This document shows positions 1-64,000 of a DNA stretch of 64,000 nt, one piece after another (within the stretch, counting starts at the first letter, position 1; every line of letters begins with the position of its first letter). Both the position numbers and the translations under genes were made by a program. A model generated the notes under the pieces. The model was given only the letters and a program-made list of their open reading frames with translations, had not been told where the DNA came from and searched no databases. Origin of the DNA: Dactylonectria macrodidyma (Eukaryota; Ascomycota; Sordariomycetes; Hypocreales; Nectriaceae); NCBI GenBank assembly GCA_020744425.1, contig JAGMUV010000002.1:558001-622000 (forward strand), given 5' to 3'.

Positions 1-3000
1 ATGCTGTGCCACCCCTGGGTCGTCTTTCTTTTACCGGGTGGGCACGAACCTTTGCCACCACCAGGCCAAAAAGCGAAGCGCTGGGGGCCAATGGCTTCGG
101 CCATATTCGTTCCAGCTATTCGAACCGGGCTAGACCCGCCGATAGCCTCCTTTGCCCATCACCGGCATGTTCATTTGGATTTCGTGCATGTCGACGCGCG
201 CGGTTTCGGTTCGATATAGCCTCATTTTGGTCGGATGTGGAATAGATCAGTGGATGGAGTGAGTGATATTCGCCCAGGATGTCGTATCCCTTCTGAAGGT
301 GGCTTAGGGTCGATGAGAACGAGCAGTCGCAGGTTCGCTGGATCGTGATGGCATTGATATTCAATGACTGTGTCTGATTTCTACAAGCTCGAGATGGTCT
401 GACACGGGGGATAAGCGAATCACAAAGGAAACACTTGAGTGAATCAATATGATCGTCAAATTATGCATGACCATTCACATCACGATAGTACGTGCTCGAC
501 TCTGACAAACAAACCTCCAACGTCCGGAGATATCAAACATAGACACGGCATAGTATGAGACCAACTATCAACAGGGGATAGAAACGGGCCAGAATACCCG
601 ACGGGACCCTGAATCACACGGAAAGACGATAGTCAGAGTCCCATTGGACACCCGTTCGGGTCGCCTTTGCTTTACACTAGACGGCGTCTGATAACTCACA
701 TTTGGGGTTTTGACCCCAAACTCATCCATCCCCCTTGAGCTAGTTATATCGGTGTACAGCTGAGAACATGGTTGGACGACGATGAACCCGTCAACCGTCA
801 GTGTGTGTGTGTGAGGGAGACAGCTAAATCACACCTCCAGGAACGGGCATCTCTGGGAAGCCGAGGGCGCGTGACCATATCCGGGGTAGAAGAGCATCAT
901 CGTTGCACTCGGGATAAGCTCGTCAATGTGAGTTTCGTTTGTGTGGTTGAATACTTGGCTCAATCGGAGAGATATCTTCCCACACCGGCAGACGGGTCAG
1001 CTGCCCTGCCTGATATCCTGCGACGTTGTTTTGCAGCAACAATGGGGGAGGGGGCGTGGAAAAGAATGACAGCACTGCTGCATGAACCTCCTCCACGGAT
1101 ACCCCGGATCTTCACAGCTGCTGCATCAAAAAGCCACAGGCCTGCTTACCGGTCAACGCATTGGTACAACCGTGCAGCAACAAGACTCGGAGAGCATACC
1201 GGCCGTTACGACGCTGAGCGCATAAGCAAGGAAACGCCATCCGAGCCAGCGTGTGTGTATTTGGGAAGAGGGGAAAGTTTGTGATAAGTGACATGCTTAC
1301 ACACACGTAAACGAAAGAAGCAACGGCGTGCGTCGGATCCGAACGCCTCGGAATGCAACGCCTCCGGGGAGGGGGACGTGGAGAGGGAGAAACGCTACTA
1401 CGCCTCCTTGTTCCATGCTACGCGCCACTTGTAGTAGACGCGAAGTATATTTGTGCGACAAGAGCGGTGAATATGAATGAAGCCGCGCTTGCCCGTTGCG
1501 CTATTGCGAGAGAAGCAATTTCTTGTCAGACTTGTCTGTTCTGATGAAAGCCGCCGTTGTGACGTGCCGTAGATACGCAACCCAGTATGAACATCGATAT
1601 AAACGCCAGTGTGCCACACACATTAGGGTTATTCCTCGACGCTTTGATATGGGGTGGGCGCTGTCAGACATACGTATCGGCAGTTTACGTAAAGACGAGA
1701 TAGACTCGCTTACACGGTCCCGATTCGATTCAAGATGCTAAAAGCAGAGAGCGGATCTTGGTGTTAGCGGCGCTTGAAGGGTTGGCGAATGCGATATTAT
1801 TCGTACGAACGGGCCCGGGACTTGGAGATTGATGTTTGTTTGAACTGGCGCCGTGCAAGAAACGGCAGCACTAGCAATAGCAATAGCGGATACTGGGCTC
1901 CTCCGAAAGGCCCCACGACGAAGCAAGCGAAAACGACGGGCTGCTGTTGAGATCGGCCTCTCTCCCCCGCTGAGATGAGACCCAGATGAGACCGAGACCA
2001 CTAGGAGGTCCATCTCAATAGCCTACGTCGTACTGTCCAGGGCGCCAATGCACCTAGTCGGACAGCTGAGATGCGCTGTAGCAATGGTTCGTTTGCTGGG
2101 GAGGGGCCCTGTCCTACCTATATGGAGTCGCTGAGATGGGCACAGACGCTGGACTAGGTGAGCTTGCTAGGTTCTTTGGGACGCACGGCCGCTGTACTAC
2201 CTTGGCTTTTTGATGGAGTTTTTTTTTTCATTGATCCTGGAGGCATTTTCCCAGGGCGCCAAGCACTGAGCAGTGACAGACCAGGGCTCCATCAAGCCGT
2301 CTCCATACCTTACCCCCCAGCTTTGCACGATCCAGACGCTGGATCCCGATGGCGGTGCGATATTAAGCCTGCAGAATACGTCATTTTTACATCAGTAGCA
2401 CCAGACAATGGGGCTATGCGAGGGAAACAAGCAAATTGCCCACTGAACAAGAAACCCTGACGACAGAGGGCAATGATGGGACAGAAAGGGAGAGTTGAGA
2501 AAGGAATTACTGCTGGGGAGAAGAAGCAAGGGCAAAGCATATCCCCTCGTACCTGAGAGCGCCCAACAAAAGGGTTGCTCCAACGGCGCCTCTAGGTGGG
2601 CCCTAAAGACGACAATTGCAACCCTCCCAGACCAGGTGTGGTATCACCAACCGGCCTCGAGTGCTCGAGTGGGTGTAAGCCATCGCCCCAGCGTCGCTCT
2701 TGAAGCGGGAGCATGCGCAGCCCCGCCCACGGATAGCCAATGCCGGATGCATGATGCCTCATGGAGGAAAAGAGCAGCTCGCCGGTCCAAGAAAAGGTGC
2801 CTTGCTAACGGGATTGCTCATCAGGTTTGAAGATGATGGGCAAGGTAAGCCCACACCTATCCCGTCCTTTATCTGACCGAGTCTGCCGGGATGAGGAGCG
2901 TTGGCGATCAGCGGGGGATTATTGAACCACTCGCGCCCTGTTCCCCGACACCCCCTTTCACGATGCCCAAAACAATCCCCCCTCTCATACGGGCTTCGTG

Positions 3001-3755
3001 TCCTGCTCCGCATCTTTGCCCGCATGGGGTAGCTGGCCCATTTCGATATCTGGGGGGGGGGAGGTTAGGAAGGAGGAGGTGAAAGAGAGGGGGGGAGGGA
3101 CGCGCGGGTGAGCCCTAGCACGCCGGCCCCTTCAGCCTCGACACCAAGTAAGGCTTGGACGGAGCGAGTAGTGCACAGCTGTCGTGTACAGTACGTAGGA
3201 GGGGGGATCCTGGGATTGTTTGACCGTGGTTTGCGTTGTGGAGGGTGACTGACCGGTGCTCGGGATCCCGGTTCAGGACGCTCTGCCAAACCCCAACCAT
3301 GCGGCCTTACATCATCTCTATATCATGCCGCATCCCGGGCGAGGCGGAGAGGCACGCGGGCGTAGCTTTGAGCAGGGACGTAGCTTTGAGCAAGGAACGT
3401 AGCGTTGAGCTGGCCTCGAAATTTCGACACCGCTCGAGATCAACTGACATAGCAGACGTCCATCGCGGCTGGAGCTTTATTCGTCTCATCTCATCTCTGC
3501 AGCCATGGAACGAGAAGCTGGAATTTGTGGCAACAGACTCTGGCGGGACTGGAAGCGGAGGCGGCTTGGCTTGGCTTACTGAGGAGAAACGAACAAGCCC
3601 AGCTCCGTGTTGCATTGAGGGGTAAGTAAGGTAAGGTAAGAGGAGGCGGGGAACACAAGGGGGGAAGGGGAGGATACTATGCTGTTTGGGTGAAAGGCCA
3701 AAGGTGCCAGTGTCCAGAAGGAGTGTGAAGCTAAGATAGGGTGACATACATAACA

Positions 3756-3860
3756 GGACATACATACAGTAGTAGCATTGGCGTACAGACAGTGGTAGCA
3801 CAGACAGACAATAGTAGCATTGGCAGACAGTAGGTAGTATGTAGTAGCACAGCAGAGTCG
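3756..3860. repeat. Short imperfect repeats built on a TAGTAGCATTGGC / CAGACAG unit
   Basis: The words AGTAGCATTGGC, CAGACAG and TAGTAGCA recur several times within about 100 bases, in a loosely tandem arrangement. It looks like a decayed minisatellite. No coding role is visible. Confidence 0.5.
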
Positions 3861-6800
3861 AGGTCTTTGGATGAGGACATTCGAAAGGCGAAGCAAGGCC
3901 CAAGTGGCCGCAACGGGGGGTGTTTCGTTCTTTTTTCGTTTGGTGTGTGGCTTGTGCAATCTTCCTTTTGCATCCTGTTCCGGCGGCTGAGCGGCGCTGA
4001 TCCCATCACCCCACATCCGGCCGGGGTGGAAGTTCCGGCGAAGTTTGAGAGGAGCCTCAAATCCACAGTTCAGTTCCACACAACAGGCAGGCATGCTTGG
4101 CTTGAGCGCCTAGAAACTCTGAACGATTTAAACACCACGATATTTCGTATCTCTCCCTCGATAACGAAACTCTGAGTATATCTAAGCCGCCTATCTTTCG
4201 ATGATAAGGCAAAAGAGTCACTGATATGCGGGGGGATCGGCGACGAGTCCTGCATCTCCATCGCCCCCCGGAGCCATGGCCCACCCCCCGCCTCTTTCGC
4301 CGCCCGACGACTAGAATTGCGCGGCGTAAAAGGACATTGCCGCTGGCACAGCGTTGCAGGCGCCTCTCTCTCACTCACTCTCACTATGGGCTTGGTTTGA
4401 GGAGAAGGAGGAGGGGGGGTTGGGCTAGGTGGTTGGCAGGGTTCGACTTACTTGCTTGGTTGACGGCGGAGGGCTTTCGCTCTACTTGCCTTAGAGGGAA
4501 TGTCAAACGCCTGAATCCGGGGTCTAGACTGCACGGGCTTGTCGTAGATATTTCGGGATGCAATGTATCAAGGGTCCATTCAACTCCATGGTGTTTGGCC
4601 ACCGCGTCTTGGCTACCTGTCGTCTGAAGGAGGAAAGATGGGCGGGTTTTGCGGTCGTGGCGTGGCGGGCCCGGAAGATGGCAACATCCCGGATCATCGA
4701 TGCGGCACACTTCAGGCCAAGTTCAGGGTCATCTTTCCTGGCATCTCTTGGTGGTGGTGGCGTGGCCACCCTGCTGCTGAGATGGGGGGATCCGGCGTGG
4801 TCGATCAGGGTCGTCGAGCAACTGCCTGGCATCACTGTTTGCTGATCATCTCGATATCGAGGGCAACCAAGCCCGAGTCAACACCAGATCATGGCCTGCT
4901 TTTCTCCCAAACTTGTTGGAACTCAATCGCCAAGCCTGGAGACCCGTGGATGGACGAGGGGCGAAACACGGACCATGAATCATTGCTCCTTTGGTTGCGT
5001 TATCTGACGATGAAATGTCATATCAGCCCGCAGGCGCTGCAGAGGGTTCTGACGGACCCATAGGTTAACGGAGAAGTGGGAGATGCCTGAGTCGAGGCGA
5101 TATCGGGTTTCGTACAGTTGCCTGCTTGTCACTGGCTGGGCGTGCTTGCAACAGAATACCACCACACTCTTGGACGAGGAAAGCCAACCCAGGCGGCCAA
5201 GTACCTAACCCTTGCCTGCTGTCCTGCAAGACGACGGTTGAGTTTGATATCGCGCGTAGGTCCTTTTCATGACGCCCCGCACACCGCTCCAGGTTGAGTG
5301 CTTGCGTACATGTAGTCGAAATGGAACAGCGCGGGGACGCTGATCTCGGGGCTGGTTGGCTCGCGCTCTCTTGCCTGTAAGCAAATGGTCAAGGCAGCAA
5401 AGGCGGAGGTGGTTTCTTTCTTGCATTTCGAAGCCGCGACCAAGCGTCGACCGAGTGCTGGAAGCGAGTCACCACATCATCCACAATCCACATGCAAACA
5501 CGCACAGATGATGTGCCGTCCATGATGAATCTCGGTGTGCGGATTGCCTCACCCCTGTACCCTGTCCCCCTGTTCCTGTTCGGTGGCCCCTCCTCCCCTT
5601 GCCCTCTTCCCACCCTCAGCTTTCACCCCTGTCCCCTGTCATGGCGTGGGTGCCGGCTTAGCGAAGAGGCAGAGGAGCCTTGAAAGCCTCACAAGTGGGA
5701 TGGGGCGCGCGGAATGGTGGGGACAAGACCATGCAAGCCTCACACGCAGCCAATGAAGCAACAAAGTTTCGCTTGGCCGTTTTCAAGTCCATCGAAGGGT
5801 GGTGGACGATTCTGGCTGCAGAGGGGGGACTCTGGGCGCCTGCGAGGGTGCATATGTGGCGTTTTGCGAAGCCTCCCGAGTTGAGACATGGCTAACATGA
5901 TACTGTGCAGAAAACTGCACGAAGCTGCAGATGTGGGTGGATGACATTTTTTGCAGGTTCGTGCGCGCGCGGCTCTGATAAGACATGCCGATCCCGCAAG
6001 TCGGTTATCATTCCGCGCCCAGACTCTGGTCTCTCAACCTCTCAAGTAGGGCTTGTGTCATGCAGTTGACAGGACGACACCGGAGATGCGTGTGCCATTG
6101 TGTCTTATCACCCAAGGGAAACCCAATGGCGCCGATAGAGGAGCCATGGACCGATAAGAGAGGCAAGCTCCGTTGATACGGGAGCCATTTTGCCAAAGCG
6201 TTTGAATGAGGGCATCTCGGGATAGGAATTCTGGCATGTCGTTGCTGATGGGTTTCGCTCCACCCCTCCCTCCCTAGTTGGTCGCATCGTGCTTGGAATC
6301 TCATCCGCACATACCGTGCCGACCGAGCCTGCGCACCATCCCAATCTTACGACAGGGTAGCCTGGGCGGCCGGGCGTGTAGGAGGGGAAAGCCATCTGGG
6401 CGCTTTTGCTCTCCTCTTCCTCATTGCGTGTGTACTTGGGATGCTACGTAGCAGTTTGGCGAGAGTTCTGGCCTCTTTTTTTGCAGAGATGGCGTGGAGG
6501 CGCTAGAGTTGACGAGGCGCCGGATGAACAAACTCTGGTGCCATCCCACGTTCGGTGGCTCCCGCTCAGGATTGAGGGCTCACCGAGATTTCATCGACAC
6601 GCAAAAAAAGCCCCTAGAGAAGAGGGCTCGAGTGTGAGTTTGACACCATGGGCGGATGGTTCCCTAGCCGTTCCCTTCGAGTCAGTGGGAAGTGCATGGT
6701 GGCTACTGCGACGCCGGTCTGCAACGGAGCACCACGAGGTTTTGACGGACGCAAGGCGCAATACCTCATGCCATGGGACGCATCAGGGCGTGGTAGGCCA

Positions 6801-9800
6801 AGCCTTGACACGAGGCAGTATCGGCTACAGATGGAGAAAGCGGCAAGTAAGCCAGAGGCAAAGTGAGAGAGCCAGACTTAGAGACCCCGGCGATCTTGTG
6901 ACAATGGGTTGCTGCACAGTTCAACACAGTATATCTAGAGTTGGAGGGGGAATGAATGCATTGGATTGTCCATTGCCCATGGGCCATTGTTGGGGGATGG
7001 CGGTTTGCCATGTTGAGCAATCCAGTTCCGGGGTGTTGCAGCACAAGGGTTGGAAGGGTCGAGGGGACCCGGATGCCCACCATCACTGTGCATCATGGTA
7101 TCATTGTATCATGATGATCCATCACCCATCATGCCCAATTATGTGATGGAGAGCAAGCCGTTGTCGTATCAGCTCGCAGGGAAGTTGGTTGGGGAAAGCT
7201 CTGGGCGTGCATTTTGTACGTAGTAGTGCAAGGGGAGCATTGCAGTGCAAAGCCACAAGCAGCATGTACTGGAGCGCGACAGGGACCCCCCATGGCGCCA
7301 TGGAGCGTGGAGCATGGAGCATGTAGCCAGGGAGGCGAAGTGACGGGAGGCGAGAGAGGAGGGGCTCATGGCGAATCTGGCGAGTGGCATCGCGTTGCGA
7401 GTTGCTCCAGTCTAACCCAGCGTCTGTAGTGAGAGGCATCGCCATCCAACATCCCTCCATCAGATCATGATACATTGCATTGCCGCAGCGTCCGGGTGCT
7501 ACCCCTTGTCACTTCCATACATATGGAACGGCTCCGTAGCCGAGACAGTGCAACACAGTGCACTCGGGACGGCTATAGTTGACGCTGCTATGCCTCCAAG
7601 GAGAGCAGAAACGATGTGGTGCGAGTGCCGAGGAGATCCTTGGGTCGAGCGGCGCATGGGCCTGCGAAGCTCATGATTTTTAGTTCTTGAGGCTTGAGAT
7701 GGAGGGGGTGGGAGGGGGCGCTTTCTTTGGTCGTTGGGGCCCTTTTGGACACTCCCGCAGCCTCTAAATTGTGTAGTAGTGGTGCGACCGTCTCGGCATC
7801 GGGTCTTCGTTGGACTAGATTCGACGACTGCCTACCATAGTACGGTGACCTGACACCAGACGACGGGGCCATGACCTAAAAGTAAAGATCGGGGATCGAT
7901 TCCTCTTTGACTGTGAAGCCCGAGCCGGGGAGGTTGATTTTTCTTAGTTGCCGTTTTGGTCGACCGCCAAGGTTGATCCCCCCATTCCCCTAAAAAAACA
8001 AAAAATAAAGCTGCCCCACATGTTGATTGTCCCAAGACGTTGGTGCTTGGTGTTGTGCGAGTGATCAAATCAGTGAGGGTGAAAATTCAAAACCCAGGCG
8101 AAAATCAGATCGTGGCATGGCCTGAGAGTTGCCGCCGGGGCCATGAGTGGCCCGTGCACTGTTTCTTATCTCCTTTGCTGGGCCCATGGGCAAGGATTGA
8201 AGGGAACGCCAACCCATGTAGGCAGGAATGGCGCACTTTGAGAGTGCCAATGATGAATCGCCGCCACATAACTGTGCCCACTGTATCCACTGTGCTATAT
8301 CTTGCAGCAGAGTCCCAGTAAAAAAAATAGTAGGGAACCCCACTAGGCAGGCAGAAAATAATCCTATCCAGTCATCTTAGAAAGAAACCCTCTCCACCGT
8401 GACATTGGCCTTAGTAAGGGGACATTTTACTCATGATATGATGATTTAGATGGTTTGATCCCCTTGATCCCTCCTCTGCTTCCCCTCTTGCCATTCTCTG
8501 GCGGTTCCAGCCGAACGCAGCAAGCGGAAAACAAGACATTTTTGACATTTGCCGAGTTTGACGATGGGAAAAGAGATGAGAAAAATGGGATGACGCATTC
8601 TCATGACGAGATCAGGAGCCGATTCATTCAGCATTCCTCCCCCACAGATCTTGATGCGGAGGGTGCCGGTCTCGAATAGCCACCTTCCAATGAGCGCGCC
8701 CGTTGCTGTGGAAGGTCAAAATTGTTTGCGTTAGCATTCGCTTTGTGTGCTCATCCTCATCTTGTCAGAGTGCCAGTCGCCAGCCGCCCAGAAACCCAAC
8801 TTGTCAGAAGCATAACAGTTTTTGGGGCGGTGGCTTGTGGCTTGGCACTTGGCCCTTGGCTGTGTGGCGGGGGCTTCGCTCAATTCGGGTGGAGCTGGAG
8901 GAGAGGAGGAGAAAAGGTTAGGTCAATCGAGGGAGGGAGAGCGAAGCAGAGGAAGCAGTTTAGCTCAGGAGGCCAAGAGCCCAGTGCGAACGGCAGTGTG
9001 AGCGGAACCCAGTCGCCATGGCCCATGATGAGATGGAGCCGGCGGCGGGCGGCTGAGAGTTGCAAAAAGCCCCAGGGGGAAGAGGTTGGCCTTCCGCTTC
9101 CTGTCAGATAGATAGCTGAGATCGCAGGATGGACCAGGGCGGACAGATTTGGGGAGAACAGAGGGGAATGGGTCCTGGAGAAGAAGAAACTGGGCCAGCA
9201 GAAGCAGGTCACCGCATCATCGACAGGGCCGCCTGATGGAAAAGACCAGCAGCAAGCAAGCAAGCAGTGCATCATAATAGAAGCAGCGGCCCACCGAGGT
9301 ACACCAACCAGACCCAGGCGCAGGGGACGAAACAACTGAGAACAACAAGCGCCTGGCCCCCTCCCCGGTCGCGGTTGGGGATGGCCTCGTCCGGAGCCTG
9401 GCAGGCATCCCTTCTGAGACAAAGCCAAGGATGCGACACATGGACAAGACAAAGCAATTCGCATCTGGGCAACCAAAAAAACGCCCAACGGTGTGAGATC
9501 AAGGTCCGGCTCCGGCTCCGGGGGGGAGGGGAAGGGCTGCCTCGCTTGACCAATCCCTTGCCCACGGTCATGGGCCCAGGCACAAGAACTGGCCGTGGTG
9601 AGGCATGGAAGAATGAGCGCGTGGTTTCTACGACGACCTACGTCATTGACGACTGGCGGCGCGACCGACCACGGCGTTGCCCATGGCCCATGATCCATCG
9701 GTCGACTTGCATGAGCGGGCCTTTGGCAACAGGCGAGTGCCGTAACGCGTGCGCACACGCACATGAGGTACCTACAGCTGATATCCCAGGTAATGGAATA

Positions 9801-10578
9801 GAGGGAGGGGAAATCACGTAACGCCTGAGAATCCCGATGTATAGTACATGCAGTAGTTTGACACGGGTTTGGCTAATGCATCCTCTTGGGAATACACATG
9901 CGCCGATGATGATGGAATTGTTTGCTGGGTTGCGGCTTGTTTCCTGGTACTTGGGGTCTGGGCACCTCGAGCCAAGCGGACTCACGGACTCGAGATGAAC
10001 TGATGAACTGATCAATTGAACTGGGACTAAACAAAGCATGGGCCACCACACAAGGGCGGGTTTCCACCCCCACGGAGTTAAGAGCCCCAGCTGGTGTATT
10101 ATTTTTCTTGTGCTGATTTTTTAGTCTTGTATCGGGATCGGACTGGATTGCTAGCAAGCCCTTTGTCGAGTCGTCCGTCTCGTCTTCCCCCCCTTCGGTG
10201 ACCGTGCTTGGTGTGTCTGGACCACAACCAATGTGCCCGTAGCAGTGGCGCTTGCGGGGACAGGGCCATTGTAGGTAAAGAATGGTCGGGGGATGACTGC
10301 TGGGGCTTGGGTTACTCGAACTGGGTACTCCGTACTCCGTAGTGGCGTTTGATCTCCCACTATGAAGATTTTTTGTTGTGGTGTTTACCGTTTAGTAAGG
10401 GGGCGAAAGGAGGACCCAGTTCTTGCCGGTGACGGGATTCAGGGATGGTCGAGTTTTTGATGGGGGTCTAGTCAAAAGTTGATGGGGTGGTCTAGTTCGG
10501 TGATGGATGATAGGATGTGACGATGGGGATGATCCAATGGTAGGCTCGAGTGGCAGATTCCTGTCATGTCATGGTGTT

Positions 10579-10681
10579 GTAGGTTTCGCAGATGGTGGCA
10601 GTTCCGCAGGCCGCAGTCGTAGGTTCCGGGCCGTGGCAGGTTCCAGTGGGATGTAGGTTCCAGCGGTAGGTTCCAGTGGCC
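10579..10681. repeat. Degenerate tandem repeat of GTAGGTTCCAGNGG
   Basis: Five to six imperfect copies of a 13-18 base unit (GTAGGTTCCAGTGG and variants with GTTCCGCAGG or GTTCCGGGCC) run head to tail. The last two copies are the best matched. It is a local minisatellite in non-coding DNA. Confidence 0.6.
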
Positions 10682-11099
10682 CGTATCCCTAGACGCACGG
10701 CGGAGTCGGTGAGATTGCTGTAGGTACTGTAGCACTGATAGCAAGTAGACAGGCAAAAGAATGAGTTTCAACAGCCCGCACATCCCGATGTCAGCGGCGA
10801 CGACGGCATCTCGCGGCCCTGCTTTTCGATTGCCGACGCTTCCATCACGAAGAGATGCTATTCCCAATCTTCGCTGCCGCGCGGAGAAGACGGCGAAAGA
10901 CGGGCGCTGGGGGGATTCGGCGCATCCGGAGCCAAACGGGACCCCGGCGACAATCGCCGAACGGTTTCAGTGGGGACTGCCACTGTTCCAAGACAAACTG
11001 TACTGAACCGGCCTCTAAACCCGCTGAACGCACGCACTCATCCAAAACACAGAGGCCCGCCAAGCCCTGTGCGCGACATCTCTCTGGCTTTCAACCCCA

Positions 11100-13512
11100 A
11101 TTCAAAACCACCCACCGCAATAACACCCACACCACACATTCGCAACCTCCACCCACCTACAGTATCTAGCCTGCATGACACCAAGAATGCGCCTGCGAGA
11201 AGAAAAAAAATCAAGAGAAGCTCGGACCAGTTAACGCCACTCTTGCCCTCTTCCCCCAGGCGTGTCTCACATTGGCACACAGAAGAGCAGCCAAAACACC
11301 ACCGCATGCTGATCTGACATGCTTTGGCGCCTCTGGGTTTACGTCTCTGGGCGGCCGTCTGGAATGCCTCGTGAATGTTGTCAAAAATATTGTCTGAGAT
11401 GCCGGTCGGTGGCAATACCTATGCCCATCCCCATTGAACCAAACAGCTGTGTACACGGCCTGGGGCGACGGCCATGGCAACATCCTTCGCCATGACGACC
11501 GCAACCGTCCTTTTCTACCCTCTTACTCCTCGTACTCCCTCCCGCCAATCTTCCCAATTGACTTCTTCTCTGCTGCACTCACACTCTCTCGTTTTTTTGT
11601 TGCCTCCCGTCTCCAGCTTATCCGTTTCTCTTTGTCTCTCTTGATCGTGCCGCCGCCGCCGTTCGCCGCTCTCTACTTCCGCTGACGTCGTTTGTTGGCC
11701 GCTTTCGTCAACGTCCAGAACTCACTCTCACAGCTTCGTTTTTCTTTTTGATCTTATACCTGCATCAGCATCGCTCATTCTCTGCTAATTCATTCTGCCA
11801 CCACGTCTCTAATCGTGTCTCCTTTGTCCTCTATTTCCATCTCATTATTCTTTTATTTGCAAACCCTTGTCGACATCGTTCAAGGCCCCCCTGTCAGGAC
11901 GTGCTCCCCAGTTATACGGGAGTAAGATACACACACATTCAACCCCAACCGGTGTACGCATTAATCCCTACCGGCGTACGCTACCCATCCCTACCGGTAC
12001 ACTCGCAACGTCCATGCTGCCATCATCCATCGAGCAGATAGGCCTACAACCGACCAGATACACAGCCAGACGTACATACATGCACAGTACACGCATCTTG
12101 GCTCGCACACCTTGATTGCTCGAAAGCCACTCACATCCTCTTGAAGCAATCGAGACGCCCCCCCTCCTTCAAGGCCTCCCCCCCCCTCAAAGGTCAAATC
12201 CCACTCACACAAGCGCTTCAAGCCTGCAACTGGCTGGTTTTGGTGCGTCTGCCATCATCGCCAAAAAGGCAAGCCCCGTCCGTCTTGGTTCGTCTCCAAG
12301 TCCATTCTCACCCCCCTCCGACAATCGCCATCGCTCCACCGGGCGCCCTAGCAAATCCCACGGTTCCCACACCCTTACCAAGCTACCAAACCCTCCCAAA
12401 AGCCTCCATCCTCCATCCCACCCATCCTGGAACACTTAGACCACCCTAGACGGTCTTTGCCTACGCCTCCACTTCACTTCCAAGCCTAGCAAGCCAAGCA
12501 AGCCTACGCCTACGCGGCTCATAACCTTGTCCTGTTAGTACCTTGTCCTGCTTAGTTCCTCGTCTCTGTCCATAGCCCACAGTCCACAGTCCACGGTCTG
12601 TTAGTTGATGCCGCCCAGCCCGGCCGGGCCTTCCAGTCCTCAAAACCATCTGCCCCCCGCTATCGCCATCGCTTGAGTCTGACCTTTCCCTTCCTCAGCC
12701 CCATCAGCTTCTGCTGTCAAGAATCTCGATTAGACTGCCTGACTGCTTGACTGACTGTCCCATCAGTATCAGCATCAGCAGCTTCTCACTTCACGACACT
12801 CCGACCATCCGACCACCCGATCCCTTGAACTCTTTCCCTCGAGTTCATCTCTCCCCGTCGTCTTCGCACCGGTCGCGAAGCCTTCCTCTTGACGTTGTCG
12901 AAGCCATCCCGCTTCGCCACTGGATCCGTCAACTCCATTCGCCTCTCTCGCGTCTGGACCTCTTGCATCACCTTTGGCCGTGTCCCTCGTCGGTCAATTC
13001 CTCCTTCCCTCTTTCCCTCGGTTGCGATCGCGCTTCACGAACCTGCTCTGTTGCTGGAATATTGCCTGAGCAGTCCCGTGTCGCCTATTTGCTGCCGCTT
13101 CCACCACCCCCCTGGAACCTCATGTAAGTCATTTTTGCAGCCGCAGACGCAACACCAAACCTTCAAAAACCGCCACGCATAACTCTTGCCCATCAAAGCC
13201 ACCCGAAAAACCACGTTTTCCTCACTTCCCGTTCGACTCGACAATTTTGCGTCCTCCCGCCAGAATGCTGACAAGTGCCTTCCGCTTTAGACCTAATCTC
13301 GATAACGAAGCATCGCTCTGTCATCCTTTCCGTCCTATGCGTTTGCGATAAACTCCACATCATCGATTCAGCATCCTTCTTGTTCTCCCCAGATCCGTCA
13401 TTCTCACCTTCTCACCTCTCTCATCCTCGCGTGGACCGGCTTTTAGACAAAGCCTCCGTCCACCTCCTTTTCTCCCTCTCCCTCTCCCCTCCAAACCTGT
13501 CACGAATCGGTA
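11100..13512 (+). promoter_or_regulatory. CT-rich long leader/promoter region upstream of the CBM21 gene
   Basis: Some 2.4 kb before the ATG at 13513 is strongly pyrimidine-rich on the + strand (for example 11580-11850, 12780-13060 and 13370-13500) and contains many small upstream open frames but no convincing gene. Such tracts are typical of promoters and long 5' untranslated leaders of regulatory genes in filamentous ascomycetes, so I infer it is the promoter plus leader of the next gene. A transcript start cannot be read from sequence. A short triplicated CCTACCGGNGTAC word sits at 11945-11999. Confidence 0.5.
11945..11999. repeat. Three imperfect copies of CC(TA)ACCGG(YG)TAC
   Basis: AACCGGTGTACGC, TACCGGCGTACGC and TACCGGTACAC follow one another at roughly 20-base spacing, each centred on a CCGG and followed by TAC. 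It may be a small regulatory repeat in the leader or only a decayed tandem duplication. Confidence 0.4.
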
Positions 13513-15887
13513 ATGCCTTACACTCCTCCTTCACATCGATCACCAGCTTCCTCAGCATCCACATCACCTAATGTGAGTCGACGTTCGTCGCTCCAAACAG
13601 GGACCCGACCTTCCCTACCCCGATCTGCCTCGTATCTCCTCAAGCACCGTCGAACTCCCTCAGCATCAGCCGTCACCGATGGATCGACCGGCACCCTAAC
13701 CCCCCAGGGCACGTCGGAGGATCTGAAGAGCATGGTGTCTACCATCACTTCAGCGGTGCGACAATCACCACCCCCAGTCACCGACGACCGCACGATGCCC
13801 ATGGGCGCCATCATTTCACCGCCCGACTCTGCCTCGTCTGGTAGCGACGATGAGGGGTCCATCAACATACGAGGGAGGAAGCTGGAGAAGCTGAGAGATG
13901 CGGCCAGCCAGATCCCCCAGCAAAGGACACCATCCCCCCAGCGCAACCACAAGCGTCATGATCACCACAACCAACACTCACACAGCCCACAAGGCGGTGT
14001 CCACTTCAGCTTCAGCACAAGTGCGCTGGGCGATCTGGCTAAGCCTGGTCGAAGGAAAACCCATGTTCGCTCGGCGACCGAGCCCCATGTTCACGTTGCC
14101 AAGTCGGCCGACAACTCGTTGACGGCTTCGGATGAGGAGACTGACGAGGAGCTGCTCAAGAAGCCGCAAATGGTGCGAAAGAAGTCTGGAGAGCTGGTGC
14201 GGCCTGCTCTGAGGCCCCCCTCCCGCCGGCGTCCTTCAAGCATGCCTGGTACCCCCAACTTCTCCAAGGCGGTTCACTTCGACTCCCACTTGGAACACGT
14301 CCGCCATTTCCTCCAAGTCGACCGCCCGCTAGCTGTCAGTGCTGGATCATCCCCAGTTGATAACTACGATAGTGATGCCGAGTACCCCTTCCCCTCAGAA
14401 GATAGCCCACGGTCGCCCCCCTTCGAGTGGGAGATTTTGACATCCAACTTCCCTCACGATAACCCCCAGCGCCATGCCCTCCCCGCTCGCCTCGAAAAGG
14501 TGTGGCTGTCCCCTGACCAGAAGAACCTGCTCGGCTCCATTGCCGTCACCAACCTGGCGTTCCAGAAGGCGGTCACCTGTCGGTTCACCCTCGATTACTG
14601 GAAGACGACATCAGAGGTTGCTGCTGAGTTTAGCCACGAGATTCGTCCCCGCGAGACTCCTCTAGGTCAAGATCGGTTCACCTTTTCCATCAAGCTGGCT
14701 GACACCGCCAACCTCGAGTCCAAGACGCTGTTCTTCTGCATTCGCTACTCTGTTAACGGCCAAGAGTACTGGGATAACAACTCGTCCCGCAACTTCCAGG
14801 TTGACTTCCGCAAGAAGCATCTCCCCATGAACGGCAAGAACAACTTCCAGGGAGCGTCGGGTCGATCATCAAACGGTCTGCCTAGGAGCAACCGACGATC
14901 TAACGTGCCTCGGCCGAAGTCGATGCCCGCCTTTGGTGAGTTTGGAGACGACGCCAAGTTCCTTGACCAGCCTATCCACGAGTACCTAGGCGAGTCTGCC
15001 TCTGGTTCCACCGGTCTTCGCCTGAAGACCAAGTCGACCAGCAGCCTCGCTAGCGACAACATGTCCAACGAATTCGGTTCCCCTAGCGGATTGGCCTTTT
15101 CCAACCGGTACGACTTTGGTGCATCGCTCAAGGCGGTCAAGGCAGCCAAGGACACAGTCAACAAAGACAAGGACGGCTTGTACATGAAGGCCAATGTCCG
15201 AAGTGCTAAGCCCGCTCCTCAAACGGCTGCCGCCCCCCCTCCTCTGGCAATCTCAACTGAGAAGGTCCCGAGCCCCGGGGCATCGACCCCTACTCTGCCA
15301 AGCGCTTCCTACGAAGAGCTTGTCAACAAGTACTGCTTTGTACGTACCCCTGGCAAAACCTTGCACATCGACACCTCCCTTGGCCAAAACGGATCATCAT
15401 ATTCCTTGGCTCATTAGGATGGGTCGAGACCCGGATAAGAGTTGGTTACTGACAGATATTGGTTATGTAGTTCGGATCAAAGCAGTCGAGCCCGACGCTC
15501 AAGGATGGCACGATGAACACTGGGCGATACGATGGGACGTCTGGCGACCATGCCAGCCGAGCAACAACGAAGGTTACTGGTCCTCATGGCTCCCATCACG
15601 CTGGTCCGGCAACCCACCACACCCTCCAGCTCAGTCGCCCTGGCCTTGCATTCCGACCAGTCACCTTCGGCCCTACGATCGTCTCTTCACCCAAGGTCAT
15701 GTCCGCAGTGCGGCCTGCGAGCGACCCGTCGACTCCCAGGACTTCGGCACCCTCAACTCCTTCAACCTTTGCCACATTCGATGGCACCCCCTCGAGCGAT
15801 GCCTCGTATCATGTACAACAGCCGCTATTGATGGAACGGTTTCTTTGGGCCGGAGATGCTCACGCCGCCACAGCCATTCGAGGATAG
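13513..15887 (+). CDS. CBM21 protein, putative protein phosphatase 1 glycogen-targeting regulatory subunit
   Basis: Two exons, 13513-15339 and 15471-15887, encode 747 residues. The 131-base intron has a GTACGT donor, a TACTGAC branch site and a TAG acceptor, and keeps the frame. The N-terminal 240 residues are Ser/Pro-rich and probably disordered. A KAVHF sequence at residues 252-256 matches the RVxF docking motif for the PP1 catalytic subunit. About residues 303-432 form a CBM21 domain (carbohydrate-binding starch/glycogen fold, with the conserved WxNN-type end YWDNNSSRNFQV). The C-terminus after the intron is a Ser/Thr/Pro-rich tail ending in a conserved-looking LLMERFLWAGD segment. Known members (yeast Gac1/Pig2 type) bring PP1 to glycogen synthase. 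The start was chosen as the first ATG of the frame, giving the MPYTPP N-terminus I associate with this family in Sordariomycetes. Confidence 0.88.
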
Positions 15888-16840
15888 AGTTTGGCCGATG
15901 ACTGTGGACTGAGCTACACCCCTTGAGCCTTTACGGTGGCGTCTGGGCACCTCCAGCATTTTCACCAGCGACAATCTGGTTTAATTGCGATTCAACAATG
16001 TTGCGGTAGAGTCTTCTGCCTGTTGTGTCATGGCTTTCGTCTTTTGATGCGTGCTGGAAAATTTCGAGCTTTGGTCCGTCGTTCTGTATTGCTTACTTCT
16101 GTTGTTTGGCGTTTTAGGGCATTTTGTACTTTTTTTTTGCAACGGGTGATTGCGATTGGGCATTCGCTTGCGGAGTTTACGGGAGCCTGTTTTTGTGCTT
16201 TTAGTTTGGTTCGGTTTCTCCCTACTTTTCCTACTTTTTTAATTACCGTTGCCTTTTGGTCATCATGATGGTGGCCGCTCACCGTTGACCGGGCCGAGAA
16301 AGGCTGGAAGGAGGGGCGGGCGGACGGGCACGGTGGATGGGAATACTGGACACGACGATTCATTGCTCGGGGACAAATCTCCATTCACTGCAAGGGGTCG
16401 GGCGTCACAGGGTCACACACTTGCGTTGACGTCTGAAATACGTTTTTATTGCGCCGGCAGGATTTGCCGACTGAGAAGGCGCGCAAAGAAAGGGTCAAGG
16501 TTTTAAGGGATGGATGGGTTAAAAAGTGATATTTCCCCTGGGACACACAGAATGGGGAACGGGGCTCAGATGGGGATATAGGTTATACAATGAAATCCAG
16601 AATGCAATGCTGCATGACTTAGATGATTGTTTCTATGGTGAATTGTGAATGCCGAATTGCGTGAATGAGTGAGGTGTGTGATGTGAGTGAAAGTGAGGCA
16701 TAAGGTGAGTGAGTGAGTCGTTCGGATCATGAGCCCTTGGTGTAAGCCAACTGCTGCGACCTAGGCTGATGGATTCCTAGTATGCTCTTGACCTGGAACG
16801 TTGGAGTCTCATTGACCTAGTACTAATTATCTAATATTGT
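15888..16840. other. 3' flanks between the CBM21 gene and MFS carrier 1
   Basis: Convergent intergenic DNA. It contains T-rich stretches after the CBM21 stop (about 16050-16260) that would suit a 3' UTR, and a low-complexity GAGTGA/GTGAGT-rich patch at 16668-16722. No gene seen. Confidence 0.6.
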
Positions 16841-18755
16841 CTATTCTTTAACACTCTCGTCGTCCCTTTTCACTGCATTCCCAACCCTGTCATTCTCCAA
16901 TTTGGCTGCCACTTGGTTGGATCGTTGCGACCCGTCGATAGACTTGACGCTCAGAGCTGCAGTTATCGCAACACACCCAAACGCGATCGCCACCAGGTAC
17001 ACGAGACGGTAGGACTTTGAGTTGGACACCAAGGCGGCATGTTGCACAGCGGCGATGGTGGAGTTGGTGATGCTGTCTATGGAGCCGTATGTGTTGGTCT
17101 TTGCGGCCGCAACGAGTGCCTCGACAGATCCATCATAGCCGGTCTGTTCGGCGGCGGCGCGGACTTGGCCTGGTAGTAGCTTGGCGAACTCGCTCGTCTG
17201 GATAGACGTGTAGATTGCGGTTGCTACAGCGCCGCCGATCAGGCGAAAGGTGCTGATGAGCCCGACGCCGATGCCGATGTCGGTCTGGTCTTCGAGATGC
17301 AGCGACACCATGCCGAAGGACAGTGGTGATGGAGGCAGGTTGACCGTCGACACGGCTATGACGGTGGCGATGGCCTGGGCCTTATCAGCCAACCCAACCG
17401 ACGCCAACGAGCCGATCAGCGCCGTCTGGATGGTGATGCAAGCGACGAGCTGCCACTTCTCGTGCTTCAGCCACGGCATCAAACTCACGCAGTACCAGCC
17501 CGCGATGATGGTACCAAACGACACCATGCTCGCGTACACGCCGCGGATGATGGGCCGGTCCGCCGGCACCCATAGCAGGCCTGACTGGCGCGGCCAGATG
17601 ACGTTGAGGCTGTAGTACAGCATGCCCGCGACGAAGCACACGACTAAGAAGGCCGTGAAGCGTCGCCACTCGCGGAAGAGGTGTGGTGGGAGGATTGGGT
17701 AGGCGAGCGGAGCGTATACTTCCCAAAAACCGAGGGATATGAAGCATACGACGGATACGACAACAGGGCCAATGATCCACGCGCTGCTCCAGGGGTGAAT
17801 GCCGTTGCCCCAGTTAAGTGCGAGCAGCAGCAGCAAGCAACCCGCGGTAAACAACACGAGTCCGACATAGTCAATCTCCTTGATGAGCTGCCACTTTGTC
17901 TTGCCGTCGCCGCGGTGTTTGGTCTCAAATGTTGGCGGGTGGTAGAAGAAGAAGAGCATCAGGGCCGTCACGACCTCCCACGCGAAGCACCACCAGTAGC
18001 ACGCGCGCCAGCCGATTTTGGTATATGCGATGAAGACGTAGCCGATGAGGGGGGAGAAGGAGCTGAAGTGGTTTGCGAGGATCATGATGCCTTGGGATTC
18101 TGTTAGTCCTCATTCTCCCATTTTCTCATGAAGGGAAGGCTTACCCAATGTCTGAAACCGATACTTGTTCGGCACAAGCTCCTGCGCGCACGCAAAGCAC
18201 ATCTCCTGAAACCCGCCGCCGATGCCAAAGACGATGCCGCTGACAATCATCTGCGTGATGGACTGGCCCGTCGCGCCGATGAGCGCTCCGGCTGCCGCTG
18301 ATACGGCTCCGAACATGAGGAACCATCGCCGGCCTGCAATGTCTGAGAGACGGCCGCCGACGCTGACGATGATGGCGGCTCCGAGGTTCCAGCTATATCG
18401 CAGTGGTTAGGGGAGTGTTGCTTTTGGAGATGGAGGGGGGGCTCACGTTATCGCGATCCATGGGTATCGTGCGTCGGGACCTAGGTCGGCGTCAATGTAT
18501 GTCAGGACGGTCGCAGGCCTAAGAATAATAAGTGGTGATACGGCAAGGTGAAGAAAAGTGGAATACTCACATAACAAGCGTGAACAGGTACGATTCGTAC
18601 ATGAAGATGAGCGACAGCACCGCCAGCTTGGTCTTGAGGGTTACTTCGCTGTCATCTTCGGGGTCGACGATGGGAGCCTTTTCTGGATCGGCTGGGATTG
18701 TGTCGTGGTGTTGGACCGTGTGGGAGAAGTCTTCCTTCTCTAGGTCGTTTGCCAT
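16841..18755 (-). CDS. MFS transporter 1, TRI12-like (fungal trichothecene efflux pump family)
   Basis: Four exons on the minus strand (18755-18571, 18518-18447, 18392-18145, 18099-16841) give 587 residues. Each intron has GT..AG ends and the phases match. An acidic soluble N-terminus of about 45 residues precedes the membrane segments. The motif-A loop reads GGRLSDIAGRRW, followed by the PNKYR sequence seen in TRI12-type carriers. The last exon carries about ten hydrophobic spans and a charged cytoplasmic tail. Members of this 14-TM family export or import small lipophilic organics at the plasma membrane; the direction here is unknown. It shares a 753-base divergent promoter, with one perfect 15-base palindrome, with acyl-CoA synthetase 1. 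I infer substrate uptake or efflux for the catabolic cluster. Confidence 0.88.
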
Positions 18756-19508
18756 GGTGAAGAGTTAGGGATAGAGTTGTTGGATGAAGCGGTTGACGAG
18801 CTGTCGATGATTCGTATGAACATGCGTTTAACGACTGCTTGCAGTCACCACACCTAGACAATCTACAGTAACTGTTGCTCAATTGCAATAATGGAGATAG
18901 CCCCGGTTTTATTTCCGTGCGTCAATTGCAAGGCACAATCGACATTCCCACATTCGTACTAACTGACGATCCTCCGTTGACTCTTTTGCTAGCATCATCC
19001 CGGCCCACAGCTCGGGTTCCCGTGGAGTTAACGGAGATGGACTTCAAATCTCTGGATCTCTTTACCCCAGATGCGGGGTTTGCTCAGACAAGGATCTAGG
19101 GACATGGATTTGCGGGGCGAGTGGGTGCGGTTCGAACTTGGCCAAGAAGAGAGCATGAAGGATTCAAGACGGCATGGTGTTATCCTTTTCTCCTCATGCT
19201 GTGCTTGGATATTTGTGTCGTCTCTCGGTTCGCCCTTTCACGTCTGTGGGGATGGCAGACGGGAAGCTAATGAATCATTAGAGCTGGCTTTGGGAATGCC
19301 AGCTTGTTTGAGATAGTGGCATTTTGGCTTCGAACAAGCGGCACGGAAAATACGGGAACAGCGGGGGATTGCGAGTGATCTTAGCAGGTTGGCGATGATT
19401 CAAACACAGAGTCGACTTTGTCGCTCCGCTTGAGCTGTTGAGAGTTAATGACCAGAAGACTCCGGATCTTCTATTCATAGCCTCGCTGACATCAACACGG
19501 CTACCACA
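18756..19508. promoter_or_regulatory. Bidirectional promoter of MFS 1 and acyl-CoA synthetase 1
   Basis: 753 bases separate two divergent start codons. It holds no gene. Its clearest feature is the palindrome CTAATGAATCATTAG at 19267-19281. Confidence 0.7.
19267..19281. promoter_or_regulatory. Cluster palindrome, perfect 15-mer CTAATGA-A-TCATTAG
   Basis: A perfect inverted repeat around a single central base, about 230 bases before the synthetase 1 ATG and 510 bases before the MFS 1 ATG. It is the best copy of a motif shared by most cluster promoters (see findings). Binding by the cluster bZIP is inference. Confidence 0.7.
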
Positions 19509-21272
19509 ATGGCCAGCCAACGAATCTACCACTCGCGATACCCCATGCCCAATGTCCCTACTGACCAGAGCATCTCGCAATTCCTCCTCCATAGCGACCC
19601 AGACGACGCGCACCCGGACAGCGTCATCCTAGCCGACTTTGACAACCCCGAGCGAAGCGTCACCTACGGCCAACTGCGTCAGAATGCCGCTCGAGACGCC
19701 GCAGTTCTGCGACATGATCATGGGCTGCAAGAGACAGACGTCGTCTGTATATATGCGTATAACTCGGTGAGCTGGGCGTCGTTGGCGCACGGTGTCTTGT
19801 GGGCGGGCGGTTGCTTTTGGTGAGTGGCGATCAGTGTCAAAGGATAATCGTTGGCTGATATGAATGCAGTGGCATCAATCCATTAGCAACGAGTTTTGAG
19901 TTGGTTCACTACTTTGAGGTAGCCTCACCGAAGATTGTTGCTGTTGAGGGTAGTTTGGTGCAGAATGTGTTAGAGGCATTGAGGCATCTCACCTTTAAGC
20001 CTGCTGTGATGGTTATCGATGATAGCTCACCCGCCACGTCTCAGGGACACTCCGTGGTTAGTCCTCCACTGCAAGGTGCTGCTTCGCCATCTAACTCATC
20101 CACAGTACCCACGGGACTTTGAACGAACCAAAACATCTCCAATCAAGCCGATCGACCTCTCTCTTGGGGACAACAGAAACCAGTCAGCAGGCATGTGCTT
20201 CAGCTCGGGCACATCTGGCAAACCAAAGGGCGTCGTGTTTTCCCACCACAACCTCATCGCCCAGCTGCTGTCCATCCGCGCGACGAACCCGTTCTTGCAC
20301 AACGGCCACATGCGCGAGGTCTTCTTCCCATCTTTCTCCCACGTGTATGGCATCGTCTCCGCCGTGCTGCTGCCCGCTTGGGTTGGCTCGTATGTGCAAG
20401 CAATGAAGAGGTTCGAGTACTCTGCGTATCTCAAACGGTGTGCTGATATTAGAGCGACGGTCTTAAGGGTTGTTCCTGCCGTTGCTGTGAGGATGGTCAA
20501 GGACCCGGATGTGAAGGGGCTGGACTTGCGCTGCGTCCAGGCCGCCATGTGCTCGGGCGCACCGCTCTCAGACGATGTCGTCGGGGGATTGCAAAGCCTC
20601 CTCGCACCCAACGCAAGCGTTCTGAACGGCTTCGGTATGAGCGAGGCTACTATCACGCTCCTGCGGGAGATGCGAAGGGATAAGGGCGCGAGTGTCGGAC
20701 GGCCCGCTGCTGGGGTATCCATCCGCGTCGTCGACGATAACTACAACGACGTCGAGCCCGGCACCGATGGAGAATGCCTCATCAAGGGTCCAACCATGTT
20801 CATGGAGTATAAGGCAAACCCGGCGGAAACGCGAGAGGCCAAGAAGGATGGATGGTTGTGGTCCGGCGACATAGTGCGCGTCGACGATGACGGCTTCTTC
20901 TACCTAACGGGCCGCAAAAAGGAGCTCATCAAGTTCAAGGGCAATCAGATCGCCCCCGCAGAGCTCGAGGCCGTCTTGTTACTACACCCGCACGTCACCG
21001 ACGCCGGCGTGTGCGGCGTCGAGGACAGGCAGCTGGACACGGAGATACCTGTGGGCTTTGTTACGCTTGCGGCAGATGTTGCACTGGGGGAGCATGAAGA
21101 TATGCTAGAGGACGTGAGGGCGTTTGCGAATGCAAGGGTAGCTCCATACAAGGCGTTCCGGGAGCGGCTCTTCGACGTGGATGCGTTGCCTAAGAATACG
21201 TCTGGGAAGCTGCTGCGGCGACACCTGGTGGCGAAGGCGACGGAGCTACGTAGCCGACAACAGAAGCTATAG
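19509..21272 (+). CDS. Acyl-CoA synthetase 1 (4-coumarate-CoA-ligase-like, AMP-binding)
   Basis: Three exons (19509-19819, 19870-20056, 20106-21272) with introns of 50 and 49 bases encode 554 residues. The family activates a carboxylic acid as acyl-AMP and transfers it to CoA. Seen here are the AMP-binding loop SSGTSGKPKG, the SGDIVRVDDDGF and TGRKKELIKFKG core motifs, and the C-terminal lysine motif in KNTSGKLLRRHL. The protein ends RQQKL; QKL is a weak relative of the peroxisomal PTS1 tripeptide, so peroxisomal location is possible but not clear. It is divergent from MFS 1. A decayed copy of its 3' end lies 1.4 kb downstream (22536-22695). The substrate cannot be read; 4CL-like fungal enzymes take aryl, medium-chain or terpenoid acids. 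Confidence 0.9.
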
Positions 21273-21655
21273 AAGACGTAGTTAAGATTGTAGAGTGATG
21301 TGCTTTTGGTTGGAACAAGATGGAGCCGAGATAGAAGGATTCTATTGGGACCAATGCTGCATATCGGTTAGTGGCTTGTTGCTTACCTACACCCATTATT
21401 AGTGCCTGCACAGTAAAGTTCCCATTCACTGCAATCTTAGTTCAGGAGAGGAAGTTAGTTGTGGTGCGGTACAGTACGTATTCTAAGGAGATCCAGTGAT
21501 TAGCTAAGAATACTGTGACTGACTCCCTGTATAGAGCTAAAATTGCAGTGAATTACGCCAACAGGCCCCCATGCATCATTTCTTACATGGAATTGATAGC
21601 CTGATCTCAAGAGGATGCCGTAATCGGCTAAGACGCCTACACACGAGCCCTTCTA

Positions 21656-21899
21656 TCCCTTTGACCGTGGTAAGGCTACACTTACGCTAGTAGCAGGGAT
21701 TCAAACCAACGAAAAGGAGAGTAAGACGAGGTATAAGAGGTTCCACCTATTTTATGAGGCGCTAGAAGTCACTGATATTAGAGATCTACATTCAAATACA
21801 TAGCCCTCCGCATAGCCACGTAGCTTTTTGAAGTCAACCAGCGTACCGCTGACCTCCAGGCCTCTATGGGGACTATGGGTCTTACCACGGTCAAAGGGA
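21656..21899. mobile_element. MITE-like element, 244 bases, 19-base perfect terminal inverted repeats, TA target duplication
   Basis: TCCCTTTGACCGTGGTAAG at 21656-21674 is the exact reverse complement of 21881-21899, and both ends are flanked by TA (21654-21655, 21900-21901). Size, perfect inverted ends and a TA duplication fit a non-autonomous Tc1/mariner or pogo/Fot-type element; no transposase is present. The outer flanks join to restore one copy of the local ~55-base repeat, which shows the element inserted into an existing repeat unit. Confidence 0.75.
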
Positions 21900-22535
21900 T
21901 AGAGCTAATATTGCAGTGAAAAACCGTGACGTGGGAGTGTTATTATTCATCTACTGACAGATTATGATTGGTCAACTTAGAATGCTGCGTCTCGACTTCC
22001 TTGATACAGCTAAAATTGTGGTGTGTGCATGAAACACGCAGACCACGTCTCTCGTTAAGATACAGAGCCAAGATGTTTTAGTCCATTATCAAAGAAGTTT
22101 AGAAGATGATCTAGTCACCGTCCTAAGGGTGGAAGCAGGGCTCTGATAAGGTATTCGACTTATGGCTTGAGGACTTATTGGCCGTGAATCCGTGATCAGC
22201 CAAAACCACTGTGACTCAACTCACCTTGTGAAGCTAAGGCTGCAGTGCTTAGACCAGTACTCCATAAGGGTGACCTGATTGGCGGAAAAAACAATGACTT
22301 ACTTCCTCTGTAACGCTAAAATTGATAGTGTAAGGAGTTGAGGCTCAAGAGAACGCAACACCGGTAACAACTAATACTGCGGCTGACTCCGTCTGTAGGG
22401 CTAAGTTTGCAGTGCATGAGATTTCCTGCCAACTTTGGAGGGAAGATCAAAGTTGCTAAATTAAAATCTGCGTCTGGCTTCCTTAATGGAGCTAACTTTG
22501 CAGTGCACTCGGAAGTCAGTCTATTATCATGCAAT

Positions 22536-22695
22536 GCGTCCCGGGAGCGGCTCTTCTACGTGGATGCGTTGCCTAAGAATACGTCGGGGAAGCTACTGCG
22601 GCGACACCTGGTAGCGAAGGCGACAGAGCTGTGAAGTAGACGGCAGAAGTTATAGAGAAAGCAAAAGAGATTGTAAAGTGATGTTAGTCTTGGAT
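22536..22695 (+). pseudogene. Duplicated 3' tail of an acyl-CoA synthetase gene
   Basis: Bases 22536-22630 match 21153-21247 of synthetase 1 at 89 of 95 positions by my count, and weaker similarity continues to about 22695, past the stop. The frame is kept (RERLFYVDALPKNTSGKLL and on), and four of the six differences are synonymous. The fragment then ends early at a TGA instead of reaching the QKL end. Nothing upstream of 22536 matches the gene. It is either a partial duplication or the last remnant of a second synthetase gene that once evolved under constraint. Confidence 0.85.
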
Positions 22696-23248
22696 GCAGG
22701 AACTAAATTGCGTCACATGCCCGAGGATAGAAAGACCCTCATGAGACCGACTCATCGCTTGGTGGCCTTGGCATGTTGCTTTACTAGATTGAAAGCCTGG
22801 TCTTACGAGGGTGCAGTGATCAGGCAGCTCTCTCTTGGTCACTGCCTACCTACGGCACATGCCCGTAAGAATAGGTGCGATGACTTGTTCCATGTGCAAG
22901 CTAAAATTGCAGTGCAGCTTATGGTTCATTGGTGAGTAATAACTGCCTCTTGCCTCTCTAGTGCTAAAATTGCAGTGCAAGAACGCCTCGCTAAGTCAAA
23001 CAGGTCTATAACGATTTGAGTATGCAAGTATTCGGCGCCTACATCCCGTCTCTTTTCGCCCCCTTGTCTGGGCTTATTACTTAGGTACACCACAATCCAC
23101 CTTTTAACAATATATTTCCTGTACCCACTAGATCGTTATAAACTTGGTTGGCCGTGCGTGTAAAATGATTCCAGTGTAGAGTTAGAATAACAATAGAAAA
23201 ACAATATAGAAAGAGGACCCCGATATATGCAGGTGGACGCAACTCAAG

Positions 23249-24099
23249 TTACCCCGTGCCTTCGTCTACTATCAACCGCTCCTCATTTATGACATCCTGC
23301 GCTTTTGGCATCCTGTTCTTCAGAGTTACTTCGCAAATGTCGCACACCGCCAACGCAATGTCGTATGCCGCCATGAGCTGATGCTCGGTCCCGCCATTCC
23401 TGATAGTGCCTCGCATGTGCCATGCTACCTCGGCGGCCACGTCCATCGGGACCAAGGTGGCAATGTTGAGTTGCGACGTTGTGATGGCATCCAAGATGGA
23501 CGTGTCTGACTGGTAGTAGCCGTAGATGTACGTGACGACGAGGGTGCGAAGGTCAGGCCAGTGCTTGTCCATGGTTCCCAGGAAAGGGTCTAGGTCGGCG
23601 CGGAAGATGTTGCGCATGTACTTTAGTCCTCTGTCGTCCATGCCAGCGGGAGCTGTAATGTGATTTCTGATCGACGACGTTTCGTTGGACTCGGGCGAGG
23701 GGATGGCTTTGACGAGTGCCCTGAAGGCGTTGATAACGCGCGGGATGCCAAAGATGATGCCCGTCTTGAGAAGTCCTTCTGTATGCATGGGGTTAGAAAG
23801 CCGCGGGCAACCGTTATGACGATCATATAAAACCTTTGATTCTCTTCAGAACGTGTTTATGGTATCCGTGGTCATCCTGACGCAAATCGATGGCTTGTGT
23901 GAAAACATCGGCGACGTAGCGACCTTGGTTACTGGCCGCAAACGAGCAGGCCTGGGACTGTAACTCAGTAAATGGAAGACAGAGACTTCATAACTTTTCC
24001 CGGGAAAGCTACCGCAATACAATACCAAGTATCCTCCAGATCCGTCCCTATAGACTGATGGTGTAGGAAGGCGATGTACTGCTTGGCGGCTTGATCCAT
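23249..24099 (-). CDS. Carboxymuconolactone decarboxylase-like (AhpD-fold) protein
   Basis: Three exons on the minus strand (24099-24013, 23951-23834, 23778-23249) give 244 residues. An alternative acceptor six bases upstream of exon 2 would add two residues. The sequence resembles fungal CMD-like proteins: a helical N-terminus with WYCIA..SFAASN, then KEGLLKTGIIFGIPRVINAF, a long helical middle and a conserved AEVAWHMRGTIRNGG segment. CMD/AhpD folds act in aromatic ring-cleavage pathways or as thiol-dependent peroxidases. A CxxC (CDIC) lies near the C-terminus, not in the usual AhpD position, so I do not claim peroxidase activity. It is divergent from the bZIP gene (430-base gap) and probably part of the cluster. 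Confidence 0.75.
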
Positions 24100-24528
24100 C
24101 CGTGCTAGGTGTGTTACTATGAGGTGTGGAAATGATGCTTGAGTTCGGCTATGCGGAAGTTGATGTTGGTCTAATATTGGTGTTTATCTTGGCAAATATC
24201 CCTGAAACTTACTCTGTGGTATCTGATCTATTTACCCCCCCATCACCACGACACTCCGTCCCTCCGCAAATAGCGACTGCCATCCAACAACCACCCAACC
24301 AACCCCTCCCATACCCCATCCCCCCTGTAATCCCCTAAGACCCCCTGTAAGCCACCCCCAGAAAAGAATCCGCGGTCCCCATATTAACCCCGCGTTTCCA
24401 TTTCTACGGGGGCATTTGAACATCTTCAGGCCACCTTCTCTAGCCATCTCCCTCCCTGTCTTTAACTGCGCTGTTCTTCTACTCCACTTGAACGAGTGGC
24501 CCATGGACCACCGACGTCGTCATCCATC
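24100..24528. promoter_or_regulatory. Divergent promoter between the CMD-like and bZIP genes
   Basis: A 429-base gap between two start codons, with a C-rich stretch at 24230-24350 on the + strand. No copy of the cluster palindrome is visible here, unlike at other cluster promoters. Two related words occur just inside the bZIP coding start (AATGAATCATC near 24564 and CATGATTCATC near 24607). Confidence 0.5.
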
Positions 24529-24556
24529 ATGGCCCCATCAATGTCCAGCAACATAA
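24503..24556 (+). promoter_or_regulatory. Short upstream ORF overlapping the bZIP start codon
   Basis: An ATG in good context (CCATGG) at 24503 opens a 17-codon frame that ends at TAA 24554-24556, past the main ATG at 24529 and in another frame. If transcribed, it would reduce translation of the regulator or force leaky scanning. Whether the transcript includes it is unknown. Confidence 0.45.
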
Positions 24557-25766
24557 GCCATGGCAATGAATCATCTCCATCTGCAGACCATGTTCAAGAT
24601 CACGCTCATGATTCATCCATACCGTTGTCAATGTCGTTGCGCGAGCATGAGTTGCAGCGGAAGCGTGCCAGGGACCGCAAGTCTCAGCAAGCCATGCGTG
24701 ATCGGAACAAGTGGACGATCCAGACGCTGAGCGACCAAGTTGCCTGCCTTTCTAGTGCTCTCGACGAGCGGGCTCGTGCTATAAGCCTATTGGAGACAAG
24801 ATTGGGTTTCCTAGAGACGGAGAATTCTCAATTGCGGACTCAGAATGCCGCCCTGCAGCTGAGTCTGATGGGCCGCGACGACCTCGGCGAAGACATTGGC
24901 ACCAGTCCTGGTGTTGTGAGCAATGCTAGCAGTATTCGCCCAGCGTTGTGGGAATTGCATCCCAAGAACACTCCGCCAAGCTGCCTGGCAGACCAGATTC
25001 TGCAAGGGTTTGCTGATAGCATCAGAACTGAAGGTGTTTTGACACCATCATCCCCTGGAGCAAGGTCGAAGAGGTTCCCGCTGCGGCCGAACCTGTGCAG
25101 TCTTCTGGACAAGAGTCACCACTCGGACGACGAGATTAGCAATGTTGTGGCAGATGTTCTGAGAACATACTGTGAGATCGAGGGACTGCCTAAACAGGTC
25201 GCCGTTTTCTACGTCATGGCGACGCTTCTCAAGGTAGGATTCACGCCTTCAAAATGCATCAGATGGATAGCAGCTTAGACGCAGCAGTGGATGGTGCTTC
25301 TTGATAAACAGAGCTGGGACCTCATGCCCGACTGGTTGCGACCTGTCCCTAGCCAGCTCACGACACCTCACTCGGCTTGGATAGACCGAATTCCCTGGTA
25401 AGCTCCGCTAATGACTCATGTTATCACATTCTCTCACCAATCCATAGGCCACGAGCTCGAGAGTATCTCATCAGTCACCCAGAGATTACGCTGGACGACT
25501 TTGCTACCCCGTACAGCTCGGGCTTCAAGCTAAACTGGCCCTACGACCCGGCGTCGGTCCTTCTGCCCGCCTCTGTTAACGGTAATGGGACGGCAGAAAT
25601 GACCATTAACCCCGTCTACGAGGAGCATATGCGTCAGATCCGTAATTGGACCGTGGGAGAGGCGTTTCGGAATACATTCCCAGAGCTGTCGCACGAAATC
25701 GACCTCGACTCTGGCCAGGGCTGTGTGACGACCCCAGCGACTGGCCCACTCCAACAGTCTCCTTGA
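24529..25766 (+). CDS. bZIP-like transcription factor with DUF3425 C-terminus, probable cluster regulator
   Basis: Three exons (24529-25233, 25288-25397, 25448-25766) encode 377 residues; introns are 54 and 50 bases. The basic region is at about residues 44-60 (RKRARDRKSQQAMRDR), followed by a leucine-rich coiled coil to about 110. The C-terminal half is the DUF3425 type, with PDWLRPVPSQL and WIDRIPWPRAREYL. In a canonical bZIP the pattern is NxxA/S...R; here the invariant Asn position reads Asp (the D in RARDRKS). I believe this substitution is common in this fungal subfamily. I infer it controls the surrounding catabolic genes because it is embedded among them and their promoters share a palindromic site. 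The ATG was taken at 24529; the frame is open upstream but has no earlier ATG. Confidence 0.85.
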
Positions 25767-25830
25767 TGACTCGACAAATGTCGAACCCCCTCAAAACGAG
25801 AGATTGGCACGCTGACTGCCGCATACCCGC

Positions 25831-25839
25831 TGAATCATT
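25831..25839 (+). promoter_or_regulatory. Cluster motif TGAATCATT upstream of AtuA-like 1
   Basis: Lies in the 310-base gap between the bZIP stop and the AtuA-like 1 ATG, about 240 bases before the ATG. One half-site is intact (TCATTG) and the other is degenerate (GCTGA). Confidence 0.6.
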
Positions 25840-26076
25840 GATGCGGGGAAATGCTCGAAATGTATCATCTCGGAGATCGGTAGCCGGAGGCCATCGCGGG
25901 ATGGGAATAGCGCGGGATGTTAGACCCGCCCCGGCTCCGAACCGGGTCAGTCTCGCGATGGATGTGTAATGGTCTATACAGAGCGTCATCTATGCTGCGA
26001 GTATTTCGCAAATAGGTGATTGATGGCCTGAGTAAGTTCTCATATCTCTGAATTACGACCTTTTACACGCCTCAAA

Positions 26077-28072
26077 ATGCTGTCAAACGAGACACAGGGT
26101 CGTCGGCCCATTCGAATCGGCGGCGCATCAGGAGGGTTTACAGACCGTGTGGCGGCAATATCTCGCCTCGCTAAAGACCCCAATGTCGATGCAATCGTGG
26201 GAGACTGGCTATCTGAAAATGTCATGACCGGATATGGTGCTGGCAAGGCTCGACAAGACCCTTACATCGCCACACTCCCTCTCGAGGAGCGTCGGCAAAC
26301 GGCCATGTATGCCAGCACTTTTCTCCAATGTTTTGAGCCAGCAATCCAGTTTTTAGCTGAGAATAAGACCAAACTTGCTGTCAATGCCGGTGCCAGCGAC
26401 ACCGAACTCCTTGCCAAGGTTGTCCGTGACATGGTCTCGAAAGCTGGTTACAGCTTGAAGGTGGCCTGGGTCGAGGGCGACGACGTGACTGGAGCATTCG
26501 AAACGATGGTTTCTGACGGCTATGTATTTACGAGCGTCACGGACGGCAAGACTTTAAGCGACTGGGGGCACAAGCCTATCTGCGCGCAGGCATATCTGGG
26601 CAGTCTTGGGATTGCAGAAGCACTCAGACACGGCGCGGATATCGTCATCTGCGGCCGGTATGTAACTACTGTCTACTCAAACGAGTACCATCATCTAGAT
26701 CATTCGCTAATAATTGCAGAGTATCAGATGCTGCTCCAACAATAGGCCTGGCTGCCTTCTGGCACGAGTGGAAAGCGGATCAATTTGATGAATTGGCCGG
26801 TGCGCTCATCGCGGGACACTTGATCGAGTGCTCTGCATTTGTGACTGGAGGCTATTACAGCCGCTTCAAGGACCTCATGAAGGCCAAGAGGCACCTAGGC
26901 CTCGGTTTTCCCATTGCCGAGGTTTTCGGTGACGGGCGGTGTAACATTACAAAGGAATCGGGCTCGAATGGCATCGTCAACACCGAGACTGTGACGTCGC
27001 AGTTGGTATATGAGATCTCGGGCCCATTGTACTTCAACTCAGACGTCGTTGCCGACTTGCGAAACATCCAAATGAAGCAACTTGGCGAGGACTGCGTTCA
27101 AGTATCCGGTGTAAAGGGACTCCCTCCACCCGACACAACGCGCATGGGCGTGACAGCTCATGGAGGCTATCAAGCAGAATGGCATTTCTACCTTGTCGGC
27201 CTAGACATTGAGGAAAAGTGCCAATGGATGGAGGAACAAGCCCGATATGCCATCGGCGAAGAGCTCATTCAGCAATTCACCATGCTGAAGTTCCACGTCC
27301 ATGGCAGCAGTCCCGCAGACCCTGTCAATCAGGAAATCGCAACTGTGGATTATCGAATCTTTGCTCAGGGCCCGAGAGCGGAGTTGTTTGACGGCAGTCT
27401 TCCCGATGGGTTCGCGAGAAAGCTCTACGAAACAGTTTTACAGTCATGCCCCGTAAGTTGGCCTCTCTTAGATGTGAATGCCATTGACTGACTTGTGATG
27501 AGGGTGTTTCTCGTCCCAATGACTTGCGACAATCGGCGCCCAAAAGCTACTGGGAATACTTCGTTTCGCTCATCCCTCAAAGCGCCTGCAACCATCGCGT
27601 ACATCTTTTGTTTGGAGACGAGTCGATTACCGCAATCCCAATGCCACCAGTGACAAAGAAATATGGCCCACAAGAGTCATACGATGCTTTTAACCCTCGG
27701 CCGCTCGAATCCTTTGGGCCTACCATGCAAGCTCCGCTGGGATGGGTCGCCCTCTCGCGGTCTGGTGACAAAGCATCAGATGCCAACGTCGGCTTATTCG
27801 TTTCCGACGATGAGCAGTGGGAATGGCTACGCGCATATCTCACCATTGATAGGGTCAAGCAGCTACTCGGGGCACATGAATACAGTGGGGGACGAATAGA
27901 TAGATTTGAGATGCCCAACATTCGAGCCGTGCACTTCTTGCTCAAAAATCACCTTGATCGGGGCTACAACTCTGGAAGCAAACTAGATACTCTGGCGAAG
28001 AATTTGGGGGAATATCTTAGAGCCAAACATGTCCCGATGCCGACCAAGTTCATCGAACACGGACACTTGTAG
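26077..28072 (+). CDS. AtuA-like protein 1 (DUF1446 family)
   Basis: Three exons (26077-26657, 26720-27452, 27503-28072) encode 627 residues. The N-terminal AtuA/DUF1446 domain is recognised by IRIGGASGGFTDR, TKLAVNAGASD, VAWVEGDDVT, GADIVICGRVSDAAPT and LIAGHLIECSAFVTGGYYS. The C-terminal ~100-150 residues form the AtuA-associated domain with LSRSGDKASDANVGLF and NIRAVHFLLKNHLDRG. AtuA is required for acyclic terpene (citronellol/geraniol) use in Pseudomonas, but its reaction is not established to my knowledge. It has the NAGASD version of the central motif, like AtuA-like 3 and unlike AtuA-like 2. No PTS1 (ends GHL). It is downstream of the bZIP gene, with one cluster motif in its promoter. 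Confidence 0.9.
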
Positions 28073-28342
28073 CCGTGGCACGAGAATAAGAACTAAATAA
28101 TAACCGCACTTGAATACAACCGGTGAATCTTCAACAGCCGAGCGGAAGTACGTGAGTTTGTGACAGCATCTTGTCGGCTAGAATAAGGAGCTCTCATAGC
28201 GTGTGCCGTGCGGGGCTCACGATACCGGAAATCGGTTACCGCAAGTAATGGCCCTTAAGTAGCAGCGGTTCGTACATTAAGGACTGGAAACAGCTCAGTA
28301 TCAAATTGGAAATAATCAAGACTCTTCCAAATATCATTCATT
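28073..28342. promoter_or_regulatory. Gap between AtuA-like 1 and the SDR gene
   Basis: 270 bases between same-strand genes. I see no exact copy of the cluster palindrome here; the SDR could use the upstream promoter region or another site. Confidence 0.5.
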
Positions 28343-29188
28343 ATGGCCAACACACAATTAGCGGGCAAGGTCATTGCCATTACCGGGGCCGCCTCCGGGA
28401 TCGGTCTCGCCACAGCAAAGCTCCTAGCGAGCAGAGGGGCACAGATATCCATTGCCGATGTTTCGCAAGAAGGCCTTGAGAAGGCGCAAAAAGACATCGA
28501 GGCCGAATTCAAAGCCGACGTCTTTGCGTTTCCTCTCGACGTACGAAAGTACGACCAAGTCGCCGCCTGGATCGAACAGACAGTGAAGCGTTTCGGCCGT
28601 CTTGATGGCGCGGCAAACTTAGCTGGGGTTATCCCTAAGAGCATCGGCGGCAATCATGGAGCCATCGAGAACCAGGATCTGGAGGAGTGGGATTTCGTGT
28701 TTGGCGTCAACACGACCGGCTTGATGCACTGTATGAAGGCGCAGATCAAGAGCATCGCCGACAACGGCAGCATCGTTAATGCTAGCTCTATCGCCGGGCT
28801 CATCGGCCGGGAGAAGAACGGGGCCTACTCGGCAAGCAAGCACGCTGTATTGGGACTGACTCGCTCTGCGGCGAGGGACGTCGGAGGGCGAGGGATTCGA
28901 GTTAATGCCATTTGCCCGTATGCTTCCCCAGTATCTCCTATACATGGAAGCTGCTAACACTTACCTAGGGGACGCATCGACACGCCCATGTATAGGACTG
29001 CCGCACGGGTGGCGATTGAGGCAGGCGGTTCGACGGAGCAGTTTGACAGGGAGACTATGAACGACATTGCGCTAAAGAGAACTGGACGGCCCGAGGAAGT
29101 GGCTGCTCTGATTGCTTTTCTGCTCAGCGACGATGCTAGTTATGTCTGTGGAAATGCTGTCAGTGTCGATGGTGGATGGAATTGCTAG
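28343..29188 (+). CDS. Short-chain dehydrogenase/reductase (SDR)
   Basis: Two exons (28343-28917, 28969-29188) encode 264 residues; the intron has a TGCTAAC branch site and a TAG acceptor. Classical SDR features are TGAASGIG at 14-21 (cofactor loop), NLAG near 92, NASS at 146-149, and catalytic Tyr162 and Lys166 in YSASK. The C-terminus has the usual [16 protein letters not shown]. Asp at the end of beta-2 (ISIADV) suggests NAD preference. A plausible role is oxidation of a hydroxyacyl-CoA or alcohol intermediate; AtuB and AtuG of the bacterial pathway are also SDRs. It runs convergent to MFS 2. Confidence 0.92.
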
Positions 29189-29680
29189 AGAATCCGTCGT
29201 AGAATCATATCACAATTTAATGATAGAAAGGCTTGAGTTATGCGAGAATTGGTACCATACAGCTGCGTTCGGTTCAGCTACTGAATTGCCTACACGCAGA
29301 CTTGGACTTGGCCAACATGTCGCCTTTCGTGAGGCGGGTAAGGATGGTTTAATAGGTACGACCGGCTTGTCATTCCAGTCGGTGTAACCATATCAACAAT
29401 TTTTGGCTCCTCAAGCTTTGTTTAATCATTTCAATCTGCTGTTTTAGTGCCCATTTTCTCACCTTGTAGTTGGAATGATTTGAACGTAACTGAGTATGCA
29501 GAGTGGTTTCATCCATCCAAGGCGCTCTATCCTCTGGGTGTTTTATGCATTTCACATTAAATTCACAGCTATGAAGTCCGATCGATGCAAGGTCACATAA
29601 ACAGTAATCGCTCAATCTGGAATAAATTACTTGACCACCGTTATCTCTTTGTACAACTGTATCCGTCATTAAATGGATAC
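29189..29680. other. Convergent intergenic gap, SDR / MFS 2
   Basis: About 490 bases of 3' flanks. A 99-codon minus-strand frame (29370-29669) has an ATG but no recognisable features and I do not call it. No cluster palindrome, as expected for a non-promoter gap. Confidence 0.6.
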
Positions 29681-31583
29681 CTAAACCTCCGCTCCATCGC
29701 GTGTCTTCTTGGTCACCTTCCCGTCGTGCATTCGTCTCTCAACCTTGTCTGTCAAGTGCTTCTTGGCATCCTTGGAGAAGAGACAACCGATGATGGCAAT
29801 AGCTCCGAATCCTAAACTAGCGAGGTACACTGTCTTGAAAGCTTGGGCGTACGCAGTCGGCAAGGCACCCGCAACTGCTGCCTGAACCGCATCCGAGAAG
29901 CTTGACAGATCGCCTGCTGTAAGCGCCGTGAGGAGATCAGACACCTGACTATCGGGGAGGCCGGCTTCTTCTGCCGCCGGAATCACGTTGTTCGGAATCG
30001 TGTCTGTGAGGCGGTTGCTCAGGATCGAAGTATAGACCGCGACTGCAATGGAGCCACCTGCGGAGCGGATTGAGGCAAGTAGACCCGAGGCGAGTCCAAT
30101 GTCCTGGGCGGCACAGAAGAGAGGAGCCAGAGCCAGCGACGCCAGCTCGATGAAGCCGACAAAGAATGGACCGAGGATGGTCAAGGCAATGCCAGTGTTC
30201 TTGTCGGCGGGAGTGAGCGAGGCTAGGGCAGCGACGAAGCCGACCATGGCAAACGTCGAAAAGATGAGCCAATATCGAACATTGCCACCCCAGCGAACGA
30301 TGATGCCTGCGCAGATTTGTCCCAGAGCCGTGGATGAAGCGACGGTAGTAGAGAGCCATCCAGCATAAGTGACGTCCTTTGTGAAAAGGGCTTGGACTTG
30401 CTGCGGCCACAGGAGCACGGCACTATAGTAGAACACTGTTGTCTTGGTTAGTTTATGATCAATCTGTTATTAGAACTCACTTACTGCTGGCGACGGTGGC
30501 GCAACAGACAAGAGCCATGAACCCCCGGTTGGCAAAGAACTTGACAGGAATCGCTGGGTACTTGAGATTGGCAAAAGCCTCCCAGGCAAACAGCGCGATC
30601 AAGAGCAACGCGCCAATGACGAGAGACGAAATCGTGGCGGCAGACTTCCACGGGTACATTTTGCCTCCCCACGAAACGCCCATGAGGAAGAGGGTGAGGC
30701 CAGCCGTCCACAGGAAGATGCCCAAGTAGTCGAGATCCTTAAGCATCTGGCGCTTCGTCTTGCGCTCGTGGAGTAGGTCGAAGGTCGGCGGGTGGTAGAA
30801 GAAGAATAGGAAGATGATGGCCAGGCCGACATCAATGATGTTGATGTAGTAGCACCAGCGCCAGCCGAGCTTTGGGTTCTCAATAAACTTGCGAGCTAAA
30901 TAGGATTAGCTGACAATTCTTCTTCGCAGAGTGCTCTTCATTTACGTACCAATGATGGGGCCAAACGTAGCAATCGGGGCATTTGTGAGGAATATAAAAC
31001 TTAGGATCATGGGCCTGTACTTGTTCGGAACGAGTTCTCCCACAGCAACATTGAAACTGAGCTGAACCGTCTCTCCAAGGCCGTACACGGCGCTACCGAT
31101 GATGAGGGTATTCACATCCTGGGCGACGGCACAGACGATGATTCCAATCAGGGCAACGATGTTACCGCCGATGAAGAACCAGCGTCGGCCGAAGAGATCC
31201 GACAGCCGGCCGAGGATGGTGTAAGTGAAGGAGAGGGCGAGGGTGCGGGCGATGTTGACCCAGGCGATGTAATTGCTGGGACCGATTTCCGCGTTGATGT
31301 AAGTCAAGACGTTGGTGGGTAGGATCAGGAAGATGTAGGCGCTGATGGCTGAGAAACAGAAGCCCTATGTGATGCATTAGTGAAGGCTCTAAGATGATAG
31401 GGTTTCGATACATACAGCCATCGCTCCGATGAAGCGAACGGAATAAAAGTATCCCGGTGGTAGGTCCTCGCCGAGGGCGGCAGAGTTGATTGACGAAGCA
31501 TCATCATCACGTCTCGCGCGCTCCTTCTCGAGCTCGACTGTGTCGAGATGCTCTGTCGTATTCTCGATCTTGTTGACCTCCAT
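29681..31583 (-). CDS. MFS transporter 2, TRI12-like
   Basis: Four exons on the minus strand (31583-31416, 31364-30950, 30895-30485, 30435-29681) encode 582 residues. The N-terminal ~50 residues are charged and soluble. Membrane spans begin after YFYSVRFIGAMAGF. Motif A reads GRLSDLFGRRW, and GELVPNKYRPM follows as in MFS 1. The frame has no ATG upstream of 31583. The C-terminus is Lys/Arg-rich. The carrier belongs to the same family as MFS 1 but is clearly diverged, so the cluster has two carriers, perhaps for uptake and efflux or for two membranes. Three cluster palindromes lie 470-800 bases upstream. Confidence 0.88.
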
Positions 31584-32615
31584 CGTGGAAGGTTGCAATG
31601 CAGCTTGACGCTGACTGCAGGAACAGATTGGAGTAGTAATAAGAGATGGCAGATACTGCTCTGTGAATGTTGAAGATGGATATCGAACGGGCTCTCTTAT
31701 GATTCAGGGGATGATCGGCGCCTTATAGATGTTTAGGATGCCAGGAGTCAAAGTGAAGATGGAGGACTGAGACTTCAAAGTGACACGACTACTGCTCAAA
31801 CCAGCTCATTAATGACAAGATCAACTGATTCCATGCACAAAGTGTCACAGCAAAGTCCAGACAGCCTACCACCCAGGTAGTAAGGCCCTGCTCTTACCCC
31901 AGATCTACCCCGGAAAATGGCAGCCATGAACCAGGATTGACTGGCGGGGGAAGCGGAGGTGCAGTGGGGGGGAGCCAAGAACCGGTGGTTTGGTGCAGAG
32001 ATGGGCTCTAGTTTGTGCGTGAGGCTTGCGTATTCGCTTGTCTTGGGCGATGAATCATTAGGGGAGGTGTTGGTTCACTAGCCCTGTGAGGAAACCAGGA
32101 TCGTCACACGAGGGGGCGAGACTGAGCTCAGCTTCTAGCGGGCGCCGGAATGGTCGGGTAGGATATCTTCGGTGGTTTTTATCAGGCTTAGATTATCTTA
32201 GGTCGTGGGTGAACTGCTAGTCAGACCGCTGCTAATTGTTTGCTACCTGACACATTGGTCTTGGTGTTGGAGGTATCCCTAGCTGAGTGGAGATGAATCA
32301 TTATTTGAGAGATAGAGGTGAGCATTAGAGGCACTAGCATCATAGCTGAGTTGTGAGACATTCCAATAAATGATTCATTGGAAGTGTTCAGTCAACCTCC
32401 TATCTTGTTGTGATGAATAGCTCCGTCAAAGTGCTTATCTCCCCTAGGCGCCTTGGTCTTTCGATCATCTGCGGATAATGAACTGAGCTATAATGGGAAC
32501 ACCACAGGTTGAGGGAGAACTTGTCGTAGGCTGCGTCATGAGAAGTGTGAAACTTTTATTTACAGTATTTTCTCTATCTAATTACTTGCTTCAGACTGCC
32601 CGTAGATACCATCAA
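31584..32615. promoter_or_regulatory. Promoter interval of MFS 2 and 3' flank of enoyl-CoA hydratase 1
   Basis: About 1 kb without a gene. It carries three copies of the cluster motif (32051, 32294, 32369). The right end, next to the hydratase stop, would hold its 3' UTR. Confidence 0.65.
32051..32379. promoter_or_regulatory. Three cluster motifs upstream of MFS 2
   Basis: TGAATCATT at 32051-32059 (in GATGAATCATTAGG) and 32294-32302 (in GATGAATCATTATT), plus the full 11-mer AATGATTCATT at 32369-32379. This is the densest group of the motif in the window. Confidence 0.65.
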
Positions 32616-33458
32616 TCACAAGCGACTGCCCTTCCACCTAGGCTCCCTCTTCTCCGAGAACGCCTTTAGACCCTCGACTATGTTTTCGCCCTTCTGCAGC
32701 TCAGCAAACTCCTTTTCCAGTGTCCATTCAACAGCCCGTTCCACTGATGCCGTCTCCCATCCCTGACGTAGGCCTGCCCGCGTGCAGATGATGGCATCCG
32801 GGCTATTGCTGGCAATCATTCCCGCAAACTTGACCGCTTCCTGGACGACCTCGTCCTTGGGTACCACCTTGTTGACGATGCCCCATTGGAACATCTCCTG
32901 CGCAGAGACGTTTCGCCCAGTCAGGGCAAATTCGGATGCTCTTTGTAGGCCGATTGTGCGGATCAGTCGGGGGAGTGCTCCGCCGATAGCTGCGATGCCG
33001 CGTCGAACTTCGGGGAGGGCAAAGTATGCATCTTCGGCTGCGACGACGAGGTCGCAGTTGACGATGAACTCGCACCCGCCGCCCATAGCAAGCCCGTTGA
33101 CGGCCGCAATAACAGGCTTCTTGCCCAACCGCCGACTGAGCGGCTTGAACGCGGGAGCATTTCCCATGCGTTTGCTCGGATCCGCGTCGTCGGACATGGA
33201 ATTACTCCACTCCTTCAGGTCGGCACCGGCAGAGAATGCTCTCCCGGTACCGGTGATGATGGCGACGGAGAGCAGCGGCTCGTCGTCGAACCACTTCCAC
33301 ACTGAGTCCATCTCCCATTGTGCGGCTGTGGACATGGCATTAAGGTCCTTGGGCCTGTCCATCTGGATCAAGACGACGCGGGGGGCGGGAAAGGTGAGTT
33401 TGAGAAATGAAGGAGTTGCCGGTGGTGGCGTTTCCGTAGGGTATGAGTTTGGAGACAT
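32616..33458 (-). CDS. Enoyl-CoA hydratase/isomerase 1, PTS1 SRL
   Basis: A single exon of 280 residues. The crotonase fold shows the oxyanion-hole segments AFSAGADLKEW and NGLAMGGGCEF. Both catalytic-type glutamates are present (GGGCEF and LPEVRRGI). The C-terminus is KGSRL; SRL is a good peroxisomal targeting signal. The family hydrates 2-enoyl-CoAs or shifts double bonds; in the bacterial atu pathway a crotonase (AtuE) hydrates isohexenylglutaconyl-CoA. The frame is open upstream of 33458 but the ATG chosen is the first available. It is divergent from hydratase 2, with a palindrome between them. Confidence 0.93.
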   Translation of the reverse strand: MSPNSYPTETPPPATPSFLKLTFPAPRVVLIQMDRPKDLNAMSTAAQWEMDSVWKWFDDEPLLSVAIITGTGRAFSAGADLKEWSNSMSDDADPSKRMGNAPAFKPLSRRLGKKPVIAAVNGLAMGGGCEFIVNCDLVVAAEDAYFALPEVRRGIAAIGGALPRLIRTIGLQRASEFALTGRNVSAQEMFQWGIVNKVVPKDEVVQEAVKFAGMIASNSPDAIICTRAGLRQGWETASVERAVEWTLEKEFAELQKGENIVEGLKAFSEKREPRWKGSRL

Positions 33459-34153
33459 GTTGAACAAGCAGCTCAGGGTGGATGATGTGGTGAGGGTATC
33501 AAGAGAGACTGAGACGCAGATCGAAGGTGCGATGGTTGATGAATAAGAAACCCCGATTTCAGTCTAGAAAATGTACGTTATTCTTTGTAAATGCAGAAAG
33601 CCATTGCCGCCACTTTCCACGGTTGTTTGAGACGGTTCTACGACTAGGCATTTCCCTTTCTCGGGCTTCTTCTCCCTTGACCCTCAACCACTAACTAGAC
33701 TATTTTCCCCATGGACCTAAAGCTCCCAGCATCCGTATTCCTGGTCATCAGGATCCCCCTTCTTGCTTGGAACGGGACCCGGACACCGAGGCTTATCCCC
33801 ACAATGGATAGGCTCCCAAAGTGCGGGGAAGTCGGGCCAGGATAGCTGCTGGCACTAATGATTCATTGCAAGGGTCTCGTAACTCGAAAGTGTTACCGGT
33901 GGTTGGTCGAATCTTGACGATCAGTATTGTGGTGCGAGACCAAGATCTGGGGTGTATTATTCCCCTTTTGAGGTCCGGCAAACTCATCTCTGCCCGTCAA
34001 CAACCGAGGTGAAAAAGTATCGCGAGAAATGGGGGTTCGACCTTCAGGATCGAGGAGGATTCAAGAAAGCTGATATTGAGAGCACACAAGCTCTATCTCG
34101 CCAATCCCACGGTTTCAGTTACTTCCAACTACGCAATTGAATCCATTGCCAAC
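33459..34153. promoter_or_regulatory. Bidirectional promoter of the two enoyl-CoA hydratases
   Basis: A 695-base divergent gap holding CTAATGATTCATT at 33855-33867, about 290 bases before the hydratase 2 ATG and 400 before that of hydratase 1. No gene seen. Confidence 0.65.
33855..33867. promoter_or_regulatory. Cluster palindrome CTAATGATTCATT
   Basis: The full 11-mer AATGA-T-TCATT with CT on the left and GC on the right, the same extended form (CTAATGATTCATTGC) as at 39038. Confidence 0.7.
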
Positions 34154-35058
34154 ATGTCTACCCCGCGAACGAAGAACCCAGTCCCCTCGTGGCTCGAGAA
34201 CCCCTACCCGCACGTCCAACACAGCATCGTCAGCTTCCCCCGCAAGCACGTCCTCCAAGTGACGATTAACCGGCCAGAGTACCGCAACTGCCTGCCCGTA
34301 GAGGCGACCATCGAGCTCGGCGCGCTGTGGAAGTGGTACGACGCCGAACCTGAGCTGCGATGTGCCGTTTTCACTGGTGCCGGCGACAAGGCATTTTGCG
34401 CAGGCATGGACTTGAAACAGCGGCTTGACATTATCAACACCAACGATGTCGCTCATGAATACCCTCAGGGCGGGTTTGGCGGGATGACAAATAGGACGGG
34501 GAAGAAGCCTATTATCATTGCCTGCAATGGCCACGCACATGGTAAGACATGCTGGGTGCAGTCACATCTTGCAGCATAACTAATAACATCTCAGGTGGTG
34601 GCTTCGAAATCGTCCTCAACGCCGACGTCATCTTCGCTTCACCCAACGCAACATTCCGCCTCCCAGAAGTCCTCCGCGGCGTCTCAGCCCTCGCAGGCGC
34701 GCTCCCTAGATCTATGCTGCTCTTCGGCAACCATCGCACCATGGATCTTGTCCTAACCGGCCGAATACTTAGTGTTGAAGAGGCCGTGCAATGGGGTTTA
34801 GTCAAGGAGATCGTCCCCCAAGACAAGCTGCTCGAGAGGACTTTGGATTATGCCTCTGAGATTGCCAGTTTGAGTCCTGATAGTGTCATCATCTCGCGAT
34901 TGGGTGCGCGAGAAGTGTGGGAGACGGGCGTGAGTAGAGCGACGATGAGGGGACAGGAACTTTGGGCTGAAGCTATGCTGCGAAGCAAGAATGCGAGCGA
35001 GGGTCTGGCTGCGTATAGGGAAAAGAGGGATCCCAAATGGTTTCCGTCACATATCTAG
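34154..35058 (+). CDS. Enoyl-CoA hydratase/isomerase 2
   Basis: Two exons (34154-34541, 34595-35058) encode 283 residues. Crotonase features: FCAGMDLKQR for the first oxyanion segment, GHAHGGGFEIVLNADV across the splice, and LPEVLRGV, keeping both active-site glutamates. It differs strongly from hydratase 1, so it is not a recent duplicate. The C-terminus is FPSHI, which is not a standard PTS1, so the two hydratases may sit in different compartments. ATG 34154 is the first in frame (MSTPRTKN). Confidence 0.92.
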
Positions 35059-35344
35059 ACTATAAGAATACACATTCTAATTCACCTTTTATTTGCCCAG
35101 AGCTTCAGATGTGGCCTATTCTAGCTGTGTGATTCCGAGGACTTAATTGTCTGCACAGTTCTTAGAGCGCCATCCGCTAAGTAACAGAGGCTCCTCCACT
35201 AAAGTTTAGCGATCAAGTCAGCAGCTGACAGTGAGGCACTCTCATCCGCCATCTCCCTCCAAATTCGTCACAATCACTCTCTCGATACAAATTCATGGCT
35301 TGAACATATACTGGTAGATGGAATTTATATCTACACTTTGCCTA
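35059..35344. other. Convergent gap, hydratase 2 / MaoC hydratase
   Basis: 286 bases of 3' flanks. No gene and no cluster palindrome. Confidence 0.6.
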
Positions 35345-36428
35345 TTACAACTTGCTACCACTCTGAGTAATTTGAGCATAGCCATTAGTCAATGCCACTC
35401 GCCCGTCTCCCTTGACGATTGTCTCAAACAACACATCGTCTACGCCTCCGTTGGATCCAACTACCCACATTCTTGTCTCGAGCAAATCGCCAGGATATAC
35501 GACGCTCTTGAACCGCGCACCAAACTTCTTGAAGCGAGCAGGGTCAGAACCTCCGAGCTGCTGCAGCACGCCGTGGGCCGCAATGTTCCACGTTCCCAGA
35601 CCGTGCAAGATGCATCCCTTGAAGCCGGCGCGCTTCCCAAACTCGACATCGGCGTGCATGGGGTTGTAGTCGCCGCATAGTCGGTAGAGCAGGGCTGTTT
35701 CCGGTGTTGTTTGGAATACATGTACTGCATCTGGAGCCCGGGTGGGAAGCTTGGGCGAGGGCTTGGATGGACCGCGAGGGCCATTGTAGCCGCCTTGGCC
35801 GATGCCGAATGACATTGAGTTCATCTTAGCGTAGACAGTTCCAGTCTTGACATCCACAAGCTCCTGTTCAGATTCTAGAATCATTGCGCCACCTTATGCA
35901 AGACACAAGTCAGTCAAAACACTCACTAGCGAACAGGAGGGGTAGCTTCTCACCTTTGTCATAAACACCAATGACTTTGTTGTGGATCTCAAGATCTAAA
36001 CCCGCAGAGCTGGTGGGAATCGTCTTGAGAATCTCAATGCCTCTCTCGCCGTCAACCGAGTTCTGGGCGTCAAACGGCGGCGTCCCGGGGACTTCGCCAG
36101 AAATCATACGTGAGATGAAGTCAAATACATCCTGGTCTGTCTGCTTGAAAGCGAGGTTGATGGGGAACGTGGGAAAGGCGGCGAACTTGGGATGCAGTTC
36201 GTAGAGAAAGTGTCGCTCATCTTCTGCCTTGCTTCCAATGGCATTGGACTATTGTTCTTGTCAGTGACGGGACGGCGGTGGATAAGAGAATAGATTGTCA
36301 CTCACAAAGAGAAGGACATCTCGGCGGTTATAGCTGCACTTCAGCGGCGGATACTTGTACCCAGCGGCTTTGCGAAAGTCGACGTTGTCGTATCGCCCAG
36401 AGGCATTCTTTACGGGTCGGTCGCTCAT
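35345..36428 (-). CDS. Peroxisomal MaoC-like enoyl-CoA hydratase 2, PTS1 SKL
   Basis: Three exons on the minus strand (36428-36306, 36248-35954, 35892-35345) encode 321 residues. It is a double hot-dog protein: a less conserved N-terminal half with FPTFPINLAFKQ, and a C-terminal MaoC domain with the hydratase-2 signature LLYRLCGDYNPMHADVEFG, where the Asp and His of D-x-N-P-x-H are catalytic in the family. It ends GSKL, the canonical peroxisomal signal. Hydratase 2 makes (3R)-hydroxyacyl-CoA, the stereochemistry used by fungal peroxisomal multifunctional enzymes. It shares an upstream region with the 3' end of AtuA-like 2, and a cluster motif lies about 320 bases before its ATG. Confidence 0.92.
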
Positions 36429-36748
36429 TTTGTCTAGTCTTAAAATAAAATATTACAACTTTTTGAGGTCTGGCTTAGCTGTTGAAAATAGTATTATCTG
36501 TTCTTATAAATGCAGATCTGAGTGGCCTGCCGCTAATTATTCTTCCCCAGACTTCGAATTACCCCGCGATTGAATTTACCAGGGCCCTGGAATTTGCCTC
36601 GGCTCGGTGTTTCCAGTGCCTCGGACGGCGGTCATCTCTCACCGAAGATGTGGCGACAGTAGGAAATCGATGTAGCATTGGTTCCATAACTAGAAATTGT
36701 ATCTCGGTATTATTTTTGCTTTGGTAGATGATGCGACATTGGCGCAAT

Positions 36749-36757
36749 TGAATCATT
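36749..36757 (+). promoter_or_regulatory. Cluster motif TGAATCATT upstream of the MaoC gene
   Basis: In the 377-base gap between the MaoC ATG (36428) and the end of AtuA-like 2. The left half-site is degenerate (ATTGA). The remainder of the gap (36429-36805) shows no gene. Confidence 0.55.
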
Positions 36758-36805
36758 TGGAGCTAAAACTGTCTATGTCGAATATTCAGAGTCTACTACA
36801 CTGTC

Positions 36806-38747
36806 TCATAACGACATCCGCGACGAGATTGCTCGTTGCTGTGCAGTCGTGCGACGCTGCTCTTCAGCTTGGACTAATGCTCCTGGCATCTCAACGATCC
36901 TCGCCCTCAAGAACTCTGAGATACTCTTCCCGAACCCGTCTAGAACACTACTACTACTGACACCGTCCTGCAAGATTCCCTTGATGACGAAGTGGATCGC
37001 GTTTAGATGCGGGAACTCGCAACGCTCGACCGAGAACTTTGGGTCCCAGTCGTCGGCGAGCAGTTTAATCAGTCTCGGTACTGTCAAGAATGCCTGCGCA
37101 AACGGGAATGCCTTGGGATCTCGCACCCAGAAGCCAACGTTGGCATTGCCACCCTTGTCGCCGCTGCGAGCAAAGAAGAGATCGCCAAGGGGACGCTTGA
37201 TCAACGATCCGCCATTCACGGGCAACGCATCCGATGACTTGGAGCTGACAATTGGAGGCAACTCAGAGACTGCCCTCATATCTTTAAAATCTGGCGGTGG
37301 AACAGCGTATTTCTCTCCCGATACGAAGTGAACCATCAGGTTGGGGAGCTTCTCCTGATGAATCAAAGCAGGGAAATACCTGACGAATGGCTTCGGCTCC
37401 ATCGTTCGCCAGTCCATTCCCAAATGCAACCCGCAGTAGCCCTGCATGCCGTTGTAGAAAATCGCCCTCCTAAACTGGGTGAAGGCTTCCTTGCTCTCGC
37501 TTTGGGCGAAGAACCTGAATTGCACGGTGCATGATTTCTGCGATCTGGGGTCGGTGGGCGGAGACCCGTACTTTTCGATGCTGAAGGTTGTGAAATCGGC
37601 CAGGTTGATTTGCCCCAGGACTTGATCTCTCATCAGGTTGAACTTGAAGTCAATGTCGGACTCGATTCCAGCAGCATAAGATGAGATCTCAGCTTGAAAG
37701 CCACCCAGAGCACAGATGGAGACCTTTGCAGTGTCGGGTGCAGCGAGTCCGACGATACCTGACAGCTTCACTCGGTCCTTGCCAACCTGCTCAAGACAGG
37801 CGCCATCAATACGCGCCACAACATCGGGATTGAGATATCTCGGTCCTTGGATCTCATAGAGAAGCTGTCCCTTGCAAGTATCGACCGTCACAGCCCCATT
37901 GGAGCCCTCGGGCTTGGTGATGACGCATGTCCCATCGGCCGCAATCTCTGCAATCGGATACCCAACATGATGCAATTGGGCGACTTCGCGAGCGCCGCAG
38001 TAGTTGCCACCAGTTACATAGGCGCCGCATTCTATAAGATGGCCGGCCATGAGACTGCCGGCGAGCTGGTTATAGTCGGTGGCTTTCCAGCCCCAATACC
38101 AGGATGCGAGCGCCGTGACTGGGGATGCGTCGCAGCATCGGCCGCAGATGACAATATCTGCTCCCTTTTCCAGGGCCTCAACTATCCCTCTTTGTCCGGT
38201 GTATATGTTTGCTGCCAAGATTTCTTTGCCGTTGGCCTCGAATGTTCGCCCGCTCTGATCCAGATGCTGCGGGCGCCCGAATCGGTTCGTCTTGACTTGC
38301 TCCGTGATATTGTCGCCCTCAACCCAAGCAACCTTTATATGCCTAATTCCCAAACCTCGAAAGTAGGAATCGACTTTTTCGGCCAAACCCTTGGGGTTGA
38401 GGGCGCCTCCATCATGTACAACCTTGATGTTGTTGTTGGCCACTGCGCGAGCTCCGTCTCCGTTGTTGTAAGCCAATTGTTCGAGGAAGTTGGGCTCATA
38501 TCCTAGATCGGGCCTCGATTGAAGTTCAATGGCTTTCCAGGCAATGTTGAATTCAGCGAGATAATCGGCGGTGATAGCGTCTACAGCGCCGGATGATGCT
38601 AAGCGGAAAACCTGGTCAAGTCTTCACTGATCAGTCAGGCTGTCTTACAGAGCGATGATTGAGCACCTACCCATCGCCAATGGCACCAGATGCGTTGCCA
38701 ATCCGTATGGGTCGGCGTTTATTCTCTTTCGATTCATTCGGTGGCAT
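36806..38747 (-). CDS. AtuA-like protein 2 (DUF1446 family, DGGALNP type)
   Basis: Two exons on the minus strand (38747-38671, 38621-36806) encode 630 residues; the intron acceptor used (GTGAAG) restores IGDGLDQVFRLAS. Domain motifs: PIRIGNASGAIGD, YEPNFLEQLAYNNGD, VVHDGGALNPKGLAEKV, KVAWVEGDNIT, GADIVICGRCCDASP and LMAGHLIECGAYVTGGNY, then the C-terminal domain with FARSGDKGGNANVGFWV and HLNAIHFVIKGIL. The central motif is DGGALNP, close to bacterial AtuA, where paralogues 1 and 3 have NAGASD. This marks a distinct subfamily rather than a third tandem copy. The C-terminus (SRMSL) is not a clear PTS1. It is divergent from synthetase 2. Confidence 0.9.
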
Positions 38748-39328
38748 TGTGGGATATCGACTGGGTGCTTCTGGTGAACAGTGTCGATGCCCTTCGAGAT
38801 GGCTCAACTGAAAGACTTCCAACGCAACAATGCCCGCTCACTAAGCCTCACTCTGACCAACGGCATTGCATGTTGTTCTTTTTCCTCGGCAAACAATATT
38901 ATCGACAAGCCGCGAAGCATCCGGAATATCCGCATGAGTTCTCCTCATTCTCCATTGCGTCGCCATCCCAACCCCGCCTCCCATGCAGCTCGCTATCGCG
39001 AATTGAGTCAAACTCAGGATGCGGAGGTGGAGCAGCCCTAATGATTCATTGCATCACCGGTTCTTCCCCAGACGACACCCCACAAACTAATGCAACCGAT
39101 CTAGGCCTGTTCCCCATGGGATTTGGACGGATGCTGCCTCACAAGGTTCTCCGTCTAGGCTCAAGACCGGGGTGGCGGAAGACATCTCCCAGACTCTCGG
39201 TAAATGGTGGTGAAGTTTTCCAAGACTCCAGGCGCTCCGAGTTTTGGGTGTCATAGGTAGCCTGGGCTTCATCTCAAAGCGTCGCTCACAACTTGTCAGT
39301 TCAGGCATGCGAATTCGCTGCTCAATCC
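38748..39328. promoter_or_regulatory. Bidirectional promoter of AtuA-like 2 and synthetase 2
   Basis: A 581-base divergent gap. The palindrome at 39038-39050 lies almost exactly midway, 279-299 bases from each start codon. No gene seen. Confidence 0.7.
39038..39050. promoter_or_regulatory. Cluster palindrome CTAATGATTCATT
   Basis: Full 11-mer in the same extended form as at 33855. Its central position in a divergent promoter fits a shared operator for both genes. Confidence 0.7.
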
Positions 39329-41017
39329 ATGCCCACCATGACCGTGTACAACCTAGATCGCACGATCGACATCCCCAAAGACCAGAATCTCACTCAACTT
39401 CTTCACTCCTCAGCCTACGACTTACCAGAGTCGCACCTCATCGCGGCCGACAGCCTCACAAACCGGAGCATCACGCTAGGCGAATTGCGAGATCGAGCGG
39501 GTCGAATTGCCAATGGGCTCAAACAAAAACTCAACCCCGAAGACCAAGCAAGATGGGCCATTGTCCTGCCCAACAGCGTCGAATTCTTAGAGGTTTTCCA
39601 CTCTATACTATGGACTGGGGGCGTCGTCTGTCCAATCAATTTTGCCTTAAAGGCAACTGAAATTGGTCATGGGATTGCAGTATGCCGTCCCCAATTTATC
39701 GTTGCGTACGGCAAAATCATTCCTGCAATCCATGAGGCAATTGGGGTTGCAGCAGTAGAGCTGAAGAAGGAGGGCGTGCAATGGCAGCCCCCAACAGTTC
39801 TGTCAATTATAACGAAGACCAAATCTCATTCTCATATTCCCGACGACTTCCTAAGTACAGAGCGATTGGACATACCCCATTGGTCTGATACGTCGAAGCG
39901 GCTTGCGTCTATTCACTTGTCCTCCGGAACGACAGGGAAACCCAAAGGTGTTCGTCTTACGCATTACAACTTTGTGGCAAACGTACATCAGCTCGTTTCC
40001 CACGACAGATCCCAGTTTCACCCCGCCTCAAAGACTGTCGCATTCACTCCATGGGCTCATATAGCCATGACAACAATGCCCATGTTTCTCGGTCCCTACA
40101 CTGGCATGTTTCATCACGCAATGCCGTCGTACAATCTCGAGGCCTTTGCAAAACTGGTTGGCTCTAACCAAGCGACATCATTCCAAGGAGTTCCCTCCGT
40201 GGTTCTATCACTGGCAAAGTCTGATGTAACTGCGCGCTATGACTTCTCCCGAGCGGCGATCCTCAATGTCGGCGGAACGCCACTCAAGAAGGGTGACATG
40301 GATAAGCTCATGTCCCGTGCTCCTTGGAAGACGATTCAGGCGTACGGAATGACTGAAGCCGCAGCGTACGTTGCGTATCAGTCTCTTGGCGAAACCCTTC
40401 CAGAGGGTTCAACTGGACGGCTTCTACCCGGCATTGAAGCCCGACTAGTCAATGAGGGGACGGTGAACGATGCACCTTTGGGTGGCCCTGGCGAGCTATG
40501 GCTGCGAGGGCCAAATATCACCAGCGGTTATGCCTTCAATGATGAGGCAAACAATCAAGGGTTCCCTCAGGACAACTGGTACAACACTGGAGATGTGTGT
40601 ACGATTGACAAGCAGGGGCGTCTCTCAATCGTGGGGCGGACCAAAGACCTGATCAAGTACAAGGGCTTCCAAGTTTCTCCTTCTGAGTTGGAATCCTACA
40701 TCAATTCCCATCCAGATGTCGCTGAGGGTGGAGTTGGAGCCCTGTGGGACGAGAGTCAGTTGACTGAGGTGCCTACAGCTTGGGTAGTGCTGAAACCACA
40801 CCTTCTAGAAAAGAGCGCTTCTGAGAGAAAAAGTTCCCTAAAAAGTGTTCAATCATGGATAGACGAGCAGGTGAGCGGATACAAAAAGCTTCGGGGCGGA
40901 GTGTGGGAAGTCGACAAGCTGCCGAGGAACGCGACGGGTAAGATCTTGAGGAAAGAATTAGTCAAGATGAGGGAAGGAGTATGCTCGATAGACAGGAGGC
41001 TTCCCGCAAAACTGTAG
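39329..41017 (+). CDS. Acyl-CoA synthetase 2 (AMP-binding), PTS1 AKL
   Basis: A single exon of 562 residues. Adenylate-forming motifs: LSSGTTGKPKGVRLTH, AYGMTEAAAYV, NTGDVCTIDKQGRL, VGRTKDLIKYKGFQVSPSELE and the C-terminal catalytic lysine region RNATGKILRKEL. It ends PAKL; AKL is a standard peroxisomal signal, so this synthetase probably activates its acid in peroxisomes. It is intronless, whereas synthetase 1 has two introns, and the two are well diverged. The start is the first ATG (MPTMTV); a second Met follows three codons later. Confidence 0.93.
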   Translation: MPTMTVYNLDRTIDIPKDQNLTQLLHSSAYDLPESHLIAADSLTNRSITLGELRDRAGRIANGLKQKLNPEDQARWAIVLPNSVEFLEVFHSILWTGGVVCPINFALKATEIGHGIAVCRPQFIVAYGKIIPAIHEAIGVAAVELKKEGVQWQPPTVLSIITKTKSHSHIPDDFLSTERLDIPHWSDTSKRLASIHLSSGTTGKPKGVRLTHYNFVANVHQLVSHDRSQFHPASKTVAFTPWAHIAMTTMPMFLGPYTGMFHHAMPSYNLEAFAKLVGSNQATSFQGVPSVVLSLAKSDVTARYDFSRAAILNVGGTPLKKGDMDKLMSRAPWKTIQAYGMTEAAAYVAYQSLGETLPEGSTGRLLPGIEARLVNEGTVNDAPLGGPGELWLRGPNITSGYAFNDEANNQGFPQDNWYNTGDVCTIDKQGRLSIVGRTKDLIKYKGFQVSPSELESYINSHPDVAEGGVGALWDESQLTEVPTAWVVLKPHLLEKSASERKSSLKSVQSWIDEQVSGYKKLRGGVWEVDKLPRNATGKILRKELVKMREGVCSIDRRLPAKL

Positions 41018-41416
41018 ACGAGTAGTAGAATCATTAAATCAAGTAGCGCTCAACTTCATTCCATCAATGACCCTTGCGCCTGGTTCTGGTGAAATTGTGC
41101 TGGTGTAGGGTAGCGCTCACCTCACCACATGCGCCTGTGACAAGTAACGAATGTGATTCACGACGCCTGGGCAAAATAATGCACTGATGTGGCGTATGAT
41201 CCATAAGATACGCATACGAATTGTAATCAATAATTGGTCCCAGTAAATTCTCGATCTCATCGCTATGGCTCGGATAAAGTGATGCGAGCTGAGGGGTAGG
41301 CGCGTGCTAGCCGTGGCGCTCACCCGCACTAGCCACACCATTTAAATGAAGCGAAGTCAGTCATTAACTTCTAACGCCTCTTTGAGCATTGCTCTCATTT
41401 TGTAACTTTATTCAAA
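41018..41416. promoter_or_regulatory. Gap upstream of the ABM-domain gene
   Basis: About 400 bases between same-strand genes. It holds a one-mismatch form of the cluster motif (AGAATCATTA near 41027). No gene seen. Confidence 0.5.
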
Positions 41417-42227
41417 ATGGCTGAACGAATCTTGGTTGTTGCTCGAATGCTTACGGTGGATGCCCGCCGTCGCAATGAGGTGAATTAAATGACACGAAAG
41501 GCATGACCCCAGCTAATCCCTTCCGAAGCTTCTCGATAGACTCCAAGTTCTAGCAGATATAGCCTTGGAAAGTGAACCGGGAACGCTCAAATATGCTGCA
41601 CTTATCCTGCGAGAAGATGACGCCAGGTCGGTGTATGCAATTGAAGAGTAGGTCAAACAACCTGTTGCGGTTCACACGCTTAAGAATTGCAGATATGCCG
41701 ACAAAGCGGCTTTCGACCTGCACATGTCCAGCTCTGGCGTTACCGAAATAAACAAATGGTTCGGCGACGAGAACGTGCTAGATCCCAACGATAAACCGGA
41801 TGTTCACATATTGGAATATCTTCCCGGATTTCGCTTCGACCGGAAGGAGGTACTCACGCACGACGACCCTCATATTGCCTTCGCAGAGCTTGACTACGTC
41901 CCTGGTGGGCTTGATACATCAGTGCCCTACTGGAAAGCGGTGGTGGAAACAGGACGCAATGGCGAGCCTGGGACCTTGGTGTATGGGTAAGCAGTCTCTC
42001 CAAAAGCCATGTGGTGGCACCTGGCTGACATGCTCAGCATCTCCAAAGACACGCAGAAAGAGAATAGACTGTGCGCGTTTGAGGTATACGAAAGTGCCAA
42101 TTACCTGAAAGACGTCCATGTCCCAAGCAAAGCCATTCAAGACAGCATCAATAACACGAAGCATTTGCGAACGGGTTTAAGGCATCACTTTTTACAGAAG
42201 AAAGGCGGCTTCCTGCATAGAGAATAG
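41417..42227 (+). CDS. Tandem antibiotic-biosynthesis-monooxygenase (ABM) domain protein
   Basis: Four exons (41417-41479, 41529-41647, 41693-41986, 42038-42227) encode 221 residues with consistent splice phases. The N-terminal half looks like an ABM dimeric alpha/beta-barrel domain: ERILVVARMLTVDARRRNE, then LQVLADIALESEPGTLKYA and YADKAAFDLHMSS. The second half repeats a similar strand pattern (IAFAELDYVPG..WKAVVETGRNGEPGTLVYG, then CAFEVYESANYLKDVHV). Members are cofactor-free oxygenases or simple ligand-binding/stress proteins. Its role in the pathway is open. It sits between synthetase 2 and AtuA-like 3. Confidence 0.75.
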
Positions 42228-42851
42228 ATGACGAGGTATTATTTAGCAAACCAGTAGGGTTTATTTGAATCCATAGAATTAAAACCTTTACTCATTTCTG
42301 CCGATGACCATCTCTTCATATTCGTGATTGCTTCCACTCTCTGATGCCCACCCCGGTAGACTGATCAGACCGCGGCACAACGCCCTCGACTATACCCCAC
42401 ATAAGACAAGCGATACCCCAAGCTCGGCATCTGGCTAGATGATACCCCCGTAAGAGATCCAATGGTCCACTAACATAGTAAGCCATCTCCATGTGGGCCT
42501 TGTGGTTTCGTCTGATGGTCAGGAGGATGGTGAAGAGGGGCATAAGTAGATGGCGGGGTCAGCGGGTGCTGAATCATTAGTGCATCCCCAAGGAGTGGCG
42601 AGAACCTGTGAGGAATCGAATTCCGTGACGGATGAATCACACTCTCCTCTCCTTGGTTGATGATAGTGAGGGGTTGTTGGAGAATGCGGCGTTTGTTGAC
42701 AAATCTTTCTAATATCCGAGACGGTGGGTGAAGTGATCCGGTCGTGATATATATCTGTGCTGGTGCCTTCCACGATGCCATTTGGGCACTCTCCATTCAC
42801 TGCATTCACATTGAATTGACAAAGAGGTTGCTTCCTTTAGATTTGGTCACC
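42228..42851. promoter_or_regulatory. Gap upstream of AtuA-like 3
   Basis: About 620 bases, no gene. It holds the cluster motif at 42570 and a related TGAATCAC at about 42633. Confidence 0.6.
42570..42578 (+). promoter_or_regulatory. Cluster motif TGAATCATT upstream of AtuA-like 3
   Basis: In context GCTGAATCATTAGTGC, about 280 bases before the ATG. The right half-site TCATTAG is complete. Confidence 0.6.
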
Positions 42852-45085
42852 ATGGCTCCCTCCGCTATTAATGACGTTGCCTCAAATGGAGGCAACGGCC
42901 GATTGCAGCTTGGCGTCCCTTCTGGACGACCCATCCGGGTTGCAGGATGCTCTGGAGGTAAGCGTTAACACATCTTTTCATATGATCCATGGGTATTAAT
43001 CGAATTTCTGGGATAGGTGTATATGACAGAAAGCGAGCTATGGAAGATATGGCAAAGAACGAAGATGTCGATGTGATAACAGGTTAGTGATTCTCACAGA
43101 TTGACCATCTTTAAGATGATCGGTTTCCATGGCACGGCTGACACAACTGACCATTATTAGGCGACTGGATGAGTGAATGCAATATGACCCTTCGAGGATC
43201 AGACAAGCGAGATAGACTTGCTCAGCGCAAGATGGCCACGGGCTCAACAGAGGTGGCCAAAGGATACGAACCGTATTTCCTCGAAGAGGTTGACCCTGCC
43301 ATTCCCTGGCTCGCAAAGAAGGGCACCAAGCTTGCTGTCAATGCCGGCGCCTCAGACGTTCACGGCCTCGCTGTGGCCGTAAAAGAACTGATCAAGAAGC
43401 ACGGCGTTGACTTGAAGGTTGGCGTTGTGGATGGCGACGACGTAACTGATGCGGTGCTGGACCTCTACAAGAAAGGTATGCCTCCCAACTTCACTGGCCG
43501 GGATCAAGCTGATCAAATGTCCAGGCGAACCCTTCTTGAACCTCCCCGCCAATAAGTCGATTCAAGAATGGGGTTACGACCCAGTCTGCGCGCAATGCTA
43601 CCTCGGCGGCACTGGCATCGCAGAGTGTTTCCGAGCCGGCGCAGACATTGTCCTCTGTGGCCGCGTCGCCGACGCTTCGCCCACAGTAGGCGCCGCCATG
43701 TGGTGGTATGGATGGAACCGAGAGGAGCACCTCACCGAGCTTGCCAATGCCCTGATGGTCGGCCATATCATCGAGTGCTCGACATACGCGACCGGCGGAT
43801 ACTACTCGGGCTTCAAAGACCTGGGCACCAATGATCTTGATATGGGCTACCCGATTGCTTCACTCGAGGAGAGTGGTGAGAGTGTCATCACCATGGAACA
43901 GGGTCGAGATGGCCTCGTAAACACGGCAACCATCGCCAGCCAGCTGCTCTACGAAATCCAGGGATCTCTTTACTACAACTCGGATGTCACCGCATCGATT
44001 GAGGATGTAAAACTCGAGCAGGTCGGCAAGAACTCTGTCCGAGTGTCGGGTATCAAGGGACTGCCCGCCCCAGCCACAACCAAGGGTAAGTTGAGCATAT
44101 CTTGCGTCACCAGAACATGACTGACCTTCTCGATAGTTGGAATCACAGCAAAGGGCGGATGGCAAGCTGAGTTCCACTTCTACCTGACGGGTATCGATAT
44201 TGCAGAGAAGGCCGCTATGATTGAGCGACAGACAAAGGCTCGCATGGGCAAATACCTCGACAAGTTCAGCTGTCTCAAGTTCATGATCGCTGGTGAGGTG
44301 CCCGAGAACCCCGAGTCACAGGAGCAAGCTACAGTGGATATGCGTAAGTTTTCTTTCCATCTCATTGAGTTCTCCAAGAGTTTCTTATTGACATAATTTA
44401 CCCAGGCATCTTCGCCCAGACCCGGGATGACGAGCTCCTCTCCGGCAGCAGCTTCGTAGACTCAGACAGAGGCTCGTTTGCGCGCTTCTGTATTGAGAAC
44501 CTGCTACAGTCATACCCTGGCGGTACCATGGCCCCGGACATGCGGACGGCTGTGGGAAGACCCTTCTTCGAGTACTGGGTTTCTCTGATGCCTCAGTCAT
44601 TTGTCAACGAGACGGCTCACTTGCCCGACGGCACAGTCAAGAACATTCCCCCTCCATCAAGGACACAAGAATACCCCCGGGAGCAGCCCTCGTATTCAGA
44701 GACTTCGAACCCCGTTGATCTCTCTTCATTTGGCCCAACGACTCGCGGGCCTCTGGGATGGATTGTACTGGGTCGCTCTGGCGATAAGTCATCCAACGCA
44801 AACCTAGGACTCTTCGTCCGCAACGAAGACGAATGGGACTGGCTGCGAACCGTCCTATCCACCTCCAAGCTGCGCGAGCTGCTGGGCAAGGACGATGTCG
44901 GCCGCCAGATTGACCGATGCGAAATGGCCAATATCCGAGCGGTGCATTTCTTGTTGAAGGATCACCTCGACCGAGGCTTCAATTCGACCTCGAGCTTTGA
45001 TAGCTTGGGTAAGAACTTGTGCGAGTACATTAGGAGCAAACATGTGGACATTCCCAACAAGTTCCTTGAAAGAGGAAAGGTCTGA
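42852..45085 (+). CDS. AtuA-like protein 3 (DUF1446 family)
   Basis: Six exons (42852-42957, 43017-43082, 43161-43475, 43525-44085, 44137-44343, 44406-45085) encode 644 residues, all joins in phase. Motifs: PIRVAGCSGGVYDRKRA, GTKLAVNAGASD, GVVDGDDVTDA, GADIVLCGRVADASPT, ALMVGHIIECSTYATGGYYS and, near the end, GRSGDKSSNANLGLF and NIRAVHFLLKDHLDRG. It is closest to AtuA-like 1, sharing the NAGASD form and the C-terminal hallmark, so the pair probably arose by duplication. They share the intron next to the PATTK/PDTTR region only loosely: this copy has five introns against two. No PTS1 (ends RGKV). Confidence 0.9.
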
Positions 45086-45819
45086 GGACTGGGAAATGGC
45101 AGTGTGTGGAAGATGAATAGTGATAGCAAATAAATTAAGAACATAAAGATGTCAACAAGCTTCAGTAATTTGACCTACAACTATCCGAGTTACGACAGTG
45201 TGTGATTGCCTCATTCTGTCAAATAATCTCTAAGTAGCCCGAAGACTGGCGACCTTAAGCCCCCAAGCCTCTTAGCGCGAGCTTTTGGACCCGAGTCGAA
45301 AGTCACTATGCTGTGAAGTCTCCCAACCCGACCGTCCTATCAATAGTTAGTAAGATGAAAGCATCCATCAACAGGTCCCTCGAAAAGCATGGGCTCAGAG
45401 AGCGCGCTCAGGAGCAACCGTATTCGTGTCAATTCTTTTATGGTTTTATATTATTTAAACATCGGTAGAGCTGAGTCCGGAAGCGCCTCCCATTTCCCAG
45501 AAACTTACCGATCTCCTTCATGTGGGCACTGCCGTCTTGGGATCGGTCTCAAACCCTCTACGGATTAATGGCTCACTCAGAATAGAGCTTCCTTAGGTGA
45601 AGCTCGCCAGGATCGCCTCTTATTATCATAACCCCGGCCAGGATCCAACCCCCCCTCTGCCACCTGATATCCGCCACTACTAATCAGTTTTTCTCAAGGC
45701 CCCACTATGTAGCTACATTCAACAAGTCATCCTGAGCCAACTTCCACCGAAACAACACTCTCATCTTTAAACGATGAACCCAGAGTTGTCGACGATGATA
45801 AGAATCCTACTTTGGACTT
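45086..45819. other. Right edge of the catabolic cluster
   Basis: About 700 bases without an intact gene and without the cluster palindrome. The last 60 bases may be an eroded N-terminal extension of the next pseudogene: an out-of-phase frame near 45768-45830 reads NDEPRVVDDDKNPTLDF before a stop. Confidence 0.5.
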
Positions 45820-46937
45820 TTGACTACCCATGCAAACTTCCTCCTTCAGCACTACAAATCCCAAATAGGAAAATTATTTTCTCCCCTCCGCGCTCGCAAG
45901 CCACAATGGAGCATATTACATTTCCCTCGTGTCCTGTCTGCTGTTTCGGAGTTTAAGATATTCAACAAAATGAGCCATGCCCCCACGTCTCTCTTATACG
46001 CAGTACTGGCAGTCAGTGCTTTCAACTGGGACAATATATACCTGGAAGACAGCAACAGCACGACGTACTGGCGGAATGTTGGGAAAGGATTCTGGCACGG
46101 GGCGAAGAAGGAACTTCAACGGACCTGCGAAACGGAGTTGGCTGCGGAAAAAAGCTCAAAGTACAAGGATATTCTGATGGCCATTTTAACGATGGTAACA
46201 ATCACTGTAAGTTTCGCGTTATCACCATCATGCCCGCGTGAACAGACTGACAATGACCTGCTTCCAGGTTGTCACTGGTCAGCAAGAGGAGGGCCGACCA
46301 TGTTTGCTCAACGCCGAGTTATTCATCGGTCTTTGAGGTGCAACGAAGGTAATCAAGTCCAAGAAAGTGAAGCTGCTCCACACAATCTACTTATTTCTTC
46401 GAGTCATCGAAGAGAGCACATACATGTACTCACCAGACAAGCAAGCTCTCGTTAGCACATCACTGTCCCCAGACAGTATAATATTTCCTTCGTTGAGGAC
46501 ACATGGACTTTGCCTTGGGAGAGATCTCGATCAACGGTGTGGCATGGGCTTCGAGTTAGGCCTCTTTGGGGAGCCAGGGACGGACAATACTTCGGCAATC
46601 TCGGCATTGTTCAACGAGATATACGCTTCAGCCGTACGTCGAGAAGACCATTGCCAACCTCGAGGGGTTTGAGCAGGAGCAGGGAAATCTATCCCAGGTC
46701 GTTTGCTGGATCGTTTGGCCAGGGTTCATTGCTGGCGCCGAGGCACTGGACTCTGACCTACAGGCTCGCTTCGATGTGCGCTTGCGAGGTTGTGCTAAGC
46801 TCAGCGGCATGTGGAATTTCGATTTTGCAGCTGATTTTCTGCAAGACCTTTGGAAGCTAAGACGCGAGGAAGCGAATTTTAACATCAATTGGATGGACCT
46901 CACCAGACACCGACAGCAAGCGATGGTTCTTACATGA
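45820..46937 (+). pseudogene. Broken Zn2Cys6-type regulator (C-terminal fungal transcription factor domain only)
   Basis: The frame from 45820 reads like the middle homology region of an ARCA-type fungal regulator (LLQHYKSQIGKLFSPLRARK, LLYAVLAVSAFNWD, KYKDILMAILTMVTI), with an intron at 46207-46267. It then meets an in-frame TGA at 46334-46336 where family members usually have Arg (RLRG), and resumes as KSKKVKLLHTIYLFLRVIEEST. Near 46600-46630 the frame changes, and the C-terminal part continues as YVEKTIANLEG, IVWPGFIAGAEALD and INWMDL to 46937. No Zn2Cys6 cluster is visible upstream, and a segment in the middle seems deleted. Nonsense, frame change and missing N-terminus together argue for a pseudogene. 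It may once have been a second regulator of the cluster. Confidence 0.75.
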
Positions 46938-47010
46938 TGGATTTTACCATCAGAGCACCAGCCCCTTCAAATTATACCCAGCTGCCATCAACTAAGCGCC
47001 TAGGAAGAAA

Positions 47011-47913
47011 TTACTTGCGGAAATCCCCATTGCACAAGGCATCTTCAACCTCTAGCTCTGGCTGAAACTCGCAGTATAAGCTCTCTGCGCTTGAAGTCAT
47101 CTTGAACGTATAGGCGGCCACATCGTCTTGGATGATCCGCTTCGGGATCCCATTGGCGGCTGCAGCCTCTACTAGCAGCTGGATCTGACAGCTCTTTTCC
47201 ACCAGAGTAAACAGGTACGCTGCCTCGTCAACTGTTTGGCCCACGGTCAAGAGGCCGTGGTTTGTCAAAGTCATCACCTTGCCCTCTGGGCCCAGCGCAT
47301 CGGCAAGCCTCTTGCCCTCATCCTCGTCAAAGACAACGCCGCCGAAATCTTCGTACACGGCCTGCGCCTTGCCATAAAACATGCAAGCATCCTGGCTGAT
47401 CATCTCAAGCGGCCTACCGAACGTGGACCAAGCCTTTCCATAGATTGAATGCGTGTGGCAAGCCGCATTCACATCAGGCCTCGCTTTGTGTAGGGCACTG
47501 TGGATCAAGAATCCCGCAGCATTCGAAGGTCGGCTCATGTTGCCTCCAATCGCTTGGCCGTTATAGTCGACGAGGATCATATCGGAAGCGCGCATCAGCG
47601 GCCACGGGCGGCCGAGAGGGTTCGTCCAGAAAGTATGAATGTTCTCGGGATCACGAACCGAAATGTGGCCAGCCATGCCCTCGTTAAATCCCTTGCGGGC
47701 AAAGATTCGAAAGGCTGCCGCCATGTGCTCCAGAATGTGAGTGCGTTCCTCGTGGAAAGAAACAAACTTTGGAATTCCGGCAAGTGGTACGCCTTGTGAT
47801 AAAGCCTCGAGAGCTGTCTGATCCGTCTTGGCATGCGGCACCCAGGGCTTCTTTGTTGAAACCTGGTCAACAGTGGCCGAAGCCGAGATGTCAGTGCTGG
47901 AATGTGGTGCCAT
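47011..47913 (-). CDS. Class II aldolase/adducin-domain protein
   Basis: A single exon of 300 residues from the first ATG in frame (MAPHSSTD, CCATGG context). The frame stays open to 47985, and a TTTTTTCATCAG acceptor-like sequence just upstream leaves room for an extra 5' exon. The fold is recognised by GFNEGMAGHISVRDPE, the metal-binding pair HTHSIYG and the third His in LTNHGLLTVG. The family includes zinc-dependent aldolases and decarboxylases acting on phosphosugars or small hydroxyacids; fungal members are mostly uncharacterised. It may supply a C-C cleavage step for the cluster, but it lies beyond a pseudogene and has no cluster palindrome, so membership is uncertain. Confidence 0.85.
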   Translation of the reverse strand: MAPHSSTDISASATVDQVSTKKPWVPHAKTDQTALEALSQGVPLAGIPKFVSFHEERTHILEHMAAAFRIFARKGFNEGMAGHISVRDPENIHTFWTNPLGRPWPLMRASDMILVDYNGQAIGGNMSRPSNAAGFLIHSALHKARPDVNAACHTHSIYGKAWSTFGRPLEMISQDACMFYGKAQAVYEDFGGVVFDEDEGKRLADALGPEGKVMTLTNHGLLTVGQTVDEAAYLFTLVEKSCQIQLLVEAAAANGIPKRIIQDDVAAYTFKMTSSAESLYCEFQPELEVEDALCNGDFRK

Positions 47914-49258
47914 GGCTGTTGGTGAAGCCGACTTGGGGATTTGATCCACTAAGAATAGCGCTGTGTCGAGAGTCTTGGCCGTCAAGGCTCCTGATGAAAA
48001 AATGGAATGGAAGGAGTAGATGACAACAAATGAAGCCTTTCGGTAGTTCCATAACAGTATTTATCTCTTTTTAAACAGCCAGTAGCACATGTCATTACTA
48101 ATGTTCATCTTCAAATCACAAGTGCAAGCATGGTTCGGGCTCTGTTTTATTTATCGCTCAAATGGCAGGCAACGCCGAAACGGATTCGGTATTACATTCC
48201 TTGAACCATCCCCCCTCCCCACACACACTAAGCGGGGAGTGGGAACAGAAGGGAAATAAACGGATATAAACAGAGTCAGATTGATGGTTAAATTAGCTGG
48301 TTTTCAGGATTGTTTGGAGACGTAATGTGCGTACATTACTCGATGTACTACAGTCTGACAGATTCTAAACTCAATGAACGATAGGGCTGACTTGACTTTG
48401 ATACCCGACCGGGCTTCCCACAGATATTTCAGTTATAGAAACAAAATGCAAACTGATTAGCTTCGAGGCCTCGCGGACTCGGAAAATCGCAAACACAGGC
48501 TTCTGTACCACGAGCCTGTGCTACTGTAGTTTATCGCGGCAGCCACTGTAACCCACTGTACTCCTCTTTTCTCATTAGTGCCCACAGCCCTCTACAATTT
48601 ACTGGCTACAGTGGCTAGAGCCCTACACCAATTTCTTGCTCTTGCCGCCTCAAAGTCACAAATTCCCGTGTAAACCGAATGGATTGCGAGAGACAAACAA
48701 GTGAGATGAAGCTACAACAGTCGAAAAGCTTCGATGTGAAAGACAGTAACGTGCATCGGTACGATCGGTTGGCTGACCAAGTAATTTATGCAGGAGAAAG
48801 GAGAAAAATCGCAATAACAGCTGTTATGACAGCGTGCAAGGCTCTCTAGACAGTCGCGCGAGGTGCCGAGTGGCACAACGAAAAATCAGGTCAAAATTAC
48901 TCGCCACCGATAAACTGGTAGCGAAGGCTTCTCCTATAGTTCTACGATGACGAAGTTCTCTGGCTCATAGTAACCCCATTCGAAAGGAACCTCTGAGGCC
49001 ATGGCGGGCGCGGTGGTACTTTGGTCTGCAGAAGCACACCAAGTGACAGGTGAACACGTCCCCAGTTCAGTCCTGATGATCTAACTAGTCATTCAGTTCT
49101 TTGACCAGGAACCAGAGCCGCCTACAAATTACGTACCTCGAGTATCCAGTTCCTTGGGAAATATCGGAAGTAGTCTTCGTACACACCGGTGTTGCTGTGA
49201 CGGAGCAACTGGGTATTCCCCCTTATATGTAGACAGCCCGTTCTCGTTCCTCCTTCAT
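47914..49258. other. Intergenic stretch upstream of the class II aldolase gene
   Basis: About 1.3 kb with no gene I can support. On the minus strand, 49222-49135 and 49026-48936 could be spliced into a short open reading frame, but I recognise no family (see rejected items). Confidence 0.5.
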
Positions 49259-50104
49259 CTACCAAACACTTGCGCCTTTTCCAATCATCATCGAGCCTTT
49301 CTTATCAGTGACGATGTCTGCTTTGTGATAATTCCACGACGAAACGGTGGCACCCTGCTCAACCAACACTTGTAGCGGCCTCTCCATGTGCTCTTGCCAG
49401 AAGCCACTAGGGTAATATGGCCGCATTGGATGAGTAAGTGTAAGATCTGGGACGGCAGGGTCTTGGAACTGAGTACGCCCTCCCCGACTACTCCATGTCA
49501 GAATCAAGGCGAAGGTAGCTTGTTTGTCGGCCTCTATGGAGTTGTCAGGGTTGTTGTGGTCGTCGAGGCTGACCAAAACGAAGCCGTCGAATAGATAACG
49601 AGTGCTTCCGCCTTCTAATCTCGCGTCATCTCGATACAAAAAAATACTTATTGATGGTAGTTTCGATCGTTTCCAGTTCTCGCTCGACTAGACCTGCAAG
49701 TCCGCTAACCTTCAAAACTTCTAGCATGGGCTGCCAAAGCGTATCCCTGAAGGTTGTTGTCAGGAGATTAGCGGTTGCTCCAGTGCGAGCATGAAATAGG
49801 GTCAGGAGTTTGGGCTTCTGAGAGAGAAATGGCTGCAGAAGCGCAAACATCTTATCTAGTTCAAAGCTCCCTAGAGGAAAGCGGCTGATGGATTGGCTCC
49901 ATCAATCCAGCCGATCAGGATCCTGAGGTCGCATGTATCGTCCACTCCTTCGCCTCTTGCCACATAACGGAAATTGGGCTCCTTCGTGACCATGTCCATA
50001 GATTTATACCACTCCAGAGAAGAGTCCACCTTATCCCGATCACACGGTTGGAAATCCAGGCCGATGACGCTGACAGCATTTTCGTATTCCTCGTTTGCAG
50101 GCAT
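49259..50104 (-). pseudogene. ABM-like (dimeric alpha/beta barrel) protein gene with two frame breaks
   Basis: Starting at ATG 50104, the minus strand encodes MPANEEYENAVSVIGLDFQ...LRILIGWIDG, which has the strand pattern of an ABM domain. The frame stops near 49872, and the next piece (ELDKMFALLQPFLSQKP, to about 49640) lies in another frame. A second break sits at a run of seven T (plus-strand A, 49638-49644); with six T the protein would run on as NKYFLYRDDARLEGGS and end at 49259. No splice sites explain either break. It is therefore a recent pseudogene or carries assembly indels. It is not a close copy of the ABM gene at 41417. Confidence 0.6.
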
Positions 50105-50875
50105 GGCGGGCTTTCGAGTGATGAATTATCAATGTTGGATGTGGGATCGAGGAAGGTTGAAGTAGGACGCGTCATGATTGCATCTACAACATAATTTAGG
50201 TGCTCCCATACTCTCGCGTGACTATTTCCATTTGTCTTAAATGGAAAGCGTCAAGTCAAGTGGTCATGGGAAGGGCCACCTGCAGGATGCTAACAACCAA
50301 CAACGGCTCAGAATACGAGCGGGTAAATATGTGATCCTGAAACATGCAAGCCACTAACTAGAGCAGAACAACTTGGCCCAGGGGCCCTCGTCAATCCTCT
50401 CAAAAAAAAAAAAAAAAAAAAAAAGCTCTGTGCGGTATTGTCTATTATAGAAATAGACATTCTCATTATGTTATGATGTTCTCATGTGCACATAGGTGAA
50501 TGGGCGTAACTCTGGCTGTGTGAGGCGCTTGTCTCATGTTCAGCCGCAGTTCAATCCTGGAGAAATGTGGACTATTCCGTTAGCACGTCAACCTCTCTTC
50601 ACCATGCTTTCCCTATGTAGTTCAGCAGCTGTTTCTGAATCTTATCACAAAGAATTGACATGGTGATATGTTCAATTACTTGGTCAGCACAAACTTGTGT
50701 GAAGGATTCTGATCTCTATCCTGGTCTATTGAAGATCCCAATCTATTATGAACTACAAATTAAATACTACATCCCATCTCCAACACATTCTCATTACATA
50801 TGCAGCCATACCTAGCTCCCATCCCAAACAAATTTTCATGCTCCAAATCAACGCAAACTTCTCTCAGCAGGCCCA
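50105..50875. other. Intergenic DNA with a poly-A run
   Basis: No gene seen. Its only striking feature is the A-run at 50402-50424. Confidence 0.6.
50402..50424 (+). repeat. Mononucleotide run of about 23 A
   Basis: Uninterrupted A tract in otherwise mixed sequence. It could be a slippage microsatellite or the 3' tail of a retroposed element; I see no element sequence attached to it. Confidence 0.8.
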
Positions 50876-52795
50876 TCACCGAGGGATCCAAAGACCGCCA
50901 ATGCCATACGCCTGGTCCCTCGCCGCGCTCGACTCAGACCTCACACCAGCCCAATGAACCGGCAGCCGATCGACCTGGTTCTGGACCTTATTCGTCACGT
51001 CGCCCAGGCGGTCCGAGAAGCTCCGCTCGCTTCGCATCATGTGCACGCTCGCCACAGCCTCCTGTGGTTCCCAGTTTGCGCGGCCGAGCGTCGCGAGCGC
51101 CGTTATGACGTCCTGGCCATGCTCCTCGACAATCTCGTCTTCTGTGAGCTCTGACACGTAGGGGTGGATGTAGCCCATCAGGATGACCTTGATCCGGGCG
51201 TCGAAAAAAGCCATGTCCTCAAAGTCGTTGATGATGTGCACGGCGACCTTGTTCTTCTGCACCACGTCCGGGGCCGCGTTGCGCAGCGGCGCAATGCTCA
51301 CGAGCGCCTCGTACCAGTCGCCGGCAATCTCCTCCAGCCCTGGCTTAGGTTGGATGCACGCCCACGCCACAAAGACGCCCGACATGCGCATCTTGACGTC
51401 GTCCGGCACCTCGCCCAGGTTCGCCGTTGGGATGCCGAGACTCCGCGTCGAGATGCCCGTTCCACGGACTACTTTTCCGGAAAACTTGAAAGGGAACGGC
51501 GCTTCGGGGCCGGTGTCCGGACCGACGACGGAGAGCGGTCCCTCGAACATCTTGTCATCGACGATGGCGTCGTATCGACCCGCCTTCCCGTTCTTCCAGC
51601 TCTCGTTGACCTTGTCGCCGATGCCGGAGCTTTGATATGCCGTGCGGGCCACCTTTCTAATAGTCTCCTTAGGGACAAGCCTCTTTGCGCCGCTCTGGGC
51701 AACGGCTCCCGCGACGCCCGTGTACTTCTTCACCACCTGCTGGCCGATGGTGGTGGCGACCTTGACGCCGAACTCCAACGGCATGGTACTAAGGCTTGAG
51801 CCCCGGACAGCACTAACATCCGTAGACGTGCTCGCGATTCGGAACACAGGGCTTCCGCAGAGGGCCTTTTTGCCTTCGTCGCCATCACTAAGAACTAGAC
51901 GAAAGTATCCGTCCATAGCCGCGGCGGGAATGCGCACAATGTGCGTCTCGCGTATGACGTGACTCCTCGCCCTCCCCGAGACCTTCTTGAACCAGCGCTT
52001 GAGGTCCCTCTGGATGGCACGCTCCTCGTTTTCCGGAATGTGCTCCGGCGCAGCCTTTGTAGCCGGGGTAACGTTGATCCAGCCCCCGGTCGTGCCCATG
52101 AGCGCCTTGAGAGACATGCCCATGTTTCCAGAGAAGCCTTTCTGCTGCAGCCACACCGTCCGCGTGGGAGGCAGCGGGGCGTCGGAGAGGATGGTGATGG
52201 GTACAGAGGTAGCCGGGCCGCTGTACCAAATCAAGGCGTGCGAGTGGCGGATGATGGTGAAGTGCTTGTTCGACTCAGCAGGATGGCTAATGAGCCCGCC
52301 GGCAAAGTACTGGGCCTCTCCAAGCGCAGCCTTCCATTTCGACTGGTCCTTAGGTTTCTGCTCCTGGTCCAAGGTAGCCGAGAGGGCAGACGAGCTCTTG
52401 ACGCGCCTGATCTCGTGCGGCGGCTGCGGACTCAGAGTTGACCCCTGGCGGGGCAGCGGGTCGACGACAAAGTCGACCTGCAGGTGGCCGGCGTGGTCAA
52501 CGACGCCGGCGCGCTCCCGGGGGTGGGCGCCGGTGAGGTTGGTCGCTGACCGGACGGGCCGGAGCGGACGGACCGGGTGCGAATGCAGGTGGTCCGGAGG
52601 CGGAGGTCCCGGAGGTGGAGGCGGAAGCGGAGGTGATGGCAGCGGAGCCAGGGATGATGTGCTGTGGGAGTAATCGTTGCCGGCTGTTCCGTTATAGGCC
52701 ATGTACGGGTTGTACGGCGTGTACGGCGGTGGCGGCGGCAGTGATGGCGACGGCGGCTGCTGGTGCCTCTCCGTCCAGTCTTGCTGTTTCTCCAT
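50876..52795 (-). CDS. Large protein with C-terminal riboflavin-kinase-like domain (fungal 'LipA and NB-ARC' type annotation)
   Basis: A single exon of 639 residues. The N-terminus (to about residue 75) is very proline-rich. A middle region of unknown fold follows, with SKWKAALGEAQYFAGGLI and HFTIIRHSHALIWYSGP. The C-terminal part carries KFSGKVVRGTGISTRSLGIPTANLG, matching the riboflavin kinase substrate loop with its PTAN, then VHIINDF and MGYIHPYVSELTE as in that fold. Fungal genomes have a separate true riboflavin kinase of far smaller size, so I infer this is a derived, possibly non-catalytic relative. I recall the name 'LipA and NB-ARC domain protein' for such sequences, but see no NB-ARC motifs. 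ATG 52795 is the first in frame. Confidence 0.8.
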   Translation of the reverse strand: MEKQQDWTERHQQPPSPSLPPPPPYTPYNPYMAYNGTAGNDYSHSTSSLAPLPSPPLPPPPPGPPPPDHLHSHPVRPLRPVRSATNLTGAHPRERAGVVDHAGHLQVDFVVDPLPRQGSTLSPQPPHEIRRVKSSSALSATLDQEQKPKDQSKWKAALGEAQYFAGGLISHPAESNKHFTIIRHSHALIWYSGPATSVPITILSDAPLPPTRTVWLQQKGFSGNMGMSLKALMGTTGGWINVTPATKAAPEHIPENEERAIQRDLKRWFKKVSGRARSHVIRETHIVRIPAAAMDGYFRLVLSDGDEGKKALCGSPVFRIASTSTDVSAVRGSSLSTMPLEFGVKVATTIGQQVVKKYTGVAGAVAQSGAKRLVPKETIRKVARTAYQSSGIGDKVNESWKNGKAGRYDAIVDDKMFEGPLSVVGPDTGPEAPFPFKFSGKVVRGTGISTRSLGIPTANLGEVPDDVKMRMSGVFVAWACIQPKPGLEEIAGDWYEALVSIAPLRNAAPDVVQKNKVAVHIINDFEDMAFFDARIKVILMGYIHPYVSELTEDEIVEEHGQDVITALATLGRANWEPQEAVASVHMMRSERSFSDRLGDVTNKVQNQVDRLPVHWAGVRSESSAARDQAYGIGGLWIPR

Positions 52796-53238
52796 CTTAT
52801 GGCGATGCAAATGTTTACACTTTTGCGGTCATTCTGCTCATGGCTGGTTAAGTCTTGCGTTGAGTCTTTGTTGAGGAGGGAGCCAAGGGGCGATGAGGTG
52901 GGAGATTGCACCGTGTTGTCTGTCTCCAAATACACAGTACGAAATACGAACTTTGTTTTGATACGGACGTATTCATTTCGCCACATGTTATCCGAAGACG
53001 CTTGACTTGGATAATTCTTAGCTGGGGGACACACTGGTTACTTCGTAGTTGTTGGTACGATTTCTGCTAGTTTTATTCGTCGACAACAGCATCATCAGTC
53101 ATCTAATCAATCATGTCCGTTTTCGTGTCTCGATCCTCCCACTGTACGTGCTGCCAAGATCATCATGCCAAGGCCATCATAGACGCTGCAGTCACAAGCT
53201 GCGTGGTCAGATTCAGGTAATACTCTGCCAATATCTGA
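52796..53238. other. Gap between the riboflavin-kinase-like gene and the aminopeptidase gene
   Basis: About 440 bases; promoter side of one gene and 3' flank of the other. No gene seen. Confidence 0.6.
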
Positions 53239-55124
53239 TTAATGACCCAGAATCATGGACTCAAGCTCAGCCGCCTCTTTGGGTACCGTCGTCAAGTTCT
53301 CGTAGCCCGTCGCGGTGATGAGAATGTTATCCTCAATGCTGCAAAAGTGTTAGGACCCGTGTCTGGCTTGGCAATGATGGTGCCACTTACCGAACTCCAC
53401 CAACATCCCAGTACTTTTCCAATACGGCAGAATCGATAAACTTGCTATGCTCAGGGTCCTTTAGATAAGGGGCGATGATAAAGCTGCAAAAGTAAATCTG
53501 GTTTCGTTAGTTTATCAGCCCATAGCAAAATTAGTCGTCATATTTTGGAACAACTCACGCCTGGCTCAACGGTAATCACGCTACCGCTTGGGAGGTTGCC
53601 GCGCACTCGTAGGTATCTAAAGATCTTATCCTCGTCGCTGTAGTTGGCGTTGCCACCGGTGTCGTGGGTATCCATGCCAAGGTAGTGTCCCAGGCCGTGG
53701 GGGAAGAAGGCGACACTGGTGCGAGCCTTGAGAATCTCATCCTTGTCGCCTTTGAGAATGCCAATGGAAAGTAGGCCATCAATGGCGATCTTGTGAGCTA
53801 GTAGATGCACATCATCCCAAAGAACGCCCTCCTTCAAGATGTCGGTGCAATCCTTTTGCATCTTGAGTACAATATCGTAGATTTCCCGAGATTCCTTGGT
53901 GAACTTCCCTGATAGAGGGAAAGTCCTGGTCTACATGGTGTAAGTCCTTGGCACGCACAACCAAGCTGACAAGACGGATATGGGCTAACTCACAATATCA
54001 GAAGCGTAGTTATTCCACTCAGCACCTGCATCGAGCAGTATGTTGAGTTTCCCTTCAAGAGGCTCGTCGTTCTTGACGTAGTGCAGAGTTGCCGCGGCGC
54101 GACCACTGGCGAAAATAGGTTCATACGCCATTTCTTTGCCTCCGTTGGCAACGCATCGATGGAGGAAAATGGCCTCCAGTTCTCTCTCGTTCTTGGCGCC
54201 GGCAGTGTTTTCGACGACGGCTCGATGAGCGATGTCTGAGACCTGGTTGGCCTTGCGGATCAGGGCAACCTCGAACTCGTCTTTGACAACTCGCGAAACC
54301 TCAATTGCAGGCTTCAGGAGGGAAAAGTCCTTGGCATCGAACTGGAGAAACGTGACAGTATCCGAGACCTGGTTCTCTATGGCAAAGACGGTGGAATTGG
54401 GAGCGGCGGCGGCGAGGCTGGCCAGGGCGGGGTTGATGTCGGTGGTCAGTTTGACCTCATCGACATCGTATTGCTGGAGGGCTTCTTCGACGCTCACGGG
54501 GAGCCCAGACCAGATGACTTCATCTTCTTCGACGGGGGGGATGAAGAGAGTGGACTTTGAGGTTTGGATGTCGTAGGTGAAGTAGCAGTCGGCGAGGTTG
54601 CAGCCGGTGAGGTAGTAAAAGTATCGGCGCTGGCTATCGAGGGGTGTGTCAGAGAAAGAAACGGCCACAACAAGGTGTTGCAATGTTAATACGCACCGGA
54701 AATGTTCGGCTCCGTCATTGTCCTCGATGAGCTTGGTCATGCGACCCTCGAGGTAGAGAACGCCAGTGGCATCGGGTTTCTTTTCGCGGATGAGTTCGAC
54801 GACGCGCTTGGCATGCGACTTGGCGGGGTATTTGCCCTTGAGGACGGTTTCGAAGTCTTCGGCAACCATGGTGGAGGCGTTCGAGGATGGAGCGGTGGTG
54901 GCTGCGGAAGTGAAGCTTCGACTAGAAGGTTGCGATAGACGGCAGCGAGGGGGAACCAAGCGATGGGTCGAGCGGAAGGACTGGAAGTGTCGGCGAAGTG
55001 GTGGTTGAGCTGTTGCAGAGAAGCTGGATGCTGAGAAGCTAGATGCTACTCTCAGAGTCGATGTCGTGGAATGAAGAAAAGACAGACGAGGCAGACGGCG
55101 AGTTGCGAGATACAACCCCGCCAT
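53239..55124 (-). CDS. Xaa-Pro aminopeptidase / prolidase (M24B), with mitochondrial-type N-terminus
   Basis: Five exons on the minus strand (55124-54697, 54633-53994, 53930-53559, 53497-53391, 53338-53239) encode 548 residues. It cleaves N-terminal residues or dipeptides before proline using two metal ions. All five family metal ligands are seen: Asp in [14 protein letters not shown] (two), His in [11 protein letters not shown], Glu in ITVEPG and Glu in GGVRIEDN. From ATG 55124 the first ~80 residues are Arg/Ser-rich with no acids ([14 protein letters not shown]..), like a mitochondrial presequence. A second ATG at 54869 ([15 protein letters not shown]) gives the 463-residue length usual for the cytosolic fungal enzyme. 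An ATG further out (55208) is also in frame. The first intron (63 bases) is in frame and stop-free, so its retention would insert 21 residues. Confidence 0.92.
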
Positions 55125-56004
55125 GGGAGCTACGTAGTACTGATAACACACGTGGAATCGCCCTTGTGAAGAAGGAGGGACACAGCAAACGCGGGACACT
55201 TTTGTCATTAGGCGGGGCAGCTCCAACGAAAGAGGAAGCTCCTTGCGCTCGCTGACCCCTCACAAGATTCCGAGCCGTCTAGCGGTTCCAGGGCTAAGCT
55301 GTTAGTGCTCCCAAGGCTAGCTGTGAGCGGTCCAGCGCCCACGCTCGTCCACCTTTACAGGGGTTTGCTCAGGGTCTCCACAGCGGCTGTCAGCGGCTTT
55401 CGTAGGTCCTTGCTGCCACTTTCACTCAGTCAGTCTTCGAGACCCCACTAAAGACAGCGATATCCCACGATCTGTCTCCAGCTGCTGCTGACTTTGGCGG
55501 GAAGCATGCCATTCGTGAAATATGCTGTTGACAATTGGATCAGCTATCAGCCCACATTTCTGGTGTCCCTCTTCACAAAAGTTCCAGTGAGCCGGAACGA
55601 GTGGAGTTTGACAATAGCCCAGGCTGAGCATTACTTCAGGAATATATTTCCCTGCAAATAAATATCTACATCACGTATCCCGTTTTGACTGTTCAAGGTG
55701 CTCGCATTCCGTACCTGGCGAGGACTGTGGCGCTTTTGACCGTTGTTGAATGTACAGCTTGATGATCGATGAAAACATTAATATCACCAATGACGACATT
55801 TTCCAACACTTTCCGTCCGTCAGGGTATAGTGCTATAGGCAATTCATACCGGCGCCATATTTACAAGAAGCCCATGATAGGTATTTCAGAAACAGAGAGG
55901 AGACACTTTAATCCAGTTGATGCCTCATCTTTGGACATCTAGGCAGTATGGAGCGATCTAAGATCATTGACTTGTGTCTCACCTCTTATATGTATTATCG
56001 CGAC
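55125..56004. other. Promoter side of the aminopeptidase and 3' flank of the hydrolase
   Basis: About 880 bases, no gene seen. Confidence 0.6.
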
Positions 56005-57238
56005 CTACTCCGAAAGGAAATCTAAAATAGCATTAAAGGTAAAGGTGTGAGAATACCCATAGTTCAGCCCATGACCTGCTCCCGGCACGACGGTAGCATT
56101 AAATCGGGAGGCGCTGGGGAAGAAGGCCTTCGAGGCATCAAGAAGAGATGGAAGGTTGCTGTCAACGCTGTCTGTCGCATAGCAGTCGCTTCCGCAAAAT
56201 GGCAGGTCGCGTTCTGTCAATTGTCAGTATCAGGTTTCTCTTGGGACATCCATCGAGGCATCAACTCACCACCAGTGATGACCATAACTGGTCCAGTGTA
56301 CGTATTCTTAGTTCCGAGAGGCGCCCCAACGGTGAGCAGCTCGGCCGGAGCTGCAGGCTGTCCCATCAGGAATGACAGGTTCAGCATACTAGGGTCAAAG
56401 TCTCCGTCCCCGAAGAAGTTGATTTGCATGCTCGATGTAGACGCAGGTGCAACATAGCCTGCAGGGTACCGAGCCGCCAGAATCAACGAGTCCTTGACCG
56501 GGATGAAGTTATTTCCAAGCAGGAAATTGGGGAGGAAAGAGAAAACGTGCGAGAATCCAGTCAGGACAATGGCGTCGGTCAGTTCAGGGTACATGTTGGC
56601 CAGCGCGTACGTCATAACGGATCCAAACGAGTGGCCGATATGAACGACACGATCAAATCGCGTCGAAGCTCCAGCAATCTTGCCCGTCGTCGCTTGCACC
56701 GTCAACTCGCGGAGAGCAGCAAGCTCCAGGAACACTTGGATCTCGTCGATGGGGTGGCCCTTCGACGAGGCCCCGATGCCGAGGCGGTCCCATGTAAGAG
56801 TAGAGTATCCGTGCTCGTCAACCGCCCGCTCGACATAGCTGTAGTTGTAGTTGTTGTGGGGGAAGTCCCAGTATCGGCGGTCGAATCCAACGCCGTGGGT
56901 CATGATCTGCAACTCCTTGCCAGGTCCACTATCGGGTTCGCAGTAGGTTGCAGCAAGTTTGTAGTCGCCGGAAACGGTCTTGGTCTTTGTGGGTGTCAGC
57001 CATCAAACCGAATCATATTGCTTGAGGAACAACGTACGCCAGTCTGAATCACACTGGAATAGTCTCTTCCTTGTTGAGCCATGTTCAAGAAGAGCGATGT
57101 GACTCCGATCTTGGTCATAGGCGGCTCAATGTTGAACACCGCGTTTTCAGCGGTCAAAGAAACAGGAACCATAATATCCTTGCACTTCCTCGCCGAACCA
57201 AGGGCGAGGAAGCCAAGAAGAGCCGCAAACTTCAACAT
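56005..57238 (-). CDS. Secreted alpha/beta-hydrolase (lipase/esterase-like)
   Basis: Three exons on the minus strand (57238-57038, 56984-56270, 56213-56005) encode 374 residues. A signal peptide is clear (MLKFAALLGFLALGSA). The alpha/beta-hydrolase core shows the oxyanion segment MTHGVGFDRRYWDFP, the WDRLGIGAS turn, the nucleophile elbow GHSFGS (Ser186), an acid candidate in TGERDLPF and His in GAGHGLNYG near the C-terminus. Cysteines in ATYCEP and PFCGSDCY suit an extracellular disulfide-bonded enzyme. The substrate is unknown; carboxylic esters are most likely. It is outside the catabolic cluster and has no motif copy. Confidence 0.88.
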
Positions 57239-58661
57239 GATGGCGCAGTCACACACAAACGAAAGTAAGGAACGAGGGTAAAGAGCGTGAGTGTTGATTC
57301 AACCATCCAAGCTACAACATGCGTGGTGAGGCCAACCGTCTTATATCGACGGCGGGGTTTTCCCTCTTGCCGACCATAGCAGTGATTTCAAATAGCGTCT
57401 CAGTGTCTAAACCGCAGTTAAGATTGTTTCATGCAGGGACATAGATGTTGTCGCACCGAGCGGCGAACTAGGGCCTCAGAGATGGGTAACGGTGGCCACC
57501 AGACCAATCCTGGGGTCGGCTTGGAGATCTCCTAGCGGCAGATGATAACTCCGATTGACTGAAAAGATGCTGTGTGCCAAATAAAACCCGCTCCCGGTCG
57601 GCGCGGAAGCGAGTTGGAGCCGCGAAGCCGCACCCGCAATCGCGATCCTACACCAGATCCAGGATAGGCCTGTGCGGTGTGGTCAACGACAATCCCATAA
57701 GCGACTCCATCGAATTCGGCTTGGGCGGTACCATCAGGGTACGAATGTGAGACATGAAGGGATTCTTTCAGGGGAGGACGGTGTCTAAGTGACGAGCCAA
57801 CGGGAGAAAAGAAAGGCTTCATCTAGCGCCTGCGTCCCTAATTGAGATCTGCTCTCGGCAGAAACATTTCCGCACTTAGCCCCGCATGACATCTGAGGAT
57901 CTTCCTACGTTAGTGCCTTTGGGAAAGATTAAAAAAGGGTGCCTTCTTGAGAAATGCCGAGCAGCGAGGGTTTATTTCCCATCGACATCAGATTGGGTTC
58001 GAAGTTTTGTGATGGATGTTGGTTGTTGGAATCCCCGGGCGGCTGAGCCCGCAACCGAATGATCAAAGTTTCGATTAGTTCATGGCTTGGCAACGTTAGC
58101 TCGTCTTTTAATCTCCTGTCACATCTCTTCAGGGAAGATCACTAGGGAAATCTGATCTCATGATGCCGGAGGTGCTTCTTGGCGACAAATCGCGGCGACT
58201 TCTCCGTGGCCCCGAACGAGGTGAGCTGATAGAGGAGAAGTTTTCTCATGCTATGTAGTTCCCCCTGCATCCGCAGTTCAATACAAGCATACGCTCATCC
58301 AAACCTGTCTCTCAAAGGTGGCCTGAGACCGCTTTGACTCAAATAGATCGACGTTGTGGGAGCGCACCCTTGCAGGTCAAACTCGACAATTTCTCCGATG
58401 CAAGGACCTTCATGTCAATGTTGTAATCAGATCGAAATTTTCCACATTTAAATATTGATGAATTTCTCTGCCACTTTTTGAATGATGCCGAATAATGAGA
58501 GTTGGCTTGTTTCACTTTAGCTCCCCGCACCTTGCCACCATGGGAATGCCAGAAGGGGAATAACTTCAATTCCAACGACGTCAATACCAAACGCAATCAT
58601 CAACCAACTCATAGACAATTACTCCCTTGCTTCCAACCCCGTGAACATCCACTTCAATGCC
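57239..58661. other. Intergenic DNA upstream of the hydrolase and the MBL-fold gene
   Basis: About 1.4 kb between divergent genes. A 96-codon minus frame (57532-57822) lacks features and is not called. Confidence 0.55.
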
Positions 58662-59678
58662 ATGTCCTCCCAAGCAAACCCGCCGTCCCTCAACGTGTCC
58701 AATGTAGAAGCATGGTCCCAACTACTCCACTCACATCAGAGACCGCTCCTCGTCCATCTCAACGCCGACACCACCTGGCTCATCCAGCTCCCATTCCCAG
58801 CCGCAGTCACACCGCCAGCCGGTCGGACGCGCTTCAACATCTTGATCGATCCGTGGCTTCAAGGACCGCAGAGCGATCTCGCCTGGTGGTTCAGCACGCA
58901 GTGGCACGTCGTCCCGCCCAGCTTCGCCACCATTGCAGAGCTGAACGTGGCCTTGCGGAAGGTTGAAGGCCCCTTGGTTGACGAGGCCGTAGAATCGCTC
59001 ATTGATGCGGTGGTCGTCTCGCATGAATTCACAGATCACTGCCACAGGGCCACGCTCGAGCAGCTTCCTCGGGACACCCCAGTCTTTGCGTCTGATGTAG
59101 CCGCCGCCCTGATCCGCAGCTGGGGGCATTTCTCATGCGTGCTAACTACACAAGACCTAAAAGAGGGCGAGAAATGGACGGCCCTGCGTGCAGGTGCACT
59201 GCCAAGCTGGCTAGGCATAGGCCGGATTACATCGCCTGGAAACGCCCAATACTTTCACTCAGCCATGCTCATCGCAATCGGCCGCAACCCTGAACTACAA
59301 AACTCAACAGGCGAAGCCATCATCTACTCCCCCCACGGGATCGACAGCCAAGACCTCTCGATTATAACATCGTCTGGTCTCCATACTCTAGCGCTACTCC
59401 ATGGAATGCACGACGTGCGGCTGTGGATGATGAAGCAGCTCAATCTTGGAGCCCGCAACGGCATCCGCGCAGCAGCGGCAAGCGGCGCCAGGTATTGGAT
59501 TGCCACGCACGATGAGGTCAAGACGAGCGGCGGCGTGATTGCTCTGTTTCTGAAACGGACGATATATACGATGAAGGAAGCGGTAGAACATCAAGAGTCC
59601 GAACTGGCAAAGTACGGGGAGACTCCATCATACACTTTTGTGGAACTAGAATCCGGAGACGTTCTTGTGTTGAACTAG
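58662..59678 (+). CDS. Metallo-beta-lactamase-fold protein
   Basis: A single exon of 338 residues, starting at the first ATG of the frame. The metal-binding signature HxxxDH is present as SHEFTDH around residue 120, preceded by the LIDPWLQGP strand typical of UlaG-like lactonase relatives. A later conserved IIYSPHGIDSQD fits the third metal-ligand region. Fungal members of this group are intracellular hydrolases of unknown substrate. Its 3' end faces that of the flavoprotein gene 44 bases away, so their transcripts probably overlap. Confidence 0.85.
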   Translation: MSSQANPPSLNVSNVEAWSQLLHSHQRPLLVHLNADTTWLIQLPFPAAVTPPAGRTRFNILIDPWLQGPQSDLAWWFSTQWHVVPPSFATIAELNVALRKVEGPLVDEAVESLIDAVVVSHEFTDHCHRATLEQLPRDTPVFASDVAAALIRSWGHFSCVLTTQDLKEGEKWTALRAGALPSWLGIGRITSPGNAQYFHSAMLIAIGRNPELQNSTGEAIIYSPHGIDSQDLSIITSSGLHTLALLHGMHDVRLWMMKQLNLGARNGIRAAAASGARYWIATHDEVKTSGGVIALFLKRTIYTMKEAVEHQESELAKYGETPSYTFVELESGDVLVLN

Positions 59679-59722
59679 AATCTATGGCATGTCTGACGCA
59701 TGAAACATTGGGTTTAGGCCTC

Positions 59723-60728
59723 TTACAACTCATCCTTGGCATCCAACTCCATCTGCAACTGTCCCGCGAGCGCGGCCGCTGCAAAGGCTCCCATGGCTTG
59801 GGCCTGCACAACAGCCCTCATCTTGGTAGCCGCGTCCCCAATGGCAAAGCACCCCTTGACACTCGTCTCACCAAACGGATCAACTTCAATATCACCCGTA
59901 ACCGTCATCTTCAAACCCAACTCCTCAACAAACGGAGCCTTTTGCGCGATGCTCGGGTGGTTCGTGATAAACGCCTCCATCTTGACCGAGCCGTCCGCAA
60001 AGTGGACCGACACCCTGGGCCCGCCATCCTGGAGCTGCAGCCGGGCAATCTTTCGGTCGTCGAAGTGGATCTTGGTGCTGTTGAGTTTTCCTTGAAGGCC
60101 TGCGTGCAGCTGTGAGTTGGCGTTGGTGTAGACGGTGACGCTCTTTGCTAGGCGCTTGGCCATCGGAGTGACGTGGAGCAGCATTTCGGGCGCGGTCAAG
60201 AGACCGCCGGCCAGGACGCCTACTGAATCTGCGCCACGTTCTTCAAAGCCATCGCAGAAGAGGCAATGGAATCTGTAGTGGAATGTCAGTATCATATCAT
60301 GGGAGCCGGGCAGACGTCGTCACTCACATGCCATACCCCCAGCACTCCTCGTACCCCTCGGGTTGATCGTCCATAACATCCCGAACACCAGTTCCCAAGC
60401 CAAGTTTCCGACCTTGGTACACAGCTCCCTTGCTATCGACGGCCTCAAAAATTCCAGTCTCAAGCTTTCGAACCTTTTCGATCGTGGCAGATTTAAACTC
60501 AATAGTCTCGTAGCGCTTCAGGAGGTCGGCTTTCGCCTTGGCTCGGAAGTCGGCCGGGTCCATGTGGTCGAACCCGAGGACGTTGTGCATGTGCTTTGTG
60601 CGCGCATTCCGGTATGATCCCGAGTCTACAACGACTGCGGTGTATAATTGGCGGGCGAGGCCGGTCGCCAGGGCCAAGCCAGCAGGGCCGCCGCCTATGA
60701 TGAGGACGTCGTAAAGCTTCGTAGACAT
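59723..60728 (-). CDS. Thioredoxin-reductase-like FAD oxidoreductase
   Basis: Two exons on the minus strand (60728-60328, 60272-59723) encode 316 residues. The FAD-binding GGGPAG is at the N-terminus ([14 protein letters not shown]). The redox pair CLFC is at residues 137-140 ([10 protein letters not shown]), and the second dinucleotide and FAD sites follow ([12 protein letters not shown] and [10 protein letters not shown]). Length and layout match low-molecular-weight thioredoxin reductases and their fungal derivatives such as the gliotoxin-type disulfide oxidases. HCLFC differs from the CATC of true thioredoxin reductases, so a specialised dithiol oxidase or reductase is likelier. Confidence 0.9.
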
Positions 60729-61472
60729 GTTGAAGTTGGTGCAGTGTTCTATAATTGCTTGTGTATGAGAAGAAACGTTGTTAGTAGATGGTGGATATCA
60801 GAACAGATAATTAATCTATAAGGGCGAGTGTTATTATGAGGAGCTATTCATTCTAGGCTCTTGGTCAGTTTATATCCTTTCCAAAATATCTCCGGCCGGC
60901 GACATTGACCCACCCAGTCGGGATTCGGAGTGGGGCTTTCGGAGACATATACGGAGAGCTGTCAACTTGGGTCCATAAGCAGTCATCCTCTGATTGTCAA
61001 ACAGATGACGAGGCGAAATAAACGATGAATAAATTCCTTGAGGAAAAAAAAATTCTAAGAGAGTATTACAAATATGCTCATACAAAGTCACAGGCGAATA
61101 AAAGATTGCGTTAACACGAGAATAATGTGCATAATATTGACAAAAGCGCTTCAGCTAGCTAGCGAACAAGTACAAGAATAGCAACGCTCTAGACAAGACT
61201 ATGCAAGCGGGTCGGTCAATGGACGCGACTCTGTATATGATACAGTGACAGGATATCCCACGAGGATCGCTCTCGTCCCGCGATGCTCAAGCAGCCACAA
61301 CCGCGAGCTCCAGCGGGCGAGAGCAAAACCCTCCGAGGGCATCCCATCCACTCCACCCTTTCCGCCTCAGGGCCAAGGAAGTGCTAGGTTATGTGAGGAC
61401 CAGTCCGCAGCGGGGCTCTCCCGCCGATACCATGCCCCGGAACCCCTAGAGGCTGTTCCGGGGGCGGACTTG
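60729..61472. other. AT-rich gap between two minus-strand genes
   Basis: About 740 bases including the flavoprotein promoter. No gene seen. Confidence 0.6.
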
Positions 61473-62507
61473 CTACGAGTCGTCACCTAGCACGACCCAG
61501 GCGTCCGAGGCCGGGGCGGCTGCACTGTCTCGGACCTCCCGCTGCGAGGGGAGGTCGTCGAGGTCGCTGTCGGAGAAGTAATCGTAGTCGGAGAGAATAT
61601 CGGAAACCAGGTCGGGGGGTTGCGACGTGTCGACGTCGACTTCGGGCTGCGAGCCATCGAGCTCGTAGATGACGCGCAGGGGCGCAAAGATGCGCGAGGT
61701 GCGCGATGACGAAGAGGACGATGACTCGTCGGCTGCTGTGGGATCAGGATCATCGGTGGGAGACAGGAACTGGGCGATGGTCTGGTCGCCGCCCAGGTCG
61801 GTGAAGGACAGGTTCAGGTGCAGATGGTCCAGGTCGTCCCAGCCGCGCGCCTTGCTCTTGCGCGAGCGCTTGGCCGGGCGGACCGAGTAGACAGGCTCCT
61901 GGTGCTCAATGCTGTTGAGGTCGAAGCCCTCGCCGCGGTCCTGCTCGTCGTCGTACAGCAGGCCCATGCGGTACAGCTCGGCCACGTCGGCGTCCTCACC
62001 ACTCAAGGTGGCGGGTGGGCTGCGCCGGAGCCGCTTCGCCGTCGCGGCATCGCGGAAGGCATCTTCACGCTCGAGAGACGGCGTCCGCACCAGCCGGAAG
62101 CGGTCGCTGGGCAGCGGCACGGCGCTGCGGGCCAGGTCGCAGCCCTCAGACTTGTCGTCGATCCATCGGGACCGTGTGCGGGGCGTCCGGTCTCGGATGG
62201 CGCAGAGGACGGCGTTGGCCCGGAGGTCGTTCTCCACGCGGACTCGGCGAGTCACGGGGTTGGGGTCGCCGCAGCGGGCGCAGAGCGTCTCGCTGCCTAG
62301 GCGGTTCGGGCACACGAAGCCTAGGTCTTTGCAAAGATACCGGCCGGAGCCATGGGCGTATCGCTTTGCGGCAGCGCGGACGGCGTACCGGCGAGAGCGC
62401 TGGGGACGGTTTAAGTCGTTGCTCCGGGGATCAATGGGGATGTGTTTGTGCTGGGTGAGAGAGGCTGGAAGCACACCAGAACTATTGGGTAACAGGTCGA
62501 TATCCAT
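61473..62507 (-). CDS. Protein of unknown function with an N-terminal four-cysteine motif and acidic C-terminus
   Basis: A single exon of 344 residues from the first ATG (MDIDLLPN). I do not recognise the family. Visible features are an Arg-rich segment, then CKDLGFVC...LCARCGDP (C-x6-C-x9-C-x2-C), which could bind zinc, a basic stretch PAKRSRKSKAR resembling a nuclear localisation signal, a Ser run and a highly acidic C-terminal tail with DYDYFSDSDLDD. The codon use looks like a real GC-rich fungal gene (third positions mostly G or C). A nuclear role is possible but is inference. Confidence 0.7.
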   Translation of the reverse strand: MDIDLLPNSSGVLPASLTQHKHIPIDPRSNDLNRPQRSRRYAVRAAAKRYAHGSGRYLCKDLGFVCPNRLGSETLCARCGDPNPVTRRVRVENDLRANAVLCAIRDRTPRTRSRWIDDKSEGCDLARSAVPLPSDRFRLVRTPSLEREDAFRDAATAKRLRRSPPATLSGEDADVAELYRMGLLYDDEQDRGEGFDLNSIEHQEPVYSVRPAKRSRKSKARGWDDLDHLHLNLSFTDLGGDQTIAQFLSPTDDPDPTAADESSSSSSSRTSRIFAPLRVIYELDGSQPEVDVDTSQPPDLVSDILSDYDYFSDSDLDDLPSQREVRDSAAAPASDAWVVLGDDS

Positions 62508-64000
62508 GATGAAGAAAAGGGATTTGATTTTATCTTTATACAAGAAGGGTTGAAGAAAAGACGAGGTTGAAAGGGCGTCGATGGTGTGTCTTGTTGTCAA
62601 AGGGCGTCAGCGATGGCGCAAGTGTAAGTCGCGATCGCTGGGGGCTGTCGAGAGCTGAACAAGAGGTTGCGTGCTTGCCGCTAAAGGGCGTCGGAAGACT
62701 GGGGCACTGGGGCTCGCTGTGTCAGAGAAATATAGAAGACAGAGGAGGCATCTGGAACACTCTCCCCCGGGGAGGCAGGCTTTTAATTATATCACGACCG
62801 CGAGCAGTTCGGCTGATTGGTGGCAGAGGCCGAGGGAGTCATCTGGACCAAGATGGTGTCAACCCGGACAAGGGAAACTAGGAGCTGTTGGGCTTCCCCA
62901 TTGGACGGGCACTCTTCCCATGGCAGCCTTCATCTCCACGGCACAGTCCAGTTTCTACTACGGGTACCTAGTTACCTAGGAGTCAACCCGTGCAAGGCCG
63001 AATTTTGTTAGTTGGTTGGCCACCCCATGCCCATGAGTCACCGTCATACGGACTCATCCAACTTGTCACTGGCGACTTTTACACCACCAAAACCTCCGTT
63101 CCCCTGCCTCTCGGAAAGTGCAAGTGGGCGCAGCCTGATAACTGAACGGCGCCGTCTCCAGCCTAGTCGGTTTCGATGATGGAGACATTTCGCAGAGAGG
63201 GTGGGACATGAGACGTGAGACTTGTGTTCGCGCATGCGCCGCCATTGTCACACGCGGGGGGCGCTTGCTGGGGCTCTGATACGGCGATAAGCCAGCCCCA
63301 GGGTTATTGGCCTCTGCGTGCCTGGGCATGTCGAACAGGGCGCATGACGGCTTTGATGATGCTTCTGGATTTCCCGGGGTCGCCTTTTACGTACCTTGTA
63401 ATTCCTGTAGTGGCTGCAGATGGGTCTCTACTGCGCACTCGTTCAGTACATCCGCGATACCGGGCCACCACGTCATCCCAGGCAGTAACCCAGAGGTCTT
63501 ATCCAAGTAGGCAGCATGTAACTCAGGGTGCAAGAACAGGCTGCATCATCAACTGTCGGCCATGTGACGCCATGAACCCTCCCATCATGATTGGCCGCCG
63601 CTGTTGGGGGTTCCTGTCCACGCGCCTTTCGCCTCACCACCCAGGACAATGACGATAAGCCCAAAAAGTGGGTGTGGTCACCAGCCAGGGCCCAGGGCTC
63701 ATCCAACTTTTCCCCTCGGTGTCTCAGCCTACCTGGGGGCGAGAAAGAGGACGCCCTGTATCTGCCTGGGAGGCCCACCGTTTTGGGGCCCGGGCTGCTA
63801 CTACAAAGCTAGGCTAGGCATTACAGTTCACTTTCTGGGGAGAGCGCATTGTCAGCTCGGTTCAGCTCCGCCCGGAGGAGTCATCGGGCAGTGCGGGAGT
63901 CACTTTGGTTGCTTTGATTGGGAAATTGAGGGTCAAGGCGTTTGTTAGTCTGACTTCTTTCATTCTTTTGCTTCTTTGTGCCACCAACTTGCCTAAGAGA
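62508..64000. other. Terminal intergenic stretch
   Basis: About 1.5 kb upstream of the unknown-function gene, to the end of the window. Several short frames, none with family features. No repeat of note. Confidence 0.55.

What the first reader, a model, noticed from the sequence alone, without database searches (positions are those of the whole stretch)
19267..42578. Shared palindrome AATGA-W-TCATT in nearly all cluster promoters: candidate cluster operator
The 9-mer TGAATCATT (either strand) starts at 4976, 19271, 25831, 32051, 32294, 32369(-), 33857(-), 36749, 39040(-) and 42570. About 0.5 copies would be expected in 64 kb at equal base frequencies. Nine of the ten are inside the cluster, all in non-coding gaps upstream of cluster genes and none in the convergent gaps (29189-29680, 35059-35344). 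Most lie 230-320 bases before an ATG, and 39038 sits midway in a divergent promoter. Four copies are full 11-base palindromes; 19267-19281 is a perfect 15-mer.
Basis: partly seen in the sequence, partly recalled or inferred. Interest (0 to 1): 0.9.

Follow-up and report, generated by a model that had tools for sequence, protein, structure and literature searches.

The report
Shared switch-site in fungal catabolic cluster
A short palindromic DNA word is repeated in front of most genes of a fungal break-down gene cluster, far more densely than expected from the rest of the genome, so it is probably the docking site of one regulator, most likely the unusual leucine-zipper protein encoded in the same cluster.

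Summary
All ten TGAATCATT copies lie where stated. The genome holds 487 copies in 77.28 Mb, so 0.14 are expected in the 23.3 kb that hold nine (about 62-fold, p 6.5e-14). TGAATCATTAG has 21 genome copies, 5 of them here. In the fully listed TGAATCATTA set (70 places) no two outside this cluster lie within 25 kb. All nine sites fall in promoter-bearing gaps, none in a convergent gap. Flanks share little beyond about 5 bp on either side, so it is not a repeat element.

Best reading: a pathway-specific activator site for a CoA-ligase/AtuA/enoyl-CoA-hydratase catabolic cluster, probably read by the cluster's own bZIP. New here: that bZIP has Asp at the bZIP-invariant Asn, as do 114 of 120 listed homologues; the other six are N-terminally short models. 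In many other fungi it is linked to the same enzymes, though not in all.

Not shown: binding, expression, or the site in other species (no other fungal DNA was reachable). The bZIP and SDR promoters lack the 9-mer. The binder is inferred.

The parts
19267..19281 (.). site 1, CTAATGAATCATTAG, 15-bp odd palindrome; its 9-mer is 229 bp before CCL1 and 515 bp before MFS1
25831..25839 (+). site 2, TGAATCATT, 237 bp before AtuA-1
32051..32059 (+). site 3, gATGAATCATTAGGGG, 467 bp before MFS2
32294..32302 (+). site 4, TGAATCATT, 710 bp before MFS2
32369..32379 (.). site 5, AATGATTCATT palindrome, 785 bp before MFS2
33857..33867 (.). site 6, AATGATTCATT palindrome in the divergent ECH1/ECH2 promoter (398 and 288 bp)
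36749..36757 (+). site 7, TGAATCATT, 320 bp before the MaoC/MFE2-hydratase gene
39040..39050 (.). site 8, AATGATTCATT palindrome midway in the divergent AtuA-2/CCL2 promoter (292 and 280 bp)
42570..42578 (+). site 9, TGAATCATTAGTG, 273 bp before AtuA-3
24566..24616 (.). two further ATGAWTCAT 9-mers (24566 and 24608) inside the 5' end of the bZIP coding frame; possible downstream or autoregulatory sites, unproven
24529..25767 (+). cluster bZIP, 3 exons: KRARDRKSQQAMRDR basic region (Asp at the bZIP Asn position), long leucine zipper, C-terminal DUF3425 (PF11905)
16841..18755 (-). MFS1, TRI12-type transporter
19509..21272 (+). CCL1, acyl-CoA ligase (PF00501)
26077..28072 (+). AtuA-1 (PF07287)
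28343..29189 (+). SDR dehydrogenase; its promoter lacks the 9-mer
29681..31583 (-). MFS2, TRI12-type transporter
32616..33458 (-). ECH1, enoyl-CoA hydratase family; nearest solved structure by sequence is SidH mevalonyl-CoA hydratase 7oeq (E 1.3e-81)
34154..35058 (+). ECH2, enoyl-CoA hydratase family
35345..36428 (-). MaoC / MFE-2-type hydratase
36806..38747 (-). AtuA-2 (PF07287 + PF23544)
39329..41017 (+). CCL2, acyl-CoA ligase
41417..42230 (+). g13, small gene without a Pfam match on the one exon tested; promoter has a bare TGATTCA at 41154
42852..45085 (+). AtuA-3 (PF07287 + PF23544)

Best explanation
The palindrome (core ATGA-W-TCAT, fuller form ATGAATCATTAG) is an upstream activating site shared by the promoters of a CoA-dependent catabolic cluster in a Dactylonectria-like fungus. 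One dedicated dimeric regulator binds it and switches the genes on together when the substrate is present; divergent gene pairs share one site. The regulator is most likely the cluster's own bZIP-DUF3425 protein, whose Asp-type basic region and leucine zipper suit an odd palindrome with directly abutting half-sites. Shown: enrichment, placement, lack of a second dense locus in the sets that could be listed in full, zipper architecture (predicted on the closest homologue), linkage of bZIP and enzymes in many other fungi. Inferred: binding, activation rather than repression, ligand control through DUF3425, and the substrate class (branched or isoprenoid-like acids).
For: Nine copies in 23.3 kb against 0.14 expected from the genome itself. 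Of all genome copies, 6 of 70 TGAATCATTA, 5 of 21 TGAATCATTAG and 4 of 8 ATGAATCATTAG lie here; no other pair of TGAATCATTA within 25 kb genome-wide. 9 of 9 in promoter-bearing gaps. Looser core TGAWTCA: 16 in the cluster, 13 of them in promoter-bearing gaps (p 3.9e-7). W-centred ATGAWTCAT is enriched here (8 against 0.22). The core is of the AP-1/bZIP type (recalled), and the cluster encodes a bZIP; its 94% identical D. estremocensis homologue P0001 is predicted with one 83-residue helix through basic region and zipper. It has no close paralogue in the genome. The bZIP lies 4 to 9 locus tags from AtuA-2 in eight named genomes and shares a contig length with a listed AtuA-2 or ECH1 homologue in 31 of 120 hits, one coincidence on a 1.2-kb contig dropped. 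Of the 20 AtuA loci fetched (of 30 matches), the 16 outside this cluster have no TGAATCATT within their 1.5-kb flanks.
Against: No binding or expression data. The bZIP and SDR promoters lack the 9-mer. Asp replaces the Asn that reads the half-site in known bZIPs; an Asn-to-Ser change in Zta moves recognition to TCA(C/G)TGA (PMC13228511, passages), so a TGA half-site is not assured. Another DUF3425 bZIP (A7370 of Curvularia lunata; its basic region was not seen) binds ACGGCTGAC (PMC13113314, passages). In seven named strains the listed bZIP and AtuA-2 hits lie on different contigs: Neonectria magnoliae, N. ditissima, Trichothecium roseum and Xylariaceae spp. FL1651, FL1272, FL1019 and FL0255. 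Conservation of the site in other species is untested. W-centre preference over C/G-centre is not significant by itself: 8 to 1 here against 665 to 324 genome-wide. The word was chosen after looking at the window.
Confidence: 0.6

Rival explanations
1. The site is a real shared operator, but another factor reads it: a general bZIP (GCN4/CPC1 or Yap/Atf type) or a factor encoded elsewhere; the cluster bZIP reads another motif or acts as a heterodimer partner.
For: The ATGA-N-TCAT core is the classical GCN4/AP-1 shape (recalled). The cluster bZIP carries Asp at the specificity Asn. A DUF3425 bZIP elsewhere binds an unrelated motif. The genome gives 76 PF00170 matches at E 1, many of them weak or fragments.
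Against: The classical C/G-centred ATGASTCAT is not clearly enriched here (1 copy; 324 genome-wide). Yap-type TTA[CG]TAA and CRE TGACGTCA are absent from the cluster. No other enriched word family emerges in the cluster's gaps except a decayed repeat. A general factor might be expected to give more dense loci; none was seen in the fully listed TGAATCATTA set.
Confidence: 0.26
2. A regulator of another class reads the element, for example one encoded beside the cluster (a Fungal_trans_2 domain piece at about 45802-46934), or the site serves repression rather than activation.
For: A PF11951 domain lies next to AtuA-3. Site position alone does not tell activation from repression.
Against: PF11951 proteins usually pair with Zn2Cys6 domains that read CGG words (recalled); no such word was among the top enriched words. 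The gene looks fragmented by eye and shows no zinc cluster.
Confidence: 0.09
3. Chance or a sequence-composition artefact, or copies of a small repeat.
For: Only nine sites; the word was picked after looking at the window.
Against: Genome-wide background and correction for all such stretches still give 2.2e-10. Flank columns carry little information beyond about 5 bp on either side. Placement is confined to promoter-bearing gaps.
Confidence: 0.03

Closest known systems
Pathway-specific bZIP and its sites in fungal gene clusters, e.g. OTAbZIP of the ochratoxin A cluster (PMC7913050, passages including part of the abstract)
   Same: A bZIP gene inside the cluster; a shared motif proposed in the cluster's non-coding regions; there deletion lowers the cluster genes.
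   Different: OTAbZIP has the canonical N-x7-R and serves a biosynthetic toxin cluster; here the basic region is D-x7-R and the genes look catabolic.
GCN4/AP-1 site ATGA(C/G)TCAT (recalled)
   Same: Same half-sites and same odd palindrome.
   Different: The centre here is A/T, and the extended word ATGAATCATTAG is favoured; C/G-centred sites are not clearly enriched in the cluster.
bZIPs with the invariant Asn replaced: oomycete classes (PMC4046829, passages), F. graminearum Asn-to-Ile (PMC9028111, passages), engineered Zta N182S (PMC13228511, passages)
   Same: Substitution at the same position; altered specificity is reported for Zta N182S and suggested for the oomycete classes.
   Different: Here Asp, in every homologue whose basic region is present in the list, and often linked to one pathway. 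The passages read name Cys, Arg, Val 'or other amino acids', Ile and Ser; Asp is not named.
A7370, DUF3425 bZIP of Curvularia lunata (PMC13113314, passages)
   Same: bZIP with a DUF3425 domain that controls a gene cluster.
   Different: Reported site ACGGCTGAC; its basic region was not compared here.
Bacterial atu (acyclic terpene utilisation) clusters (recalled)
   Same: AtuA family proteins with CoA ligase, hydratase and dehydrogenase neighbours (the bacterial gene set is recalled).
   Different: Three AtuA paralogues, MFE2/MaoC and TRI12 transporters; no carboxylase among the 30 exons scanned with Pfam; a bZIP regulator.

Membership tests
pathway-specific cis element of a fungal gene cluster | enriched in the cluster's promoters over the genome background | tested here: met
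   9 against 0.14 expected; 9 of 9 in promoter-bearing gaps
pathway-specific cis element of a fungal gene cluster | conserved in orthologous clusters | not testable with these tools
   no fungal DNA other than this genome was reachable; one viral-contig scan with AtuA-2 found nothing
pathway-specific cis element of a fungal gene cluster | bound by the cluster regulator and needed for expression | not testable with these tools
   needs EMSA/DAP-seq and reporter
canonical bZIP (N-x7-R-x9-L) | invariant Asn in the basic region | tested here: not met
   Asp in the window protein and in 114 of 120 listed homologues, Asn in 0; the other 6 are models that begin after this position. The pattern is N-x7-R/K in 18 of 30 fetched PF00170 loci of this genome, and none of the 30 shows Asp there by eye
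canonical bZIP (N-x7-R-x9-L) | R-x9-L spacing and leucine zipper on one long helix | tested here: met
   D46, R54 and L64 are invariant columns of the 50-sequence alignment, numbered on P0001; helix 31-113 predicted for P0001, the D. estremocensis homologue
canonical bZIP (N-x7-R-x9-L) | Pfam bZIP_1 above cut-off | tested here: not met
   17.6 bits against 27.6; gene not among the 76 PF00170 matches of its own genome at E 1
DUF3425 bZIP regulators | PF11905 above cut-off C-terminal to the zipper | tested here: met
   37.6 bits against 27.1
GCN4/AP-1 site | C or G at the centre | tested here: not met
   ATGAWTCAT 8, ATGASTCAT 1 in the cluster
bacterial-type acyclic terpene utilisation cluster | geranyl-CoA carboxylase beside AtuA (recalled) | tested here: inconclusive
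   no carboxylase domain in the 30 exons scanned, but not every exon of the window was scanned

The most novel reading that the evidence does not exclude
A bZIP subfamily widespread in Pezizomycotina, with Asp fixed at the otherwise invariant DNA-reading Asn and easily overlooked because it scores below the Pfam bZIP cut-off (PF00170 is precomputed for only 4 of 120 homologues), is the dedicated switch of a conserved AtuA/CoA catabolic cluster. It reads an A/T-centred palindrome ATGA-W-TCAT(TAG) that GCN4/AP-1-type factors read poorly: a naturally respecified, insulated bZIP and operator pair.
Probability: 0.33. Interest if true: 0.7.

Novelty: new variant of a known kind. Interest (0 to 1): 0.52.

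Why it matters
It gives a concrete, cheaply testable regulator-site pair for a recurring fungal gene cluster with AtuA proteins, whose reaction is to my knowledge unknown. It also points to a natural bZIP family in which the key specificity residue is Asp, a direct test of how bZIPs change their DNA code. Scanning promoters for the site would help to delimit the pathway's genes in other fungi.

Tried and rejected
Second regulon loci: other tight groups that I could see were read by eye (no Pfam) and hold frames that look unrelated to this pathway: C6 near 800.5 kb, C3 near 1.105 Mb, C56 near 2.31 Mb, C1 near 3.34 Mb. Of the four ATGAATCATTAG loci outside the cluster, three have such frames and one (L034) has no frame of 110 aa or more. 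The C1 triple of ATGAWTCAT in 5.2 kb is the tightest other group seen, but that listing covers only part of C1. Groups seen on C4 and elsewhere on C1 were not read.

The TGAATCATT, TGAATCATTG, ATGAWTCAT and ATGASTCAT lists were cut at 100 rows; TGAATCATTA, TGAATCATTAG, ATGAATCATTAG and AATGAWTCATT were listed whole.

Paralogous AtuA loci as a proxy for orthologous clusters: no 9-mer in the 1.5-kb flanks of the 16 loci outside the cluster, of 20 fetched from 30 matches. No close bZIP paralogue: one other match, 30% identical over the C-terminal part. A viral-contig scan with AtuA-2 found nothing.

Back-translation hint: 18 of 112 bZIP homologues have an N-terminal peptide that could encode ATGAWTCAT, against 3.1 expected from shuffles. 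The homologues are related and Ser-rich, so this is not used as evidence.

Papers: Suckow 1994 on GCN4 Asn replacements is not held. In the rows listed by searches I saw no paper on this cluster, this site or an Asp-type fungal bZIP; one search listed 20 of 462 papers and 10 of 22,619, so those two are weak. Read as passages only: PMC13228511, PMC4046829, PMC9223689 (which says that all F. fujikuroi bZIPs found have N-x7-R), PMC7913050, PMC5371717, PMC13113314, PMC9028111, PMC5595782, PMC12148953. The Grosmannia limonene papers were seen as a listing only.

Full report
Observation. TGAATCATT occurs ten times in the window at the stated places, AATGAWTCATT four times, and 19267-19281 is a perfect 15-bp odd palindrome. 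Window shuffles give 0.47 copies, with none of 100 shuffles reaching ten. The better background is the genome itself. The window is G000:C12:558001-622000 of a 77.28-Mb assembly, which holds 487 copies, so 0.14 are expected in the 23.3 kb that hold nine (Poisson 6.5e-14; 2.2e-10 over all such stretches). Extended words are more extreme: TGAATCATTA 70 in the genome, 6 here; TGAATCATTAG 21 and 5; ATGAATCATTAG 8 and 4; AATGAWTCATT 38 and 4. In the complete list of 70 TGAATCATTA sites, no two outside this cluster lie within 25 kb. A promoter-only background was not made.

Shape. Aligned on the 9-mer, the nine cluster sites share little beyond about 5 bp on either side. The usual right flank is A-G-N-G (five of nine), the usual left base is A (six of nine). 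This looks like a protein site, not a repeat. The looser core TGAWTCA occurs 16 times in 18756-45085, 13 times in promoter-bearing gaps (p 3.9e-7). A/T-centred ATGAWTCAT is enriched (8 against 0.22 expected); C/G-centred ATGASTCAT occurs once (324 genome-wide). The 8 to 1 ratio by itself does not differ clearly from the genome's 665 to 324.

Placement. Gene models were drawn by eye from open frames, GT-AG introns and Pfam. All nine sites are in gaps that hold at least one promoter, none in the three convergent gaps. Served genes: MFS1/CCL1 (shared), AtuA-1, MFS2 (three sites), ECH1/ECH2 (shared), MaoC, AtuA-2/CCL2 (shared), AtuA-3. Six sites lie 229-320 bp from a start codon; the three before MFS2 lie 467-785 bp away. 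Two more ATGAWTCAT words sit in the first 30 codons of the bZIP frame (24566, 24608).

Cluster. Two acyl-CoA ligases, three AtuA proteins (PF07287), two enoyl-CoA hydratase-family proteins, an MFE2/MaoC hydratase, an SDR and two TRI12-type transporters. ECH1 is closest among solved structures, by sequence, to SidH, mevalonyl-CoA hydratase (7oeq, E 1.3e-81). I infer CoA-dependent break-down of a branched, perhaps isoprenoid-like acid; no call shows the substrate. The nearest named relatives are from Dactylonectria estremocensis: 94% for the bZIP and AtuA-2, 99% for ECH1.

Candidate regulator. The bZIP at 24529-25767 has three exons, a DUF3425 domain (PF11905, 37.6 bits) and a weak bZIP_1 match (17.6 bits, under the 27.6 cut-off). 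It is not among the 76 PF00170 matches of its own genome at E 1. The basic region KRARDRKSQQAMRDR lines up by eye without gaps with the Yap-type region of L057 (QNRAAQRAFRER), placing Asp where bZIPs have Asn. Of 120 listed homologues, 114 show RARDR and none RARNR; the other six are models that begin after this position. In a 50-sequence alignment that Asp, the later Arg and the first zipper Leu are invariant. Of 30 fetched PF00170 loci of this genome, 18 match the N-x7-R/K pattern and none of the 30 shows Asp there by eye (several are fragments or begin at an intron). AlphaFold2 gives the D. estremocensis homologue P0001 one helix for residues 31-113 (mean pLDDT of the model 83.7).

Linkage in other fungi. 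By locus tag the bZIP and AtuA-2 homologues are 4 to 9 tags apart in eight named genomes: FZEAL_1604/1610, Fc.00g106450/106380 (counting tags in tens), NLU13_2522/2513, ACHAQA_006216/006221, E0L32_003422/003417, JX266_010196/010192, LTR10_022296/022300, SBRCBS47491_003879/003875. In six of these an ECH1 homologue lies between the two. By equal contig length, 32 of 120 bZIP hits share a contig with a listed AtuA-2 or ECH1 hit; one, on a 1,204-base contig, I dropped as coincidence, leaving 31. On multi-megabase contigs this alone shows only the same chromosome. Both enzyme lists were cut at 120 rows, so the count is a lower bound. Against: in seven named strains the listed bZIP and AtuA-2 hits are on different contigs (Neonectria magnoliae, N. 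ditissima, Trichothecium roseum, and Xylariaceae spp. FL1651, FL1272, FL1019 and FL0255). Contig breaks or paralogues may explain some of these; in N. ditissima, N. magnoliae and T. roseum AtuA-2 and ECH1 are themselves neighbours by tag while the bZIP is elsewhere.

How it works, most likely. The bZIP dimer sits on the odd palindrome, 230-320 bp upstream of most of the enzymes, and activates them together. The absence of the 9-mer from the bZIP's own promoter suggests that the protein is present beforehand and is controlled by a signal, perhaps a CoA intermediate through DUF3425 (inference). The Asp may explain why the centre is A/T: it could hold the neighbouring Arg away from a central guanine (inference from recalled GCN4 structures; not tested). 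A caution comes from Zta N182S, where changing the same Asn moved the half-site from TGA to TCA, and from a DUF3425 bZIP that binds ACGGCTGAC. The binder is therefore a hypothesis.

Verdict. A genuine, strongly localised shared promoter element. The operator reading is likely; assignment to the bZIP is likely but unproven; conservation of the site is the test to do first.

Noticed in passing
window 21273-23248: The gap between CCL1 and the CMD-like gene holds many degenerate copies of a GCTAAAATTGCAGTGCA-like word and, by eye, a second copy of the 3' end of CCL1 (about 22540-22640), as of a partial duplication with a decayed repeat.
   Followed up: no
window 45802-46934: Fungal_trans_2 (PF11951) piece beside AtuA-3 with no zinc cluster visible by eye; looks like a broken or partial regulator gene.
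   Followed up: no
G000 loci L038-L046, L049-L051 and others: Many near-identical Atf-like bZIP frames (RRILERNRIAATKCRLRK) on different contigs, and related pieces with stops: an expanded or mobile-captured bZIP family.
   Followed up: no
L064 (G000:C34:3302539-3302676): A bZIP with Ile at the invariant Asn (TQIRLAQRAYRNRKD); one F. graminearum bZIP is reported with Ile there too.
   Followed up: no
P0220, P0231, P0239: Predicted fusions of AtuA with the MFE2/MaoC hydratase (Neoarthrinium, Colletotrichum) and with a CoA ligase (Cudoniella), which hint at neighbouring steps of one pathway or at merged gene models.
   Followed up: no
window 24566-24616: Two ATGAWTCAT words 42 bp apart in the Ser-rich 5' coding end of the bZIP; 18 of 112 homologues have a peptide near the N-terminus that could encode the word.
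   Followed up: partly
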